Origin: Irineochytrium annulatum
Lineage: Eukaryota; Chytridiomycota; Chytridiomycetes; Chytridiales; Chytridiaceae
Length of the DNA stretch: 64,000 nt
NCBI GenBank assembly: GCA_027600665.1
Contig: JADGJL010000005.1
Location: forward strand, 1 to 64,000
Direction: 5' to 3'
This document shows, in pieces, positions 1 through 64,000 of the stretch (the stretch's first letter is position 1; every line of letters starts with the position of its first letter). The position numbers and the translations under genes are program-made. A model generated the notes under the pieces. It saw nothing but the letters and a program-made list of their open reading frames with translations, made no database searches and was not told the origin of the DNA.

Positions 1-23
1 ATTATATGACATAGAAATAAAAA

Positions 24-37
24 TGTAAACGCTTAAT
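24..37. promoter_or_regulatory. cre-like site (candidate CcpA operator)
   Basis: TGTAAACGCTTAAT resembles the Gram-positive catabolite-response element (TGNAANCGNTNNCA) except for its last two bases. It lies about 95 bp upstream of the promoter of the first sugar operon. A weaker similar core (AAAACGCTTGAAAA) follows at about 77-90. Carbon catabolite control would suit a sugar-uptake operon, but the distance is large and this is inference. Confidence 0.3.
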
Positions 38-91
38 TTGCGATAATTTCAGAGTTAAGTAGTTTATTTGTATATAAAAACGCTTGAAAAT

Positions 92-106
92 ATGTTGCGG
101 CAAAAT
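92..106. promoter_or_regulatory. Auxiliary LacI-type operator half-match
   Basis: ATGTTGCGGCAAAAT contains TTGCGGCAA, the reverse complement of the core of the two perfect ATTTGCCGCAAAT palindromes at 214-226 and 4718-4730. It sits upstream of the -35 box. LacI-family repressors often use a second weaker operator for looping, so this may be the partner of the 214-226 site. Confidence 0.4.
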
Positions 107-130
107 AATTAAAAATCTAGCCAAAACCAA

Positions 131-159
131 TTGACAAGCAAATAAAACTATTTTACTAT
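131..159 (+). promoter_or_regulatory. SigA-type promoter of the first sugar operon
   Basis: TTGACA (131-136) and TACTAT (154-159) are separated by 17 bp, close to the vegetative consensus. Transcription would start near 166 and pass through the palindromic operator at 214-226 before reaching the oxidoreductase start at 251. Confidence 0.6.
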
Positions 160-213
160 CGTTACATAGTCATCGTCTTGTTAGATTTCTTTACATCGAA
201 TTGGTGTCAAGGC

Positions 214-226
214 ATTTGCCGCAAAT
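214..226. promoter_or_regulatory. LacI-family operator, copy 1
   Basis: ATTTGCCGCAAAT is a perfect 13-bp palindrome around a central C/G, the form typical of LacI-family operators. The identical sequence occurs at 4718-4730 in front of the LacI-family gene. This copy lies in the 5' untranslated region of the oxidoreductase/permease operon, downstream of the promoter, where a bound repressor would act as a roadblock. Confidence 0.65.
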
Positions 227-250
227 TTATGAGCAACGGAGAGTGTAAGC

Positions 251-1351
251 ATGGGGAAGATAAAAATGGCTTTTATCGGTGTAGGAGACATGGGGTCACA
301 TCATTGCATTGGTTTTGATTTGCTCGAAGAGAGTGAGGTTCGTTATATCTGTGATATGAATGAGGCCAATGTGGCACGTACACTGGCTGAACTCAAGAAC
401 AGTAACCCCACTATAGTTAGTGATTATCATGAACTGCTTGCCAAGGAAGATTTGGATGCGGTGGTCATCAGTGTGCCGAACTATCTGCATCGTGAAGTAG
501 CGGTTGCCTTTTTGGAAGCTGGCAAGCATGTATTTCTGGAGAAACCGGTCGCCCATACCATTGAGGACTGTGATGCCATTATAGAAGCAGCGGAAGCCTC
601 GGGACAGGTATTGCAGATCGGATTGGTTTATCGGTATTCGAATCTGTATCGCCGAATGGAGAAGGAATTGGAGAACGGCCGTCTTGGCGAAGTGAAATTG
701 ATGTGGTGCAAAGAATTCCGAGACCCGTTCCCACCTGCGGATTGGTTCTATGACAAAACCAAGTCCGGGGGAGCGATTGTAGAGAAGGATTGTCATCACT
801 TCGATATTTTCAACTGGATGATCCAGGCGAAGCCTGTCCGCGTGTTTGCCTCTGGAGGCCAGCATGTGATGAAGCAAGGAGAGCGCAATCAGATTCAGAA
901 TTCATACAGTCACTATCCGACAAAAGAAATCTCGGATACCTCCATCGTCGACCATGCCTTTATCACCATTGATTATGATAACGGCAGCAAGGCCAATCTG
1001 GGCCTATGCATGTATCTGAAACCGCGCAATCTGATGGGAGAAGGGCTTGAGATTGGCTTGATCGGAGAGAATGGCGGTCAGATGGTGGCCCGTAATGACA
1101 AGACGATTGATATCGTTGGCGGGCAGGACTGGACGAAGGATCATCTGGAGATTGATGTGACCTCGGATTCCATTATGGGCGGTCATACGGGGGGACAGAC
1201 TCAGCGTATTGATTTTCTTAAATGTGTACAGGAAGGCAAGCAGCCTTTTGCAAGTGCACAGGTTGGTCGTAACGCGTTGCTTATTGCCCTGGCGGCAGAG
1301 AAATCCATTTTGGAAGAACGGTATGTCTATTTAGAAGAAATTTCAGGCTGA
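251..1351 (+). CDS. Gfo/Idh/MocA family NAD(P)-dependent sugar oxidoreductase
   Basis: A 366-residue protein of the glucose-fructose oxidoreductase/inositol dehydrogenase family. The N-terminal Rossmann fold carries G-V-G-D-M-G at residues 10-15 for the dinucleotide, and the family Glu-Lys-Pro motif is at 97-99. The C-terminal half is the usual alpha/beta substrate domain. These enzymes oxidise a ring hydroxyl of a sugar, sugar acid or inositol in the cytoplasm; the substrate cannot be told from sequence. GGAGAG precedes the ATG. It is the first gene of an operon with two sugar permeases (12 bp downstream) and a binding protein, so it probably acts on the imported sugar. The upstream ATTTGCCGCAAAT palindrome implies control by the LacI-type protein at 4809. 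Confidence 0.9.
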   Translation: MGKIKMAFIGVGDMGSHHCIGFDLLEESEVRYICDMNEANVARTLAELKNSNPTIVSDYHELLAKEDLDAVVISVPNYLHREVAVAFLEAGKHVFLEKPVAHTIEDCDAIIEAAEASGQVLQIGLVYRYSNLYRRMEKELENGRLGEVKLMWCKEFRDPFPPADWFYDKTKSGGAIVEKDCHHFDIFNWMIQAKPVRVFASGGQHVMKQGERNQIQNSYSHYPTKEISDTSIVDHAFITIDYDNGSKANLGLCMYLKPRNLMGEGLEIGLIGENGGQMVARNDKTIDIVGGQDWTKDHLEIDVTSDSIMGGHTGGQTQRIDFLKCVQEGKQPFASAQVGRNALLIALAAEKSILEERYVYLEEISG

Positions 1352-1362
1352 GGGGTGTCATC

Positions 1363-2253
1363 ATGAACAGGTTGAGAAAATATGACACGCTGCTGTTCTT
1401 TCTCTTCATTTTGCCTTGGATCATTGGATTTATCACCTTTTTTATGATTCCTTTTGGAACCTCGGTATTCTATGCCTTTACGGATGCCAGACTTCCTGGA
1501 GCAACCAACTTCAACTTTGTCGGGATCGATAATTTTACACACATGATGGACGATCCCATCTTTTTGAAAAGTCTGCTGAACACGATGTATTTTGTAGTAT
1601 TTGGTGTTCCGATTGTAACAGCAGGCATGCTTGGTCTGGCAATGCTGCTTAATTTTAATGTCAAAGGAATTGCCTTGTTCCGCACTTTCTTCTATTTGCC
1701 GACCTTGGTGCCGATTGTGGCAACGGTCATCATCTGGCGGCTGGTATTCAACTCCGAATTTGGCATCTTGAACGCTGGACTTGGCGCACTTGGTATAGGC
1801 AAAGTGGACTGGATTGGCGGGGAACATACGATTAAGCCGGTCATCATCATGCTTCAGGTCTGGATCTCCGGCAGCGGGGTACTGATCTTCCTGGCTGCAC
1901 TGAAAAATGTACCCAGACATCTGTATGAAGCGGCAGCCATCGATGGTGCCAGCGGGATACGTCGATTTTTCCAGATTACGCTGCCCATGATCAGTCCTTC
2001 CATTCTGTTTGTCATCATTATTCAGACCATGTATAACTTTCAGATGTTTACGGAAGCACTCCTGTTATCCAAGGGTGGTCCGAACTACTCTGCCTATACA
2101 TTTGTCTACAATATCTACAAGTCGGCCTTTACCGATCTGAAATTCAGCATGGCGATGACACAGTCCATTTTCCTGTTCGCCGTGATCTCACTTGTCACCC
2201 TGATCCTGATGAAAGTATCAAACCGCTTTGTGTACTACGAGGGAGAACGATAG
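1363..2253 (+). CDS. Carbohydrate ABC transporter permease, MalF type
   Basis: A 296-residue inner-membrane permease with six hydrophobic segments. The cytoplasmic EAA loop (E-A-A-A-I-D-G-A near residue 190) contacts the ATPase. The short N-terminus before the first membrane segment (residues 13-35) is typical of the Gram-positive UgpA/MalF group. It follows the oxidoreductase by 11 bp and precedes the MalG-type partner by 12 bp, so the three are co-transcribed. No ATPase is encoded nearby; such importers in Bacillales usually share a common MsmX-type ATPase, and that is assumed here. Confidence 0.93.
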   Translation: MNRLRKYDTLLFFLFILPWIIGFITFFMIPFGTSVFYAFTDARLPGATNFNFVGIDNFTHMMDDPIFLKSLLNTMYFVVFGVPIVTAGMLGLAMLLNFNVKGIALFRTFFYLPTLVPIVATVIIWRLVFNSEFGILNAGLGALGIGKVDWIGGEHTIKPVIIMLQVWISGSGVLIFLAALKNVPRHLYEAAAIDGASGIRRFFQITLPMISPSILFVIIIQTMYNFQMFTEALLLSKGGPNYSAYTFVYNIYKSAFTDLKFSMAMTQSIFLFAVISLVTLILMKVSNRFVYYEGER

Positions 2254-2265
2254 GAGGAGAGTTAC

Positions 2266-3099
2266 ATGAATAGCCGAAAAATAGCGGTAAAAACGTCCCA
2301 ATATACGTTGCTGATCGCAGCGTTAATGCTATTCGCAGGGCCTCTTGTATGGATGCTCTCGACCATGCTGAAAACCAAAGCGGAAACGTATAAGGTACCT
2401 CCAACCATCCTGCCAGACACATTCAGTCTGGAAGCCTTTGAACGGTTGTTCGCTGTACAGCCGATGATGTGGCAGTGGATTCAAAACTCATTGTTCATTT
2501 CCTTTTTTGTTGCAGCGGGAGCGGTGGTGTCCAGTTCACTTGTCGCTTACGGTTTCTCCCGCTTTGTGAACAGATACCGGAATATGTTGTTCCCGGTTGT
2601 ACTTGTTACGTTGATGATTCCCCCGTCCATTATGATGATTCCCTCGTACGTCCTTTTTTCCAAGTTGAACTGGATTGACACCTGGTTGCCGCTCATTGTG
2701 CCGGCCTGGCTCGGAGGCGCCTATTATATCTTCCTGTTTCGCCAATTCTTCATGACCATTCCCCAGGAGCTGGATGAAGCTACATATCTCGATGGTGGCA
2801 ATCGCTGGACAGTATATGCACGAGTCATTATGCCGCTGTCCAAACCCATTATCATGACAACCATCATTTTTGCCTTTGTGAATTCCTGGCTCGATTTTCT
2901 GGGGCCCTTCCTGTATATCAAAAATGCAGAAATGTTCACCCTGAGCGTAGGCTTGCAGCTCCTGATTGGTCAGACGAGCCAGGATCTTCCAGCACTTGCT
3001 GCGGGAGCATTCATCAGTATTGTTCCGATCGGTCTGCTATATCTGTTTGCACAACGTTATATCGTTGAGGGGGTGGTGCTCACGGGCACCAAAGGGTAG
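2266..3099 (+). CDS. Carbohydrate ABC transporter permease, MalG type
   Basis: A 277-residue permease with six membrane segments and an EAA loop reading L-D-E-A-T-Y-L-D-G-G near residue 172, which marks the MalG/UgpE side of the heterodimer. A strong AGGAGAG ribosome site ends 7 bp before the ATG. It pairs with the gene at 1363 to form the channel for the sugar delivered by the lipoprotein encoded at 3170. The product ends in a hydrophilic tail, as usual for the family. The sugar is unknown. Confidence 0.93.
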   Translation: MNSRKIAVKTSQYTLLIAALMLFAGPLVWMLSTMLKTKAETYKVPPTILPDTFSLEAFERLFAVQPMMWQWIQNSLFISFFVAAGAVVSSSLVAYGFSRFVNRYRNMLFPVVLVTLMIPPSIMMIPSYVLFSKLNWIDTWLPLIVPAWLGGAYYIFLFRQFFMTIPQELDEATYLDGGNRWTVYARVIMPLSKPIIMTTIIFAFVNSWLDFLGPFLYIKNAEMFTLSVGLQLLIGQTSQDLPALAAGAFISIVPIGLLYLFAQRYIVEGVVLTGTKG

Positions 3100-3169
3100 A
3101 GAGGCTGCCTGCTTTCCGGTTTTCAGGTGAACAGGACTTATTGATATGACTTAAAGGGGAGCTGTGTAT

Positions 3170-4519
3170 ATGAAAGCGAAGAGCAAACGGCTATTCAATG
3201 TGTGGGCACTTGTACTTGCTACAATGGTGGTCATCAGTGGATGTGCGAATGGAGGATCGTCGGAAAATGCCAACTCTGGAGGTTCCGGAAGCAGTGAAGG
3301 CTCAGGCGAGCCGGTAACCATCACGTACTCACAATGGGGGACGGCAGAAGAGCTTCATCGTACACAGGAACTGCTGGATCAGTTCATGAAGGCCAATACC
3401 GATATTAAGGTCAAACTGGAAGGCAAGGATTGGGGCAGCTATTGGGACGGACTGACAGCGAATGCGGCGGGGGGAACACTGCCGGACGTGTTCAAAACGA
3501 GTTATGCATACGTGGAGAAATACGCCGAACTGGGTATTTTCAAGGAATTGGATGGCTTGCTGGCGGAAAATCAGTTTGATCTGAACAATGTGGACAAAAG
3601 TCTGCTAGGTCTTCACCAGTATCAGGGTAAACAAGTATCCTTACCTATCGATGCCAACGTCATCGTATGGTATTACAACAAGGCGATCTTTGAGAATGAA
3701 ACCACGAATCCTCATGATGCTCCCGTCCCTTCGCTCGAGCCCACATGGGATGAAATTACCGATATTGCAACCAAGCTGACGCTGGATAAGAACGGGAAAA
3801 GCGCAGACGAAGCGGGTTTTGATGCCGGAAACATCAAGCAGTGGGGCTTGTCCATTTCACCAGGATCAACGATGGATTGGTTTCTGGAGCCGGAACTGTG
3901 GTCCAATGGTGCGAAGCTGGTGAATGATGATGGTTCCCTTGCGCTTGAGACACCTGAAGCGATGGAAGTGCTGAACTATTTTATTGACTTGACCAAAAAT
4001 AAAAAGATCAACACCACACCTGCACAGATTGAAGGTTTAGGTGGACAGGTGAATCTTGCGATTACGACATCCAAAGTAGCGATGAATCCGGGTGGCAGCT
4101 GGAATACAACCAACTACCAGGAGGCTGGCGTAGATTACGGTATCTCGTATTTACCAAAATTCAAAACAAACCAAACTGTTGTTCAGCCGGCAGGTCTTGC
4201 GATCAGTTCCAACACCAAGCATGAAGAGGCGGCATACAAGCTGCTTGCCTGGCTTGCGGGTCCGGATGGACAGACTGAACTTGCAAAGCAAGGCTATTCC
4301 ATTCCGGCTAACAAGGCCGCAGCGGATGCTTATATCGCTACTGTAGGTGAAGATAATAAAATCTTCCTGGATGCTCAGCAGTATGGCATTGTATCCCCAT
4401 TTACAACCAAGAAAACCGATCTGGTCTGGACGTACGGCGAGCAATCACTCAAACTTCCTCTCGCTGGGGACGGTGACCTAACCGCAGCATTGAAGGATTT
4501 GGCCTCCAAGATGCAATAA
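3170..4519 (+). CDS. Extracellular sugar-binding lipoprotein of ABC importer
   Basis: A 449-residue family 1 solute-binding protein. It has a lipoprotein signal peptide (basic start, hydrophobic core, lipobox I-S-G-C around residues 22-25) followed by a Gly/Ser-rich linker, so the mature protein is tethered outside the membrane. The body has the two-lobed periplasmic-binding fold of maltose-binding-type proteins. I take the ATG at 3170 rather than the GTG two codons upstream because AAAGGGGAG at 3153-3161 is 8 bp away. The 70-bp gap behind the permease gene contains no clear terminator, so it belongs to the same operon. Confidence 0.92.
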   Translation: MKAKSKRLFNVWALVLATMVVISGCANGGSSENANSGGSGSSEGSGEPVTITYSQWGTAEELHRTQELLDQFMKANTDIKVKLEGKDWGSYWDGLTANAAGGTLPDVFKTSYAYVEKYAELGIFKELDGLLAENQFDLNNVDKSLLGLHQYQGKQVSLPIDANVIVWYYNKAIFENETTNPHDAPVPSLEPTWDEITDIATKLTLDKNGKSADEAGFDAGNIKQWGLSISPGSTMDWFLEPELWSNGAKLVNDDGSLALETPEAMEVLNYFIDLTKNKKINTTPAQIEGLGGQVNLAITTSKVAMNPGGSWNTTNYQEAGVDYGISYLPKFKTNQTVVQPAGLAISSNTKHEEAAYKLLAWLAGPDGQTELAKQGYSIPANKAAADAYIATVGEDNKIFLDAQQYGIVSPFTTKKTDLVWTYGEQSLKLPLAGDGDLTAALKDLASKMQ

Positions 4520-4561
4520 GCAGATAAAGAGGTGGAGAAATAGAAGGCTATAACCAATTGG

Positions 4562-4597
4562 CGGCAGTCGTGGGGAGATCGAGTTCCCTGGCTGCCG
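4562..4597 (+). terminator. Hairpin after the sugar operon
   Basis: CGGCAG at 4562-4567 pairs with CTGCCG at 4592-4597, with an inner GGG/CCC. The tail is T-rich but not a clean T-run (TTATTATGTT). It is a weak intrinsic terminator or an mRNA-stabilising hairpin separating the operon from the regulator gene. Confidence 0.45.
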
Positions 4598-4685
4598 TTA
4601 TTATGTTACGGAGACTGTGTTCTTTGTTGTAAGGGGCGGTTGGAAAGGAAAGGGGGTGTCTTGTTGTTCGCTGCCTCGTATCGCA

Positions 4686-4714
4686 TTGACTTATGATGAG
4701 TTGAAATATAGAAT
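4686..4714 (+). promoter_or_regulatory. SigA-type promoter of the LacI-family gene
   Basis: TTGACT (4686-4691) and TAGAAT (4709-4714) with a 17-bp spacer. The palindromic operator at 4718-4730 begins 3 bp after the -10 box and so covers the start site, the classic arrangement for autorepression. Confidence 0.6.
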
Positions 4715-4717
4715 TAT

Positions 4718-4730
4718 ATTTGCCGCAAAT
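4718..4730. promoter_or_regulatory. LacI-family operator, copy 2 (autoregulation)
   Basis: ATTTGCCGCAAAT, identical to 214-226, overlaps the predicted start site of the LacI-family gene. Two perfect copies flanking exactly one operon and its regulator make this the likely recognition sequence of that regulator. Confidence 0.65.
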
Positions 4731-4808
4731 TTGGTTATGCAGGAATGAAATTGCCCCAATACGAATGGGGTTTAAATACATAGATTAGAGGAAAGGTGGG
4801 GACTTCAC

Positions 4809-5837
4809 ATGGCAAAATTGAAGGATATTGCAGACCGCGTTGGTGTATCGATCTCTACCGTTTCACGTGTGATGAAGAACGATGTCAATCGATCGGTCAG
4901 CGATGAAACCCGCAAAAAGATCTGGGACACCGCTGAGGAGCTGGGTTATCGCTCACAGCGTCCGGCCAAGAAAAAGAAGACTGAACCTAAAACGGCCTAT
5001 GCAATTGGTTGTGTGGTCGCCATTCCGCAGAACAAATACAACAGCCCTTATTTTTCAGTCATTATGGAAGGCATAGAGAAGCAGCTTGCTGAAGCGGGAA
5101 TGCGGCTGGAATTTGTGTATAGCATCGAGAACGATGGAGATACCGTACAATTGCAATCTCTGGTGAAGGAACATCGGATTGATGGCATGATTGTAGTGGA
5201 ACGAATTGACCCGGAAGCTTATCGCTGGCTCAAAGCCAATGTACGGACTGTTGTTGGAGTGGACATTACGGACCCGGACATTCCAGTCGTTGGTTATGAT
5301 CGTGAAGAGGCGGCGAGAGAGGCCACGAATCATCTGATTGAGCAAGGACATCGGATCATTGCCTACATTGGCGGTGCGGAGTACAAGAATGATTTTCGTG
5401 AGGAAAAACGTTTCCTTGGATACCAACGTGCGATGAATGGTGCGGGATTAACGATTGATGATCACTGGGTTATTGATGTGAAATGGGATGTTTCGCTGAG
5501 TTATGAATTGACCAAGCAGGCATTTACCAATAATGCGAATAGACCTACAGCCATTTTTGCCGCCAGTGATATGATGGCCATTGCAGCCATGCGCGCTGCA
5601 ACAGAACAGGGACTCCGCATCCCGGAGGATATCGCCTTTTTTGGGGTGGATAATATTGAAATATCCGAATTCACCTCTCCGCCATTATCGACCATTCATG
5701 TACCGAAGCTGGAGATGGGCATGTTCGCGGTTAAACAGCTGCTCGATTATCTGGATCATCAATATGAAGTGGCTGTCAAAATGATCGTTCCGTACCGCTG
5801 CATATTCCGCCAATCTTCCAATGGCAAAATAGAATAG
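4809..5837 (+). CDS. LacI family transcriptional regulator
   Basis: A 342-residue repressor. Residues 2-50 form the LacI helix-turn-helix (K-D-I-A-D-R-V-G-V-S, then S-T-V-S-R-V) and hinge. The rest is a periplasmic-binding-like ligand domain. A lysine-rich linker (residues 56-64) between the two is slightly longer than usual. It probably represses the upstream sugar operon and itself through ATTTGCCGCAAAT, and responds to the imported sugar or its oxidised product. The gene has its own promoter and ends at a strong bidirectional terminator. Confidence 0.92.
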   Translation: MAKLKDIADRVGVSISTVSRVMKNDVNRSVSDETRKKIWDTAEELGYRSQRPAKKKKTEPKTAYAIGCVVAIPQNKYNSPYFSVIMEGIEKQLAEAGMRLEFVYSIENDGDTVQLQSLVKEHRIDGMIVVERIDPEAYRWLKANVRTVVGVDITDPDIPVVGYDREEAAREATNHLIEQGHRIIAYIGGAEYKNDFREEKRFLGYQRAMNGAGLTIDDHWVIDVKWDVSLSYELTKQAFTNNANRPTAIFAASDMMAIAAMRAATEQGLRIPEDIAFFGVDNIEISEFTSPPLSTIHVPKLEMGMFAVKQLLDYLDHQYEVAVKMIVPYRCIFRQSSNGKIE

Positions 5838-5848
5838 CTATCAACCCA

Positions 5849-5887
5849 AGAGTTCCCTTGTCCAAGTTGGACGAAGGGAACTTTTGA
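5849..5887. terminator. Bidirectional terminator between the LacI gene and arr
   Basis: AGTTCCCTT (5851-5859) pairs with AAGGGAACT (5874-5882), and GTCC/GGAC extends the stem inside. A-rich and T-rich flanks allow use from both convergent genes. Confidence 0.75.
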
Positions 5888-5896
5888 TTTAAGAAA

Positions 5897-6313
5897 TTAA
5901 TCGTAGATCACATTTTTCCCTTCTTCACTTAGTTTCTTTAAAGAGGTGAGCATATGATTGATCTCTTCATCGGAGTGTCTTTCCCAGGAAGCTAATTCCG
6001 CTACTATTTTTAGAGGTGATTTAGATCGATATGAGCGTGTTGGATTGCCGGGGAATCTTTGATCCGTTAAGTTAGGATCATTTTCAAAATCTCCTAATGG
6101 TTCTACAATGTAGATTCTTTCTTTGGCATTCGTTTTTGCTAATTCAGCACCCCACTTAGCAGCATTTAATGTTCCGGTGAAGTAAATGTGGTTAGATTTT
6201 TTATCTTGGTAGTTGGATAAGTATTGCGGTTCTAATAAATCTCCAATGTTCAGTTCTGCTTTAGTACCATGAAAAAAGGGTCCATGATCTAATACATTTT
6301 TTGGGTCATTCAT
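5897..6313 (-). CDS. arr: NAD+--rifampin ADP-ribosyltransferase
   Basis: A 138-residue enzyme, the usual size of the Arr family. Recognisable blocks are G-P-F-F-H-G-T-K-A near the start, I-Y-F-T-G-T-L, W-G-A-E-L-A, Y-I-V-E-P, and D-P-N-L-T-D-Q-R-F-P-G-N-P-T-R-S-Y-R. Arr proteins transfer ADP-ribose from NAD+ to the C23 hydroxyl of rifamycins and so inactivate them in the cytoplasm. AGAGGTG precedes the ATG. It is a single-gene unit on the opposite strand to its neighbours, lying between two sugar modules. Nothing nearby suggests recent mobility. Chromosomal arr homologues are known in environmental Bacillales; activity here is inferred from similarity. Confidence 0.9.
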   Translation of the reverse strand: MNDPKNVLDHGPFFHGTKAELNIGDLLEPQYLSNYQDKKSNHIYFTGTLNAAKWGAELAKTNAKERIYIVEPLGDFENDPNLTDQRFPGNPTRSYRSKSPLKIVAELASWERHSDEEINHMLTSLKKLSEEGKNVIYD

Positions 6314-6341
6314 ACGGATGCACCTCTTTTTTTAGATTTGT

Positions 6342-6371
6342 ATTTTAGCAGTATAGTGTAGGAATCGCCAA
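6342..6371 (-). promoter_or_regulatory. Promoter of arr
   Basis: Read on the minus strand, TTGGCG (6371-6366) and TAAAAT (6347-6342) are 18 bp apart and lie about 30 bp upstream of the arr start. I saw no long inverted repeat of the rifamycin-associated element type known from actinomycetes. Confidence 0.45.
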
Positions 6372-6523
6372 AAAAACAGTCTATAAAAAACATAAAAATA
6401 ACGTTACAATAGAAATAGAGAGAATGATATTGAGCGGAAATTACCTATATAGGCTGAATTAAAGGGTATGGTTTGGCACGGAAAAATGAACTATTTATGT
6501 TGTTCGTGATATTTCAAAAAGCA

Positions 6524-6559
6524 AGGAGCAGACTGCACTCGGCAGTCTGCTCCTTTTTT
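6524..6559. terminator. Terminator of the AraC gene
   Basis: A 13-bp perfect stem (AGGAGCAGACTGC at 6524-6536 with its complement at 6542-6554) and a 5-base loop. A T-run flanks each side, so it can stop transcription from both strands. Its upper arm touches the stop codon of the minus-strand AraC-family gene. Confidence 0.85.
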
Positions 6560-7463
6560 ATAGCATTCTGGACAACTTCCGGTATTCCCGGGGGGAAATG
6601 CCTTCATATTTGCGGAACATGCGGCTGAAATAATGAATGTCCGGGTAACCGCTTTGTACACCGACCGCCTCAATGGAATGATCGGTTTCCCGCAGCAACT
6701 TACGTGCCTCGCTTAGACGGATGGATTGAATGTATTCATTGGGCGGCATGCCCGCAATCTGTTTGAACAATTTGGCCATGTGATCCACACTCAGGTTTAA
6801 TTGTTTGGCGATGCCCGAATTGGTCCACGGATTGGAAGGGGCGCCCTCTATACGTTTCATGAGCTCAAGCAGCTTCTCTCCGTGTACCGAATCATGGCGT
6901 GACGAACTTCGCCAGGATGAACGCAGCAGATGGGTCAATATTTGCAGCATCAAGGCTTTGCATACCAGCTCATATCCCGGTGGGCGCATCGTAAATTCAT
7001 GTACCAATTGTTCCATAAGCTGCACGGTAGCTGGAGAAGGGGTATAGGTCGGGTTGAAGGATAGCGGCGTCATGCCTTCTGCGCAAGCTTCCACTGCGAA
7101 TTTATGATGCAGAACAGTCTCTTCGTTCACAACCATATCGGCCTCGGTCTGAATGGTCAATTCGTTGAAGAAATCAAAATGAATGCCAATGAAACGTGCT
7201 TCCGGGCTGGAAACCACCTCATTCTGATGATAGACACCGGCAGGCAGCAAGATTAGCTGACCAGCCTTCAGATTAAAATTAATATCGTTCATATAAGTTG
7301 CAGCTTCGCCTTGAGAGACGTACAGAAGTTCAAAATCATACAAACGCCGCTTTGCCAGTTTGCCGGGAGGAAGGCTCTGGAATTGAGCATAATGCACGTT
7401 GGGGGACCATTCCTTGTAAGTGACGGTTCGTTGCAGAGGATATATCGCTGGTTGCAGAGACAT
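6558..7463 (-). CDS. AraC family transcriptional regulator with cupin sensor domain
   Basis: A 301-residue regulator. Residues about 30-110 form a beta-barrel (cupin) arm with L-P-A-G-V-Y-H, the usual ligand-binding module. The C-terminal about 100 residues hold two helix-turn-helix motifs ending in P-D-I-H-Y-F-S-R-M-F-R-K-Y-E-G-I-S-P-R-E-Y-R, the AraC signature. I choose the ATG at 7463 because AAGGAG sits 9 bp upstream; longer TTG/ATG starts up to 7484 overlap that ribosome site. It is divergent from the CBM9-like/TIM-barrel/oxidoreductase operon across 187 bp, so it probably activates that operon. Confidence 0.9.
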   Translation of the reverse strand: MSLQPAIYPLQRTVTYKEWSPNVHYAQFQSLPPGKLAKRRLYDFELLYVSQGEAATYMNDINFNLKAGQLILLPAGVYHQNEVVSSPEARFIGIHFDFFNELTIQTEADMVVNEETVLHHKFAVEACAEGMTPLSFNPTYTPSPATVQLMEQLVHEFTMRPPGYELVCKALMLQILTHLLRSSWRSSSRHDSVHGEKLLELMKRIEGAPSNPWTNSGIAKQLNLSVDHMAKLFKQIAGMPPNEYIQSIRLSEARKLLRETDHSIEAVGVQSGYPDIHYFSRMFRKYEGISPREYRKLSRML

Positions 7464-7574
7464 AAGTTCCATCTCCTTTTTCAATGAGATTGGGCCAAAT
7501 AGATCTAATTGAAACTAAACGGAATTGTGCAAATAATCTCTTTATCTCCTAAATAAATAATCACGTAATTTATT

Positions 7575-7580
7575 TATAAT
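7575..7580 (+). promoter_or_regulatory. -10 box of the CBM9-like operon
   Basis: A perfect TATAAT about 70 bp before the start codon has no recognisable -35 box at 16-19 bp. This fits a promoter that needs an activator, for which the divergent AraC-type protein is the obvious candidate. Confidence 0.4.
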
Positions 7581-7650
7581 ATATGTATTATCACATGTTC
7601 TTACGAGAGAGACAACATCACGGATTAAGCTAAAAAAGGAGAGGATGGAC

Positions 7651-8292
7651 ATGAACTCTCTCCCGGTGGAACGGAGCACGAGTTATTGCTGCAAACGACT
7701 CAGGTCCGTTGCACAGAATGGATTTCCCACGGCTACGGATTGGGAGCGATGTGTTCCAGTGGAACTGGTGGACACGGTAACAGGCAGACCACCTCATCAA
7801 TCTACAGAAGTTCGATTTGGCTGGAGTCCCGAATACTTGCATATTCGCTTTGTATGCCAGGATGATCACGTCGTATCTGATTTCACGGAAAGGAACCAGC
7901 CATTATACGAGCAGGATGTGGTTGAACTGTTCATTGATGAACAGGGGGATGGCAGGAACTACATGGAACTTGAGATCAGTCCGCACAACGTGATATTTGA
8001 TGCATTCATTCACAATAACGACGAAGGTTCAGCATTCCAGGCAGATGTAACCTGGCAGCTGAAGGGGTTGCATACGTCTGTGGAAGTGGATCGTCAGGGC
8101 CATCGGGTGTATCTGATCCATATTCCAGCGAGTAACTTCCAGTCGCCCCTGACTAAAGGGGTGTGCTGGAGGGTCAACGTGTACCGTATTGATGAGAATG
8201 TGCAGGGAGATCGGGAGTATCAGGCATGGCAGCCCACAGGGGCTGTAAACTTTCATCTACCTGCCCGGTTTGGTTATTTTCAATTGGGATAG
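7651..8292 (+). CDS. Carbohydrate-binding family 9-like protein
   Basis: A 213-residue protein whose core resembles the CBM9 beta-sandwich used as a stand-alone domain in many Bacillales. Motifs seen are T-E-V-R-F-G-W-S-P-E-Y-L-H-I-R-F, the run V-V-E-L-F-I-D, and C-W-R-V-N-V-Y-R-I-D. No signal peptide or membrane segment is visible, so it should act in the cytoplasm. The ATG at 7651 is preferred over 7645 because GGAGAGG ends 6 bp before it. It heads a three-gene unit with a TIM-barrel protein and a Gfo/Idh enzyme. Its role (sugar or glycoside handling) is unknown. Confidence 0.75.
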   Translation: MNSLPVERSTSYCCKRLRSVAQNGFPTATDWERCVPVELVDTVTGRPPHQSTEVRFGWSPEYLHIRFVCQDDHVVSDFTERNQPLYEQDVVELFIDEQGDGRNYMELEISPHNVIFDAFIHNNDEGSAFQADVTWQLKGLHTSVEVDRQGHRVYLIHIPASNFQSPLTKGVCWRVNVYRIDENVQGDREYQAWQPTGAVNFHLPARFGYFQLG

Positions 8293-8342
8293 CTGTGCAT
8301 CACTGAAGAACAGGTTTGTATATTTTGGAGGAGGGTATTCGG

Positions 8343-9188
8343 ATGAAAAAAGGGATTAATATATGGTCGTTTCCAGGAGATGCCTCTATTACGGATTGTA
8401 TTCAGACGGCGAAGCAAGCTGGCTTTGAGGGGATTGAACTATCCCTTAATGCAGAAGGTGAACTGAGTCTGTCTGCTACAGATCAGGAGATTCGTGACAT
8501 TCAGCGACGTCTGGAGGAAGCTGAACTCGAAATCGCGGGACTTGCAACCGGGTTGTACTGGGATTACCCGATGACGAGCGCTCGTCCGGAGATTCGCACG
8601 AAAGCACTGGATGTGTGTAAAAAACAGTTGGAACTTGCCGCGGCATTTGGTGTGGATACCATTCTGGTCATTCCGGGCGCGGTTGGTGTGGATTTCATTC
8701 CAGACAGCGAAGTGACGGATTATGAAGTTGCTTATGAACGGGCGCAAGAAGCCCTTGCGCACCTGCTGCCGTATGCGAAAAGTGCAGGCGTATCCATTGG
8801 CATTGAGAACGTATGGAACAAGTTTTTGGTATCACCGTTAGAACTGCGTGCCTTTATTGATTCTTTTGGCTCAGAGTATATAGGTTCATATTTCGATGTG
8901 GGCAATGTCGTGCAGAACGGTTACCCGGAGCAGTGGGTTCGCATTCTGGGTCATCGGATCAAAAAGGTGCACTTCAAGGATTACCGTCGTCAAGCGGGAG
9001 GGCTTCATGGATTTGTGGATCTGCTGGCTGGAGATGTGAATTATCCGGCGGTGATGCAGGCATTACAGGCTATTGGTTACGACAACTACGTGACTGCGGA
9101 GATGATTCCGCCTTACGCTCATCATTCGAAGCAGATCATATTCAATACATCCAAAGCGATGGATGCCATTCTTGGGCGTTCTCAGTAA
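8343..9188 (+). CDS. Sugar phosphate isomerase/epimerase-type TIM-barrel protein
   Basis: A 281-residue xylose-isomerase-like (AP-endonuclease-2 fold) TIM barrel. The four metal ligands of the family can be placed in order: Glu in S-I-G-I-E-N, Asp in Y-F-D-V-G-N, His in K-V-H-F-K-D, and Glu in V-T-A-E-M. Family members isomerise or epimerise keto sugars or inosose, or cleave 3-keto glycosides, with a divalent metal. GGAGGAGG at 8327-8334 fixes the ATG at 8343. It lies between the CBM9-like protein and the Gfo/Idh enzyme at 9250, with which it probably works in sequence. Confidence 0.87.
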   Translation: MKKGINIWSFPGDASITDCIQTAKQAGFEGIELSLNAEGELSLSATDQEIRDIQRRLEEAELEIAGLATGLYWDYPMTSARPEIRTKALDVCKKQLELAAAFGVDTILVIPGAVGVDFIPDSEVTDYEVAYERAQEALAHLLPYAKSAGVSIGIENVWNKFLVSPLELRAFIDSFGSEYIGSYFDVGNVVQNGYPEQWVRILGHRIKKVHFKDYRRQAGGLHGFVDLLAGDVNYPAVMQALQAIGYDNYVTAEMIPPYAHHSKQIIFNTSKAMDAILGRSQ

Positions 9189-9249
9189 TAAATTCGGATA
9201 ACAACGTTTATTGGGATATTCATTCTATTTTGATATGGGAGGTAGAAAT

Positions 9250-10263
9250 ATGTTAAAAGTGGGATTGATCGGTTTTGGGTTTATGGGACGTATGCATTTT
9301 GACAACTATGTACGCCTTGCCTCCGAAGGGGAACCCGTGGAATTGGTAGCCATCTGCGATCTGAGAATAGAGGAATTGAAGCACGGTAAAGCAGCCGGTA
9401 ATATGGCAACAGAGCAAGAGGTATATGATCTCGCACCTTATCGTTTGTACGACAATATCGACGCGATGCTGGAGCAAGAGGAACTGGATATCATTGATAT
9501 TACGCTGCCCACACCATTGCATGCTGAATTAACATGTTCATTGCTGGAGAAAGGTTATCATGTATTGTGTGAGAAACCGGTTGCGCGCCATTCGGCGGAA
9601 GGCTGGAAGATGGCAGAAGCCGCCAAAGCGACAGGAAAAACACTGATGATTGGGCAATGTTTACGCTTCTGGCCAGCCTATGCCTATCTAAAATCCGTAG
9701 TAGAAGATGGTCGTTATGGAGCGGTCAACGCAGGTTATTTCTTCCGCGGTTCGGGTTTGCCTCAAGAGTGGTTCCTGGATGGGGAGAAAAGCGGGGGCTG
9801 CATATTAGATATGCACATTCATGATGCGGATATTATTCACTGGGTGTTTGGCAAACCGGATCAAGTATCCACGCTCGCTCGTAATGTTAATCCGGGAAGC
9901 GGCTATGATACCGTGTCTACCAATTATGTGTATCCTGATGGAAAAGTGCTGAATGCCCAAGCCGACTGGACGTTGGGGGGAGACTACGGGTTCTCGATGA
10001 CGTATCGGGTGAATTTGGAGCAGGGGAACCTGGTCTTTGAGAATGGAGAGCTAAAAGTAAATCCCAACCATGGTCCTGGTTTCGTCGCGGAGCTGTCACC
10101 CGACTCGGGATATTATCACCAACTCAAATATTTTATCCAGTCTGTTCACACGGGCACGCCTGTATCTGTATGTACACCAGAGAGTGCAACAGGCACGCTT
10201 GAGTTAATTGAAGCCGAGATACGTTCAGCAGATGAGCGCGGCACATTGGTTACAGTAAAGTAG
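9250..10263 (+). CDS. Gfo/Idh/MocA family oxidoreductase (second copy)
   Basis: A 337-residue NAD(P)-dependent oxidoreductase. G-F-G-F-M-G near the start is the nucleotide-binding loop, and C-E-K-P-V-A holds the catalytic-site Lys of the family. G-C-I-L-D-M-H-I-H-D-A-D corresponds to the conserved block of the second domain with the Asp-X-X-X-His catalytic pair. Start 9250 follows GGGAGG by 7 bp. It differs clearly from the enzyme at 251 and is not a recent duplicate. It ends the AraC-linked operon. A redox enzyme beside a TIM-barrel epimerase fits 3-keto-sugar or inositol-type chemistry; the substrate is unknown. Confidence 0.9.
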   Translation: MLKVGLIGFGFMGRMHFDNYVRLASEGEPVELVAICDLRIEELKHGKAAGNMATEQEVYDLAPYRLYDNIDAMLEQEELDIIDITLPTPLHAELTCSLLEKGYHVLCEKPVARHSAEGWKMAEAAKATGKTLMIGQCLRFWPAYAYLKSVVEDGRYGAVNAGYFFRGSGLPQEWFLDGEKSGGCILDMHIHDADIIHWVFGKPDQVSTLARNVNPGSGYDTVSTNYVYPDGKVLNAQADWTLGGDYGFSMTYRVNLEQGNLVFENGELKVNPNHGPGFVAELSPDSGYYHQLKYFIQSVHTGTPVSVCTPESATGTLELIEAEIRSADERGTLVTVK

Positions 10264-10308
10264 GAGCAGATTGAGAAGTCCTACAGCTTAAATATCGTAA
10301 AAATGAAG

Positions 10309-10350
10309 AAGGGGCTGTCCCATTGTCATGAATATGACGGGACGCCCCTT
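10309..10350 (+). terminator. Terminator of the AraC-linked operon
   Basis: A long stem made of AGGGGC/GCCCCT, GTCCC/GGGAC and GTCAT/ATGAC around a GAAT loop is followed by TTTT. A hairpin of similar sequence (GGGCTGTCC...GGACAGCCC) occurs at 30942-30981, and both are followed by a 197-bp repeat element. Confidence 0.8.
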
Positions 10351-10426
10351 TTAAGCATCGAGGGGGTGGCTCGTCCCACTCGCTTACAATTACGGTGTGA
10401 GCAGAGGGAGGCGCAGAGGGATGAGC

Positions 10427-10623
10427 ACTAACGAATCGGAGACACGTTATTCAGGAGTATGAAGCAACTACGGAAATCTAAGGAACCTGAGACGCCCTAT
10501 TTAGAGATTTTGAGCCGTATATCGCGTTTAATCGTCAGATTTTTAGGAAATAGCGTGTCTGGTGTTCCTTAAAAATTATTAATGAGGGGGGGAGCACAAA
10601 TAAGACTCCCTGAATTCCTTAGA
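10427..10623. repeat. 197-bp four-half-site palindromic repeat, copy A
   Basis: Four related 28-base half-sites: two direct ones starting at 10427 and 10477, and two inverted ones ending at 10573 and 10623. The inner pair is 97 bp end to end and the outer pair 197 bp. Half-sites follow CTAA(C/G)GAA, then about 12 variable bases, then TATT. The inner pair and the right outer site use the AAGGAA variant. The geometry matches copies at 16920 and 30991. It may be an immobile MITE-like or REP-like element. Confidence 0.75.
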
Positions 10624-10800
10624 ATAAGAAAAAAGCCTGCGAGCAGCCTTAAAACAAGAAACAGGCCTACAAGCCGCAAGCAGCTCACACGCTAACTTGT
10701 ATGCCAAATCTTTTAAAGCCGCCTAAACCCTCCTAGATCATTCTAAATCCTTCTAAATCCTTCGAAATTACTTACCCGAGTCCATCGACAGTAGCAGTCA

Positions 10801-12456
10801 TTACCCCTTACGACCAACAACCCGCCAATTATCCGCCTGCTCCACTGTTAACGGTTGGTGTCTGCGGATGTAATCCTCTACCAGTGCGGCCATATCTGTC
10901 GCGCCTTCGTGCAGCACTTTTTTACCTGGATACATCGCATAATCTCCACCGCCAGCAGCACGGTAGCTGTTCATCACCACAGAGTACATGCCATCCATGT
11001 CCATTGGCTTGCCTTCACGTTCCAGCTTCACAACTCGACTACCTACAGGCTGGGAGATATCCAACTCGTATTCCATACCAGCCCACATATCGTAATTATA
11101 ATGCTGAGGTTTGGGTTCCATATAAGCCGGATTGACTGTCACCTCGCCAGAAGCATTTACTTCAAAGTAACGTGCCGTTTGTTCCAACGCCTCCCGGACA
11201 TCCTGACCACTCAGCTCCAGCACCGTCAGAGTATTAGGATAGATAAAGTTGGATAACACGTCCCGTACGGTGATGTGACTCCCGAAACCACGGGCTTCTT
11301 CACTTAGCATGGCGGTATTGGAGAGCTGCGCTCCAGTCGCTTCCATCTGCACTTGATGTACAAAAGCAATAAAAGGATGCGCCTTAAGCCGCAGAGCCGT
11401 TGCATTGGAGATGGACAAATCCCCAGCAACCTCGCCAATCGGTTGATCCAGCCATGCTTGTGCTTCAGCTTCCAGCTCGTCCGTAAGCTTCATAACTGTA
11501 GCATCAGGTTCGACCTCATTATGTTCATCCAGAAGTAACAACCGAGCCTTCTTATCTGTAATCTTCCATTTCCCGCACGATGATTGCTCCAACTGAACGG
11601 ATACATGCCCCGCACCATTTCCGCTGAATCCCGGCTGAATGACGGTTACACCATGGATAGTAGCGGTAAGCTGACGATGCTGATGTCCGGTAAGCAGCAC
11701 ATCGATGCCTTCAATGTCCCGACAGATGGCATAGCCTTGATTTTCTCCAGTTAACCGTTCGGCAGGCTCTCCTGTTTCCAGATCACTCTCAAACCCGCCA
11801 TGATAACTGACAACCATTACATCTGGTTGTTCATGCTCGCGTATATAGCCAACCCATGTACGAATGTTCTCCAAGGCATCAAGGAACTGCAGACCTTCAA
11901 TATTCTTCGGATGCTCCCAGTTCGGGATATAATGTGTCGTTGCACCCAAGAGTGCAATTCGAACACCGGAGGAGAGTGTCTTCATTAGATAGGGAGGGCC
12001 GAAGGCTGGCAGAGCTGCACCTGTTGGAAGATCTCTCGAAGATTCTGATTCATTGGCTCTGTCGTGCTCAGCATGAACAATGTTGGCTGACAGCCAAGGG
12101 AAGTTGGAAGCTTCAACTGCTCGGCGCAGCAGATCCTGACCATAGTTGAACTCGTGGTTACCCATCACCGCAGCATCGTATCCGAGTTCATTCAGTACTG
12201 TGATGAAGGGATGCCCTTCGTTGTTGGAAATCTGTGAAGCTGCATAAGAGGCCAAGGGTGATCCTTGCAGCAGATCCCCGTTATCCACCAGCATCAGTTC
12301 AGGTGAACGCTCGCGTTCCTTACGAATCAGGGAAGCCAGCAAGGCGAGCCCAGCCGGGCGGTACGCATTGGTATTGTAATGAATGGGGCGAATTGCCCCG
12401 TGCAGATCACTGGTATACAGAATATCGAAGCTTGCCGTAGGGTGTATGGATGTCAT
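10801..12456 (-). CDS. Bifunctional metallophosphatase/5'-nucleotidase, cytoplasmic type
   Basis: A 551-residue two-domain enzyme. The N-terminal calcineurin-like phosphoesterase domain shows T-S-D-L-H-G, D-N-G-D-L-L-Q-G, G-N-H-E-F-N-Y-G and G-H-Q-H-R, which supply the dinuclear metal site. The C-terminal 5'-nucleotidase domain (about 340-530) has Y-R-A-A-G-G-G-D-Y and supplies the substrate pocket. Relatives hydrolyse nucleoside monophosphates and UDP-sugars. Most are secreted, but this one starts without a signal peptide, like Bacillus YunD, and should be cytoplasmic. GAGGAG precedes the ATG. It is divergent from a phosphonate-type transporter, which suggests a shared phosphorus theme. Confidence 0.88.
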   Translation of the reverse strand: MTSIHPTASFDILYTSDLHGAIRPIHYNTNAYRPAGLALLASLIRKERERSPELMLVDNGDLLQGSPLASYAASQISNNEGHPFITVLNELGYDAAVMGNHEFNYGQDLLRRAVEASNFPWLSANIVHAEHDRANESESSRDLPTGAALPAFGPPYLMKTLSSGVRIALLGATTHYIPNWEHPKNIEGLQFLDALENIRTWVGYIREHEQPDVMVVSYHGGFESDLETGEPAERLTGENQGYAICRDIEGIDVLLTGHQHRQLTATIHGVTVIQPGFSGNGAGHVSVQLEQSSCGKWKITDKKARLLLLDEHNEVEPDATVMKLTDELEAEAQAWLDQPIGEVAGDLSISNATALRLKAHPFIAFVHQVQMEATGAQLSNTAMLSEEARGFGSHITVRDVLSNFIYPNTLTVLELSGQDVREALEQTARYFEVNASGEVTVNPAYMEPKPQHYNYDMWAGMEYELDISQPVGSRVVKLEREGKPMDMDGMYSVVMNSYRAAGGGDYAMYPGKKVLHEGATDMAALVEDYIRRHQPLTVEQADNWRVVGRKG

Positions 12457-12651
12457 TTTACAATCTCCTCTAATATATAAGTTCTTCCCATATCTTCAAC
12501 CATAATGAGCCTATTTTAACAGACTACAAGTCGCGCTGACAGCCTGACAGGAAACTTTACAAAACTCCAAATTTCGTTTCACATCGCGCAAATATTTGGC
12601 AATTATAGTAGACAAGTACTGAAAAATAGAAACTCTTTGGAGGGTGTTCGT

Positions 12652-13632
12652 TTGAAGAAGTCTGCTTTATTTTTACCATTGTTGATTTTGGTTCTGTTTC
12701 TGAGTGCTTGTGGGTCTAGTAGTACAACTGGTTCGGCTAACGGAGAGAATGCGAGTTCGAATGCATCCGGCACGGCGACGGCAGAGACAGAGAAGCCTGT
12801 CGAAGGTTATGTGCCAACGGAATTGACGGTTCAATTTGTTCCTTCCCAGAATGCAGACACGCTTGAAGCCAAAGCAAAACCGCTCGAGAAGTTGCTGGGT
12901 GACAAACTGGGCATCCCGGTAAAAGTCAGCGTATCCACGGACTACAACACGATTATTGAAGCCATGGCTTCCAACAAAGTAGACGTAGGTTTCCTGCCTC
13001 CGACAGCTTATGTACTGGCTAAAGAGAAAGGCGCTGCACAAGTTATTCTGCAAGCACAACGTTTTGGTGTAAATGATGAGACAGGTGCTCCAACAGAGCA
13101 ACTGGCGGATTCCTATAAATCCATGTTTATCGTGAAAAAAGACTCACCGATTCAATCCATCGAAGACCTTAAAGGTAAAAAAGTTGCTTACCAAAACGTA
13201 ACGTCTTCCGCAGGTTATGTATGGCCAGCAGGTCTGTTGCTCGACAGAGGCATTGATCCATTGAAAGATGTAACACCTGTAACGTTGAAAGGTCATGACC
13301 AAGGTGTGATCGCTGTATTGAACGGCGATGTTGATGCGGCAGCTATCTTCCAAGATGCCCGCAACACGGTAGCCAAAGACTATCCGACTGTATTTGAAGA
13401 TACACGTGTACTGGCGTTCACAGAGCCTATTCCTAACGATACCATTGCCGTTCGTACAGACATGAATGCTGATTGGACTGCGAAGATCAAACAAGCCTTC
13501 ATCGATATCGGTAAAGATACGGAAGGTCACCAGATCATCAAAGAAATCTATACGCATGAAGGTTATGTAGAATCCGATGATAGCAAGTTTGAGATCGTTC
13601 GTCAGTATGGCGAAAAAGTGAAAGGTGAATAA
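12652..13632 (+). CDS. phnD: Phosphonate/phosphite-type ABC transporter binding lipoprotein
   Basis: A 326-residue PhnD-family binding protein. It has a lipoprotein signal peptide with lipobox L-S-A-C and a low-complexity linker. The ligand domain includes D-V-G-F-L-P-P-T-A-Y and V-A-Y-Q-N-V-T-S-S-A-G-Y, the blocks that hold the phosphonate head group in the family. I choose TTG at 12652 because TGGAGGG ends 7-8 bp upstream; the in-frame TTG at 12637 overlaps that site. The ligand may be phosphonate, phosphite or another small oxyanion. No C-P lyase or phosphonatase gene is in the window. Confidence 0.9.
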   Translation: MKKSALFLPLLILVLFLSACGSSSTTGSANGENASSNASGTATAETEKPVEGYVPTELTVQFVPSQNADTLEAKAKPLEKLLGDKLGIPVKVSVSTDYNTIIEAMASNKVDVGFLPPTAYVLAKEKGAAQVILQAQRFGVNDETGAPTEQLADSYKSMFIVKKDSPIQSIEDLKGKKVAYQNVTSSAGYVWPAGLLLDRGIDPLKDVTPVTLKGHDQGVIAVLNGDVDAAAIFQDARNTVAKDYPTVFEDTRVLAFTEPIPNDTIAVRTDMNADWTAKIKQAFIDIGKDTEGHQIIKEIYTHEGYVESDDSKFEIVRQYGEKVKGE

Positions 13633-13714
13633 TTTGGATCCAAAGTAGTTCGGGATCTGTTCACTTTGTAGTCGCTCTCTTGGATGGGAACAGCTTAATC
13701 GTAGCAATGGACAG

Positions 13715-13745
13715 GCCAGTTCAGCGTGATCTACGCTGCGCTGGC
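13715..13745 (+). other. Intercistronic hairpin between phnD and phnC
   Basis: GCCAG/CTGGC (13715-13719 with 13741-13745) and CAGCGT/ACGCTG (13722-13727 with 13733-13738) form an interrupted 11-bp stem with no T-run. It lies in the 177-bp gap after the binding-protein gene. Such hairpins often protect the upstream message and so raise binding protein over permease; that role is inferred. Confidence 0.6.
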
Positions 13746-13809
13746 TTGTGCCATTATAGCAAGGACTTAGGTATGGTTGATCATTATGAATGAAAGAAGG
13801 ATTATTGCC

Positions 13810-14607
13810 ATGATTGAGCTTCATAACGTTACCAAAACTTACGCTAACGGCACCAAGGGCCTGGATAATATTAATCTAAAATTTGAGCAGGGGGAATTCA
13901 TTGCTGTAGTGGGTCTGTCGGGTGCGGGTAAATCAACTCTCCTGCGATCCATTAATCGGCTGCACGACATTAGTGAGGGCGAGATTCTGATTAACGGAAG
14001 TTCCATCACGAAGGCACAGGGCAAACGGCTACGCATGATCAGACGTGACATCGGCATGATTTTCCAAAGCTTCAATCTGGTGAAGCGGTCTAGTGTACTC
14101 CGTAATGTACTTGCTGGACGCGTTGGATACCATTCCACCATGCGTACCATTCTGGGTCGTTTTCCCAAAGAGGATATTGAACTTGCATTTACGGCGCTGG
14201 ATCGGGTTAACATCTCGGAGAAAGCCTATTCCCGTGCAGATCAGCTATCCGGTGGACAACAGCAGCGTGTGGCTATTGCCCGTGTACTGGCACAGGAAGC
14301 AAAAATCATTCTGGCTGACGAACCAGTTGCTTCACTCGACCCGCTTACAACGAAACAGGTCATGGATGACCTGAAACGCATTAATCAAGACCTTGGGATT
14401 ACCACGATTGTCAATCTTCACTTTATTGATCTTGCGAGAGAGTATGCGACCCGTATTGTCGGATTGCGAGCAGGCGAGGTCGTATTCGATGGCCCGGTGG
14501 AAGAGGCAACGGATGAGCGTTTTGCAGAAATATACGGCAGACCGATTCTCGCTGACGAATTGCTGGACAAGCAGGCTGTGCATGAGCAGGGAGAAGTTGT
14601 GGTATGA
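13810..14607 (+). CDS. phnC: Phosphonate-type ABC transporter ATP-binding protein
   Basis: A 265-residue ATPase with Walker [10 protein letters not shown], signature L-S-G-G-Q-Q-Q-R and Walker B I-I-L-A-D-E-P. The insert after the Q-loop ([12 protein letters not shown]) is characteristic of the PhnC subfamily. The ATG at 13810 follows AAAGAAGG by 9 bp and gives the usual family N-terminus. The stop codon overlaps the start of the first permease by four bases (ATGA), implying translational coupling. Confidence 0.93.
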
Positions 14608-15455
14608 AGGGGCAGTCCAACGTTCCACTTCAGAATGTAGGCGGAGTGGGGAAGGAACCTGGTTCCAGCCCGGCTCAGGTTGTGAATCGCCCGAAACCGC
14701 CTGGGCGTACGAAACATCTGCTCACCCTAGTGATCATTCTGCTCCTTCTGTGGGCCAGTGCCAAGCAGACGGATGCCAGCTTTACGGAGTTGTATGAAGG
14801 TTTCCCCAACATGCTGGATCTGCTGAAGGAGATGTTCCCACCTCGGTGGAGTTACTTTGATAATATCGTGCAAGGCATGCTGGAAACGATCCGAATGGCC
14901 CTGATCGGAACAACCATTGGTGCCATTATTGCAATCCCGATCTCGATCATCTGTGCCGGTAACCTGATGCCGAGTCGCTGGATCTATTATCCGGCGCGCT
15001 TTCTGCTGAACCTGATTCGGACTGTACCGGATCTGCTGCTTGCTGCTCTATTTGTAGCTGTGTTTGGTCTGGGTCCAATCCCCGGAATCTTGGCACTGGC
15101 TGTGTTCTCGGTTGGTCTGATTGCGAAGCTCACGTATGAGACGCTGGAAACCATTGATCAGGGGCCGCTGGAAGCGATGACGGCTGTGGGTATGAACCGG
15201 ATTCAGCTCATTGTATATGGCGTGGTGCCGCAATTGGCTGCTCAGTTCACATCCTATGTGCTGTATGCCTTCGAAATTAATATACGTGCTGCTGCTATTC
15301 TCGGACTAGTGGGAGCCGGAGGAATTGGACTCTATTATGAGGCCACACTTGGATTCCTGGAGTATGACAAGACCAGCGTAATCATTCTGTTTACCCTCGT
15401 CATTGTTCTGGTCATTGATTATGTAAGTACTAAGCTGCGGGAGAAATTGCTATGA
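14604..15455 (+). CDS. phnE: Phosphonate-type ABC transporter permease 1
   Basis: A 283-residue PhnE-family membrane protein. A hydrophilic proline-rich N-terminus (about 35 residues) is followed by about six membrane segments and an EAA-type loop ([12 protein letters not shown]) near residue 190. It starts within the phnC stop codon and ends overlapping the second permease. It should pair with that permease as a heterodimeric channel. Confidence 0.92.
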
Positions 15456-16258
15456 TGAAAAATGAAACAAGCCGCATCCGGCCAAAACCACGGAAGAACC
15501 CGCTACGCTGGGTCATTGTGTTACTGCTGATCCTTGTATATGTCTGGGCTCTCGCCGGTGTACCATTCACTGGTTTCAAGGAAACTGCTGCCCAGATTAT
15601 GAAGGCTATTGTAGCCGGAATATTCTCACCGGATTGGGATTTTGTATATCTGCCTGAGGGAGAAGATCTGCTGTGGGGACTGCTCGATACGCTGGCGATC
15701 TCTGTGTTGGGTACCGTAATCTCGGCTGTGCTCTGTATCCCGTTTGCTTTCTGGTCTGCCCGCAACATGAGTGGGCATCGTTCCATCTCGGGTGCAGGCA
15801 AAATGGTACTCAGCTTCATCCGCACGTTCCCTGAGATTATCATGGCCTTATTGTTCATCAAGGCAGTCGGTCCCGGATCGTTCGCAGGGGTACTCGCCCT
15901 CGGATTGCACTCCATCGGCATGTTGGGTAAATTGTACGCTGATGAAGTCGAGAATATCGACTACGGCCCATCTGAGGCGCTGCTTGCCTCCGGAGCCAAT
16001 CGCATGCAGCAGTTGTGGTTCGCTATCCTACCGCAGGTGATGCCTGGATTCCTGAATTATACGTTGTATCGTTTCGAGATTAATGTACGTTCCGCGACCA
16101 TACTGGGTGTAATCGGGGCAGGGGGGATCGGTACCCCGCTGATCTTTGCACTTAGCACACGGAACTGGCCGCGAGTAGGTATAATCCTGTTGGGTATTAT
16201 TGTGATGATCACAATTATCGACTTGATCTCAGGGTATATTCGTAAGAAGCTGGTGTAG
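15452..16258 (+). CDS. phnE: Phosphonate-type ABC transporter permease 2
   Basis: A 268-residue PhnE-family permease with the EAA loop G-P-S-E-A-L-L-A-S-G-A-N near residue 173. It has the same topology as its partner but clearly diverged sequence, including an extra periplasmic stretch after the first segment (residues about 35-70). The ATG at 15452 overlaps the preceding stop. It is the last gene of the phn unit and is followed by an intrinsic terminator. Confidence 0.92.
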   Translation: MMKNETSRIRPKPRKNPLRWVIVLLLILVYVWALAGVPFTGFKETAAQIMKAIVAGIFSPDWDFVYLPEGEDLLWGLLDTLAISVLGTVISAVLCIPFAFWSARNMSGHRSISGAGKMVLSFIRTFPEIIMALLFIKAVGPGSFAGVLALGLHSIGMLGKLYADEVENIDYGPSEALLASGANRMQQLWFAILPQVMPGFLNYTLYRFEINVRSATILGVIGAGGIGTPLIFALSTRNWPRVGIILLGIIVMITIIDLISGYIRKKLV

Positions 16259-16348
16259 GCTAATGTGGGGCTACGAGGCATATTAGATAGTGGTGCCATA
16301 AAGTATATTAGATAATTAAGTAAGGTTAGACGATAGAGTAAGAGGAGA

Positions 16349-16392
16349 GGGCTATTCGCTGCCAGAAATATGGCTAGGGATAGTCTTTTTTT
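16349..16392 (+). terminator. Terminator of the phn operon
   Basis: GGCTATTC pairs with GGATAGTC (two G-T pairs), with an inner GCCA/TGGC stem, followed by TTTTTTT at 16386-16392. It lies 90 bp downstream of the last permease. The rest of the gap up to 16603 is AT-rich and shows nothing else certain. Confidence 0.7.
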
Positions 16393-16603
16393 GTGTCTGC
16401 AAATCATCAACAGAGTGTTCTTATTACTGTGCTGATCATTATTCAATAAGGATGTTCAAAGAATATGCAGACCGAGGATTGAATTAATTTCCAATGACAT
16501 GTAGTATTAATAGATTCCTATATAAAGGCAATTAAGGATATTAATCAATATTCCTCATAGATAACCATTACAAGTAATCAGTTTTTCAAAAGGAAGGTGA
16601 CCT

Positions 16604-16864
16604 ATGGAATTATTTCAATATATATGGATTGGGTTTATGGTACTCCTGTTACTCTACAGAATGGTTTTTCAGAAGTTTAAAAAACATAACAGAGAAAATA
16701 TTGGACTCAGTGCAATCCTGATTATTTTCACGGGAAGCGCTTATACGTTTACACACATGAACTTGATTTTTGTCATCAGTATCATCGCCGTGGCCGCTTG
16801 TTCTGCGGTATGGAACAGCATTCTATTTGTGAAAAATGGATATGTGCCTGAACGTTTGAAATGA
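16604..16864 (+). CDS. Small membrane protein of unknown function
   Basis: An 86-residue protein with AAAGGAAGG placed 6 bp before the ATG, which supports translation. About three hydrophobic segments are visible (residues 4-20, 35-52, 53-73), separated by a basic loop K-F-K-K-H-N-R after the first. I do not recognise the family. It stands alone between the phn terminator and a repeat element, with no clear partner. Confidence 0.65.
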   Translation: MELFQYIWIGFMVLLLLYRMVFQKFKKHNRENIGLSAILIIFTGSAYTFTHMNLIFVISIIAVAACSAVWNSILFVKNGYVPERLK

Positions 16865-16919
16865 ATCCACGCTCTGCATTGCATTTACAATATGTAACCA
16901 TAGTCGTCGCAGGAGCTGG

Positions 16920-17115
16920 TCTAACGAACTTGAGAGTCCTTATTGGGAACATGAGGCGTCACTGGCATTCTAACGAATCGTAGTGATGCTATTTGTTGAG
17001 TCTAACCTGAATTAACCCTCTTGGAGCGGAAATATAGTTAAATAGCGACACTAAGGTTCGTTAGATTTTAGAATTCCGTCAAAATGGCTGAATAAGATCT
17101 GTCAGATTCGTTAGC
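16920..17115. repeat. Four-half-site palindromic repeat, copy B (196 bp)
   Basis: Half-sites start at 16920 and 16969 in direct orientation and end at 17065 and 17115 in inverted orientation; the inner pair is exactly 97 bp. All four begin CTAACGAA and have TATT about 20 bases in. The layout equals copies A (10427) and C (30991). The stretch contains no gene. A 150-bp featureless piece separates it from the terminator at 17301. Confidence 0.75.
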
Positions 17116-17300
17116 CGCGTTAAGGGGGAAGGGTATCACGTGAAATTCCCAATACATAAGCGCACGAGTCAATGAGCCGAGAAGCCCGCGATCCCAAGAG
17201 CGTCAGCCCCTGAGATTCATAAGTAACAAGTCACTTTAGCGTCATGAGTGAATTGGTACCGTATAAGTCAAAGTATTCCGATGTTCCTCTGCTCAACTAA

Positions 17301-17353
17301 AAAAAACCGAAACCAGGTTGCCCTGAATCAGGCAATGTTGGTTTCGGTTTTTT
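17301..17353. terminator. Strong bidirectional terminator
   Basis: A perfect 15-bp stem (17301-17315 with 17339-17353) reading A6-CCGAAACCA, with an inner TTGCC/GGCAA plus CTGA/TCAG stem. A-run and T-run ends serve both strands. It ends the minus-strand secreted-protein gene. Confidence 0.92.
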
Positions 17354-17390
17354 AGTAGCTTGGTTAAAAGTCAGGCTTCTTTATTAAGAC

Positions 17391-20195
17391 CTAGCTAGCC
17401 AAAGGCAACGCTTTGGTTACTTGAACTGTAATTGTCTCTGTGCTGGTTACGCCTGCGGCGTTGATCAGCTCAGCGCGGTACGTGTATGTTCCGTTAGCAC
17501 GACCGGACAATTCCGTAACCGCACTTTGAGAAGCGGGTGTAGCGGCTTTCAATGCTTGTGTATCAATCAATACATCATTCTCATAGAGACGGTATTCGGT
17601 AGCGTTCGTACCCCACCAGAGGTTCATAGATACGCTGTAGTTGCCATCACCATCCCAGTTGTTTTGGGACAATGTTGCTTTGCCTGGAGTGGCATTGGTT
17701 ACTTGTACTGTCAGTACCTCACTGCGTGTTGTGCCTTTGTCATTGGTCAGCTCGGCAACGTAAGTATACGTGCCATTCGTTTTGCCAGTAATGGCGGTTT
17801 TAGCAAACTGTGAAGAAGGTGTAGCCGCAGTCAACTTCTGCGTATCAATCAGAACACCGTTCTCATACAGTTTGTACTCGGAACCATTTTCACCCCACCA
17901 GAGGTTCATGCTTACGTTATACGAACCTTCGAACAAGCCAGTCGTATATCCATTATCAGAAGAAAGCACCGGTTTACCCGGCGCTTCTGCAGCTGGAGTG
18001 GAAGGCTGTTCGCCTCCACCTTGATCTTCAGCAGGTACAAAATCATTCAAGCTTCTAGGTTTCAATTGATATACGTCTTTGAAAATAGCAGAAACGCCTG
18101 TGATATCAATTTTGTCCCCAGCAGTATAAGGGAAGGAAGTATCTGTCACACCTGTACGGGTGTCTACACGGATGTGTGTAGTTGCTCCGTCCGCAGCCAC
18201 TGCGTCAAATTCGAAAGATCCAGCCGGTGTAGCACTGATGATATTCTCAATCGTTACATCTTTCAATTGAACCAGTTGACCCTGGTTCGCATCTGTAATG
18301 GCTGTAACTTCAATTGGAGCAGGTACGGAAGCCGTACCTGTTTTCTCAATCGCAACGATGTCGGTAAGCTCGAATTCGCTGTTATAGATGGTTGTTGCTG
18401 CCGTTACTTTCACCGTGTCACCTGCATGAAAGCCACTTGTGTGTTGGAAGACATAAATTCCGGCAGTTTCATCTTGAAGATAAAAGGCTTGTCCACCGAA
18501 TGCACCTGGTTCTGTCGTTACAACACCTTCGATGGTTACGGTCGTACCGACAGCTTTGGTGCGTGCTTCAGCAACGGTAATCGCTGCTGGAATCGGTCCT
18601 TCTTCTTCCGGAAGCTGTTCAGCTGGCACATTGCCAACAGTCACGGCATTGGTAATCAGGTTACTGCCGTTCAGACGGAGACGCAGGCTTGCAGCGCCAG
18701 TTGTACCCGGTTTGATACGTACATTCAGATCTTTGATCCCGCGACCTTGGCTATCCGAGGTTACACTGAATGTGGAGCTGTAACCGTACGATGTCGGCCA
18801 ACTACCACTTTCATTCTGAATCATGGCTACCTGTGTTCCGCCAGTCAGATAGATACCAGCACTATAACCGGATACGGTTGTGTTTGGAGCCATGTTCTCC
18901 ACAACGACACGAATCTGGAAGTCTTCTGCATTCGGAAGCGTATCCTGTTTCACGAAGCTGTAAGAAGCATTTGCGCTGGATGCAGGGCCGCCGTAAGAAC
19001 CAGCCTTGAACGTGGAACGATCGTACCACTTGTATCCGGCAGCAGGTGCGGCCCAAGGTTCAGCCTGTGGTTCTGTAGAAGCAGCCGGCTCTTCGAATGG
19101 CAACAGCGCTGTAGCTGTATCCAGTTCAAGTCCGTTTACTTGAGTGAAGTCCGTGTAGTTCTCTTGTGTAGCAAGCCAGTTCACCGTGTTCACGAGCAAT
19201 ACGGCATCATCGACTTCTTTGAATCCGTCATAGGTTGTTTTGCGTGTGCCCGTCTCTTCACGCAAGTATTTAGGCGATGCATCTTCTACTGGAGAGGAGT
19301 CACCGATGAAGGCAGCCTTACCTGCTCCAAGCTTGGATACGGCTACGTAAGGACCTTCTTCGATCCCGCCGCCGTTGTATACGCCTTGGTCCACCGCGTT
19401 GTTCCATTTTGCGTTGGTTTTTGGCAGGTACACAATGCCTTTTGCCTTTTCCGGATCAGTGATTGCGAGGGTTGAGCCGGCATGCATGGCTACAGCCGAC
19501 ACACCTTCTGTGATGCCGAAGGCTTGATCTGCCGGTACAATGATATTGGCATTGATATCGCCAAGTGCGTTATAGCGGAATCGTACGCCAAAATTATCGG
19601 ACAACCAGTCCGAGCTGGTGATGTTTTGCATGGCTTCAGAATTACGCTCATCTGTGCTCATGCCTTTGGCTGGATCTTCGAATGCTCCACGACGATAGCC
19701 GTTGATAACTTCAGAGCCATCCCAGCGGTTTTTATTACGGTCTGCATTATAGTGATCTCCAACGAAGAAGATGCTGCCGCCTGTTTCAACATATTGTTTG
19801 AGTGCTGCCTGTTCGGATGTTTTGAAAGGAATTTGAGGCTCTGCAATAACGAATACGTTATACTCTTTCAGATCATCATAGGTAAATGGAGTCGTCTTGC
19901 GAAGTTCTTTGACATAATAACCATCATTCGCGAGTGCATTCCCGAAGTCAGAGAAACCTCCATCGATGACCCAGTCTGCTGCTCCAGCCGTCTGGCCGTG
20001 TGAGTTGTCGAACAATACTTTCTTGCCTGCATTTTGGTTCACAACCTTCGCTTGGATGAATGGTGCCGGGTCTGTCGGTCCTTCCGCATGAACCGATGCA
20101 TCTCCGTTCCATAATCCGATCTGAAGCGGCAAAGCCATGGACAATGCGAGGAGTGATTTTAGAAATACTCCGCGCATACCTGTTAATTTACCCAA
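17391..20195 (-). CDS. Large secreted multidomain protein (GATase-like, OB-fold and Fn3-like domains)
   Basis: A 934-residue secreted protein; the signal peptide ends near A-S-V-H-A-E (residue 37). Residues about 55-345 look like a DUF4350/ThuA-type (glutamine-amidotransferase-like) flavodoxin fold: K-K-V-L-F-D-N-S-H-G-Q and Y-V-E-T-G-G-S-I-F-F-V-G-D-H. Residues about 395-520 are a beta-rich domain I do not recognise. Residues about 540-715 are two OB-fold modules (G-T-T-V-T-I-E-G-V-V-T, A-F-Y-L-Q-D-E-T-A-G-I-Y-V-F) of the kind attached to secreted nucleases such as YhcR, but no nuclease domain follows. Two similar repeats (S-Y-N-V-S-M-N-L-W-W-G and S-Y-S-V-S-M-N-L-W-W-G) close the protein. 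TTG start after GGGAGGG. Function unknown, possibly DNA or polysaccharide binding. Confidence 0.8.
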   Translation of the reverse strand: MGKLTGMRGVFLKSLLALSMALPLQIGLWNGDASVHAEGPTDPAPFIQAKVVNQNAGKKVLFDNSHGQTAGAADWVIDGGFSDFGNALANDGYYVKELRKTTPFTYDDLKEYNVFVIAEPQIPFKTSEQAALKQYVETGGSIFFVGDHYNADRNKNRWDGSEVINGYRRGAFEDPAKGMSTDERNSEAMQNITSSDWLSDNFGVRFRYNALGDINANIIVPADQAFGITEGVSAVAMHAGSTLAITDPEKAKGIVYLPKTNAKWNNAVDQGVYNGGGIEEGPYVAVSKLGAGKAAFIGDSSPVEDASPKYLREETGTRKTTYDGFKEVDDAVLLVNTVNWLATQENYTDFTQVNGLELDTATALLPFEEPAASTEPQAEPWAAPAAGYKWYDRSTFKAGSYGGPASSANASYSFVKQDTLPNAEDFQIRVVVENMAPNTTVSGYSAGIYLTGGTQVAMIQNESGSWPTSYGYSSTFSVTSDSQGRGIKDLNVRIKPGTTGAASLRLRLNGSNLITNAVTVGNVPAEQLPEEEGPIPAAITVAEARTKAVGTTVTIEGVVTTEPGAFGGQAFYLQDETAGIYVFQHTSGFHAGDTVKVTAATTIYNSEFELTDIVAIEKTGTASVPAPIEVTAITDANQGQLVQLKDVTIENIISATPAGSFEFDAVAADGATTHIRVDTRTGVTDTSFPYTAGDKIDITGVSAIFKDVYQLKPRSLNDFVPAEDQGGGEQPSTPAAEAPGKPVLSSDNGYTTGLFEGSYNVSMNLWWGENGSEYKLYENGVLIDTQKLTAATPSSQFAKTAITGKTNGTYTYVAELTNDKGTTRSEVLTVQVTNATPGKATLSQNNWDGDGNYSVSMNLWWGTNATEYRLYENDVLIDTQALKAATPASQSAVTELSGRANGTYTYRAELINAAGVTSTETITVQVTKALPLAS

Positions 20196-20384
20196 CCAAA
20201 TCCCTCCCAGATATTAGTTAATTCATGAGTTCGTCCATATTCTACCACATGAAAATCTCACATAGTCATAACAATTTGTAAAAATTAACTCGATATTTGT
20301 AAAATTGGGTCTTTTGACATATCCATAGGTATTTCGGTCCTGTCTTAACACTCCCATCCGGCGTCACTGTTGATTTTGCATAAA

Positions 20385-20411
20385 AAAAGCCATCTCTATG
20401 AGATGACTTTG
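20385..20411 (-). terminator. Terminator overlapping the end of the sigma-factor gene
   Basis: On the minus strand GTCATCTC pairs with GAGATGGC across an ATA loop, followed by seven T. The stem overlaps the last codons of the ECF gene. Confidence 0.7.
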
Positions 20412-20872
20412 GCCCGAATTCGATTGACGGCATGGAAGACAGAAGACTTAATCATGCCTTCACTACGATTCACCAGCTCTGCCGTTTCCTTGATGGAGTA
20501 TCCGTGGATGAGGCGAAGTTCTAATATTTTTCGGTGTTCCGTGTTGTTGATATGGGAGACAAGATCATGAACGCCTTCATTAATTTCAAGTTGGGGTGTA
20601 TCGAGGTGATGGGTAGGTACCTCCAGACGGCTGTCACGTTTAAGTGTACGGGTTCGCCTGCGGAAACTGTCCATGGCAAGGTTTCGGGCAATCCGTTTGA
20701 GATAATAGAGGAGTCGATCTTCAGGGATATCTACGGTCACATTCATCAGTCGAATGAAACAATCCTGAGCCAGATCTTCTGCGTCTTGTGGCTGTTTGAC
20801 GATATGGGATAGATACCGTGTGATTTCTGATTTATAGTTGACATAAGCATCGTTGATTTGTGCAGTGTTCAT
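20396..20872 (-). CDS. ECF-type RNA polymerase sigma factor
   Basis: A 158-residue sigma-70 factor with region 2 (D-A-E-D-L-A-Q-D-C-F-I-R-L, then Y-L-K-R-I-A-R-N-L-A-M-D) and region 4 (I-L-E-L-R-L-I-H-G-Y-S-I-K-E-T-A-E-L). Regions 1.1 and 3 are missing, as in extracytoplasmic-function sigmas. AAGGGGG lies upstream of the ATG. No anti-sigma gene follows; the downstream neighbour on this strand is the secreted protein at 17391. It is divergent from the response-regulator gene at 21084. What activates it cannot be told. Confidence 0.9.
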   Translation of the reverse strand: MNTAQINDAYVNYKSEITRYLSHIVKQPQDAEDLAQDCFIRLMNVTVDIPEDRLLYYLKRIARNLAMDSFRRRTRTLKRDSRLEVPTHHLDTPQLEINEGVHDLVSHINNTEHRKILELRLIHGYSIKETAELVNRSEGMIKSSVFHAVNRIRAKVIS

Positions 20873-21083
20873 ATGATGTGAATCCCCCTTGGATACAGAT
20901 CAGGCTTGGGTCCGGTCTGGTATGAGTCTCTTATGATCCAAGTATATCGGGAGGTTGTTTCCAAACGGTTCAGAGTTGTATCGAAGTTGTAACATTTCGT
21001 GCTTCCCTCTATTCAAGCACAAGGCTTGGGATACAAAATATAGGCAGATGAAATCCATAGAGCAGGGAGATTACGAGGGTATC

Positions 21084-21797
21084 ATGAGACCAAAAGAGAT
21101 TTTAATTATTGAGGACGAGGAGTCCATTCGAGATATTTTGTCCTATTCGTTACGCAAGGAAGGATTTGAGATCAAGGAAGCAGCTACGGGTAAAGAGGGG
21201 TTGAATCTGCTTCGGGATTCGAAGCCGGATCTGATCCTGCTGGATCTGATGCTACCGGATATGAGCGGTTTTGATGTGTGTCGGCAACTGTCTGTGAACT
21301 CCAAGATACCCGTCATCATGATCACTGCGAAGTCTGACATGCTGGACAAGGTACTTGGCATGGAGCTTGGGGCGGATGATTATATCACGAAACCTTTTGA
21401 TATTCGTGAGGTGGTTGCGCGCATTCGTGCAATCTTTCGCCGGATTGATCTCATCAGCGAGACACTGGAGAATCAGTCCTATGAGGTGGTCAGGCTTGGC
21501 AAGCATATTGAGATTCGCAAGGATGAACGGGAAGTGTGGAAAGACGGGGAACGCGCAGGACTCACCAATAAGGAATATGACCTGTTGTTATTTCTCGTGA
21601 CCCATCATCGTAAGGTACATACACGTTCTGAACTGCTGGACAAGGTATGGGGATTTGATTTTGCAGGAGATACCCGAACGGTGGATATTCATATACAACG
21701 GATTCGCAAGAAATTGGATAGTGGTGTGCAGGGCATTTCGATGATCGAGACTGTATTTGGTGTAGGGTATAAGCTGAATATTCAGGTGCAGACATGA
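21084..21797 (+). CDS. OmpR/PhoB family response regulator
   Basis: A 237-residue regulator. The receiver domain has the acidic pair E10-D11, phospho-acceptor D54 in L-L-L-D-L-M-L-P, and Lys in I-T-K-P-F. The C-terminal winged helix has the R-T-V-D-I-H-I-Q-R-I-R-K-K-L recognition helix. I chose the ATG at 21084, which gives the normal receiver start; an ATG at 21048 is in frame but adds an atypical extension. The stop overlaps the kinase start (ATGA). It probably controls the efflux genes at 24629 through the direct repeat at 24523-24556. Confidence 0.93.
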   Translation: MRPKEILIIEDEESIRDILSYSLRKEGFEIKEAATGKEGLNLLRDSKPDLILLDLMLPDMSGFDVCRQLSVNSKIPVIMITAKSDMLDKVLGMELGADDYITKPFDIREVVARIRAIFRRIDLISETLENQSYEVVRLGKHIEIRKDEREVWKDGERAGLTNKEYDLLLFLVTHHRKVHTRSELLDKVWGFDFAGDTRTVDIHIQRIRKKLDSGVQGISMIETVFGVGYKLNIQVQT

Positions 21798-23260
21798 AGT
21801 GGACCATCCAGTTCAAAATGGTGGTGCTCTTCTCGGTCATCGTCTTTATCGGATTCTCCGTTCTGCTGATTCTGTCCAATAAGGTGGCACAGGAGAATAT
21901 GTACCGGGAAGTGCATGAGGACATGGTGCAATCGAAGAAAAATCTGGATATCGCGCTGAATCAGTACTTCCTGATTCATAACAAACGCATGAGCAGAGAC
22001 TCGCTCGAAGCAGGAAGCCGCGAGCTTGCGGAGCAGATTGGTTCAGCCGTTGGCGGAAAAATTACCGTATATCGCCCTGATGCTTCACCATACGGATCTA
22101 CTGGCAGTGAAGCTAATGTCGCTATGCGGTCTGACCATCCTGATGTGAAGGCGGCCATACAATCCAAGATCGCGTATACCACAGTTGTGGATAAAGGTCG
22201 GGTCACCTCCAGTCTGTCCTTTCCGCTTCAGATGGATCAACAATTGATCGGAATTGTGCAGATGGAGAAGGATTACACGGATTTGTTCAAACGCAACCTG
22301 CGTTTTCAAAATACGATCAAACTATTCGCAGCGGTGATTTTCGTATTTGTATTTATCGCCTCCATCTTTATTTCCCGGAAAATTACCCAACCTATCCGTG
22401 TACTCACGAAACGTTCTGCGGAAGTGGCTCAGGGGAGTTTGAATGCAGACATTCAGATAACCACTAAGGATGAGATTGGTGAACTGGCTTCAAGCTTCAC
22501 CATCATGATTGATCGTGTGCGGGAGCAGATTGATGTGATTGAGCGAGAACGGGACGAAGTGAATCAAGTACAGGCGCGAAGCAAAGTCTTTTTTGACAAT
22601 GTGACACATGAACTGAAGACACCACTAACGACCATTCTGGGATACGCCCAGATTTTGCGGGATAACGGATTTACCGATCAGGATTTTTTTGACAAAGGCA
22701 TGAATTATATTATCAAGGAAAGTCAGCGTCTCAACACGATGGTTGCGGATATCCTGGAGGTCTCGGTCTCCTCTGCGGTCATTCAGGCGTACCGATTCGA
22801 ACGTATCGATGTATCGGATGTTATTCGTGAAGCTTGTGAAGACATGTCGATTAAGGCGGGCAAGTACAATATAGGCATTCACTATGAGCTGGAGGAACAC
22901 CAGTATCTACAAGGAGATCGGGACAAGCTGAAGGAGGTATTCCTCAACGTTCTGGATAATTCGGTTAAATACAGTGATGTCAATTCAATCATTGAAGTAC
23001 AATCCTTCCGGTTAGGTGAGACCATCGCTATTGTGATTCGTGATCAGGGGGAAGGAATCGGAGCTGAAGCACTCCAGCATGTATTTGAACCCTTTTACCA
23101 GGATAAAGGAATCAACAGGGTGGAGAAGGGCAGCGCAGGACTGGGCTTGTCTATTGTGAAGAACATCGTGGAGCGTCATGGAGGAACAGTGGAGATGAAG
23201 AGCATCATGCGGCAAGGGACACAAGTAAATATCAGTCTTCCGGGGGAAATGAACGCATGA
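21794..23260 (+). CDS. Membrane sensor histidine kinase
   Basis: A 488-residue kinase. It has a first membrane segment at 8-28, an extracellular sensor of about 145 residues, a second segment at about 174-194, and a HAMP domain. The dimerisation helix has H272 in [12 protein letters not shown]. The ATPase domain has N box [15 protein letters not shown], and G-L-G-L-S-I-V-K. The sensor has no family I recognise. Both flanking genes overlap it by 4 bp, so regulator, kinase and the propeller-like protein are translated as one coupled unit. Confidence 0.93.
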
Positions 23261-24426
23261 GACATCCAGGATTCTGGCGAAAGCACCGTGACAAATTGAT
23301 GTTGTCAGGGCTGTTAATCGCATTTGTCAGTGGAATCTTCGGAATCGGCAGTCTGTTCAGTATGGGGAATCTCAAACCAAGAACGGTGATTATGCCAAGC
23401 GAGCAGTTCAACAGCCGTCTGGCGCCGCCGCCCAGCAGTACTATTCAAGTCGAGTCGGCAACGAAGATTCCGAATGACTTCGCAATCTATGATTTTGAAG
23501 TGGTAGACCGAAATACAATTATATTAAATCAACCGGAACCTTCCTATTCAGGGCTGCGGCTGTCTCTCCTGCATCTGGATGATAATGAAGTGAAAAATAT
23601 TGCAACGAATACGGATTACGGTGTAGTCATCAGCCCGGATCACAAGAAGTTGATATACTCCCAATATCGGGCGGGTCAAGCGCAGAAGACGACGTATGAG
23701 TATATGATTCAGAGCGGGGAACGTCGCAAACTTTCGAACGATAACTCGTATTACAGAGTGTTTACAGGGAATGAATCCTACATCGGTCAGGATGATCTCT
23801 TATTCAAACAAGTCGATCTAAAGCAGGGAACGAGTCAGACCATCTACACGCATGATGAGCTGATGGGCATGTTTGCTGGAACAGGACAAGGACGAGAAAA
23901 AGGATCGAGTGATACATTTATCGTTATGGATGTCTTTGAGGTCAGTGAAGATCTGAAGCAGTTCTACATGCTGGTGATGCTGAAAGAAAACTATGCCATA
24001 TATCGTGTGTCGCTTGAGGATGCGCATGAAGTGAAGGCATATGCGGCAATGGAAGAGATTCAACAGTACAAGTTACTGAAGAACGGGGACATGCTCATCC
24101 AGGGAACGATCAATAAGGTGCAGGGATTATATCGGTATCGCGCAGAACAGAAGCAATATGATCTGGTCCTGAAAGGGTCCATCTGGAGCTTCGAACTGGA
24201 TGCAGATCAATCGCGAATTGCTTATTTTTTGCCAATGGATAATCAGAATCAGAAGAATGAATTGCATATTGCCTATCTGAATGACAGCAAGCTTTCGTCA
24301 GATACGGTGATCTACCGTAATATTGATAGCTTCATCAAACTCAGATGGAATGATGACGAACTATTTGCAGTAGGAAGCACCATGGATAAAAGTGAAATGT
24401 ACCGCTTTAGTTTCAGAGCCTGGTAA
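23257..24426 (+). CDS. Membrane-anchored propeller-like protein linked to the two-component system
   Basis: A 389-residue protein of unknown family. A basic N-terminus and a single hydrophobic segment (about 14-36) anchor it. Residues 60-389 are a long beta-strand-rich extracellular region with recurring patterns such as [15 protein letters not shown] and [14 protein letters not shown], which recall TolB/WD40-like beta-propeller blades. It starts inside the kinase stop codon (ATGA), so it is probably made in step with the kinase. It may bind or present a signal to the sensor domain; this is inference. Confidence 0.7.
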
Positions 24427-24448
24427 GCTATGGAAGGTATATGAAGAT

Positions 24449-24503
24449 AAGACCTTGGTCTGGATGAGGCTGGCGACAGCTCCCATGCGGACAAGGTCTT
24501 TTT
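24449..24503 (+). terminator. Terminator after the two-component unit
   Basis: AAGACCTTG (24449-24457) pairs with CAAGGTCTT (24492-24500) around a 34-base loop, followed by TTTTT. It separates the regulator/kinase/propeller unit from the efflux operon, which then needs its own promoter. Confidence 0.7.
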
Positions 24504-24522
24504 GTTATGACAATTTACAAAT

Positions 24523-24566
24523 TGGATACAACTCCGGTCAGCCTGGATACATCTCCACCCTATAAT
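24523..24566 (+). promoter_or_regulatory. Direct repeat and -10 box of the efflux operon (candidate response-regulator site)
   Basis: TGGATACAACTCC (24523-24535) and TGGATACATCTCC (24544-24556) differ at one base and are 21 bp apart, two helical turns. A perfect TATAAT follows at 24561-24566, and no -35 consensus exists at 24538-24543. Direct repeats over the -35 position are the usual binding mode for OmpR-type regulators, so the regulator at 21084 is the prime candidate. A related TTGGATACAGATC lies at 20889-20901. Confidence 0.6.
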
Positions 24567-24628
24567 AAAAGGGAATGTGCTACGCGAATCTATACATACT
24601 TGGCAAGTAGAAAGGAAGACATGCAGTA

Positions 24629-25312
24629 ATGCTTCAAGTTGATCAATTATCCCACTCGTTCCGTAATAGCCAGGGAATCGTACCGGTGCTTCAAGACATC
24701 AACCTGACGATTGCAGAAGGCAAGATGGTGGCGCTGCTGGGAAGTTCAGGTTCAGGCAAGTCCACGCTGCTGAATCTGATGGCGGGGCTGATGAAGCCGG
24801 ATCAAGGCAGGATTCTGATTGCGGGACAAGATATTGTTCGTTTCAGTGAGAATCGCCTGGCTGAGTTCAGGCGCAGTCATATCGGATTTATTTTCCAGTC
24901 GTATGAGCTGCTGTCCAATCTCACGATTCGGGAAAATGTAGAGTTACCGTTGGTGTTCATGGGGATCAGCCCTTCGAAGCGCAAAGCAAAAGCATTGAAA
25001 CTATTGGATCAGGTTGGACTAAGTGAAAAAGTAAACTTGTTCCCGTCCCAGTTGTCGGGCGGTCAACAACAACGTGTCAGTATTGCACGCTCACTCATTA
25101 CCGAACCCTCGGTGATCTTCGCAGATGAGCCTACCGGGAATCTGGATACCGAGACAGAGGAAGAGATTATTGCAATTTTGCAGCAGCTTAACCGGGAGCT
25201 GAATACCACCTTTGTTATTGTGACACATGAAGCAGAAGTCGCGGAACAGATGCAGGTTGTACTTACATTGCAACATGGAATATTGGTTGAAGAGGCTGTA
25301 AGGGAAGTTTGA
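24629..25312 (+). CDS. ABC transporter ATP-binding protein, MacB/LolD type
   Basis: A 227-residue ATPase with Walker A G-S-S-G-S-G-K-S-T, signature L-S-G-G-Q-Q-Q-R and Walker B V-I-F-A-D-E-P-T-G-N-L-D. The T-G-N-L-D extension is typical of the MacB/FtsE group that works with FtsX-like permeases. AAAGGAAG lies 10 bp before the ATG. It is the first gene of a three-gene export set with the permease at 25331 and the adaptor at 26730. Such systems export peptides or lipophilic compounds or act in envelope stress. Confidence 0.93.
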   Translation: MLQVDQLSHSFRNSQGIVPVLQDINLTIAEGKMVALLGSSGSGKSTLLNLMAGLMKPDQGRILIAGQDIVRFSENRLAEFRRSHIGFIFQSYELLSNLTIRENVELPLVFMGISPSKRKAKALKLLDQVGLSEKVNLFPSQLSGGQQQRVSIARSLITEPSVIFADEPTGNLDTETEEEIIAILQQLNRELNTTFVIVTHEAEVAEQMQVVLTLQHGILVEEAVREV

Positions 25313-25330
25313 GGCAAAAGGAGAGGAAAT

Positions 25331-26701
25331 GTGAGAATACGGGATGTAGCACGTATGGCCTGGGGACAGATCATTCGCAGGAAAATGGTCACACTGCTGT
25401 GCATGATGGGGTTGTCCATCGGTTCTGCCGCCATGATCATTGCACTTAGCGTGGGGCAGTCCGTACAGGCCTATAGCGAGAAAACATTGAACGACAATTA
25501 CAAGATGGATGAGATCACAATTACGCCCAATGAAGGCATACGTACGGGGAACGGCAAGGGGGGCGGTCAGAGCTCGACATTTGAACGCGGTGCGCTGACG
25601 CTGGAGAAGATTCAGATTATTCAGAGAATTCCCCATGTGGTTGCTGTGGCACCCATGTTAAAGCTGGATTCGTTGGAGATGGTGCTTCCGGATGGTCGCA
25701 GTACATACGTTGAAGTTATTGGCACGGAGCTGCAGACCCTGGGCGGGTTCGGATATAAATATGCCGTGGGACGTGCGGCGGAGGATGGTCGTATGGCGGT
25801 GACCAGCTATGGGGCCGCATTCGGACTTGTAGACCCGAAAGTAACTCAGAAGTTATTCGAGCAGTTGAATGCTGATCCATATAACAATGAGCTCCTGCAG
25901 CAGTATACGGAAATGTCATCCAAGCAGGATCAGTTGGTTCAGCAGCGTGTCCAGTTCCGATATGAAGATTATGCGGATGCGAGTAAAACCAAAATGAGTG
26001 GCTCTGTACGTGTATCAGGCGAGCTTACGAAACCTTCCAACATGGATGAGATGAGTGCTCAGGGCGACAAAAAAGTATATCTGCCGCTGGACACAGCACG
26101 TGCATTGCAGGATGAGCTTGGATTGCAACAGGCGGATAGTAGTGCAGCCAAGCGTCTGAACTCAGCCTTGGTCAAAGTGGAGGATAAACGCTATGTATCC
26201 CAGGTTGAAGAACAGATCCAGAAGCTGACGTTAAATACACAGAGCAATCTCTTCCAGGAGGAAGCAATGGCTGGCCAACTGGCGATGTATCAAAAAGCGG
26301 CATTGGGCATCGGTGGTTTTATCATGTTGCTGGCCTCGTTGTCCATTGTTGTAGCGATGATCATGTCTACGCATCAACGGCGCAAGCAGATTGGTGTAAT
26401 GAAGGTGCTGGGGGCGAATCTGTGGCAGATCCGCCAGATGTTTATAACGGAAGCAGCGATGCTTGGATTAATGGGCGGCTTGGCAGGTGTTGGAATTGCC
26501 TTTGCTGCCCTCGACGGGGTGAACAGTCTGCTCGCGAGTCAGATGGTAGATCAGGTCAATGGTCCGATGACCGTGGTTATTCAGCAGTCCGTTCTGCCGC
26601 TCGGCATCGTGTTTGCTGTGCTGGTCGGTGTTGTATCGGGAATATATCCGGCAATTAGCGCATCGCGGACCAATGCATTAACTGTGATCAAATCAATGTA
26701 A
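25331..26701 (+). CDS. MacB-type ABC transporter permease (FtsX domain)
   Basis: A 456-residue permease. One N-terminal membrane segment (about 20-40) is followed by a large extracellular MacB-like domain (about 45-320). Three C-terminal segments form the FtsX domain with the block Q-R-R-K-Q-I-G-V-M-K-V-L-G-A. GTG start at 25331 after AGGAGAGG; the overlapping ATG at 25329 hits a stop at once. A glycine-rich loop near residues 70-85 is unusual but not disruptive. It partners the ATPase 18 bp upstream. Confidence 0.92.
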   Translation: MRIRDVARMAWGQIIRRKMVTLLCMMGLSIGSAAMIIALSVGQSVQAYSEKTLNDNYKMDEITITPNEGIRTGNGKGGGQSSTFERGALTLEKIQIIQRIPHVVAVAPMLKLDSLEMVLPDGRSTYVEVIGTELQTLGGFGYKYAVGRAAEDGRMAVTSYGAAFGLVDPKVTQKLFEQLNADPYNNELLQQYTEMSSKQDQLVQQRVQFRYEDYADASKTKMSGSVRVSGELTKPSNMDEMSAQGDKKVYLPLDTARALQDELGLQQADSSAAKRLNSALVKVEDKRYVSQVEEQIQKLTLNTQSNLFQEEAMAGQLAMYQKAALGIGGFIMLLASLSIVVAMIMSTHQRRKQIGVMKVLGANLWQIRQMFITEAAMLGLMGGLAGVGIAFAALDGVNSLLASQMVDQVNGPMTVVIQQSVLPLGIVFAVLVGVVSGIYPAISASRTNALTVIKSM

Positions 26702-26729
26702 TTTTATCAGCGAAAGGGAAATTGGGCAC

Positions 26730-27806
26730 ATGAAGAAATGGATTAAAATCATCATCACGGTTGTACTTTTGGCAGGTGTGGGGTACTGGCTGTATGAAAA
26801 GTACAAACCAAAACCGGAGGCACCTGTTGAGATCCCGCCGCCAATTACGTTTGATGTTACACAAGAAACGATGACGCAAACGATTCAGGTAAAAGGGAAA
26901 TCCGTATATACCGATCAGACGGATATCTATGCTCCATATGCTTCGAACATCCAGCAGTGGCATGTGAAAAGTGGTGAGCAGGTGAGCAAGGGGGATATCC
27001 TGTTTACACTCGACACGTCCACGTTACAAACGGAAGTCGAGCAATTGCAGAGCGATCTGGAGAAAGCCCAGCTTGAAAATAAGATGAATCAGGTTAGCCT
27101 GGATCAGGCGAATATGAGCGAGCCGCTTGGCGTGACGGAAGAAGAGCGCAAGAAGGCATTTGCGGACCGGGAAGCCAAACGCCTGACGTATGAATTGAAT
27201 CAAAAAGCACTGGTCCTGAAGGAGAAGGAGATACAGAAAAAGCAGGCCGTGATGAGCAAGTCCACTGTGTATGCTTCCGCCTCCGGTATATTTCAGATGA
27301 ATGAAGAGGACAGCAAGACACGTGCAGTGACGGAAGGACAGCTAATCGGGTCCATTACCAATATCAGCAAACTGAAATTCATGACGATTGTTGGTGAAGA
27401 AGAGATGTTCAGACTTAAGGTGGGCATGCCGGTTAAGGTACGAATGACAGCGCAGAAAGACCTGCAATTCACCGGGAAGGTAAGCAAGGTGTCCAAGTTC
27501 GCCCGGAAGAGTACCGATACAGACCTCAAGCAGGCTTCGCAGTTTGACGTGGTCATTGATCTGAAGCCGGATGCAAGGATGTATGGAGGCGTGAGTCTGG
27601 AAGGCGATATCGAGACGATGCGTAAGGATAAAGTGACGGTTGTGTCCAGCTTGGCCATCATGCGGGATCAGACCGAACCTTACGTCCTGTTAGACAAAGG
27701 GAACGGACTGACAGAGCCGCTGACCATCAAGGCTGGAATGGAATCGGGGGACAAGACGGAAGTGCTAAGCGGGTTAAAACCGGGAGATGTCGTTGTTCTG
27801 CCCTAG
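26730..27806 (+). CDS. HlyD/MacA-type efflux adaptor (membrane fusion protein)
   Basis: A 358-residue adaptor. An N-terminal membrane anchor (residues 5-22) is followed by a barrel-sandwich (lipoyl-like) half with S-G-E-Q-V-S-K-G-D-I-L-F-T-L-D, a coiled-coil hairpin (about 95-175), the second sandwich half, and a beta-barrel domain (K-V-G-M-P-V-K-V-R-M-T). In Gram-positive bacteria such proteins sit on the outer face of the membrane next to the MacB-like permease (as YknX does with YknYZ). It is the last gene of the efflux unit. I see no strong terminator behind it. Confidence 0.9.
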   Translation: MKKWIKIIITVVLLAGVGYWLYEKYKPKPEAPVEIPPPITFDVTQETMTQTIQVKGKSVYTDQTDIYAPYASNIQQWHVKSGEQVSKGDILFTLDTSTLQTEVEQLQSDLEKAQLENKMNQVSLDQANMSEPLGVTEEERKKAFADREAKRLTYELNQKALVLKEKEIQKKQAVMSKSTVYASASGIFQMNEEDSKTRAVTEGQLIGSITNISKLKFMTIVGEEEMFRLKVGMPVKVRMTAQKDLQFTGKVSKVSKFARKSTDTDLKQASQFDVVIDLKPDARMYGGVSLEGDIETMRKDKVTVVSSLAIMRDQTEPYVLLDKGNGLTEPLTIKAGMESGDKTEVLSGLKPGDVVVLP

Positions 27807-27952
27807 ACAAACGGGTGAAATTCGACCTTGATCAACACGAGGTTCATTGTGGTATAAGGCCAGGATGAGCCTCTGGTGCGGTTAGGGGCAAGGGGTGTCC
27901 AGATTCCTGCCTGGATTATGGAAAAAAATATAATTAAATTTATTTAATTCAA

Positions 27953-27981
27953 TTTACAGTAATATTTACATGTCGTATAAT
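27953..27981 (+). promoter_or_regulatory. Promoter of the GH6 cellulase gene
   Basis: TTTACA (27953-27958) and a perfect TATAAT (27976-27981) with a 17-bp spacer. The surrounding sequence is A/T-rich, which would favour strong initiation. The predicted start is about 27988, immediately before AAGGAGG. Confidence 0.65.
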
Positions 27982-27987
27982 CGTACA

Positions 27988-28043
27988 TAAGGAGGTGACA
28001 CCGAACATCAAGTTTGTAGATGGGCAGGCGATGGCCTTTTTTT
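27988..28043 (+). promoter_or_regulatory. Leader element with poly-T end (possible attenuator), copy 1
   Basis: At the predicted 5' end of the transcript: AAGGAGG, GGTGACACC, a CATC...GATG hairpin, then GGGCAGGC and a small AGGC-GATG-GCCT hairpin running into TTTTTTT. AAGG at 27988 can also pair with CCTT before the T-run. The element at 31366-31423 has the same order of blocks (GGAGG, ACCG, small hairpin, GGGCA(A/G)GC, T-run). It may be an attenuator or small regulatory RNA. It matches no riboswitch class I know. Confidence 0.45.
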
Positions 28044-28054
28044 AAACCGCTTAA

Positions 28055-28068
28055 AGAAAGCGCTTACT
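28055..28068. promoter_or_regulatory. cre-like site downstream of the GH6 promoter
   Basis: AGAAAGCGCTTACT carries the AAAGCGCTT core of CcpA sites and lies about 67 bp downstream of the predicted start, a position used for roadblock repression. Glucose repression of a cellulase would be expected. Confidence 0.45.
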
Positions 28069-28331
28069 GAAGTGAAAGATTCAAGTATCCTGTAAATCCA
28101 TCTCCACACTTCTTCATGTCTAACACACAATCACCCACACCCGCCACATTATACTCATTCTCATGGTTCGCCCTCACACAATTTGTTTGATCAAGTTTCC
28201 AGTTATACAACCATTTCTTATGGAGGTGATACAACCAACTCATCCGAACGTTCTCTTCGTGCTAAGCATCATCATGACACAGAGGATCAGACATGAGTAC
28301 AACCCAATCTAACTAAAGGAAAGGTGGAACT

Positions 28332-30776
28332 ATGAAGACTACATTGAAAACCAGATCAAGAGGTAAGAAGATCCTGCGCAAAGGAGTAAAGCAAATGTTG
28401 GCGGCAACACTGCTGGCGGCGGGGATTTTCCCGGGAATGTCTCCGGGCCTGACTCAGGCGGCTGAAGCACATGTGGATAATCCATTTGTAGGGGCAACAG
28501 CTTATTTGAATGAGGACTATTCGGCTCTTGTGGATACGTCCATTGCGTTGACCAATGATGCATCGCTGAAGGCACAGATGGAGACTGTCAAATCGTATCC
28601 AACCGCAGTGTGGATTGACCGGATTGCTGCGATCTATGGCGGTACGGACAATGCGGGTCGCAAAAGCGTTGAGGAACATCTCGATGCTGTTCTTGCCCAA
28701 AAGAAACCCGGGACACCAATAACGGCTTCATTCGTTATCTATAACTTGCCAGGTCGGGATTGTCATGCCCTTGCTTCGAATGGTGAACTTCCACTAACAC
28801 AGGCTGCACTACAGACGTATAAAACGGATTATATTGATGTGATTGCAGATATCTTCGCAGATCCGAAGTATCAGGATATTCGCATTATCGCTGTCATTGA
28901 ACCGGACAGTCTGCCTAACCTTGTGACCAACCTGAGTACACCAGCTTGTGGTCAAGCCAGCTCAACAGGTATCTATGAGGCCGGTGTGAAGTATGCATTG
29001 GACAAGCTGCACGCGATTCCGAATGTGTACAACTATCTGGATATCGGTCACTCCGGCTGGCTTGGATGGGATAACAACCGTTCTGCAGCAGTTGCGTTGT
29101 ATACGGACGTAGTAAATGATACTGCGGCAGGTCTGCAGAGTGCAGATGGCTTCATTACGAACACGGCGAATACCACACCGCTGGGAGAGCCGAACCTGTC
29201 CAACCCGGATCTCAATATCGGTGGACAACCGATTAAATCAGCCAAGTTTTATGAGTGGAATCCGTATTTTGACGAAACCGATTTCACCGCTGCGCTGTAT
29301 ACCGATTTCGTACAAGCCGGCTGGCCAAGCAGCACAGGTTTCCTGATCGATACTAGCCGGAACGGCTGGGGCGGGGTAGACCGTCCAACATCGGCTACGG
29401 GCAGCAACATCAACGATTATGTAAATTCCGGACGTGTAGATCGCCGGGAGCATCGAGGGAACTGGTGTAATGCCAGTGGAGCTGGCATAGGGGAAGTCCC
29501 TAAGGCAGCGCCAGGACCAGCGCATCTGGATGCTTATGTCTGGGTGAAACCTCCGGGTGAATCCGATGGCTCCAGTTCCGAAATTCCGAATAACGAAGGC
29601 AAAGGTTTCGACCGGATGTGTGACCCGACCTTCACCACTCGGGATGGTGTATTAACAGGTGCATTGCCCAATGCTCCGGTATCGGGTCACTGGTTCCATG
29701 ATCAATTCGTGGCACTGGTGAAGAACTCATTCCCTGTGCTGCCTGCAAGTAATGGTGGAGGCAATCCTCCGGGAGGTAATACAGCTCCGGCTGCACCCAC
29801 AACTTTGACGGCTACTGCCGGTAACGCTCAGGTCTCCTTGACGTGGACGGCTTCTGCAGGTGCGACCAGTTATAGCGTGAAGCGGGGACTGAGCGCATCA
29901 GGTCCATTCACAACGATCGCAGCCAATGTGAGTGGAACATCTTACACCAACACTGGCTTGATCAATGGCACAACCTATTATTATGTGGTCACGGCAACCA
30001 ATGCTGTAGGTGAGAGTGTTAACTCTGCCACAGCAATTGCTACACCGGTTGCAGGTGTAACGGCGCCAGCTGCACCGACTGCGCTCACAGCAACCGCAGG
30101 TAATGCACAGGTGAGTCTGACGTGGACTGCCTCTACAGGTGCAGCAAGTTATAATGTGAAACGGGCGCTGAGTGCAGCAGGTCCGTTCACAACAATCGCG
30201 ACGAATGTGAGTGGTACGTCATACACCAACACTTCCCTGACGAACGGAACAACGTATCATTATGTGGTAAGTGCAGTGAACACAGCAGGGCAAAGTGCCA
30301 ATTCTGCTGTAGCTTCCGCGACACCTCAAAGTGTCGTTGTACCGACAAGTGATCTTGTCATGCAATATCGTGCTGGAGATACCAATGCGCTGGACAGCCA
30401 GATCAAACCGTATTTCAACATTAAAAATCTGGGCAGTACTGCTGTGAATCTGAGTGATCTGAAGATCCGGTATTACTTCTCCAAAGAAGGATCGGCTGCA
30501 ATGGATTCAGCCATTGATTACGCTCAAGTTGGCGGAGCCAATATTCAGCGCACCTTCACAGACTCGTATGTAGAGCTGAGCTTCACAGCCGGCGCTGGCA
30601 GCATTCAGGCTGGTGGACAGACTGGCGATATCCAGCTTCGCATGTACAAAACAGACTGGTCCAACTTTGACGAGACGAATGATTACTCCTTCGATCCAAC
30701 GAAAACATCCTATCAGGATTGGAACAAAGTAACACTCTACCAAGGTGGAAACCTGGTGTGGGGCATTGAGCCTTAA
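28332..30776 (+). CDS. Secreted GH6 cellulase (cellobiohydrolase type) with two Fn3 domains and CBM3
   Basis: An 814-residue secreted enzyme. Basic signal peptide ending near T-Q-A-A-E-A (residue 44). The GH6 catalytic domain (about 50-475) shows L-P-G-R-D-C, I-E-P-D-S-L with the probable acid Asp, the G-H-S-G-W-L-G-W substrate block, H-R-G-N-W-C-N, and D-A-Y-V-W-V-K-P-P-G-E-S. A Gly/Pro linker leads to two Fn3 modules (about 488-575 and 583-665) sharing a nearly identical opening, then a family 3 cellulose-binding module (about 670-814) starting D-L-V-M-Q-Y-R-A-G-D. GH6 enzymes cleave cellulose by inversion from the non-reducing end; exo versus endo cannot be settled here. AAAGGAAAGGTGG precedes the ATG. 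Likely under catabolite control. Confidence 0.92.
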   Translation: MKTTLKTRSRGKKILRKGVKQMLAATLLAAGIFPGMSPGLTQAAEAHVDNPFVGATAYLNEDYSALVDTSIALTNDASLKAQMETVKSYPTAVWIDRIAAIYGGTDNAGRKSVEEHLDAVLAQKKPGTPITASFVIYNLPGRDCHALASNGELPLTQAALQTYKTDYIDVIADIFADPKYQDIRIIAVIEPDSLPNLVTNLSTPACGQASSTGIYEAGVKYALDKLHAIPNVYNYLDIGHSGWLGWDNNRSAAVALYTDVVNDTAAGLQSADGFITNTANTTPLGEPNLSNPDLNIGGQPIKSAKFYEWNPYFDETDFTAALYTDFVQAGWPSSTGFLIDTSRNGWGGVDRPTSATGSNINDYVNSGRVDRREHRGNWCNASGAGIGEVPKAAPGPAHLDAYVWVKPPGESDGSSSEIPNNEGKGFDRMCDPTFTTRDGVLTGALPNAPVSGHWFHDQFVALVKNSFPVLPASNGGGNPPGGNTAPAAPTTLTATAGNAQVSLTWTASAGATSYSVKRGLSASGPFTTIAANVSGTSYTNTGLINGTTYYYVVTATNAVGESVNSATAIATPVAGVTAPAAPTALTATAGNAQVSLTWTASTGAASYNVKRALSAAGPFTTIATNVSGTSYTNTSLTNGTTYHYVVSAVNTAGQSANSAVASATPQSVVVPTSDLVMQYRAGDTNALDSQIKPYFNIKNLGSTAVNLSDLKIRYYFSKEGSAAMDSAIDYAQVGGANIQRTFTDSYVELSFTAGAGSIQAGGQTGDIQLRMYKTDWSNFDETNDYSFDPTKTSYQDWNKVTLYQGGNLVWGIEP

Positions 30777-30796
30777 ACTTTATTTGTAACTGTCTT

Positions 30797-30834
30797 AACC
30801 GCGATCCTCAGTGTGTTAGAGGATCGCGGTTTTT
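30797..30834 (+). terminator. Terminator of the GH6 gene
   Basis: A perfect 13-bp stem (AACCGCGATCCTC at 30797-30809 with 30819-30831), a 9-base loop, then a short T-run. Confidence 0.88.
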
Positions 30835-30941
30835 GCTATGCATTACAAGAGTCATTCTAGATTGAAGTTCTCACTTGAACAATGTATGTATAATCGCTTG
30901 AAGATCCGTAATTAGGGATGTAAGAGCGGGCGTATCAGGCT

Positions 30942-30981
30942 GGGCTGTCCTCTGTTCATGAAAATGAGCAGGGGACAGCCC
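30942..30981. repeat. Hairpin preceding repeat copy C
   Basis: GGGCTGTCC (30942-30950) pairs with GGACAGCCC (30973-30981), with inner CTGTTCAT/ATGAGCAG pairing and a T-rich tail. It resembles the hairpin at 10309-10350 in sequence (GGGCTGTCC...), and both stand just upstream of a 197-bp repeat. No gene ends immediately before it, so it is probably part of a repeated block rather than a gene's own terminator. Confidence 0.6.
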
Positions 30982-30990
30982 TATTTCTTT

Positions 30991-31187
30991 TCTAACGAAC
31001 AGAGGACACGCTATTCAGTTGAATTGATGCATTTGATAAATCTAACGAATCGTAGACACGCTATTTAGTTAATTTGGGTAGATTTTGATCCTCTTAGACT
31101 CGTTTTGGTCCAAATAAGGTTACTGAGATTCGTTAGGATTCGTTGTTGCAGTTTCACCACCTAATAGGGTGCGTGGGATTCGTTAGA
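30991..31187. repeat. 197-bp four-half-site palindromic repeat, copy C
   Basis: Half-sites start at 30991 and 31041 (direct) and end at 31137 and 31187 (inverted). The spans are 97 and 197 bp, exactly as in copy A. Three of the four begin TCTAACGAA, and TATT recurs about 20 bases in. No reading frame of note crosses it. It lies between the GH6 terminator and the promoter region of the PL11 gene. Confidence 0.78.
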
Positions 31188-31323
31188 AAAAACTTGGCGG
31201 TGAGTCGGAATCATGCTTCAGCTTGAATCGTTCATCGGTTTGATTTCCGAAGTGACTCCTAAAAACACTGAATATTGATCGTTTTGGACGGATATTTGCC
31301 TAGGGTCTGGCAGGCAGGATGTC

Positions 31324-31329
31324 TATAAT
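31324..31329 (+). promoter_or_regulatory. -10 box of the PL11 gene
   Basis: TATAAT about 240 bp before the start codon, without a convincing -35 box at 16-18 bp. An activator may be needed. It lies just upstream of leader element copy 2. Confidence 0.4.
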
Positions 31330-31365
31330 AGAACCGGATGGGCGGGATCACCTCGCTCAGATTGG

Positions 31366-31423
31366 AAAGAGAATGAAAGGAGGACCGCACTCTGGTAGTC
31401 GGGCAAGCTGATTTCTCTTTTTT
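31366..31423 (+). promoter_or_regulatory. Leader element with poly-T end (possible attenuator), copy 2
   Basis: AAAGAGAA (31366-31373) pairs with TTCTCTTT (31413-31420), running into six T, so this is a terminator-like hairpin with a structured 39-base loop. The loop holds AAAGGAGG, ACCGC, an ACT...AGT mini-hairpin and GGGCAAGC, in the same order as the element at 27988-28043. It lies in the untranslated leader of a secreted polysaccharide lyase and could attenuate transcription. Confidence 0.45.
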
Positions 31424-31428
31424 AATTT

Positions 31429-31442
31429 TGTAAGCGTAATCA
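31429..31442. promoter_or_regulatory. cre-like site in the PL11 leader
   Basis: TGTAAGCGTAATCA fits the cre consensus TGWNANCGNTNWCA at all but one position (the tenth). It lies six bases after the T-run of the leader element; the GH6 leader has the same order. Confidence 0.5.
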
Positions 31443-31571
31443 TTAAAGTTTGGAATCAGTCGTTGAAGAGGTCTACATGGGTGATCGAATGCCTGTACGG
31501 GTAATTGAATGCTCAATCATCATCGAAGTGTATCAGCATCATCTATTCTGTCTCAAGGAGCGTGAAGGTGG

Positions 31572-33983
31572 ATGAACTCAGAAACAACAGCGCCGGTACA
31601 TAAGGGATCGGCTTCAGGTCAGCAATCCGGTCGCAGGAAGGCACGGTTGCCACTTGCAGCCAAGGTACTCTCTTCGGCACTCAGCGTAGCTTTGCTTATT
31701 GGAGGAACAGCGGGAGTCACTGGAGCCGAAGCTTCGAATGGAAATAGTACAACGGAGAGTGGCCTGCAATCACATAAGGGGGGCAGTCACTTGAAAGAGA
31801 TTCAACTGGAATATCTGGATCGCGGTCTGGTAGTTGCATCAACATCCGAAGGTGTTTTTCTTAGCTGGAGATTGCTTGGTGACGAGGCCACAGGGTATAG
31901 CGATAAAGGGCTGACAGGTACGGACTTTAACGTCTATCGTGATGGCAAAAAGATCGCTACGGTCACGGATAGCACCAACTATGTAGATGCCACAGGTAAA
32001 TCCTCTTCCCGTTATGAAGTGGCAGCGGTGAACAAAAAGGGTAAGGAGAGCAAACGCAGTGCATCCGTCAAACCTTGGGCGAACGGCTACGTGGATATTC
32101 CACTGCAAAAACCGGCCGATGGGGTGACGCCTGCCGGCGAAGCCTATACGTATTCCGCCAATGACATGAGCGTGGGTGATGTGGACGGGGATGGCCAATA
32201 TGAGTTTTTTGTGAAATGGGACCCTTCCAATGCCAAGGATGTATCGCAAAAAGGATACACGGGTAAAACCTACGTAGATGCTTACACCCTGGACGGACAA
32301 TTGCTGTACCGGATTGATCTTGGAGTCAACATTCGCGCAGGTGCTCATTATACACAGATGCTTGTTTACGATTTTGACGGGGATGGCAAGGCTGAGATGA
32401 TGTTCAAGACTGCTCCGGGCACGAAAATAATCCAATATAACAAAAAAGGAAAAGTGACATCCGAGAAGTATATCACCTTACCGAAGGAAGACCGCAAGGC
32501 AGGTGTGAAGAACGAGGATGATTATCGTTTAAGTGCTGACGGTTACTACGATCACGTGGTGGATATGTTCAGAAACTGGCATAAACACGAAGAGGTAGTG
32601 AAGGGCAACTGGCCTGCGACATTGGAAGAGGCATTTGGAATGGAGAAAAAGTATAACTATCCATTATCTCAGCAGGATGCCGAGAGCTTGGCCGATTACT
32701 TCATTGATGTCTACGCGGTAGAACGCAGCAACCGAAATGAGTTGCGCAAGTTCGAAGGTTTTATCGTGGATGGGCCAGAGTATGTCACCGTATTTGAAGG
32801 GAAATCAGGCAAAGAGCTGGAGACGATCCCCTACGAACCTGAACGTCATGATGATGGCTTGATGTGGGGCGATTATGCCATGGCACGGATTGAACCGGGC
32901 AATCGGGTGGACCGTTTCCTGGCGGGCGTGGCTTATCTGGATGGCAAGAAACCATCTGCAATCTTTGCACGCGGATACTATACACGTTCAACCATGGTTG
33001 CTTATAACTGGGATGGCAAGAAGCTGAAAAAGGAATGGAAAGTGGACAGCGGCTGGACACCGATGAAGAACCCGTTCAATGATGGGCCGCATGGCGTGGA
33101 TGGCACAGATCCGGAGTATGGCTCCATTACAACCCAAGGCGCGCACTATTTCAGTGTGGCGGATGTGGATGGAGACGGCAAACAGGAGATCATCTATGGC
33201 TCAGCCACAATTGATCATGATGGTAGCGTACTGTATAGCTCCACAGACCTGATGCCAGCCGAAAGTGCTGCACCGGGAACGATTGCCCGTCTGGGTCATG
33301 GGGATGCCCTTCATGTAGCAGATATCGACCCGGATCGTCCGGGACTTGAGATCTTCATGGTTCACGAGGGTGGTCCGTGGGCTCCATATGGCTACTCCTT
33401 GCGGGATGCGAAGACCGGAGAAGTGATCTATGGCGGATACACAGGGAAAGATACAGGACGCGGCATGGTGGGAGATGTTGATCCGACTCGTCGTGGACTG
33501 GAGACTTGGGCTGTAGGATTGTGGACAGCACAGGGGGAGAAAATCAGTGATCAAGCCCCGGGAACGAATATGAATATCCGTTGGTCTGGTGATATGACGA
33601 CACAGATCGTAGACGGTGCGATTGATGTTACTCCAACCATCAAGGATTGGAATCGTGGCACGTTGCTGACGGCAACAGGCACATTGACTAACAATTACAC
33701 CAAAGGTACGCCTTCTCTTGTAGCTGATATCTTCGGGGATTGGCGGGAAGAGATGCTGGTGAGAACCACCGACAGCTCAGCAATCCGCATCTATCTGAGT
33801 ACCGAGAAGACAGACCGCAAGTTGTACACGCTGATGCATGATGCGATGTATCGCGTGGGCATTGCTGGACAGAACAGTGGATACAACCAGCCTTCCTATC
33901 CGTCCTTCTATATGGCATCGGATATCGACTGGTCCAAAGTACCGCTGCCCAAGTTCTACACGCCAGGGAAGGGCGGAAAATAA
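31572..33983 (+). CDS. Secreted PL11 rhamnogalacturonan lyase
   Basis: An 803-residue lyase of polysaccharide lyase family 11 (YesW/YesX type). An extended basic N-terminus leads to a hydrophobic signal core (about residues 32-50) ending V-T-G-A-E-A. An Fn3-like strand-rich piece (about 75-165) precedes the eight-bladed propeller with repeated calcium-type loops: D-V-D-G-D-G-Q-Y-E, D-F-D-G-D-G-K-A-E, D-V-D-G-D-G-K-Q-E, D-I-D-P-D-R-P-G. PL11 enzymes cleave the rhamnosyl-galacturonic acid bond of the pectin rhamnogalacturonan I backbone by beta-elimination with Ca2+. No binding module follows the catalytic domain. Single-gene unit with its own leader and terminator. Confidence 0.93.
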   Translation: MNSETTAPVHKGSASGQQSGRRKARLPLAAKVLSSALSVALLIGGTAGVTGAEASNGNSTTESGLQSHKGGSHLKEIQLEYLDRGLVVASTSEGVFLSWRLLGDEATGYSDKGLTGTDFNVYRDGKKIATVTDSTNYVDATGKSSSRYEVAAVNKKGKESKRSASVKPWANGYVDIPLQKPADGVTPAGEAYTYSANDMSVGDVDGDGQYEFFVKWDPSNAKDVSQKGYTGKTYVDAYTLDGQLLYRIDLGVNIRAGAHYTQMLVYDFDGDGKAEMMFKTAPGTKIIQYNKKGKVTSEKYITLPKEDRKAGVKNEDDYRLSADGYYDHVVDMFRNWHKHEEVVKGNWPATLEEAFGMEKKYNYPLSQQDAESLADYFIDVYAVERSNRNELRKFEGFIVDGPEYVTVFEGKSGKELETIPYEPERHDDGLMWGDYAMARIEPGNRVDRFLAGVAYLDGKKPSAIFARGYYTRSTMVAYNWDGKKLKKEWKVDSGWTPMKNPFNDGPHGVDGTDPEYGSITTQGAHYFSVADVDGDGKQEIIYGSATIDHDGSVLYSSTDLMPAESAAPGTIARLGHGDALHVADIDPDRPGLEIFMVHEGGPWAPYGYSLRDAKTGEVIYGGYTGKDTGRGMVGDVDPTRRGLETWAVGLWTAQGEKISDQAPGTNMNIRWSGDMTTQIVDGAIDVTPTIKDWNRGTLLTATGTLTNNYTKGTPSLVADIFGDWREEMLVRTTDSSAIRIYLSTEKTDRKLYTLMHDAMYRVGIAGQNSGYNQPSYPSFYMASDIDWSKVPLPKFYTPGKGGK

Positions 33984-33995
33984 TCGAAGTGCTTT

Positions 33996-34047
33996 AAAGC
34001 TCTGGAATCTCCCATGTGTCTCGGCATATGGAGGTTTCAGAGCTTTT
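33996..34047 (+). terminator. Terminator of the PL11 gene
   Basis: AAAGCTCTG (33996-34004) pairs with CAGAGCTTT (34038-34046), extended by AA..CTCC/GGAG..TT pairing, and runs into six T. Confidence 0.85.
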
Positions 34048-34121
34048 TTACATGAGGATCGATGGACATCACTTGGCGTTTTTCAATCTATCCGTGGTAC
34101 GTCATTCTTCTACATCCTTAG

Positions 34122-34730
34122 TTAGGTTAAATGCGCGGTAGAAGCGAACGCTTCAATGGTGTATTTACCTTGATCATGGATCAAGGTGGTGATGGAGCAT
34201 TCGGGGATCAATTGGTTCTGCATCGCTATAAAGTCGGAATGCCAGACATTAAGCTCGCGCTCGGTAAAAGTCTGCACCAGAAAATCCGTAATGAGTCCAC
34301 CATGTGCAACCACAATAATGTTACTGTTCTCCTGCTCTTCATTCGTCAATTCGGTTAAGCGGGAGGCCAGACGTTCACCAGCCTGTTTGGCCGAGTCTCC
34401 CACAGGTGGAATGTAATCGGGGTCAGACGTGCATCGATCCCACATCGCAATGAATTCTTCGAATGACTGATCCGGGCCATCTCCCCAATTGGCACGTTCG
34501 CGCAGGCGGGGATCTACTATTATGGGGGATTGAGTATGGTGGGCGATCCTGCTGGCGGTTTCTTGGGCTCGCCTGAGTGGGCTGGTCAGGATTTTAGCAA
34601 CAGGAAAGGCAGCTCTAGCAAAATGAAGTGCTGTGGCTTCTGCTTGTAAAACCCCTTCGGAAGTGAGGGGGACATCACCGATTTGTCGTTCTTTAAGTCC
34701 GTGTCTTACCAGATGAAAGGTGATACTCAT
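34122..34730 (-). CDS. Histidine phosphatase family protein
   Basis: A 202-residue phosphoglycerate-mutase-like phosphatase. The catalytic motif is L-V-R-H-G near residue 8 with the phospho-accepting His. A second Arg follows in S-P-L-R-R-A (residue about 55), and the distal H-G of V-V-A-H-G-G completes the site. Substrates of the family range from sugar phosphates to nucleotides; nothing here decides. GGAGGT lies 8 bp before the ATG. It is alone on the minus strand between the lyase and an AraC gene, with no obvious link to them. Confidence 0.88.
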   Translation of the reverse strand: MSITFHLVRHGLKERQIGDVPLTSEGVLQAEATALHFARAAFPVAKILTSPLRRAQETASRIAHHTQSPIIVDPRLRERANWGDGPDQSFEEFIAMWDRCTSDPDYIPPVGDSAKQAGERLASRLTELTNEEQENSNIIVVAHGGLITDFLVQTFTERELNVWHSDFIAMQNQLIPECSITTLIHDQGKYTIEAFASTAHLT

Positions 34731-34911
34731 GCGTAGGAACCTCCTTTAAGTATAGATAATTCACATAAATGATTAGATGACATACTAATTATATATTTAT
34801 CTAATTATAAAATACAATCATCATTTGAGTCAGGACGTTTATATCCAACCTACATAATTGTTACAATGGAGAAAAGTGAGGATCGATCGTTGAAGGACTG
34901 GAGGTATGGAC

Positions 34912-35925
34912 ATGAGCATCTCGAAGCGCTGGACAGGAAGCCTGTATCAGGAGGCATTGCGAACAGAGGATTGTGGGCCGCGTTTTTACGCGTACTATTA
35001 TAAGCAATGGGACAACTACCGTATGTCCTATCACAATCATGATTCCATGGAAATTATGTATATTATTTCGGGAATGTGTCGTGTAGACGTACTGATGCCG
35101 GATGGGAGCTCGGAACAGGCTGTTCTGAAAAAAGGGCAGTTCATTATGCTCGATGCCGGCGTCCCGCACCGTTTGCTGGTGGAAGATGGCGTGCCTTGCC
35201 GGATGCTCAATGTAGAGTTTGGATTCTCGGGAACACCAGCCGGTCAGCTGTCCATTCGACAGCTCGTACAGGAAGAGGAAGAAGTCCACACTTTGCTGGC
35301 CAATGCCTCGCCATATCTGGTACTGCCTGACCCGGAAGAGGTGTATTACATTATGAAAAGTCTGGTGTTGGAGCTCGATCAGCGTGGTCTATTGGAGCAG
35401 GGAAGATCCTCTGGCCCATTAGGCGTTATTCCCAGAGAGGACCGTGCACAACATCGCGAAGCCCGGAATCTGTCGTCCCCGGAACAGGGAATGCTGGTGC
35501 GCACGTTGTTCATCCAGTTGATCGTCCGTGTAGCACGTCTGCGCGGAGAAATGAACCGGAGTGCGCCAGATCAGGCGGAGCTGTATGTCAAACGAACGAT
35601 CGAATTCATGCACCATAATATGGATCGCAATATTCAGATGAAGGACATTGCCGCAGCCGTCAATCTGCATCCGGGTTATTTGCATCGCATTTTCCGTCAG
35701 CACACGCAGCGTACACCAACCGATTACCTGACCATGCTTCGCATGGAGAAGGCCAAGATGCTGCTACAGCAGACGAATATTCCGATTTCTGAGATCTCCG
35801 ACTATGTTGGAGTAGGGAGTCGTCAGTATTTTCATATGTTATTCAAAAAATATACCGGCTGTACGCCTGTTGAATTTCGCTCCTCGATGGAACGACATGT
35901 GAGTCAATATCCGAAGGATGAATGA
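34912..35925 (+). CDS. AraC family transcriptional regulator with cupin domain
   Basis: A 337-residue regulator. An N-terminal cupin (about 30-110) has S-Y-H-N-H-D, G-Q-F-I-M-L-D-A and V-P-H-R-L metal/ligand-type positions. The C-terminal AraC pair of helix-turn-helices (about 230-325) ends S-R-Q-Y-F-H-M-L-F-K-K-Y-T-G-C-T-P-V-E-F-R. GGAGGT at 34900-34905 is 6 bp before the ATG at 34912; the ATG at 34906 overlaps it. It lies directly upstream of the GH4 glycosidase on the same strand and probably activates it, with galacturonide or a related sugar as a plausible inducer. Confidence 0.9.
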   Translation: MSISKRWTGSLYQEALRTEDCGPRFYAYYYKQWDNYRMSYHNHDSMEIMYIISGMCRVDVLMPDGSSEQAVLKKGQFIMLDAGVPHRLLVEDGVPCRMLNVEFGFSGTPAGQLSIRQLVQEEEEVHTLLANASPYLVLPDPEEVYYIMKSLVLELDQRGLLEQGRSSGPLGVIPREDRAQHREARNLSSPEQGMLVRTLFIQLIVRVARLRGEMNRSAPDQAELYVKRTIEFMHHNMDRNIQMKDIAAAVNLHPGYLHRIFRQHTQRTPTDYLTMLRMEKAKMLLQQTNIPISEISDYVGVGSRQYFHMLFKKYTGCTPVEFRSSMERHVSQYPKDE

Positions 35926-36114
35926 GTCATTTGCAGTTATTTTCGAAGATAAGTGTATTAGTGGATCTGGTGTTTAAAAGTTAGGATTTTTGACAACAGG
36001 GACTTGAACAGGTCATGATTTTGATAACGCTTCCCCTATTGGCGTTGGTACAATGATTTCATGAAGAGAGTCATTAACCGAAGCGAAATATTCGGATTAG
36101 GGGAGGATATAAAC

Positions 36115-37620
36115 ATGTCGTTTAAAGTGGCGTTTATCGGGGCAGGAAGTATCGGATTCACTCGGGGATTGCTGCGGGATTTGCTCACGGTACCGGAGTT
36201 TAACAACATCGAAATTGCGTTCTGCGATATTAGCCAGCACAATCTGGACATGGTGACGGAGCTGTGTCAGCGGGATATTCGTGAGAATGGATTGAATATT
36301 CAGATTCAGCCGACAACGGATCGGAAAGAAGCGTTAAAAGATGCGAAGTATGTACTGTGTACGATTCGTGTTGGTGGACTGGAAGCTTTTGCAACGGATG
36401 TGGATATTCCACTGAAATATGGGGTAGACCAATGTGTCGGCGATACGCTGTGTGCAGGTGGCATCATGTACGGACAACGCGGAATTGCCGAGATGCTGGA
36501 CATCTGTAAAGATATTCGTGAACAGAGCGCACCGGATGTACTTCTCTTGAACTATTCCAATCCGATGGCGATGCTCACATGGGCATGCAATAAGTATGGC
36601 GGTGTGCGGACGATCGGACTGTGTCATGGCGTACAGCATGGTCATCATCAGATTGCGGAAGCTTTTGGCTTGAAAAAGAGTGAAGTGGATATTATCTGTG
36701 CCGGCATCAACCATCAGACCTGGTATATTCAGGCTTCTCATGAAGGCAAAGATCTTACAGGTGACCTGCTCGAAGCCTTCGAAAAACATCCCGAGTACAG
36801 CCGCACCGAAAAAGTGCGGATCGACATGCTGCGCCGCTTCGGATATTACAGTACAGAATCGAATGGTCATCTGAGTGAATATGTGCCGTGGTACCGCAAA
36901 CGTCCGGAAGAGATTAACGAATGGATCGACCTGGGCAACTGGATCAACGGAGAGACAGGTGGGTATCTGCGGGTATGTACCGAGGGGCGCAACTGGTTTG
37001 AGACGGATTTCCCTAACTGGATGAAGGATGAACCGATGCAATTCATTCCCGAAAAACGGGGCGAGGAGCATGGTTCGTACATTATCGAAGGGCTGGAGAC
37101 CGGACGTGTCTATCGCGGACATTTTAATACCGTTAATCAAGGAGTCATCTCGAACCTGCCGGACGATGCGATTATTGAAGCACCAGGATATGTGGATCGC
37201 AACGGCATTTCTATGCCACATGTAGGTGATCTGCCACTAGGACCAGCCGCGGTATGTAATGTGAGTATTTCCGTGCAACGTCTGGCAGTTGAAGCTGCGG
37301 TGAACGGAGACGACCAATTACTTCGTCAGGCGTTCATGATGGACCCGCTCGTAGGTGCCGTATGTAATCCAAAAGAGATCTGGCAGATGGTCGATGAGAT
37401 GTTGGTTGCACAGGCTCAGTGGCTGCCACAGTACGGGGATGCGATTGCTGCCGCAGAAGCAAGACTTGCTGCGGGTAATCTTATTCCGACGAAGGAGTAT
37501 GAAGGTGCAGCACGTCTTAAGGTGAAAACCGTTGAAGAGATGCAACAGGATCGTGATGCTGCCAACAAAAACGCAGGTGAATCCGATAAAGGCAAGGATC
37601 GTGAGAAAGTGCAGCAATAG
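36115..37620 (+). CDS. GH4 family alpha-glycosidase (NAD+- and metal-dependent)
   Basis: A 501-residue cytoplasmic enzyme of glycoside hydrolase family 4. G-A-G-S-I-G at residues 9-14 binds NAD+. C-H-G-V at 170-173 is the family metal-site tetrad, and A-G-I-N-H-Q-T-W follows. GH4 enzymes oxidise C3 of the sugar, eliminate the glycosidic bond and reduce again, needing Mn2+. From memory the fourfold motif varies with substrate (for example C-H-S-V in alpha-galactosidases, C-H-E-V in alpha-galacturonidases); C-H-G-V is not decisive. GGGAGG at 36101-36106 sets the start at 36115. The adjacent AraC gene and nearby PL11 lyase suggest pectin-derived oligosaccharides. The C-terminus has a lysine/glutamate-rich tail. 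Confidence 0.88.
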   Translation: MSFKVAFIGAGSIGFTRGLLRDLLTVPEFNNIEIAFCDISQHNLDMVTELCQRDIRENGLNIQIQPTTDRKEALKDAKYVLCTIRVGGLEAFATDVDIPLKYGVDQCVGDTLCAGGIMYGQRGIAEMLDICKDIREQSAPDVLLLNYSNPMAMLTWACNKYGGVRTIGLCHGVQHGHHQIAEAFGLKKSEVDIICAGINHQTWYIQASHEGKDLTGDLLEAFEKHPEYSRTEKVRIDMLRRFGYYSTESNGHLSEYVPWYRKRPEEINEWIDLGNWINGETGGYLRVCTEGRNWFETDFPNWMKDEPMQFIPEKRGEEHGSYIIEGLETGRVYRGHFNTVNQGVISNLPDDAIIEAPGYVDRNGISMPHVGDLPLGPAAVCNVSISVQRLAVEAAVNGDDQLLRQAFMMDPLVGAVCNPKEIWQMVDEMLVAQAQWLPQYGDAIAAAEARLAAGNLIPTKEYEGAARLKVKTVEEMQQDRDAANKNAGESDKGKDREKVQQ

Positions 37621-37633
37621 ACAAAACGAGTAT

Positions 37634-37675
37634 AGGGCTTCTCCATAATTGGAGGAGCCCTGTTTTATTTTTTTG
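37634..37675 (+). terminator. Terminator of the GH4 gene
   Basis: AGGGCTTCTCCA (37634-37645) pairs with TGGAGGAGCCCT (37650-37661, one G-T pair) across AATT, followed by TGTTTTATTTTTTT. Confidence 0.85.
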
Positions 37676-37825
37676 GACGCCGCGGACGAAGGCTAAAGTA
37701 ACGTTCACATCGTGCTTATGAATTGTATTATAACCACCTCTTTATTCCTTCCAGGTGAAGAGCAAGAGAGGAATATTGCAACGTTGCTCACTTTGAGGCG
37801 TATTTACCATGTGATGCATATTACC

Positions 37826-37854
37826 TTTACAGACATAGTAATATGTCTTATAGT
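37826..37854 (+). promoter_or_regulatory. Promoter of the PadR cassette with operator in its spacer
   Basis: TTTACA (37826-37831) and TATAGT (37849-37854) are 17 bp apart. The spacer is almost completely filled by the palindrome GACATA-GTAA-TATGTC (37832-37847). A repressor there would block RNA polymerase directly. PadR proteins usually bind such AT-rich palindromes in their own promoter. Confidence 0.65.
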
Positions 37855-37890
37855 ATACGAAGGATGGAAGAAAGTCGGTGAATTTTGCAG

Positions 37891-38250
37891 ATGGATGTTC
37901 AAGTAATTAACAGTGATCTGATTCGGGGCAATATTGACCCCATCATTCTGAGTGTACTTATACCTTCTGATAACTATGGTTACAGCATTATTAAGGAGAT
38001 CTATCGCAAGAGTGGAGAGCAGTTTGAATTGAAGGAACCTACGCTTTATTCCAGTTTGAAGAGGTTGGAGAAGAGTGGATATGTGGAGTCCTACTGGGGG
38101 GAAGAGACGCAGGGAGGACGACGCAAATATTACCGGATTACAGTGCAAGGCCTCGAAGCCTATAGAGAGCAGGTTCAAGCTTGGCAGGCAGCCAAGGCAC
38201 TGATTGATTGTATGATTGTCACTGGAGAAAAAGGAGATGAAGACCTATGA
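37891..38250 (+). CDS. PadR family transcriptional regulator
   Basis: A 119-residue winged-helix protein. It has the PadR N-terminal domain with N-Y-G-Y-S-I-I-K-E-I and the wing block T-L-Y-S-S-L-K-R-L-E-K-S-G-Y-V-E-S-Y-W-G, then G-G-R-R-K-Y-Y-R-I-T, and one C-terminal dimerisation helix. The ribosome site is weak (GAAGAAAG at 37866-37873), so the in-frame TTG at 37885 may be the real start instead of the ATG at 37891. The stop overlaps the next gene (ATGA). It probably represses its own cassette through the palindrome at 37832. Confidence 0.92.
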   Translation: MDVQVINSDLIRGNIDPIILSVLIPSDNYGYSIIKEIYRKSGEQFELKEPTLYSSLKRLEKSGYVESYWGEETQGGRRKYYRITVQGLEAYREQVQAWQAAKALIDCMIVTGEKGDEDL

Positions 38251-38942
38251 GATTGGAAGCACGCATCACCCGTCATGTGAATCGTCTGTTCGCTCACTCA
38301 CCAGATACATTGGATAATCGGGAATTAAAAGAAGAGATTCACAGTAATCTCGCTGCGCGGATTGACGATTATATCTCGCAGGGGATGAGTGAAGATAAGG
38401 CGTTCCAGACCGCCATTCAGCATATCGCTGGTATGGATCAAGTGATGAGTGACCATCGGAGAGTGCAACGTGTTCCGTACTGGACAGCGTTATTACAGTC
38501 TGCTCTGATATATTGCCTTATAGCCTGGATCATAACCATTCCAACGAGGGTGGTGATGCAAGGCTCCGCCATAAACAACCTGCTTATGCTCGTGAGCCTC
38601 CTTGTTGGGGGATCATATGTATTGTATATGTTGACCAACAGGACGAATGATCCGGCAACTTCAGTGAAAACTACAGTGATTCAAACCGATGCCTTTATGC
38701 GGTGGAATCGCAGAATTTGGTGGTTGTGGGCGGTGTTCATGATTGTACTATGGGGAACACAGGCGGCGTTGCGATTTGGAAGCAACATCTGGTTTAATCG
38801 ACCCATTCAGGTGGATGGACCTTATCAATTTGCTGTGATGGCCATTGCCTTTGCTATCCCGCTACTGAGCGTTATTATTCCTTTGGTAGTGCATCGGGCG
38901 TATCGGATCATTAGCAAATATGAAGTGAGTGATGTGTCATGA
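38247..38942 (+). CDS. Membrane protein with HAAS/permease-prefix-like N-terminus
   Basis: A 231-residue protein. Residues 1-75 are a soluble helical domain (N-R-E-L-K-E-E-I-H-S-N-L, then A-F-Q-T-A-I-Q-H-I-A-G) like the HAAS or permease-prefix domain often encoded next to PadR regulators. Four membrane segments follow (about 84-102, 112-130, 155-175, 192-215). Its start lies in the padR stop codon and its end overlaps the DUF4825-like gene. HAAS proteins are thought to interact with PadR; that link is inferred from gene order. Confidence 0.75.
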   Translation: MRLEARITRHVNRLFAHSPDTLDNRELKEEIHSNLAARIDDYISQGMSEDKAFQTAIQHIAGMDQVMSDHRRVQRVPYWTALLQSALIYCLIAWIITIPTRVVMQGSAINNLLMLVSLLVGGSYVLYMLTNRTNDPATSVKTTVIQTDAFMRWNRRIWWLWAVFMIVLWGTQAALRFGSNIWFNRPIQVDGPYQFAVMAIAFAIPLLSVIIPLVVHRAYRIISKYEVSDVS

Positions 38943-39496
38943 GAGGGAAAAATATATGGATTATTGCACTCGTTGTTCTCGGTGTGGTTGGCCTTGTGTT
39001 CGTGGAGGGTTTCGTTAATCCGAGGATCGAGGCACAGCAGGATCAGTATGAAGCAGAGCAGAATAATCCGCTGACGCATGATTTTGCCGCTTTAGTGAAA
39101 TACCGCAGTCCCTACATGGGTGATAATTCAAACCTTAGTCATCTGAATCAGGCCTTACCTTTACAAGAAAGATTGGATGGTTACCAACTGTACCCGGAGA
39201 CGTTCACGGCTCAAGTGAATTATAGCTTGAATACGCACGAGATGGATACAGAGGAACTTGAGCGGATACTGGTATATAATGCGATTGCGAACTTTGTGAT
39301 GATCGATAATCTGGAGCAGGTTGTCTACCAGTTAGAGAATACCAGCTATACCTTACATCGTGAATCCGCCCAACAATGGGCAGGTACGGAATTAAAGAAG
39401 CTTCAGAACCTGGAGCTATGGAATTCGATTGTACGCGAGAAGCTCGTGGAAACGGCACAAGTGAAAGCAGCTTTTTCACAAATTGTTGACAATTAA
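38939..39496 (+). CDS. DUF4825-like membrane-anchored protein
   Basis: A 185-residue protein with one N-terminal membrane segment (6-24) and an extracellular domain. The stretch N-P-L-T-H-D-F-A-A-L-V-K-Y-R-S-P-Y-M-G-D-N-S-N (about 43-65) matches what I know of DUF4825. The start overlaps the preceding gene by four bases. It is the third member of the PadR cassette. Function unknown; DUF4825 proteins are often next to regulators of envelope stress. Confidence 0.7.
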   Translation: MRGKNIWIIALVVLGVVGLVFVEGFVNPRIEAQQDQYEAEQNNPLTHDFAALVKYRSPYMGDNSNLSHLNQALPLQERLDGYQLYPETFTAQVNYSLNTHEMDTEELERILVYNAIANFVMIDNLEQVVYQLENTSYTLHRESAQQWAGTELKKLQNLELWNSIVREKLVETAQVKAAFSQIVDN

Positions 39497-39626
39497 GTTG
39501 CATGAAATAGAAGGAAATAGGCAAGAGACTCGACTCTTCTTCCATGCTATGTTATTATAAATCTCTGATAACGTGGTAACGAACTAAAGCGTTTGGGTTT
39601 TGGATATAGACATGGAGGGGTTCAAG

Positions 39627-40397
39627 TTGAGAAAAAAAGCGATTCTACTATTATTCATTAGTATATGTGTATTGATTGTAGCGGGTTGTTCCAGTTCCGC
39701 AAGCAAAGACGATAACACGATTGTTGTAGGCATTGACGATAAGTTTGCTCCAATGGGTTTCCGGGACGAGCAGAATGAAATTGTTGGTTTTGATATTGAT
39801 TACGCACGAGCTGCAGCGGAGAAAATGGGTAAAGAAATCACATTCCAGCCGATCGACTGGTCTTCCAAAGAATCAGAGCTGAACAGTGGTCGAATCGACA
39901 TGATCTGGAACGGATACACCATTACGGATGAGCGCAAGGAGAAAGTGCTCTTCACGAAGCCTTACCTGGAAAACAGTCAGGTCGCGATTACCTTGGCAGA
40001 CTCGCCAATTACAAAGCTGGATGAACTTGATGGTAAAAATGTGGGATTACAGGCATTGTCCTCAGCGGCAGATGCACTGGCAGCTAGTCCCCTGAAGGAT
40101 AAAGTAAAAGCTTCCGAATTCAAGGATAACGTGCTTGCTCTGACTGACTTGAAAACAAAACGTCTGGATGCGGTCATCATCGATGAAGTGGTCGCGAGAT
40201 ACTACATGTCCAAGGAAGAGGGAACATTCAAACTGCTGGATGAATCTCTTGCACCGGAACAATATGGAATAGGTATCAAAAAAGGCAATGAAGAGCTTCT
40301 GAATCAGCTGCAAAAAGCGCTGGATGAGCTCAATGCAGATGGAACAGCAGCTAAAATCTCCACCCAATGGTTGGGTGAAGACAAGGTTCTGAAATAG
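39627..40397 (+). CDS. Polar amino-acid ABC transporter binding lipoprotein
   Basis: A 256-residue family 3 solute-binding protein. It has a lipoprotein signal peptide with V-A-G-C lipobox, then V-V-G-I-D-D-K-F-A-P-M-G-F-R and V-G-F-D-I-D-Y-A-R-A, the usual opening. S-G-R-I-D-M-I-W-N-G-Y-T-I-T contributes the amino-acid carboxylate site. I choose TTG at 39627 because GGAGGGG ends 6-7 bp before it; in-frame starts at 39600 or 39612 lie on or before that site. It forms an operon with the permease at 40509 and ATPase at 41202. The cargo may be cystine, arginine or glutamine-like. Confidence 0.9.
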   Translation: MRKKAILLLFISICVLIVAGCSSSASKDDNTIVVGIDDKFAPMGFRDEQNEIVGFDIDYARAAAEKMGKEITFQPIDWSSKESELNSGRIDMIWNGYTITDERKEKVLFTKPYLENSQVAITLADSPITKLDELDGKNVGLQALSSAADALAASPLKDKVKASEFKDNVLALTDLKTKRLDAVIIDEVVARYYMSKEEGTFKLLDESLAPEQYGIGIKKGNEELLNQLQKALDELNADGTAAKISTQWLGEDKVLK

Positions 40398-40435
40398 GCA
40401 GGTTACACACCTGATATATAGTTTGAACAAAACGG

Positions 40436-40484
40436 ACCCCGTATTCCACGCTGGAGCGATACATGCCCCAGAGGAATGCGGGGT
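40436..40484 (+). other. Intercistronic hairpin in the amino-acid transporter operon
   Basis: ACCCCGTATTCC (40436-40447) pairs with GGAATGCGGGGT (40473-40484), 12 bp with one G-T pair. No T-run follows. It sits between the binding-protein and permease genes, the same position as the phnD/phnC hairpin, and may set the higher level of binding protein. Confidence 0.6.
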
Positions 40485-40508
40485 TAACAGATTAGAGGAG
40501 ATAAAATA

Positions 40509-41168
40509 ATGAGTTGGGATTATCTATCGACCATTTTAAAACCGATGCTAGAGGGTGCGCAGACCACCATTTTCATGTTCTTACTGGCGATCGTGTTATC
40601 TGTACCGCTTGGATTTGCGGTCACGCTCGCGATGAGAAGCCAGATTAAACCACTGGCGTGGATTGCTCATACCTACGTCTACGTGATGCGAGGAACACCA
40701 CTGCTGCTCCAAATTCTATTCTTCTGCTTCGGTTTACCGTTGCTTCCGGTGATTGGAGAGTACCTGGTGTTTGATCGCTTTGTAGCAGCGGGGATTGCAT
40801 TCATCCTGAACTATGCGGCGTACTTTGCTGAAATCTTCAGGGGCGGACTGCTGTCCATTGATAAAGGGCAACATGAGGCGGCAAAGGTCCTTGGATTGAC
40901 GAAGTGGCAGACGATGACCAAAGTCATTATTCCTCAGATGATTCGTGTAGTGTTGCCTGCAACGGCCAATGAGTCCATTACTCTGATCAAAGATACGGCA
41001 CTGCTCTATGCCGTGGCTGTACCCGAGCTGTTGTATTACGCCCAAGCGGCAGTGAATCGGGATTTGCAGTTAATCCCGTTCTTCGTAGCGGCGATTATGT
41101 ATCTGCTCATGACTCTCGTGCTTACTTTGCTGTTCAAGGCGCTGGAGAAGCGGTTTTCATATGAATAA
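40509..41168 (+). CDS. Polar amino-acid ABC transporter permease
   Basis: A 219-residue HisM/ArtQ-type permease with about five membrane segments, the block V-Y-V-M-R-G-T-P-L-L-L-Q-I near residue 58, and the EAA loop G-Q-H-E-A-A-K-V-L-G-L near residue 120. Only one permease is present, so it should act as a homodimer. AGAGGAG lies 8 bp before the ATG. Confidence 0.93.
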   Translation: MSWDYLSTILKPMLEGAQTTIFMFLLAIVLSVPLGFAVTLAMRSQIKPLAWIAHTYVYVMRGTPLLLQILFFCFGLPLLPVIGEYLVFDRFVAAGIAFILNYAAYFAEIFRGGLLSIDKGQHEAAKVLGLTKWQTMTKVIIPQMIRVVLPATANESITLIKDTALLYAVAVPELLYYAQAAVNRDLQLIPFFVAAIMYLLMTLVLTLLFKALEKRFSYE

Positions 41169-41201
41169 AATAAAACTGATCAATCAAAGGACTGTCTGCA
41201 T

Positions 41202-41957
41202 ATGACACATATAATAGAAGTAAATCAGTTGAGAAAATCATTCGGCACACTTGATGTGCTGAAGCAGGTATCCTTCAATGTGGAACCAGGCGAAGTAATT
41301 GCCGTGATTGGGCCCTCGGGTTCAGGTAAAAGTACGATGCTGCGCAGCCTGATTCATCTGGAGGATATCTCGGGCGGAACGATTCGCATTCAGGATCAGA
41401 CATTGGTCGATAATGGTCGTTACACGGGTGCCGCAGATATTCGCAAGATGACGGATCGTATGGGTATGGTATTCCAGCATTTCAACCTGTTCCCACACCT
41501 GACCGTACAGGCTAATCTGGAACTCGCACCGAAGACTTTGAAAAAAGAAAGTTCAAGTGTCATCCGGTACCGCAGTCTGGAATTACTCGGCAAAGTAGGA
41601 CTGTCGGACAAGGCAGACGCGTATCCAGCCAATCTGTCCGGTGGACAGAAACAACGTGTAGCTATTGCCCGCGCACTCATGATGCAGCCTGACATTCTTC
41701 TGTTTGATGAGCCGACATCGGCCCTCGATCCGGAGTTGACCGGGGAAGTGTTACGTGTAATCAAACAACTTGCGCAGGAAAATATGACGATGATGATTGT
41801 CACGCATGAGATGGGCTTCGCCCGTGATGTTGCGGATCGTGTGTTCTTCATGGATAACGGGGAGATCGCAGAGGCGGGACCGCCAGAACAGATCTTCGGC
41901 AATCCAAAGCTTGCACGTACTCGGACATTTTTGCAGCGGGTGGAAGTGGAAGGATAG
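41202..41957 (+). CDS. Polar amino-acid ABC transporter ATP-binding protein
   Basis: A 251-residue ATPase with Walker [10 protein letters not shown], signature L-S-G-G-Q-K-Q-R, Walker [14 protein letters not shown], and the V-T-H-E-M-G-F-A-R switch region typical of the HisP/GlnQ group. It ends 27 bp before a strong terminator and completes the importer encoded at 39627-41168. Confidence 0.94.
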
Positions 41958-41983
41958 AAGACATTGCATCTAAGAAATGTGGA

Positions 41984-42026
41984 AAGAACGCAATCCTTTG
42001 AGTAGTAAGGGATTGCGTTCTTTTTT
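41984..42026 (+). terminator. Terminator of the amino-acid transporter operon
   Basis: AAGAACGCAATCC (41984-41996) pairs with GGATTGCGTTCTT (42010-42022) around a 13-base loop and runs into six T. Confidence 0.9.
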
Positions 42027-42035
42027 AATAATAGC

Positions 42036-42137
42036 TTATGTCCACAGGTATGTATTCCAGATAATTAATACCATGGTCAACACGATATAAGTCACTACAT
42101 TCCAATGTGTTCGAATTGCATAAGTGGTGTAACTCAT
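42036..42137 (-). pseudogene. Possible 33-residue membrane-protein remnant or microprotein
   Basis: A short minus-strand frame encodes 33 residues beginning M-S-Y-T-T-Y-A-I-R-T and ending in one strongly hydrophobic helix (about residues 14-30) with several Trp and Tyr. The frame extends a few codons upstream (F-G-I-M) to a stop. There is no good ribosome site. It looks like the C-terminal end of a decayed membrane protein, or a microprotein. The rest of the gap to 42341 is AT-rich with nothing else certain. Confidence 0.25.
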
Positions 42138-42341
42138 AATTCCAAACAAAAAATACTAAAACACAACGAGTTCTAAACTTTATATTCTAGAAGTACAATG
42201 TTTAAGCTTACGCTTCAACTATGTGTTCAGAGGATGGATACAATAAAATTAATAACAACTCGCTTTTTACAAAATGTGGTACACTCATTCCCTCTAAAAC
42301 ATTATAATGAACATACTTATTAAACAGGGAGGGGTTCTACG

Positions 42342-42689
42342 TTGGAACATCGCGATCGCGAAAATGATGTGAATCGTTATTATAACGACACATTTCCACC
42401 ACCACCTTATGTAATACCAAAAACCAATAGTAAATCGATTGCAGCTCTTGTCTTGGGCATATTGTCCATCGTAATTCCATACGTGGGCTTACTGATTGGT
42501 ATTGTTGCCATCATCATTGCCTCTATATCGCTCAAAGAAATGAAGACCCGCATGGAACAGGGCAGAGGATTAGCCATTGCTGGCCTTGTCTGTGGAATCA
42601 TCAGTGTAGCGTTGTATGTATTACTGATTACGCTCGCGCTGTTATTTTCTTTTGCTGTCTCGAGTTCTGATATGTACTCTACATACTAG
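42342..42689 (+). CDS. DUF4190-type small membrane protein
   Basis: A 115-residue protein with TTG start after GGGAGGGG. Residues 1-25 are hydrophilic and proline-rich (F-P-P-P-P-Y). Two membrane helices follow, the first with A-L-V-L-G-I-L-S-I-V-I-P-Y-V-G-L-L-I-G-I, separated by a basic loop I-S-L-K-E-M-K-T-R-M-E-Q-G-R-G-L-A-I-A-G. This is the DUF4190 layout (two helices, short R-G loop). Function unknown. It lies 24 bp from the next gene. Confidence 0.78.
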   Translation: MEHRDRENDVNRYYNDTFPPPPYVIPKTNSKSIAALVLGILSIVIPYVGLLIGIVAIIIASISLKEMKTRMEQGRGLAIAGLVCGIISVALYVLLITLALLFSFAVSSSDMYSTY

Positions 42690-42712
42690 GAAAAGGAATA
42701 GGAAGAATATAA

Positions 42713-43090
42713 ATGCTATTGATCACTAGAAAATCTATATACCGTTTAGCTGAACCATACAGAGAACCTGATATGCTGGCCTGTTACGCCATTTCACAGA
42801 CGATTTCATCACCGACGAGTAAAGCGATTTTACTAATCAATAGAGACAGATTAAAAGTTCTCTTTCTCAATGTATTTTCCTCGAAAGTTGTAGAAATAAT
42901 TGATTTTGCTTTGGATGATCTGAAAAATCAAAAATTAAAATCTGGAATGGGGCTCTCCGCTATGTGGTCATTCCAGCTCAATGGTACCCATTGGCGATTT
43001 AGCATGATCAAGAAAATGCTTACCCTTGGCTCCATGCAAGGTGATTTTCTGAGTTTTCTGAACCAACACATTGTGAAGGATCTTGGCTAA
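42713..43090 (+). CDS. Hypothetical soluble protein
   Basis: A 125-residue protein with AGGAAG 8 bp before the ATG. The strand-rich pattern (S-K-A-I-L-L-I-N-R-D-R-L-K-V-L-F-L-N-V-F, then K-V-V-E-I-I-D-F-A-L-D-D-L) and a C-terminal helix suggest a PH-like fold of the kind found in small bacterial proteins, but I do not recognise the family. No signal peptide. It is probably co-transcribed with the DUF4190-type gene. Confidence 0.6.
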   Translation: MLLITRKSIYRLAEPYREPDMLACYAISQTISSPTSKAILLINRDRLKVLFLNVFSSKVVEIIDFALDDLKNQKLKSGMGLSAMWSFQLNGTHWRFSMIKKMLTLGSMQGDFLSFLNQHIVKDLG

Positions 43091-43113
43091 ACTCAATATC
43101 AAAACTAACAAAA

Positions 43114-43186
43114 AGACAAAGGCATATCCCTTTAGCCCAGACTTGCGATCATCCAGCGAGTCAGGACAAGGGGATATGCCTTGTCT
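43114..43186. terminator. Bidirectional terminator
   Basis: AGACAAAGGCATATCCC (43114-43130) pairs with GGGATATGCCTTGTCT (43171-43186), about 15 bp with one bulge. It has a long structured loop, an A-run before and T-rich sequence after. It serves both the gene at 42713 and the minus-strand YhgE gene. Confidence 0.8.
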
Positions 43187-43197
43187 ATTTTTTCATA

Positions 43198-45387
43198 CTA
43201 CGCGTGCAGTGCAACTTCACTGCTAACGTTTTCGCTCTCCGTGGTGCGGTGCATCAGGAAGTACGTTAGAGTTCCTCCAAGACCAATTACCGCAAAGATG
43301 CACAGTATACCGAGCTGATCCCAAGCCACGCCGAACTGTCCGCTTGAGATAACTGCTTTATAACCTGTTACCGAATAGGTCATAGGCAGCCATGGATTAA
43401 ACACCTTCAACCAGTTTGGAATCAGTTCGAGCGGGAAGGTACCCGCGCTGGTCGTAAGCTGGAAGATTAGCATCAGAATTGCGAGGAATCGTCCCGGATT
43501 TTCCAACCAAGTCACCAGTGCCTGAATGATGTACATGAAACTTAGGCTGGTCACAAAGCTGAACAAGAGGAACAACGGAACGCTCTGAACATTCAGACCC
43601 AAGCCGTACAATACGAGCCACGAAGCAAGTAGGGATTGCACAGCACTCATAAGTGTGAAAGCCAGCGTTTTACTCACAAAACGATTCCAGCCACTTGCCT
43701 CGTTAACCGTGCTGCCGCGTGTTGGCACAACCAACGTGGCGATCAATGCCCCGACAAACAGCCCCAGTGACAGGAAGTATGGCGAGAATCCTGTACCATA
43801 ATTGGGTACCTCATTATATTTATGCTCATCGACCTGAACAGGCTCCGCATACATCGTTACCAGTTCATCGGTCTTTTTCACACTCCCCGTCTGCTCAGCC
43901 GCTTCATTCAGCTTGGTGGCAAGTTCACCAGAGCCATCCGTTAACTTCAGCGTACCTTCTTTTAACTGACCGGCGCCGTCATCCAGCTTATGTGAGCCAT
44001 CTGCAAGTGTTGAGATTCCGTCTGTGAGCTGGCTTACACCCGCAACCAACTTGCCTGCACCAGCATCCAATTGACCTGAACCGTCCGCAAGTTTAGCTGC
44101 TCCAGACGCTGCTTCGGATAATTTGGAATTGAATTGCTGTAGGCCCGTCGCAAGCTTTTCGTGTCCGGCGGATAATTGAGTGGCACCTTGTACGAGTTGT
44201 TGTTCACCCTGTGCCAACTGGCTGCTGCCTTGATGCAGTTGCTGCTGTGCAGCGTACAGGTTTTGGCTGCCTGCGACCAACTGCTGTCCGCCCTGATACA
44301 CTTGTTCACTGCCAGCGGCTACGGCCTGACTGGCTGCCAGGAGCTGCTGAACAGCAGGACTTGCGGCCAGTTCCGGACTGGATTCAGCCAATTGGGCGAG
44401 TCCTTGTGCAACCGTTTTGGCACCCTCGCTAACTTTGCCGCTGCCCTCAACAGAGCTTTGCAGTCCAGCTGTTAGCTTCGCACTACCTTCCTCGGAAGCC
44501 GCAAGTCCTGCATCCAGCTTAGCCGCACCTTCCTGAGCAGATTGAAGACCAGCCTGTAACTGTTTGCCGCCCATTTCGGCCTGGGTTGCTCCATCACTCA
44601 GCTTCGTGCCTGCTGCTGCGAGTTGGGATAGCCCACTGGAAAGGGCACTTGCGCCAGTATGAAGATCACCTGTGCCTTGGGCGAGAGTGGACGTACCTTC
44701 TTCTAACGAAACCACGCCCGTTTCGAGCTTGTCGGTGCCAGCAACCAGTTTGGAGAGGTTCTCTTTTAATGTAGCAGCACCCTCATCCAGTTTGATCGCA
44801 CCATCATGAATCTGACCTGCGCCATCCCCGGCATCCGCCAGACCGCCTGAGATTTTTTCGACCTGATCCAATAACGTTTCGGTATACGATTCTGTGACTT
44901 TGGCAGCAACTTTGGAGCGGATTTGTTTAACCGCCGTGCCACCGATCTGACCCGCGAGGAAGTTGTATCCTTCATTGGGTTCGTAGATCAGATCTGCTGG
45001 CTCAGGGTGCTCATCCATCAGGGTCGTTGCTTTGGAGGAAAAGTCCTCCGGAATAACAATCGTCATATAATATTTATTGTCTTCCATGCCTTGATCTGCT
45101 TGTTCACGAGTAACGAATTGCCAGTTGAAATCATCGCTTTTTTTCAATTCATCGATCAGATTCTGACCGACCTCCAGTGATTTGTCGTTGTAGACTGCAC
45201 CCTGATCCGTGTTGACCACGGCTACAGGTAATTCATTCATTTTGCCATAAGGGTCCCAGAATGCATTCAGGAACAGGCCGCTATACAATACCGGAATGAA
45301 CAGTACAACGAGAATCGGAATAAATACTTTTGGTTTCTTGAAGGCGGACTTCAGATCCTGCCCAAATACGTGGAATGATTTCATCAT
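43198..45387 (-). CDS. YhgE/Pip domain membrane protein
   Basis: A 729-residue envelope protein of the YhgE/phage-infection-protein family. One N-terminal membrane segment (about 17-37) is followed by an extracellular domain with the Y-Y-M-T-I-V-I-P-E-D-F-S block. A long repeat region (about 195-505) contains many imperfect heptads of the type G-A-x-x-L-x-x-G (for example L-A-Q-G-T-G-D-L-H-T-G-A), predicted to be a rod. About five C-terminal membrane segments resemble ABC-2 permeases. GGGAGAG precedes the ATG. Related proteins are phage receptors or part of ESX/YukE-type surface machinery. It lies 74 bp after the TetR gene and is probably controlled by it. Confidence 0.9.
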   Translation of the reverse strand: MMKSFHVFGQDLKSAFKKPKVFIPILVVLFIPVLYSGLFLNAFWDPYGKMNELPVAVVNTDQGAVYNDKSLEVGQNLIDELKKSDDFNWQFVTREQADQGMEDNKYYMTIVIPEDFSSKATTLMDEHPEPADLIYEPNEGYNFLAGQIGGTAVKQIRSKVAAKVTESYTETLLDQVEKISGGLADAGDGAGQIHDGAIKLDEGAATLKENLSKLVAGTDKLETGVVSLEEGTSTLAQGTGDLHTGASALSSGLSQLAAAGTKLSDGATQAEMGGKQLQAGLQSAQEGAAKLDAGLAASEEGSAKLTAGLQSSVEGSGKVSEGAKTVAQGLAQLAESSPELAASPAVQQLLAASQAVAAGSEQVYQGGQQLVAGSQNLYAAQQQLHQGSSQLAQGEQQLVQGATQLSAGHEKLATGLQQFNSKLSEAASGAAKLADGSGQLDAGAGKLVAGVSQLTDGISTLADGSHKLDDGAGQLKEGTLKLTDGSGELATKLNEAAEQTGSVKKTDELVTMYAEPVQVDEHKYNEVPNYGTGFSPYFLSLGLFVGALIATLVVPTRGSTVNEASGWNRFVSKTLAFTLMSAVQSLLASWLVLYGLGLNVQSVPLFLLFSFVTSLSFMYIIQALVTWLENPGRFLAILMLIFQLTTSAGTFPLELIPNWLKVFNPWLPMTYSVTGYKAVISSGQFGVAWDQLGILCIFAVIGLGGTLTYFLMHRTTESENVSSEVALHA

Positions 45388-45461
45388 GTTCTCTCCCTAT
45401 CCTTACGCTCATCCATTTGTTCTGTCTCTATTATGTGTTGGATATAGTAGTTTACCTTTCT

Positions 45462-46040
45462 CTAGGTGGGGGATAAGCCATTCTTGAGAAAGAGGCCCAC
45501 AAAATCCTTGATCTGATCCTTATGCAGCGTAGGATGCGCTTTGTTCCAATCCGAGGTTAAGGTGACATACAGCTTCAGCAGGACAAAAGAAACCAGTTTG
45601 GGATCGTCTCTGCGAATCTGCTCTAACTCCATGGCACGGCTGACCTGACGCTCCAGATATTCGAGAATGGCTGTCTCCACTTGCTGCAAACCTTCCTTGG
45701 CTTGCAGTGTACCGAACTCGTTAACCTCCTGAAAAAGCTTGATCAACAACTCATGTTCCTCCCGGTACTCCAGCAGAGAGTCCATACTCATATGCACGTT
45801 ATCCAGAAAGGAATTCTCTTCCTTCACGGTCTGCTCTGTAATCTGTCTCATGTCCGTAATGATCGAGCGCAGAATCTCGCTGAACAGTTCTTCTTTATTT
45901 TCGAAAAAAGTATAGATCGTTCCCTTGCCCACATTGGCAAGTCTCGCAACCTGCTCCATCGTTGTGGCCTTGTAGCCAAACAGGGCAAAGGATTTCTCGG
46001 CAGAGTCCATAACCTGTTGCCTTCGATCTATCGTTTTCAT
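45462..46040 (-). CDS. TetR/AcrR family transcriptional regulator
   Basis: A 192-residue repressor. The N-terminal helix-turn-helix reads A-T-T-M-E-Q-V-A-R-L-A-N-V-G-K-G-T-I-Y-T-F-F (about 25-46), and the rest is the all-helical ligand domain. AAGGAGGTG lies upstream of the ATG. It is in the same direction as the YhgE/Pip gene and probably represses both through the dyad at 46094-46123. This pairing is common in Bacillales, where it responds to envelope-active or amphipathic compounds (known for the family; not shown here). Confidence 0.92.
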   Translation of the reverse strand: MKTIDRRQQVMDSAEKSFALFGYKATTMEQVARLANVGKGTIYTFFENKEELFSEILRSIITDMRQITEQTVKEENSFLDNVHMSMDSLLEYREEHELLIKLFQEVNEFGTLQAKEGLQQVETAILEYLERQVSRAMELEQIRRDDPKLVSFVLLKLYVTLTSDWNKAHPTLHKDQIKDFVGLFLKNGLSPT

Positions 46041-46093
46041 GGTATTTACACCTCCTTGTGGTTGAAAGGATAAATGGGAAGATAAAACTTTTA

Positions 46094-46123
46094 TGACCGA
46101 TTTACTATTATGGTCAGTTGGTC
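46094..46123. promoter_or_regulatory. Candidate TetR operator
   Basis: TGACC (46094-46098) and GGTCA (46112-46116) form a dyad with a 13-bp gap, and GGTCAGTTGGTC (46112-46123) adds a second GGTC in direct repeat. The region lies 55-85 bp upstream of the tetR start and contains its probable -10 (CATAAT on the minus strand). GACC/GGTC half-sites are common in TetR operators. Confidence 0.4.
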
Positions 46124-46321
46124 GTTAACAAATGTAGCACTTGAACAGGGAAGGTGGATGTGATCTTTGTCATAAAAGTGCTGGGATAGGTTCCATAGGT
46201 GCGAATGTGATGCTCATATGAAAAAGCAATGACGGAGCGTTTAACGAGTAAAATACTGAGCGAAAAAAAGCTTGTAACTATGTCTTCGTTGAATCCGTCT
46301 AATAGGTTGAGGTGATTGAGA

Positions 46322-47098
46322 ATGAAACCATTTAAATATTGGAGCCAGCGTTTGAGTATGCTTTTGATGCTAGTCATTATTGTTGGCTGTGGAATATCGA
46401 ATAAGGGGGAAATAACATCCAAACCCCATGAAACGAATACGGAAGAAGTGGCAAAGGAATCAACGAAGGGATGCCCGGGAACCATTGAATGGATTGATTT
46501 TCTGATGTTCAATGATGTTACATACTTTCAAAACAACGAAGGGACCAAAGAGGTACCTGCAGAGCAAATTGGGGACAGGATAGGGGAAGTGAGCTACATG
46601 CTGAACGAGCATGTGTGTGCGGATCACGTGACCGAGAATGGAGATGCGGCATATCTTCCAATTGGAACGGTTATGTATGAACTAAAAGGTTATAAGTCAC
46701 ATTATCGCGTGGTAGCGAATAATAAGGTTTACGAAGCAAAAGAAAATCCCCATGCGAAGACAATGGGAGACCTGATGGACATTGAAGGCAAAGTGGAAAA
46801 AGTCAGCCTTGAAAGCGGCAATGATGGCAGCTCAATTGGTGACTTCCCCCAGGAAGCCGCATCTGAATTCATGAACGAGCTTCTGCCGTTGCGATACGTT
46901 GGCTTTGATGAAGTGTATAAGAAATCCAAGCATGAGACAGGAATTTTTTTACGTGTGCATCTTCAAGATGGAACATCTTTTCGAATGGTTTATTATCCAG
47001 AAGCGAATGCTTTCTCAGCAGGTGCTTTTGGAACAGAAAAGTTACAATCGTTAATCGTTTCTCAGAGAAAAGAAATTAAAGCAGCTGCTGGATTATAG
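46322..47098 (+). CDS. Lipoprotein of unknown function
   Basis: A 258-residue protein with a lipoprotein signal peptide (V-G-C-G lipobox about residue 22) and a charged linker. The region starting C-P-G-T-I-E-W-I-D-F-L-M-F-N-D-V-T-Y, followed by E-V-S-Y-M-L-N-E and Y-L-P-I-G-T-V-M-Y-E-L-K-G-Y, recalls small secreted or lipoprotein families of Bacillales without a known role. ATG at 46322 follows GAGGTGA by 6 bp. It is a single gene between the TetR promoter region and a strong terminator, with no apparent partner. Confidence 0.7.
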   Translation: MKPFKYWSQRLSMLLMLVIIVGCGISNKGEITSKPHETNTEEVAKESTKGCPGTIEWIDFLMFNDVTYFQNNEGTKEVPAEQIGDRIGEVSYMLNEHVCADHVTENGDAAYLPIGTVMYELKGYKSHYRVVANNKVYEAKENPHAKTMGDLMDIEGKVEKVSLESGNDGSSIGDFPQEAASEFMNELLPLRYVGFDEVYKKSKHETGIFLRVHLQDGTSFRMVYYPEANAFSAGAFGTEKLQSLIVSQRKEIKAAAGL

Positions 47099-47216
47099 TG
47101 TGGAGTGGAGGTTCAACAATTCAGCTACAATGACGAGAAAAAGATGATTATAAATGCAGAAGAATTACTGTTTGTTAAATGATACCTGGAACCTATCCAC
47201 CTACCCTGGTAACAAC

Positions 47217-47261
47217 AAAAAACCAAGGCTTCGAGTTAATTACTCATGAGCCTTGGTTTTT
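47217..47261. terminator. Bidirectional terminator
   Basis: AAAAAACCAAGGCT (47217-47230) pairs with AGCCTTGGTTTTT (47249-47261), with inner GAGT/ACTC. It lies between the convergent lipoprotein and chemotaxis-receptor genes. Confidence 0.88.
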
Positions 47262-47318
47262 ACTGTGTCTTATTATTGTTATCTGTATCTATTCCTGTTA
47301 TCTGTGTCCTACTTAATT

Positions 47319-49082
47319 CTATTCTGCTCGTACTTTAAAGAATGAAATCAGTTCTTGCAGCTGCTCGGAGACAACCGAGAGTTCATCGGAGGCACTTACA
47401 ATGGCAGCCATGGAGGCTTCCTGCTCCTCAATGGACTGCTCAATTTGTTTACTGCTGCTTGCTGCCTTGCTGACATTGGCAGACAGTTCATCCGCCGTGG
47501 CAGACATTTCCTGTGTGCTTGCCGAGATCTCTTCGGTTGAACTGGAGATATCCTGAATCTGGTTTGCAACTTTATTCGTAGCAGTCAGAATATTCTCGAA
47601 GAATACACCTGTCTCTTGGGTAACTTCCAAGCCTTTCGTTACTTCCTTGGAACCCAACTGCATCGCCGCGGCAGACTGAGTGATATCCCGCTGGATCTCC
47701 TCAATTAACTGTCTAATCTGCTTGGCTGATTCCTGGGATTGTTCCGCCAGATTACGTACCTCGCCTGCAACCACGGCAAAACCTCGTCCTTCTTCACCTG
47801 CGCGTGCTGCCTCAATGGAAGCATTGAGTGCAAGCAAGTTGGTTTGTCCGGCGATCTCCGTAATCAGATTGACGATGTTGCTAATCTCATTCGAGTTATT
47901 TTCCAACGACTGAATCGAGTTTGACGTATTTTGCACTGCACCGGAGATCAGGCGCATTTGCTCAATAACTTGCTGCATCACTACATTACCTGTACTGGAG
48001 CGCTGCTCCATGCTGAGTGCTTCGTCTGCCACATCAGCTGAACTGCTGGCGATGGTCTGTACGACCGTTGACATCTCTGTCATGGCACGTGCATTCTCTA
48101 CCGTTGCTTTGTCCTGAGACACCAGTCCGGTGGATATCTCCCGAATATTGGTGCTGATGGATTGAATGTTCACATTATTTTTCTCGGAAATGCCCAGTAG
48201 TTGTTTGGAAGATTCCGAGAGGTGATGTGAAGTATTCTGTACTTTATAGATGGTTGTATTGAAGCGATGGATCATCGCATTAAACTTCTCGTTGATGATA
48301 CCCAGATCATCTCGCCCGGTGTCGATGATTACGTCCAGATTACCCGTGCTGACTTCTTCGATACCTTTCATCAGGTTGCGAATTGGAAGCAACGTTCTTT
48401 TCAGCAATATGAATTGCAACACCATGAACAGGATCAGGAATCCGACAAGGAACATCAATCCGTACGTAAGCAATTCCTTAAGTCCTTTTGGAACGGCACT
48501 TGCATCAACATCGAAGTAAAGAGCAGCGTACATGGAGCCATCTGCATTATTAATAGGGTAGATCAGAGTGGTCCAAGTTCCGTACTCGTCCGTGTAGAAG
48601 TCACTGAAAGCAGGCTTCCCGTCCTTTTTCATCTGTTCCAGCACCACAACGTTATTTTGAGGTAGCGGATACATGGCACCTGCGGGCAGATTACCTTCCT
48701 CAAATGGTTGCAACAGGTTCGTTGGAATGGCGATGATGGACGTTCCGTCTCCTTCTTCAAGTTCTGAACCGAAAATGTACGCCTGTGCGATGTTTGGATA
48801 GAACTCATGGATGGAATCAAGGTAAGCTTTCATTTCCTGCTGTACAGGACCGGAGTAGCTTTTTTCCTTAGCCGCTTCTGCCACTTTGGCAGTGTCGAGA
48901 TCATCGTACCATTTCTGGGTGATGACGGTAGCCTGGTCGTGCAGCTGTTCAACCAGAATGTTTTTCTGCAATTGATATGCGGCAGTGATCAGGATTACAC
49001 CAATCAACGTGATACTGCCGAATGAAATCACCAAATTTTTGATAAAGAAAGGCATGGTACTCCAGCGAAGCTTATTAAACAA
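47319..49082 (-). CDS. Methyl-accepting chemotaxis protein
   Basis: A 587-residue transmembrane receptor. First membrane segment at about 12-32, an extracellular Cache-like sensor (about 35-205, with Y-I-F-G-S-E-L and [13 protein letters not shown]), second segment at 208-230, a HAMP domain ([16 protein letters not shown]), and a cytoplasmic signalling coiled coil. The coil's tip contains [29 protein letters not shown] start follows AAGGAGTG by 9 bp. It senses an unknown ligand and signals to CheA, which is not in the window. It is a single-gene unit, as is common for receptors. Confidence 0.93.
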
Positions 49083-49490
49083 GATGGTTCACTCCTTCTA
49101 CAAATATGAAAATGCACTATACCTGGATGGGATGCTATACGCTATGTAATCTAACGAATATTTAGTGGGAAATGATTATCGTGCAACTTCTATAATTCTT
49201 ATTTTTACTGTGGTTATGTGACATTCTCTTATGATGCAGTGTGCTTCTTGCATTGTTACAAGTTCTACTTCACTTATAGGACCCCCAGGTAAGTTACTTC
49301 GTAGAATATATCGTTATAAAGTCATATTAATATTAGCTTTTCGTGCAAAAATGGTTCTAAGGTACTGGTTCTGTGGGCGTGTTTTTCGTTTTCGATCTTT
49401 ATTATTACGTTTGTTAATGCAAGGTCAGAAGGACTGAAACATGATATAACAAGACGTTGGATTGATGACTAATTTCAAAATAAATGGGAC

Positions 49491-49515
49491 TCCCCTTTCA
49501 TAAAGGGGACCTTTT
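49491..49515 (+). terminator. Stem-loop insulating the Lpl/Yes locus
   Basis: A perfect 8-bp stem (TCCCCTTT/AAAGGGGA) with a CAT loop, then CCTTTT. No plus-strand gene ends nearby, so it may block read-through into the locus. Confidence 0.45.
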
Positions 49516-49529
49516 GGGTTTGTTTGCCA

Positions 49530-49618
49530 TGACCTAAAGAAAACACAAGAGAACGAAAAGACAGTCCATTGTTGCCCTTATGCAGGAGCGCTAAGATAAA
49601 GTTGTTAAAGCGTTTACA
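49530..49618 (+). promoter_or_regulatory. Regulatory region of the tautomerase-lplBC-yesNM operon
   Basis: In order: TGACCTAAAGAAAAC (49530-49544), CATTGTTGC holding a -35 box TTGTTG (49569-49574), a -10 TAAGAT (49592-49597, 17-bp spacer), and the cre-like TGTTAAAGCGTTTACA (49603-49618) over the start. The same four parts occur in the same order and nearly the same spacing at 57851-57940. The 15-base box, centred about 32 bp upstream of the -35 hexamer, is the candidate YesN-type activator site. Confidence 0.65.
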
Positions 49619-49645
49619 TTATGGATTGAAGGGAGCTTAACTCGG

Positions 49646-49855
49646 ATGCCAGAAATTACGATCAGGCTGTATGAAGGCAGGACGGATGAGCAAAAGCAGG
49701 AGATAGTGGAGGTGTTCACACGCGAGCTCTCGCGTATTATCGACCGTGAGCCGAATTATATTTCCGTTGAATTTAATGAAATCCCATGGGACGAGAACGT
49801 TCCTGATAATTTGAGAGCCATGCAAACACAGAAGCAGGGAGGGGAGAAGACGTGA
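49646..49855 (+). CDS. 4-oxalocrotonate tautomerase family enzyme
   Basis: A 69-residue tautomerase. It begins Met-Pro, and removal of Met exposes the catalytic N-terminal proline. The following I-T-I-R-L-Y-E-G-R-T-D-E-Q-K-Q-E-I holds the conserved Arg and the family pattern. Enzymes of this size are hexamers that move a proton between keto and enol forms through Pro1. The stop overlaps the GTG start of the permease, so translation is coupled. A tautomerase leading a sugar-import operon is unusual; it may act on the keto/enol products of uronate beta-elimination. Confidence 0.85.
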   Translation: MPEITIRLYEGRTDEQKQEIVEVFTRELSRIIDREPNYISVEFNEIPWDENVPDNLRAMQTQKQGGEKT

Positions 49856-50829
49856 AGCCGGCGGATATCGTGCCACCAAGCCGGGGAACAACCGGACTTC
49901 ACTCGTCTGGTCTGGGCACCCGGCTCGGAGATACAGGACGTTATCTGTGGCGATACCGGATCCTATATCTGCTCTCCGTACCGGGTATCCTGTATTTTTT
50001 CCTCTTCAAATATGTGCCTCTCTTCGGCTCCATCATTGCCTTTCAGAACTACAACATTTTCAAAGGTATCACCGGCAGTGATTGGGTAGGATTGGAACAT
50101 TTCCAGAAGATGTTCAGCCATTATGACTTTTTGCGAATTCTCAATAATACACTTCTGCTTGGACTATATGATCTGGTAATTGCATTCCCGGTACCGATCT
50201 TACTGGCCATTCTGCTAAATGAAGTACGGATGATTGTATTTAAGCGGTTGCTGCAAACGATTGTATACATGCCTCACTTTCTATCCTGGGTCGTTATTAG
50301 CGGAATCTTCATGGGCATTTTCTCGATGGATGCCGGGGTGGTGAACAAGGCACTTGGGTTTCTGGGGATGCAACCAATCTACTTTCTTGGAGAAGACTCG
50401 TATATTCGTTCCATTCTGATTGGTTCCGGCATCTGGCGTGACTCTGGGTATGGAACGATTATTTTCCTGGCAGCCATTGCTGGCATCAATCCCGATCTGT
50501 ATGAGGCGGCAGAGGTGGATGGAGCCGGACGTTTGAAGCAAATATGGTCGATTACCCTGCCATCCTTGCTGCCGACGAATATTATCCTGATCATGATGCA
50601 CATAGCGAAGTTCCTCGATCTGGGCTTTGAGCGTGTGTTTGTATTCCTGAATCCGCTCAATCTGGAATCGGGTGAAATTCTCGATACGTATATTTACAAA
50701 GCCGGGCTTCTCTCACAGCAATACAGTTATACAACGGCCATCGGATTGTTCAAGTCGGTCGTGGGTTTGATGCTTGTTCTACTCGGTAATTTCTTCAGCA
50801 AAAAAACAACCGGCGAAAGCCTGTATTAG
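49852..50829 (+). CDS. LplB-type ABC transporter permease
   Basis: A 325-residue permease of the LplB/YtcP-associated class used for complex oligosaccharides. A 35-residue hydrophilic N-terminus is followed by six membrane segments. F-K-Y-V-P-L-F-G-S-I-I-A-F-Q-N-Y is the signature after the first one, and the EAA loop is Y-E-A-A-E-V-D-G-A-G. GTG start at 49852 lies inside the tautomerase stop codon. Partners are the permease at 50842 and the lipoprotein at 57985. No ATPase is encoded locally. Confidence 0.93.
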   Translation: MKPADIVPPSRGTTGLHSSGLGTRLGDTGRYLWRYRILYLLSVPGILYFFLFKYVPLFGSIIAFQNYNIFKGITGSDWVGLEHFQKMFSHYDFLRILNNTLLLGLYDLVIAFPVPILLAILLNEVRMIVFKRLLQTIVYMPHFLSWVVISGIFMGIFSMDAGVVNKALGFLGMQPIYFLGEDSYIRSILIGSGIWRDSGYGTIIFLAAIAGINPDLYEAAEVDGAGRLKQIWSITLPSLLPTNIILIMMHIAKFLDLGFERVFVFLNPLNLESGEILDTYIYKAGLLSQQYSYTTAIGLFKSVVGLMLVLLGNFFSKKTTGESLY

Positions 50830-50841
50830 GAGGCGAGCTCT

Positions 50842-51720
50842 ATGCGTACCCCCAGTGTCCGTTACCGTATATTTCGCATTGGTAATCTCGTTTTTCTAAC
50901 GCTGCTCTCGTTGACGATGATTCTGCCTTTCATTAATGTGCTGGCCCAATCACTCAGCAGCTCGGAAGCGATCATGGGTGGAAAGGTTAGCTTCTGGCCT
51001 GTTGATTTTACCTGGATCAATTATGAATATGTATTTGGCGATGCTGCATTCTGGAGGGCATTTGCGGTATCGGTTGGGGTGACGCTGTTCGGGACGCTGG
51101 TCAATCTTGCGGCAACGGCATCACTTGCGTATCCTGTGTCTCGTCCAGAGTACAAGGGACGCTCTCTCGTTGTCATGTTTGTCCTGGTAACCGTCGTATT
51201 CTCGGCGCCGCTCATTCCGAACTTTATCCTGATGAAAGAACTGCATCTGGTTAACAATCCACTGGTGCTGATTGTGCCCGGAGCGATTAATGCCTTTAAT
51301 TTCTTCGTTATGCGCTCGTTCTTCGCACAGCTGCCGGGTGAGCTGATTGACGCTGCTCGTATCGATGGCTGTGGAGAATTCGGTATCATCTGGCGTATCG
51401 TCATCCCATTGTCCAAACCGGCCATGGCATCACTCGGTATTTTCTATGCGGTAGGCCACTGGAATGCGTATTCCACGGCGCTCTATTATCTGAATGATCC
51501 GGCCTGGTGGCCGATCCAGGTAACACTCAAGAAGCTGTTTGAAAGTGACGATATTTCCGTCGATCCAGGTTCTGCCGTCTATAGCACCCTTGCGCATACA
51601 TCGCCGGAAGGCATCAAAATGGCAACCATTATTATCGCCACCTTGCCGATCATTATCATTTACCCTTTCCTGCAAAAGCATTTTGTAAAAGGAATCATGG
51701 TCGGCTCCGTCAAATCTTAA
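50842..51720 (+). CDS. LplC-type ABC transporter permease
   Basis: A 292-residue permease of the LplC/YtcP type with six membrane segments. Near the start is P-F-I-N-V-L-A-Q-S-L-S-S-S-E-A-I, and the EAA loop is I-D-A-A-R-I-D-G-C-G. It ends K-G-I-M-V-G-S-V-K, a tail typical of this class. It starts 12 bp after lplB behind AGGAGG, and is followed by the YesN-type regulator in the same operon. Confidence 0.93.
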   Translation: MRTPSVRYRIFRIGNLVFLTLLSLTMILPFINVLAQSLSSSEAIMGGKVSFWPVDFTWINYEYVFGDAAFWRAFAVSVGVTLFGTLVNLAATASLAYPVSRPEYKGRSLVVMFVLVTVVFSAPLIPNFILMKELHLVNNPLVLIVPGAINAFNFFVMRSFFAQLPGELIDAARIDGCGEFGIIWRIVIPLSKPAMASLGIFYAVGHWNAYSTALYYLNDPAWWPIQVTLKKLFESDDISVDPGSAVYSTLAHTSPEGIKMATIIIATLPIIIIYPFLQKHFVKGIMVGSVKS

Positions 51721-51762
51721 GTACAAGCAACATACAGATCTGACGGAAACGGGGGAATGGCG

Positions 51763-52800
51763 ATGTTCAGAATCTTGATTACGGACGATGAGCCAATGAT
51801 TCGAATGGGTCTGGCGAAGATGATCAAACAAGCGGGACTGTTCGACTGTGAGATTCGGCAGGCTGCACATGGGGAAGAAGCTCTCCAAGTGATGGGAGAC
51901 TTTCGGCCGCACATCCTGTTTACGGATATCCGCATGCCAACGATGGACGGTATTGAGCTCTGCCGTCGTTTATCCGAGCAAGGCAGTACGATACGCATTG
52001 TTGTGGTCTCCGGTTATTCGGACTTTGAATATGCAAGAGCCTGTATGGATTATGGGGTAAAGCGATATTTGCTGAAACCTGTGGGACGACAGGAGCTTCA
52101 TGAACTGCTGCTCAAATTGCTGGCATCCGAAGAGGATAAACCTACGGTTTCTCTTGTACCCGTGAGGGAGCTGAACGATTGGGCGATGCGTCTGGAAGAG
52201 GCGATATGGGAGCTAAGACAATCCGATGTGACGGAGTTGCTCGCAGCATGGTCAGATCGTTATCCGGCATATGCCCTGATGCCTGAGCAGACAGCGGAGC
52301 TTTTTCAGGAATTGCTGGAATTGATTGTAGCCAGAATGAATGCACGGGGAAACGGAACCATGAGTACGTCCAGTCAGATTAATGAAAGCGCTTCCTCAAA
52401 AGAGTGCTTCAAGGCTCTGGGCAACGAAATCCATATGTTGATGAAGACGATCAAGGAAAAGCGCAGCGGCAAGCGCAAACATCCGGTGGAAGAAGCTAAG
52501 GCTTATCTGGAACAGCATTTGCGCAGGGAAGTGTCGCTTGACGAGATTGCCGCCAAGTTGGGACTGAACCCGTCCTATTTCAGCCAACTGTTTAAACAGA
52601 CGACAGGTCAGACCTTTATTCAATACCGGATACGCAGCAAAATGGAACTGGCCAAACGCATGCTGGAACAGCCGGGCAACCGGATTACGGATATATCCTA
52701 CGAAGTGGGGTATGCGGATCATCCCCATTTTACCAAGACATTCAAGAAGATTACCGGACTGACCCCGTCCGAATACCGTAGCAAGTTGGGCATTGAATGA
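51763..52800 (+). CDS. YesN-type response regulator (receiver plus AraC DNA-binding domain)
   Basis: A 345-residue regulator. The receiver domain has acidic D8-D9 and phospho-acceptor D55 in F-T-D-I-R-M-P; there is a linker of about 110 residues and a C-terminal AraC double helix-turn-helix ending Y-A-D-H-P-H-F-T-K-T-F-K-K-I-T-G-L-T-P-S-E-Y-R. GGGGG at 51751-51755 favours the ATG at 51763 over 51757. The stop overlaps the kinase start. It likely activates both units of this locus through the TGACCTAAAGAAAAC box. Confidence 0.92.
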   Translation: MFRILITDDEPMIRMGLAKMIKQAGLFDCEIRQAAHGEEALQVMGDFRPHILFTDIRMPTMDGIELCRRLSEQGSTIRIVVVSGYSDFEYARACMDYGVKRYLLKPVGRQELHELLLKLLASEEDKPTVSLVPVRELNDWAMRLEEAIWELRQSDVTELLAAWSDRYPAYALMPEQTAELFQELLELIVARMNARGNGTMSTSSQINESASSKECFKALGNEIHMLMKTIKEKRSGKRKHPVEEAKAYLEQHLRREVSLDEIAAKLGLNPSYFSQLFKQTTGQTFIQYRIRSKMELAKRMLEQPGNRITDISYEVGYADHPHFTKTFKKITGLTPSEYRSKLGIE

Positions 52801-54635
52801 TGAAGCGCAGCTTGTCGATCCGCCTGTTCTTTCATTTTGCCATCGTAATTACGTTGTCCCTGTCTGCTATCGGCTTGTTTACCTACACCTATGCCTCAAC
52901 TGAGATGAACGACCAGTTGGCGGGCAACATCGCCCAAACGATGCGTAATACGGCGTACCAAACCGACCTGTATTTGCAAAATTATGATCGCTCAACGTAC
53001 TCTATCCTCTCTAATGGAAGTGTGAAGCATTTCCTCGATATGAATTCGGAGGATAGTTATGCCTATTACGAGTACAGCCGTCAGATTAAAAGGAACGTGT
53101 TCCCGCCTGTATTTATGTTATATCCACAGATCAAGTTCCTGTATGTTATCGGGGAGAACGGGCGGGTTGTCATCGATGACAACCAGAATTCAGCGGGCAT
53201 ACCCGATATCGATGCTGCCCAGCAGTATAAGGAGCTGCTCGCTACGACCCCTGCGAATGGCGAATCGACGTTGCTCACCCGCAGTATTCGCAGTGGACAG
53301 AGTTCGAATGTCATTACGATTGCACGCCGGATCAGGGGGATGTCCTCCTACACACCAAACGGAGTGCTGGCGATGGAAGTGAATGTGCTGGAGCTTGACA
53401 ACATCTGGGGAGAACTCGATCTCGGTCAAGGGGGATATCAGTATGTGATGGATCAGAACGGAAATGTCATCTACCTTCCTGGGGTCGAGGAGGCGCAAAC
53501 CGTGATGTCATCCAGCACCGTGGACAGACTTATGCACATGGAGGCAGGGTCACTGGAACAGAACACGGATGGCACCAAACGGCTGTTTATATCGGAACTG
53601 TCTGCCTATTCGGGCTGGCGCTTTGTCGCTTCCGTGCCGCTGTCGGAGCTTCAAAGGCCGATTGCAACGATTCGCTCAGCTACATTATGGGTTGGTGCAG
53701 GAACCTTGCTCGCTGCGCTTGTTGTGGCGTATCGGATCGGAGCATCTCAAGTGGAACCCATTCGGGTGCTGATGAACGGAATGAGACAGACGGAGAAGGG
53801 AATCTGGAACAAGGTGGAGATGAAGGAAAGGCGTGATGAGATTGGCGTGCTGATCCGCAGCTATAATCTGATGGTCAGCCGTTTGTCGGACATGATTGAG
53901 AGTGTATATGAGTCGGAGCTGCGCCGCCAGAAGTCGGAAATTGAGCTACAGCAGGAGGCGTTGGAACGACACCGTGCGGAATTTCAGGCGCTCCAGTTGC
54001 AGATCAATCCGCATTTTCTCTACAACACGCTGGAGACGATCAAATGTTATGCCGTTGTACAGGACTCCGAAGAAATTGCACAGATGGTGGAATCGATGGC
54101 CCATATGCTCCGTTATTCCATTCAGACCAATCTGGAGGAAATTACGGTGGCCAATGAGTTGAAGCATGTGCTCGCCTACCTTTCTATCATGAAACATCGC
54201 ATGGATCGGGAGCTTGAAGTGGAGGTCATCATTGCACCGGATCTGTTGCTGGAAAAAATGGTTCGTCTCACCCTCCAGCCCCTGGTGGAGAATGTGCTGC
54301 AACATGCGTTTCCACAGGGCATGGAACCGGGTCATTATATCCGCATCGATGCTCGGCGCCTGGAAGATCGCTTCCTTGTGATCGTGCAGGATAACGGCAT
54401 GGGCATGAACGATGAACGCCTGAAGAAGCTGCGTGACCGTCTGGAATTAAATCGTCTGGCAGGGGAAGATTCCGATGATTTCTACCATCGTGGAGGCATT
54501 GGTCTCATGAATGTCCATCGACGGATTCAACTGGTATTTGGAGAAACGTATGGCTTGATGATTGAGAGTGAGCGAGGCTTGGGAACGACCATTACGATGG
54601 CGCTTCCGGCCGATCAGCACAGCAAGCGGATTTAA
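52797..54635 (+). CDS. YesM-type sensor histidine kinase
   Basis: A 612-residue kinase of the LytS/YesM class. Membrane segment at about 12-32, an extracellular Cache-like sensor of about 265 residues, second segment at about 300-320, and a HAMP domain (E-P-I-R-V-L-M-N-G-M). The H-kinase box is Q-I-N-P-H-F-L-Y-N-T-L-E with H406. The ATPase domain has L-T-L-Q-P-L-V-E-N-V-L-Q-H and D-N-G-M-G-M. In such loci the sensor responds to an oligosaccharide or a sugar-loaded binding protein. It overlaps the regulator by four bases. Confidence 0.92.
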   Translation: MMKRSLSIRLFFHFAIVITLSLSAIGLFTYTYASTEMNDQLAGNIAQTMRNTAYQTDLYLQNYDRSTYSILSNGSVKHFLDMNSEDSYAYYEYSRQIKRNVFPPVFMLYPQIKFLYVIGENGRVVIDDNQNSAGIPDIDAAQQYKELLATTPANGESTLLTRSIRSGQSSNVITIARRIRGMSSYTPNGVLAMEVNVLELDNIWGELDLGQGGYQYVMDQNGNVIYLPGVEEAQTVMSSSTVDRLMHMEAGSLEQNTDGTKRLFISELSAYSGWRFVASVPLSELQRPIATIRSATLWVGAGTLLAALVVAYRIGASQVEPIRVLMNGMRQTEKGIWNKVEMKERRDEIGVLIRSYNLMVSRLSDMIESVYESELRRQKSEIELQQEALERHRAEFQALQLQINPHFLYNTLETIKCYAVVQDSEEIAQMVESMAHMLRYSIQTNLEEITVANELKHVLAYLSIMKHRMDRELEVEVIIAPDLLLEKMVRLTLQPLVENVLQHAFPQGMEPGHYIRIDARRLEDRFLVIVQDNGMGMNDERLKKLRDRLELNRLAGEDSDDFYHRGGIGLMNVHRRIQLVFGETYGLMIESERGLGTTITMALPADQHSKRI

Positions 54636-54671
54636 TGTAATTGAAACCAATAACAGGGAGGAAGATCAAAC

Positions 54672-55439
54672 ATGAATATTAACTTGCAGAACAAAATTGC
54701 GTTGGTAACAGGTTCCAGTGGAGGGATTGGCGCTGCTATTGCCGGGTCATTGGCTCGCTGTGGGGCAAAGGTGGCTGTGAATGGTCTGCATAATATGGAG
54801 CGGGCGGAGGAGGTCGTGGCAGCGATTCGGGATGCTGGTGGTGAAGCGGCGGCATTTCAGGCCGATGTGACCGATATGGATGCCATAGAATCGATGGTTG
54901 GGGATATCACGCTTCGTTTCGGCGGTCCAATTGACTTGTTAATCAATAATGCGGGGCATCTGGTGGAGCGGAGCCCTATTGAAACGATGAGCGAGGAGCT
55001 TTACAGCCGGATTATGGATGTCAATCTGAAGAGCGCCGTATTTGTCTCCAAAGCGGTCATTCCTGGCATGAAGGCGGCTGGAGGCGGACGAATTATCAAT
55101 CTGACCTCGGTAGCGGCTCATAACGGGGGCGGGCCGGGTGCAGCTATTTACGCAGCCTCCAAGGCGGCTGTCATTGCGTTAACCAAAGGGCTTGCCAAAG
55201 AACTGGCTCCTGGGGGGATTACGGTTAATGCCCTTTCACCGGGCTTCATTGGACAGACGGCATTCCATGCTACGTTCACCTCGGCAGAAGGCCGGACTTC
55301 TGCAGTAGGCAGCATCCCGCTTGGACGGGAAGGGACTCCCGATGATGTTGCAGGAGCGGCGTTGTACCTGTGTTCTGACCTGGGGGCTTTTATCACCGGA
55401 GAGACGATAGAAATCAATGGCGGAATGTACATGCGTTGA
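54672..55439 (+). CDS. SDR family oxidoreductase (candidate uronate-product reductase)
   Basis: A 255-residue classical short-chain dehydrogenase. The cofactor loop is T-G-S-S-G-G-I-G, the structural motif N-N-A-G, and the catalytic pair Y160/K164 lies in Y-A-A-S-K, with a preceding Ser in L-T-S-V-A. The C-terminus has G-E-T-I-E-I-N-G-G. GGGAGGAAG lies 7 bp before the ATG. Nearest functional models are KduD-like and 4-deoxy-hexoseulose-uronate reductases, which reduce the keto product of pectin or alginate lyases. The operon position between the kinase and a lyase supports that, but specificity is inferred. Confidence 0.88.
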   Translation: MNINLQNKIALVTGSSGGIGAAIAGSLARCGAKVAVNGLHNMERAEEVVAAIRDAGGEAAAFQADVTDMDAIESMVGDITLRFGGPIDLLINNAGHLVERSPIETMSEELYSRIMDVNLKSAVFVSKAVIPGMKAAGGGRIINLTSVAAHNGGGPGAAIYAASKAAVIALTKGLAKELAPGGITVNALSPGFIGQTAFHATFTSAEGRTSAVGSIPLGREGTPDDVAGAALYLCSDLGAFITGETIEINGGMYMR

Positions 55440-55473
55440 GGCTACAACATTGCGATAAGGAGGGAATGATACG

Positions 55474-57843
55474 ATGGAAGTGAAACGGAAGCTTGCAGAA
55501 AGACTGTTGTACCAACCTATTAGCGGGCCGTTCCATGTGGACTATGCACCTGATGAACATACCATTCTGGCAGAGAATCCGCCAAGGTTTACCTGGATGG
55601 CGGCACAGCAGGAGGATGAGAATGCCTATCTGCTGCAAGTATCGGCGAGCCCTTCTTTTCAGAAAGAAGAGACGATGACCTTTACGCCGCTCCCGTATAA
55701 TTTTTTCACACCTGAGCGGGTGTTTGAACCTGGAGAGTATTATTGGCGATATGCGCTGCTTATAGATCAATCAATGCAGCAAGGAAGCGAAGCCGAAACG
55801 GATGCCGTGCAGGAGAAACAGCAGGAAATGTCATCATGGAGTGAGGTGCGGCGGTTTACGGTTCCAGCGGGACTACCGGAGACACCTCTACCCTCCCGGG
55901 CACAACGATACGTTTGCACAGACACATCTCACCCACGGCTGTGGCTTGGTGAGCGTGGACTGAATGCGCTTGCCGATGGTGTTGCGTCCGACTCCACGTA
56001 TTGCGGCTGGGATGTGTTTATGGCAAATTCCGTGGAACCGTGGGCAGACCGTGACCCAATTCGTGAACCGCTGCCTTACCCGGATAACAAACGTGTCGCC
56101 ACGTTGTGGAGACAAATGTACATTGACTGTCAGGAAGTGTTATATGCCATTCGTCATCTGAGTATCGCTGGGCGGGTGCTTCGAGACGAACGGCTGCTTG
56201 AAGCGGCGAAAACCTGGCTGCTGCATGTGGCGGCCTGGGATACGGAGGGAACAACCTCCCGCGATTATAACGATGAGGCAGCCTTTCGGGTCGCAGCGGC
56301 GCTTGCTTGGGGCTATGACTGGCTGCATGATGAGTTGAACAGTGAAGAGCAAGATGTGGTAAGACGCAGTTTGCTGCGGCGGACAGAACAGGTAGCCCAG
56401 CATGTAATGGTCCGCTCAAAGATTCATCATGTGCCCTATGACAGCCATGCAATTCGTTCATTGTCTTCCGTACTTGTACCGTGCTGTATGGCTTTGTTGC
56501 ATGAGGAGCAGCAAGCTGCAGCGTGGCTGGATTATGCGATCGATTATTATGCCTGTCTGTACTCCCCTTGGGGTGGCAGTGATGGGGGTTGGGCCGAAGG
56601 ACCGATGTACTGGACAACAGGCATGGCCTATGTAACCGAAGCGATGAATCTGCTGCGAAACTATGCGGGCATCGACTTCTTCCGTCGACCGTTCTTCCAG
56701 CGTACCGGGGATTTTCCACTCTACGTGTACCCGCCTGATGCACGGCGCGCCAGCTTTGGAGATCAGTCTACGCTGGGTGACCCGGTCAATTTGAAAACAG
56801 GCTATCTTGTGCGCCAACTGGCAGGTGTTACAGGCAACCGCTGGTACCAGTGGTACTTTGAGCGTGTACGCCAATCCGATCCGGGGACAGAGGGAGCCTT
56901 TTATAACTACGGCTGGTGGGATTTTAACTTTGACGAATTGGTATATCGCCACGATTATCCGCAGGTGGAGGAAGAGTCACCTGTGAACATCGAGCCGCTC
57001 AAATGGTTCCGGGATGTGGGATGGGTAGCTATGCATCACCGGATGGATGATCCGGATGAGCATATGATGCTGCTGCTCAAGTCAAGCCGTTATGGCTCCA
57101 TCAGCCATAGCCATGCGGATCAGAACAGCTTTACCCTGCATGCATTCGGTGAGCCGCTTGCGGCGGATACCGGCTATTATATCGCGCATGGAAGTTCCTT
57201 TCACCGGGAATGGCGCAGGCAGACACGCTCCAAAAACAATCTGCTGATTGGCGGAGCAGGTCAGTATGCCGAGAACAACAAAGTGCTGAACATGGCGGCA
57301 ACCGGGCAGATCGAAGATGCGTATTGGCGAGACGGTGATGGTTATGTGCGCGCGGTAGCGACCGATGCCTACGCCAGCACCGTACCGCATGTGAAGCGTG
57401 TTGTACGGGAAATACATTTTCTGCAATCATCCTACTTCGTCATTGTGGACCACATTGACCTGAAGCAGCCGGACAGCGTTCAATGGCTGTTCCATGCACT
57501 ACACCCGTTACAGCTGAAAGGGCAGACCTTCCGTCTGAACGGTACTAAGGCAGGGCTTGAGGGGACATTTGTCTATGCTTCCTCCGGTGAACTGTCGCTC
57601 AGCCAGACGGATCAATTCGCAGAGGTGGACCCGGCAGAGTATGAAGGGCTGGACAGACATTATCATCTAAGCGCGGAAACGCGGCCTGCTTCAAGCCATA
57701 GAATTGTAACGCTGCTTGTGCCATATAAGATTGAGGAGCCGAAGTATGTCCCTTATTTCATCGATGACCAGGATCACGGCATTCATCTCTATTTTACCGA
57801 CAACGGTATAACAAAGAAGATCGAGGTATCCAAGACGTACTAG
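55474..57843 (+). CDS. Cytoplasmic DUF4962/heparinase II/III-like polysaccharide lyase
   Basis: A 789-residue protein without signal peptide or membrane segment. Residues about 15-130 are a DUF4962-type strand-rich opening (P-P-R-F-T-W, then F-E-P-G-E-Y-Y-W-R-Y). Residues about 150-500 form an alpha/alpha toroid with G-W-D-V-F, Y-N-D-E-A-A-F-R and Y-D-S-H-A-I-R. Residues about 505-789 are the anti-parallel beta-sheet half of heparinase II/III-like lyases, with S-H-S-H-A-D-Q-N-S-F and A-D-T-G-Y-Y. Relatives remove unsaturated uronic acid from oligosaccharides by beta-elimination; Tyr and His residues act as base and acid. Being intracellular, it should act on imported oligomers. Which uronate is cleaved is unknown. 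Confidence 0.83.
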   Translation: MEVKRKLAERLLYQPISGPFHVDYAPDEHTILAENPPRFTWMAAQQEDENAYLLQVSASPSFQKEETMTFTPLPYNFFTPERVFEPGEYYWRYALLIDQSMQQGSEAETDAVQEKQQEMSSWSEVRRFTVPAGLPETPLPSRAQRYVCTDTSHPRLWLGERGLNALADGVASDSTYCGWDVFMANSVEPWADRDPIREPLPYPDNKRVATLWRQMYIDCQEVLYAIRHLSIAGRVLRDERLLEAAKTWLLHVAAWDTEGTTSRDYNDEAAFRVAAALAWGYDWLHDELNSEEQDVVRRSLLRRTEQVAQHVMVRSKIHHVPYDSHAIRSLSSVLVPCCMALLHEEQQAAAWLDYAIDYYACLYSPWGGSDGGWAEGPMYWTTGMAYVTEAMNLLRNYAGIDFFRRPFFQRTGDFPLYVYPPDARRASFGDQSTLGDPVNLKTGYLVRQLAGVTGNRWYQWYFERVRQSDPGTEGAFYNYGWWDFNFDELVYRHDYPQVEEESPVNIEPLKWFRDVGWVAMHHRMDDPDEHMMLLLKSSRYGSISHSHADQNSFTLHAFGEPLAADTGYYIAHGSSFHREWRRQTRSKNNLLIGGAGQYAENNKVLNMAATGQIEDAYWRDGDGYVRAVATDAYASTVPHVKRVVREIHFLQSSYFVIVDHIDLKQPDSVQWLFHALHPLQLKGQTFRLNGTKAGLEGTFVYASSGELSLSQTDQFAEVDPAEYEGLDRHYHLSAETRPASSHRIVTLLVPYKIEEPKYVPYFIDDQDHGIHLYFTDNGITKKIEVSKTY

Positions 57844-57850
57844 TAAGTGC

Positions 57851-57940
57851 TGACCTAAAGAAAACGCAATCTCATCTAAAACATCCCCATTGTTGCAGGC
57901 GGTGGGGATGTTTTAACATCTATTTGAAAGCGCTTTACCA
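57851..57940 (+). promoter_or_regulatory. Regulatory region of the LplA/esterase unit
   Basis: TGACCTAAAGAAAAC (57851-57865), then 22 bp, then CATTGTTGC (57888-57896) holding TTGTTG, a -10 TAACAT (57914-57919), and the cre-like TGAAAGCGCTTTACCA (57925-57940). The box and CATTGTTGC have exactly the spacing seen at 49530-49575. Here the promoter overlaps the terminator hairpin of the preceding lyase gene. Confidence 0.65.
57878..57914 (+). terminator. Terminator of the lyase operon, overlapping the next promoter
   Basis: AAAACATCCCC (57878-57888) pairs with GGGGATGTTTT (57904-57914) around a 15-base loop. The -35 element TTGTTG of the next unit lies in the loop, so termination and re-initiation share the same DNA. 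Confidence 0.75.
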
Positions 57941-57984
57941 ACGAGTGGTACCTAAATCTAAATCAGGATGAAAAGAGGGGTAGC

Positions 57985-59535
57985 ATGAAAAAGTGGATGG
58001 TCACAGGCATGGCGCTATTGCTGGCGACAACCGTCATGGCGGGATGCAGCACTGGAAGCGGGGCGAAATCCGGTGAGAATGGGGGAGACGGCAAGACGAG
58101 GTTCTCCATGTCACTGCGAACGCTGGCGTATACGTATGTGGAGAAGTCGCCCGACATCAACCAGGATAAATGGGTGAAAAGGCTGGAGGATCTGACCAAT
58201 ACCGATCTCAAAATTGTCCTGGTGCCTCATAAGGAATATGAGCAGAAAATGGTGCAAATGTTTGCCACCAATGATATTCCTGATGTGGTGCAGGGTGACG
58301 GCGGCGTCAACGGCAAGGAGATGGCCGGCTCGGTCGAAGCCGGAGTATTTCAGCCACTGGATGAGTTGTTGCAGCAGTATGGGCAAGATTTGCTGAAAGC
58401 CGTGCCGAAGGAAGCCTGGGACCAGGTCACCCATGACGGCCAGATCTATGCCATCCCTGAATATTTATCCAATCCATCCCGCCGGGCAACCTGGATTCGT
58501 AAGGATTTGCTGGATCAAACCGGATTGCCGGTGCCTACTACGGTGGAGGAGACAATGGAAGTGCTGCGCGCCTTTAAAAAGCTTGGCGTGGAGAATCCAT
58601 ATATGGGGCGTGAGGATTTCAAATATGCGGATACCTTCTTTGGTGCCTATGATGTGCAGCAGTTCTTGTCCATGATGGAGCAGCAGGGCGACCAGATTGT
58701 ACCGAAGTTCATGGATAACGAGAATATGCAGCAAGCCCTGACGGTGTATAAGACGATGTATGAGGAAGGGCTTATCAACAAAGAGTTCGCAACGATTAAT
58801 TCCACCGTATTCAAAAATACGATCCTCTCCGGCAAAGCAGGCATGTGGTCCATGAATGCCAACGAACTGATCCAGTGGGAGAAGCAGATTAAAGCGTCGG
58901 TTCCCGATGCCAAAATCGAGATTATCCCTTCCCCTGTCGGCCCGGACGGAAAAGGCGGTTATTATCTGTACGGTCCTGTGACACGTGCCTACTTTATTAA
59001 TAAGAATGCGGCCGATCCGGCTTCCATTATCCGTTTTTTCAACTGGATGGTGTCTGACGAAGCGGAGAAATTCTTCACGTACGGTACGGAAGGAGAGACC
59101 TATACAGAGGATAATGGTGTGATTTCATATACAGCTCCGACAGACTCTGCTGGCGTGGACGAGGAGCGTTACCGTCAATCGTTCTTATGGTTCGTACAGG
59201 ACACAACATACAACAAAGGCTCCCTATCCCTGACTGAAGAAGGCAAAAAGCTGATGAATATTTACGATACGGTTTTAGCCAAAGAAGGTCGGGATGGCAT
59301 TAACTTTGATCCGCGTTTGGAAGCTTTTGTACAGAATCCCGATATTGCTCCCAATTCGGATACACCTCCTCAGGTATTGCTCACACACATGATCAAGATG
59401 GTATATGGCAAGGAGCCGATCTCCGATTGGCCGAAGGTAGTTGAAGAATGGAAATCCAAAGGCGGGGATCAGGCCATCAAGGAAGCCACAGAGAAGTTCA
59501 AGAACGGTGAAGGCGTGTCGGCACCGCGTCGATAG
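57985..59535 (+). CDS. LplA-type extracellular oligosaccharide-binding lipoprotein
   Basis: A 516-residue binding protein. It has a lipoprotein signal peptide with lipobox M-A-G-C near residue 21 and a Ser/Gly linker. The body includes I-P-D-V-V-Q-G-D-G-G, R-A-T-W-I-R-K-D-L-L-D and Y-F-I-N-K-N-A-A-D-P, typical of the LplA/YtcQ family that serves LplB/LplC permeases. It is transcribed from its own promoter and sits 5 kb from its permeases, with regulator, kinase, reductase and lyase genes between. The separate promoter may give the excess of binding protein that importers need. Confidence 0.92.
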   Translation: MKKWMVTGMALLLATTVMAGCSTGSGAKSGENGGDGKTRFSMSLRTLAYTYVEKSPDINQDKWVKRLEDLTNTDLKIVLVPHKEYEQKMVQMFATNDIPDVVQGDGGVNGKEMAGSVEAGVFQPLDELLQQYGQDLLKAVPKEAWDQVTHDGQIYAIPEYLSNPSRRATWIRKDLLDQTGLPVPTTVEETMEVLRAFKKLGVENPYMGREDFKYADTFFGAYDVQQFLSMMEQQGDQIVPKFMDNENMQQALTVYKTMYEEGLINKEFATINSTVFKNTILSGKAGMWSMNANELIQWEKQIKASVPDAKIEIIPSPVGPDGKGGYYLYGPVTRAYFINKNAADPASIIRFFNWMVSDEAEKFFTYGTEGETYTEDNGVISYTAPTDSAGVDEERYRQSFLWFVQDTTYNKGSLSLTEEGKKLMNIYDTVLAKEGRDGINFDPRLEAFVQNPDIAPNSDTPPQVLLTHMIKMVYGKEPISDWPKVVEEWKSKGGDQAIKEATEKFKNGEGVSAPRR

Positions 59536-59620
59536 AATTGTTCGACATAAGCATGATTAACATCAGCAATTGCAAAGGTATAACTTCAGGAGATTGGACT
59601 ACCGTGCGGAGGGGATACAA

Positions 59621-62600
59621 GTGAATAATTTGTTCAAAACGTGGAAAAAGCGCGTTGTCCTTGTTGCCATGTCTATGATTCTCATTAACGGCACCATCGT
59701 TCCCATGCATGAAGTCCGGGCGATGGAAGATGTTGTTCCTAGCTCTATTCGTAACCCTACACAGGAAGAAAGAGAGAACGTCCCGGAGCCGGAGGGCCCG
59801 GAGCTGGAGATTTACGCGGAAAACTTTGATGACCCGGACAATTTTGGCTCTACAGGTGGAATTGCATTGAGAGCTCCCTGGTCGCAGGAAGGGGCGGGTG
59901 GAAGCAAGGCCAAGACGTCATCTTCCACCACGGCTCCCTCGCTGCCCAATATGATCAAGATGGACGGAACCGATGCGCTTGCACTACCTCTCAACTTGAC
60001 TGGATACGGAAATATTCGGCTGAGCTACTACACTCGTGCTTCGTCCTATATAACTGGAAGTGTGATTATCGAATGGTCAAAGGATGGTGGCACATCCTGG
60101 ACGACGCTGGAGACATTTGAACTTCCCCCGGGCACCCCGGACCTGAAGAATAAGGAAGGCAATACGCTAAAAAGCTGGACGCTGGGTTCGGAAGCGAACA
60201 ATAACAGCACGGTCAAAATTAGATTTCGGACAGGAGATGCCATGCAGGCCAACATGTATATCGACAATGTTGCCATTTACGGTCAGGCTATTCCCGGAAT
60301 AACGCCTGCCCCATCCCCGGTGCCACCTGGAGAGGGGAATACTGAATTCACGCCACCGCAAGGAGTGACTTTATATGAGGATGTGGAGATCGGTACGGCT
60401 GGTGGGCGGGCGATGTATTCATCCATTGCCGTTCCCGAGACAGCGGCAGCAGAACCGATGCCAGTCATGGTCTATATCCATGGAGGTGGATGGAATCACG
60501 GGGACCGGAAGCAGGCACTGAACTCCATATGCAACTATGTACTCAAACGTGGTTACATCGGTGTGTCTCTGGACTACCGACTGACGCCTGAGGCACCTTT
60601 CCCTGCCCAGATTCAGGATGTAAAGCTTGCTATTCGATACCTGCGAGCTCACGCTGAGCAGTACAATCTGGACCCAAGCCGTATTGGTGTCTGGGGATCA
60701 TCGGCGGGCGGACATCTCGCTGCATTGCTCGGTACAACAGGGGACATGGTCGCTGGTGACACTGTAGAGCTCGATACAGGGGTGACAGTGGATATACCTG
60801 ATCTGGAAGGTTCAGGCGGATGGCCTGAGTATTCCGACAAAGTGCAGGCGGTCGCTGACTGGTACGGACCTGCTGATTTTACAACGACATTTGCTAATAA
60901 CTATAGCTCGGTCACAGCTCTGCTTGGCGGGCATCGCGCGTTCGATGTTCCGGAGCAGGCCAGACTTGCCATGCCGGGCACGTATGCCTCACCAGATGAT
61001 CCACCATTCTGGATTCGGCACGGTGATGCTGACGCCACTATTCCCTATACCGACAGCGTTACTTTCGCGGGACAGCTTCAATCTGCGGGTGTGCCGATTG
61101 TGGATATGAAAGTCGTGCCTGGTCAGGGCCATGGATTTACAGGGACCGCTTCCGAGACTGCGAATGCAGAGGCATGGGCTTTCATGGATGAACATGTGAA
61201 GAACCGGATCGTTACGGAGCCTATTATTTTCAAAAGCAATCCTGAAGACACTTCGCCTGAAGATGAAGAAGTGGCTGAAGAAAAACCGTTGATTGAAAAG
61301 GTCATTGCCAGTAAGCTGCCAAGCGACGATGCGGCGATTGACAGCAGCAAGCCTGACCTGAATTTCAATCAGGCCACGGGCTCCAGTACCGGATTACTGA
61401 GCATCTCTTCCACTTCATCAACCAAGAAATATGTGTACTTCAAATTTGATATGTCCGGAAATGAGCCGGAAGGAGATCGGTATCGATTGCGGATTGCAGC
61501 CAAGAAAGGCACATCAAATATCGATACCACGTTGTCTCTGTACGGTTTGAATGTAACAGACTGGAGCGAATCATCGTTAACCTGGTCGAATGCTCCGGTC
61601 CAAAGTCTGAGCGAAGGTTCGCTGCTCGGCACATTCCAGGTTACGGCAGATCGGAATGGAAGCCCGGCCGTCTATGAACTGGATGTAACCGATGTTGTGA
61701 AGAGTCGTCCAGATGCGGAGCAGGTTGCATTTTTGCTTGCGGATGCGGAATCAACGGGTGTTTCCATAAACGTATACACCAAGGAAGCGAACGGAACGAG
61801 CAATCCGCGTCCACAGTTAACAGTCATTGCTTTGATCGAAGAAGGCAGTGACACGCAGTCACCCGAATGGGAGCAGGGAGCTGAGCTTGAGGTTCGCAAC
61901 TGGGGGACAGATTTTGCGGAACTAAGATGGCCAGCGGCCAGCGATGATACAGCTGTATCTGCCTACCGAATTTATCGGGATGGAGTCCTGCTGGCAGAAC
62001 AAAGTAAGCGGTCATTTCGTGACAGCGAACTTGCAGCTGGGACATCGTATACGTTTCAAGTGAAAGCAATTGACGAGGCGGGCAATATCAGCAGTGCTCT
62101 ATCAACCGAAATGACAACCCTAGACGTCCCGTTATCGTCCCTGCCTGTGGCTTCTGTCACGGCAAGTGGCAGCGACGGCAACCTAGCGACCAATACCATC
62201 GATAATAACAGCTATACACGCTGGTCTGTTGCCGGGGAGGGGCAATGGATCACATTTGATCTGGATCAGATACAGTCAGTGGGTTATGTGGGGATTGGTT
62301 TTTACAAAGGGGATGTCCGAAAGACCTTTTTTGAGATGGAATCGTCTGTTGACGGTGAGCAGTGGACCCAGGTATTCAACGGCGAAAGCAGTGGGGATAC
62401 AACCGAAATGCAGGCATTTGATATCCCAGACACTTCTGCACGTTATGTACGAATCACAGGGCATGGCAATTCAGATGCGAGTATTTACACAAGTCTGACC
62501 GATGTGCATCTGTATGCCCCTTTTGCAGGGGGAGGGACACCTGTGGCTCTGATTCCATATATCGTGCCACAACCACCTGAAGGGACGATGCCCTTTATCG

Positions 62601-63952
62601 CCCCAGGTCTGACGGAAACAGATGGCACACCACATGTTGTCCATGTTCCACATGCCGTGACCGGACGTACAATTGATGTACGGGATTTTGGAGCAAATCC
62701 TGCCGACAACACGAGTGATGACCGACCAGCAATACAGGCTGCTATTGATGAGGCTGAGGTGGGTGATGAAGTGTTTTTACCCAATGGAGTGTACAATTTG
62801 TTATCCGGGCCGGATGGAACCACCAACCTGATGCTCAAATCCGGCGTGAATCTGAGAGGAGAGAGCCGTGAAGGAACCGTGCTCAAGACATCGCTGGATC
62901 AGGTAACGGGCAGTGCCGTTCTGAAGGCATCAGCTCAGCATAGCATTCTCGTATCCAACATGACCCTAACTTCATCCTGGTCCGGCAGCTACACGACGGA
63001 TCATCAATCCAATAATCCCTCCGCTGGGGGGCCGGATAGTCTGATTCACATCGCCAATTATGGTGAGTTACCATCGTATGACATTACAATTGACGGCGTA
63101 ATTGTGGAGAAGTTCAAACGAATGGCGATCCGAATTGAGCACAGCCGCGATGTTGTTGTGAAGCATGCAACCTTTCGCAATGCAACAGATATGGGCCCCG
63201 GAGGTTCAGGATACGGAATTTCGATTCAGGGAACGGCCAAGACCGATCGACTCGGCTTTGATAATGATACGTTATGGAATGTGGTGGAGGACAGTGCATT
63301 TGAGGGTCCTTATCTCAGACATGGAGCACTGATTCAGTTTGTGGCTCACAATAACGTGTTACGCGGCAATACATTTAATGGAACCAAGCTGGATGCCATT
63401 GATCTTCATGGTGAACTGGAGTATTTGAATGAAATCTCTGGCAATGTCATTACGGATGTGCAGACAGGTGCAGGGATTGGGCTTGGCAATACAGGGGGTT
63501 CAGCGCCAAGCAACCACAGCAAGTCTGGCAAAGGAAACTACATTCATGACAACACAATCAAGAACAGCCGGATCGGTATTTCGGTGACGATGGGTACTCC
63601 AGATACTCTAATTGAGGATAATCTCATCGAGAATACAACCACGATTGCAGATGCGGCTGGAATCAAAGTATTGAATGGACCAGGTACGGTAATTCGCGGC
63701 AATGTGATTCGTAACAATACTGCCAGTGGATACTGGGGCGTACGGCTTGAGCGAGACAAAGGCGATGCTGGAGCTGGCAATATAGGCGAAGGGAATCCCG
63801 AGAATGTGTTGATCGAGGATAACCGAATCGAAGGTAACACAAACGGAATCGGCTTGTTTGCCGGAGTCGGCATTCTGCTAAAGGCTAACATTCTAAACAA
63901 CGTGAATGAGGACTACTACCAAGCAGAAGGTGTGACCGTTACCGAACTATAA
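59621..63952 (+). CDS. Secreted multidomain protein: esterase, binding modules and pectate-lyase-like beta-helix
   Basis: A 1443-residue protein. GTG start at 59621 after GGAGGGG. Signal peptide to about residue 34 (E-V-R-A). Then a beta-sandwich (about 55-220) and an alpha/beta-hydrolase esterase (about 247-520) with oxyanion H-G-G-G-W, nucleophile G-S-S-A-G-G, acid D in H-G-D-A-D, and base H in G-Q-G-H-G-F. Next come a DNRLRE/CBM96-like module (about 560-737), an Fn3 domain (about 743-832), an F5/8-type C discoidin domain (about 840-965), and a pectate_lyase_3-type right-handed beta-helix (about 1012-1430, starting V-R-D-F-G-A-N-P, with I-x-x-N-x-I repeats). Deacetylation and backbone cleavage in one chain is suggested. 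No anchor is visible. The last gene of the locus here. Confidence 0.85.
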   Translation: MNNLFKTWKKRVVLVAMSMILINGTIVPMHEVRAMEDVVPSSIRNPTQEERENVPEPEGPELEIYAENFDDPDNFGSTGGIALRAPWSQEGAGGSKAKTSSSTTAPSLPNMIKMDGTDALALPLNLTGYGNIRLSYYTRASSYITGSVIIEWSKDGGTSWTTLETFELPPGTPDLKNKEGNTLKSWTLGSEANNNSTVKIRFRTGDAMQANMYIDNVAIYGQAIPGITPAPSPVPPGEGNTEFTPPQGVTLYEDVEIGTAGGRAMYSSIAVPETAAAEPMPVMVYIHGGGWNHGDRKQALNSICNYVLKRGYIGVSLDYRLTPEAPFPAQIQDVKLAIRYLRAHAEQYNLDPSRIGVWGSSAGGHLAALLGTTGDMVAGDTVELDTGVTVDIPDLEGSGGWPEYSDKVQAVADWYGPADFTTTFANNYSSVTALLGGHRAFDVPEQARLAMPGTYASPDDPPFWIRHGDADATIPYTDSVTFAGQLQSAGVPIVDMKVVPGQGHGFTGTASETANAEAWAFMDEHVKNRIVTEPIIFKSNPEDTSPEDEEVAEEKPLIEKVIASKLPSDDAAIDSSKPDLNFNQATGSSTGLLSISSTSSTKKYVYFKFDMSGNEPEGDRYRLRIAAKKGTSNIDTTLSLYGLNVTDWSESSLTWSNAPVQSLSEGSLLGTFQVTADRNGSPAVYELDVTDVVKSRPDAEQVAFLLADAESTGVSINVYTKEANGTSNPRPQLTVIALIEEGSDTQSPEWEQGAELEVRNWGTDFAELRWPAASDDTAVSAYRIYRDGVLLAEQSKRSFRDSELAAGTSYTFQVKAIDEAGNISSALSTEMTTLDVPLSSLPVASVTASGSDGNLATNTIDNNSYTRWSVAGEGQWITFDLDQIQSVGYVGIGFYKGDVRKTFFEMESSVDGEQWTQVFNGESSGDTTEMQAFDIPDTSARYVRITGHGNSDASIYTSLTDVHLYAPFAGGGTPVALIPYIVPQPPEGTMPFIAPGLTETDGTPHVVHVPHAVTGRTIDVRDFGANPADNTSDDRPAIQAAIDEAEVGDEVFLPNGVYNLLSGPDGTTNLMLKSGVNLRGESREGTVLKTSLDQVTGSAVLKASAQHSILVSNMTLTSSWSGSYTTDHQSNNPSAGGPDSLIHIANYGELPSYDITIDGVIVEKFKRMAIRIEHSRDVVVKHATFRNATDMGPGGSGYGISIQGTAKTDRLGFDNDTLWNVVEDSAFEGPYLRHGALIQFVAHNNVLRGNTFNGTKLDAIDLHGELEYLNEISGNVITDVQTGAGIGLGNTGGSAPSNHSKSGKGNYIHDNTIKNSRIGISVTMGTPDTLIEDNLIENTTTIADAAGIKVLNGPGTVIRGNVIRNNTASGYWGVRLERDKGDAGAGNIGEGNPENVLIEDNRIEGNTNGIGLFAGVGILLKANILNNVNEDYYQAEGVTVTEL

Positions 63953-64000
63953 AGGATCAGAATAAGTAGCCTAGCAGGTATCTATATAAGTTGAAGCTCA

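Follow-up and report, generated by a model that had tools for sequence, protein, structure and literature searches.

The window analysed here, a stretch of 64,000 nucleotides taken as a whole, carries three copies of a compact intergenic repeat of about 200 bp, each with four related sites in a nearly fixed arrangement. Most of the dispersed repeats known from bacteria are either short hairpins or what is left of transposons. The question raised by this locus is whether the repeat belongs to one of these kinds, or whether its geometry is kept by selection as a cruciform, an RNA hairpin or a protein-binding array, the possibilities named in the initial annotation.

The three copies in the window

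The copies, called E1 (10427..10623), E2 (16920..17115) and E3 (30991..31187), were present where first described, and each contains four related sites in the orientation + + - -. The sites of E1 lie at 10428-10451 (+), 10478-10501 (+), 10549-10572 (-) and 10599-10622 (-), those of E2 at 16921-16944 (+), 16970-16993 (+), 17041-17064 (-) and 17091-17114 (-), and those of E3 at 30992-31015 (+), 31042-31065 (+), 31113-31136 (-) and 31163-31186 (-). Counted from the first site, the site starts fall at 0/50/144/194 in E1 and E3 and at 0/49/143/193 in E2, whose left arm is one base short. The inner span of 97 bp and the outer spans of 197, 196 and 197 bp both follow from these starts. The proposed site text, CTAA(C/G)GAA-N-TATT, describes 11 of the 12 sites and fails for the twelfth, at 10572 (-), which has two changes within its CTAACGAA part and was picked up by a fuzzy scan.

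Terminator-like inverted repeats on the forward strand stand before two of the copies. A GGGGCTGTCC-type repeat followed by a T-run (10311..10353, +) lies about 75 bp before E1, and a GGGCTGTCC-type repeat followed by a T-rich stretch (30942..30989, +) lies directly before E3. The earlier remark on this hairpin extends to the family, since a 9-mer of the GGGCTGTCC type was found at most 120 bp away in 7 of 85 copies, against about 0.5 expected from the density of the 9-mer in the same loci. Orthologous copies of E1 were found at two loci (L060, L084) and of E2 at four (L051, L053, L057, L076), while an ortholog of E3 (L186) was recognised through the similarity of its flanks. E1 is replaced in L058, L075 and L077, and at the E2 locus the entire intergenic stretch is gone in L052, L055, L072 and L079.

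A large family with quantised geometry

The four-site element is a large family, located between genes in many Paenibacillus and reaching dozens of copies. Among 17 genomes of named relatives, the four-core pattern with the same spacing (at most 3 mismatches) was found at 71 places in 8 genomes, with a maximum of 26 in one genome. The reversed pattern gave 0 matches in all 17, a centre 4 bp longer (83 instead of 79) gave matches in 0 of 17, and this longer centre, searched as an exact match, gave 0 in the genome contig collection. The check for further copies proposed at the outset thus returned conserved spacing and empty controls, and the arrangement is not due to chance. In a relative's genus, 38 of 75 genomes have the element with exact spacing (at most 2 mismatches), and a search with the centre left free found it in 90 of 394 genomes of the relative's family, with a maximum of 118 exact copies. 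Since no copy was seen at the stringency used in 37 of the 75 genus genomes and 304 of the 394 family genomes, the element is dispensable across the family.

The length of the centre is quantised. In a search that allowed 31 lengths, 214 of the 217 exact places listed span 182-184 or 192-194 bp, the exceptions being 185, 187 and 197. The shorter class (183) has a centre 10 bp shorter than that of the 193 class. Within the arms, using a finder that accepted spacings of 49-51 only, the sites are 50 bp apart in 303 of 316 arms, 49 in 11 and 51 in 2. The spacing is not fully invariant, as some other copies in the window's own assembly depart from it: the two spacings of 50 have become 54 and 48 in L037, the right arm is longer by 5 bp in L038, and only three sites are recognisable in L034, L035 and L042. 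Each site is an imperfect dyad of 23 bp (TAACG-N11-CGTTA type); in each of the four sets of sites compared, the dyad was best centred on position 10.

Between the sites, A/T patches are phased at about 10.1 bp. All 85 copies of the exact-spacing set, which does not include the one-base-short E2, are in phase. For 37 non-redundant copies the Rayleigh R at 10.1 bp is 0.96, compared with at most 0.44 in letter shuffles, and the flanks of the copies show no A/T phase. The spectrum has side peaks of smaller amplitude at period 8 (R 0.75) and period 12 (R 0.93). The 183 class is phased as well: its 15 copies give an R of 0.87 at the 10.1-bp period. At the dyad, the rotational setting is +6 degrees in the 183 class and -173 degrees in the 193 class. 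The setting tracks the arms and not the dyad, which is what a requirement for arms facing in one direction would predict.

The distribution of the family was followed in other collections. No match to the E1 and E3 stretches was found in the phage and plasmid collections, and the viral contig collection held no element of the 193 class; the 183 class was found there in two contigs, each adjoining genes that look PBSX-like by eye. Copies crowd into the origin half in two genomes (22 of 25 in G018 and 15 of 16 in G019), but this bias is absent in G129 (17 of 40) and G149 (11 of 28) and is therefore not a general property. The literature search gave no description of the four-site element among the matches listed.

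Conservation in place and gene context

Tests of conservation at the sites are partly conditioned on the copies having been found through their cores; the comparisons of A/T-phase positions and of TAT in 18 ortholog pairs are free of this. TAT, which lies outside the search pattern, shows 8 differences in 216 positions, as against 406 in 1692 for the spacers. A/T-phase positions differ in 100 of 576 cases, and other spacer positions in 306 of 1116. A single locus was also sampled regardless of the element: of 30 genomes, 19 score as carriers and 10 are without it, while in one the contig breaks off within the locus. Over 18 copies at this locus, differences number 17 in 3672 for the core and 99 in 2448 for TATT, with 2423 in 15578 and 2661 in 16495 for the two flanks. 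Spacer positions in A/T phase differ half as often as the other spacer positions (502/4879 and 2058/9605). Gap openings over the ortholog pairs were counted at 119 in 5954 aligned bp inside the copies versus 342 in 5351 bp of flank; some pairs have 15-18 openings, which may reflect poor alignment or wrong orthology.

Convergent gene ends are preferred, as 41 of 82 gaps with the element are convergent compared with 22 of 145 gaps without it. No dedicated neighbour gene recurs: the 747 ORFs near 184 elements, with families named by eye, returned large ordinary families only.

Proposed mechanism and alternative explanations

Quantised spacing, helically phased spacers and sites conserved in place support the early suggestion of selection on structure and its reading as a protein-binding array. 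We consider it probable, at about 0.6, that the copies serve, as double-stranded DNA, as sites for a putative multimeric DNA-wrapping protein. Such a protein would meet four oriented 23-bp sites, 50 bp apart in each arm, with the arms opposed across a centre of two lengths. Each site is probably bound by a dimer because it is an imperfect dyad, and all four would lie on one helical face because of the 50-bp spacing and the centre lengths one helical turn apart. The intervening DNA may be bent round a protein core through the A/T patches at their 10.1-bp repeat. Protein binding, the four dimers and the wrapping are what we infer from this layout. Our guess at a role is local chromosome architecture or topology as the most likely, with the complex perhaps holding a supercoil or forming a barrier at the meeting point of convergent transcription.

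The other proposals explain part of these data. Recent spread of a non-autonomous element would make each copy MITE-like, with two transposase sites per end, a geometry set by the transposase and copies that are otherwise inert. Spread has happened: 37 dispersed pairs of near-identical copies occur at unrelated places within genomes, their shared sequence ending sharply some 6-8 bp beyond the outer sites, with identity down to background at about 8 bp, and tandem arrays occur in genome G150. Copy number ranges from 0 to 118 exact copies, and presence at single loci is patchy. However, in 85 copies, examined at seven offsets, target duplications (2-9 bp) were not consistently more frequent than under shuffled pairing, and no autonomous relative with the same ends appeared as a larger composite among the 316 arms in the loci examined. 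Of these arms, 306 are paired at element length and none of the 10 unpaired ones is a composite; one apparent unpaired arm, in L306, turned out to be an assembly gap within a tandem array. Loci without the element resemble intergenic deletion or replacement, and L338 retains a relic of an outer site. Inert copies are not expected to stay conserved after insertion, yet orthologous copies do, and we regard the transposon explanation as unlikely. A structured RNA or a terminator-like hairpin, some 200 nt long with paired arms, would suit the inverted sites and the location at gene ends. The inverted sites also let single copies fold better than their shuffles, clearly so for E2 (z -4.66), to a moderate degree for E3 (z -2.51) and barely for E1 (z -1.44). 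In 37 non-redundant copies no compensatory pairing was seen: a copy's own arms complement each other to no greater extent than arms taken across copies (z -0.94 for the outer sites, -0.25 for the spacer and 0.34 for the inner sites), and the centre pairs worse within a copy than between copies (z -4.15). Rfam gave 0 matches in the window at the gathering threshold, and helical A/T phasing is meaningless for RNA. Both the RNA hairpin and the cruciform are disfavoured, and an RNA of this kind seems very improbable.

A strong DNA gyrase (topoisomerase) site, as counterpart of the gyrase-binding BIME-2 repeats, would be in keeping with the preference for convergent gene ends. No requirement of gyrase for four 23-bp sequence-specific sites, such as the element has, is known. 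Gyrase is also universal and the element is not, and the dyad setting, reversed between length classes, should not be tolerated by a fixed central cleavage site. One report describes the E. coli gyrase motif as about 130 bp long and symmetrical, with periodic, nucleosome-like GC% flanks, which favours the idea, but gives its period as 10.75 bp (PMC6379681), as opposed to 10.1 bp in the element. We hold a gyrase site to be very unlikely.

The protein-wrapped site thus remains the preferred reading. The family stands out by its helix-turn-quantised spacing, its nucleosome-like spacer phase and its conservation at orthologous places. If the copies are wrapped by protein, they would offer dozens of defined sites per chromosome for testing how supercoils or domain borders are held between convergent genes. 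They would also open a way to a DNA-wrapping complex.

Comparison with known systems

Correia elements, ERIC, bcr1 and RUP are MITE-type dispersed intergenic repeats of 100-200 bp whose ends are inverted and whose copy number varies. The four-site element shares all of these features but differs from them in its double sites per arm, its helically quantised length and its conservation in place; target duplications and an autonomous partner were looked for and not found.

In eukaryotic nucleosome-positioning DNA, A/T minor-groove patches recur at intervals of 10-10.2 bp along an extended stretch, much as in the element. Viewed from the dyad, the 193 class shares the nucleosomal setting, whereas the 183 class has it reversed, and the element is bacterial and has four sequence-specific sites. 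It is tempting, though speculative, to see in the element a bacterial, sequence-programmed counterpart of the positioned nucleosome: some 200 bp of DNA, with bending signals running continuously at 10.1 bp and sites for four dimers, wrapped by a lineage-specific or repurposed octamer, present at as many as 100 or more places per chromosome with convergent ends preferred, and selected as a topological or domain-boundary element.

Some dispersed intergenic repeats (BIME-2/REP) are bound by gyrase, whose motif is wrapped and periodic (PMC6379681). The element resembles them in being dispersed, intergenic and periodic, but lacks arm covariation and has a different period. REPs are mostly palindromes of 20-50 nt (PMC12306157), while the element is about 200 bp long, with four 23-bp sites (TAACG/CGTTA cores) and not a short G+C-rich palindrome.

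Octamers of the RemA or LrpC type (Lrp/AsnC; Bacillales) are candidates only for the putative wrapping protein. RemA-family genes are present in 75 of 75 genomes whether or not the element is, so the family explains nothing of the patchy spread, and RemA presence as a profile tracking the element gave no signal. RemA sites are described as poorly conserved and located upstream of promoters (PMC8481266), unlike the strongly conserved sites of the element, half of which lie between convergent genes. The same source reports that RemA protects at least 6 AT-rich 7-bp repeats set 3 bp apart, a 10-bp period, that LrpC consists of four dimers, and that RemA and LrpC multimers have been proposed as DNA wrappers (PMC8481266). 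The phased AT-rich patches about 10 bp apart in 85 of 85 copies resemble the RemA footprint, and four dyad sites with a 10.1-bp phase would fit such an octamer.

The four-site element and its assembly

An element of about 197 bp, with four 23-bp half-sites each shaped TAA(C/G)GAA ... TTATT, the first pair forward and the second reversed, was recovered three times in the window. The copies lie at 10427-10623 and 30991-31187 (site starts 0/50/144/194 in both) and at 16920-17115 (0/49/143/193), bearing out the layout described in the initial annotation. Two same-direction sites about 50 bp apart are called an arm, and the stretch between the inner sites the centre. A half-site search of the window's assembly, with retrieval of the regions, yielded 17 more places where three or more sites follow this layout and one half-site alone (locus L048). 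The spacing is not kept at loci L037 and L038. Rightward of the second copy, from 17115 onward, the sequence diverges between species from the element end on (loci L051, L053, L057 and L076), and L051 and L057 hold an additional small ORF right of its counterpart.

The best relatives of the window belong to Paenibacillus, in the amylolyticus/pabuli/xylanexedens group. At 26.9 Mb in 1082 contigs, the assembly far exceeds a Paenibacillus genome and is therefore probably mixed, not one clean genome.

Length classes and phased spacers

A pattern permitting spans of 174-204 gave 217 distinct places among the matches listed (for most genomes, the first ones), 214 of which fall in two length classes one helical turn apart: the 183 class, with spans of 182 (10), 183 (103) and 184 (3), and the 193 class, with 192 (12), 193 (85) and 194 (1). 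Spans of 185, 187 and 197 occur once each. Retrieved loci gave 182-184 in 66 and 192-193 in 116. Two retrieved copies with shorter centres span 159 and 163, one each; the latter would equal two helical turns less than 183. Both classes occur together in one genome, P. amylolyticus Heshi-A3 (G003).

Spacer composition was analyzed in 85 exact-spacing copies, with the second window copy left out. It alternates, with A/T at 29-32, 40-41, 45-47, 79-82 and 90-92 counted from the outer core, and G/C between these patches and at the dyad. Phase agreement at 10.1 bp reached an R of 0.96 in the 37 non-redundant copies, against at most 0.44 in within-spacer letter shuffles. Over all 85 copies, the A/T share is 84% at in-phase positions and 44% at out-of-phase positions, in the same sense in each copy; the flanks of these copies have no A/T phase. 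The 183 class is also phased, with the opposite dyad setting (+6 degrees vs -173 degrees in the 193 class), because the arms are shifted by 5 bp each. Therefore, the facing of the arms, rather than the dyad setting, is what both classes preserve.

Conservation and probable selection of orthologous copies

One locus was sampled without regard to the element, through the gene adjoining copy L154; 75 genomes were searched, 53 matched and 30 loci of these were examined. The four-site score (maximum 56, spacing free within limits) counts the cores and TATT, not the in-phase positions. It was at least 48 in 19/30 loci, 46 in one truncated by a contig end, and at background (34-37) in 10. Among the 19 carriers, L332 has one damaged outer site and L340 and L343 have a few weak sites; among the background scorers, L338 retains an outer-site relic after a deletion, and L346, L348, L349 and L352 hold a different intergenic stretch. 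Across 18 copies, L332 excluded, pairwise differences were 0.5% in TAA.GAA cores, 4.0% in TATT, 11.1% in the rest of the sites, 10.3% at in-phase and 21.4% at the remaining spacer positions, and 15.6-16.1% in flanks. Gap openings were rarer inside the element (0-0.69 per 100 columns) than in the flanks (1.49-2.13).

Pairing of the 85 copies across genomes via their flanks gave 57 loci, 21 holding more than one copy. Eighteen independent pairs were kept, all with an identity of 0.72 or higher, after removal of any pair that involved L163 or a reused copy. In these, TAT, which was absent from every search pattern used for these copies, differed at 8/216 positions vs 406/1692 in spacers. Differences affected 100/576 in-phase and 306/1116 other spacer positions, and A/T was retained in 32/100 in-phase exchanges vs 36/306 elsewhere. 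Among 33 aligned pairs, in those with identity of at least 0.65, gaps opened 119 times over 5954 element bases vs 342 times over 5351 flank bases.

Site symmetry, hairpins and spread of copies

When possible centres were scanned, symmetry was best around position 10 in the outer as well as the inner sites, in both classes. The site dyad is imperfect and stronger in its left half, since exact CGTTA opposite TAACG occurs in a minority of sites (25/84 inner and 7/84 outer in the 193 class; 8/30 and 2/30 in the 183 class).

The initial annotation had proposed a cruciform, an RNA hairpin, a protein-binding array or recent spread of a non-autonomous element. The hairpin reading is made unlikely by the sites and outer spacers, where arms within a copy match no better than arms between copies, and in the centre the arms of one copy agree worse than those from different copies. 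This absence of extra agreement between a copy's own arms speaks against an RNA hairpin; single-copy folds were mixed (z of -1.44, -4.66 and -2.51 for the three window copies in order). As for spread, look-alike copies within a genome share sequence to about 8 bp beyond the outer sites, further in some; a target duplication, a composite element and a dedicated neighbour gene were sought at the copies and not found. Genome G150 holds head-to-tail tandem arrays (L305, L310, L308, L313), in which the repeated unit is about 200, 244 or 273 bp long.

By a simple ORF reading of the same loci, 41/82 gaps with the element were convergent vs 22/145 without; the p of 4e-8 for this excess is too small, as the copies are partly orthologous. 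The GGGCTGTCC-type hairpins remarked on initially, terminator-like in form, do adjoin the element, at 10311-10353 and 30942-30989, and a 9-mer of this type lies within 120 bp of 7/85 copies (about 0.5 expected).

Distribution across genomes

Using four TAASGAA cores with gaps fixed at 43/79/43 and up to 3 mismatches, the element was found at 71 places in 8 of the 17 genomes behind named loci: 26 in G003, 19 in P. tundrae (G007) and 11, 7, 3, 2, 2 and 1 in the other six. A reversed control pattern gave 0 matches in all 17. With up to 2 mismatches, 38/75 genomes of the genus of G003 were positive, with up to 74 places each. In its family, which we take to be Paenibacillaceae, exact TAACGAA cores with a centre of 60-90 bases were present in 90/394 genomes (maximum 118, in G150), and control patterns gave 0 matches among the 394. 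A sample of 299 genomes of the class held 15 positives, all already within the 394; the element was not found in the 272 sampled genomes outside them.

Two IMG/VR contigs carry 183-class copies (L236, 8803-8985; L237, 9541-9723), within or bordering stretches that look PBSX-like by eye. Copies gather in the origin-proximal half of G018:C1 (22/25) and G019:C1 (15/16), where the contig start carries a DnaA-like ORF, and do not in G129 (17/40) or G149 (11/28; contig start presumed origin).

Proposed role and comparison with known wrappers

We favor, with a probability of roughly 60%, an element wrapped by a putative multimer. Such a protein would hold the four dyad sites on one helix face and would bend the DNA between them; any chromosomal role given to the element is a guess. 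RemA octamers and LrpC (four dimers) are described as Bacillales wrappers (PMC8481266), and their build suits a four-site element. RemA genes, however, occur in 75/75 genomes, in carriers and non-carriers of the element alike. The gyrase motif, described with a 10.75-bp period across 130 bp (PMC6379681), matches the element less well than wrappers of the RemA and LrpC type.
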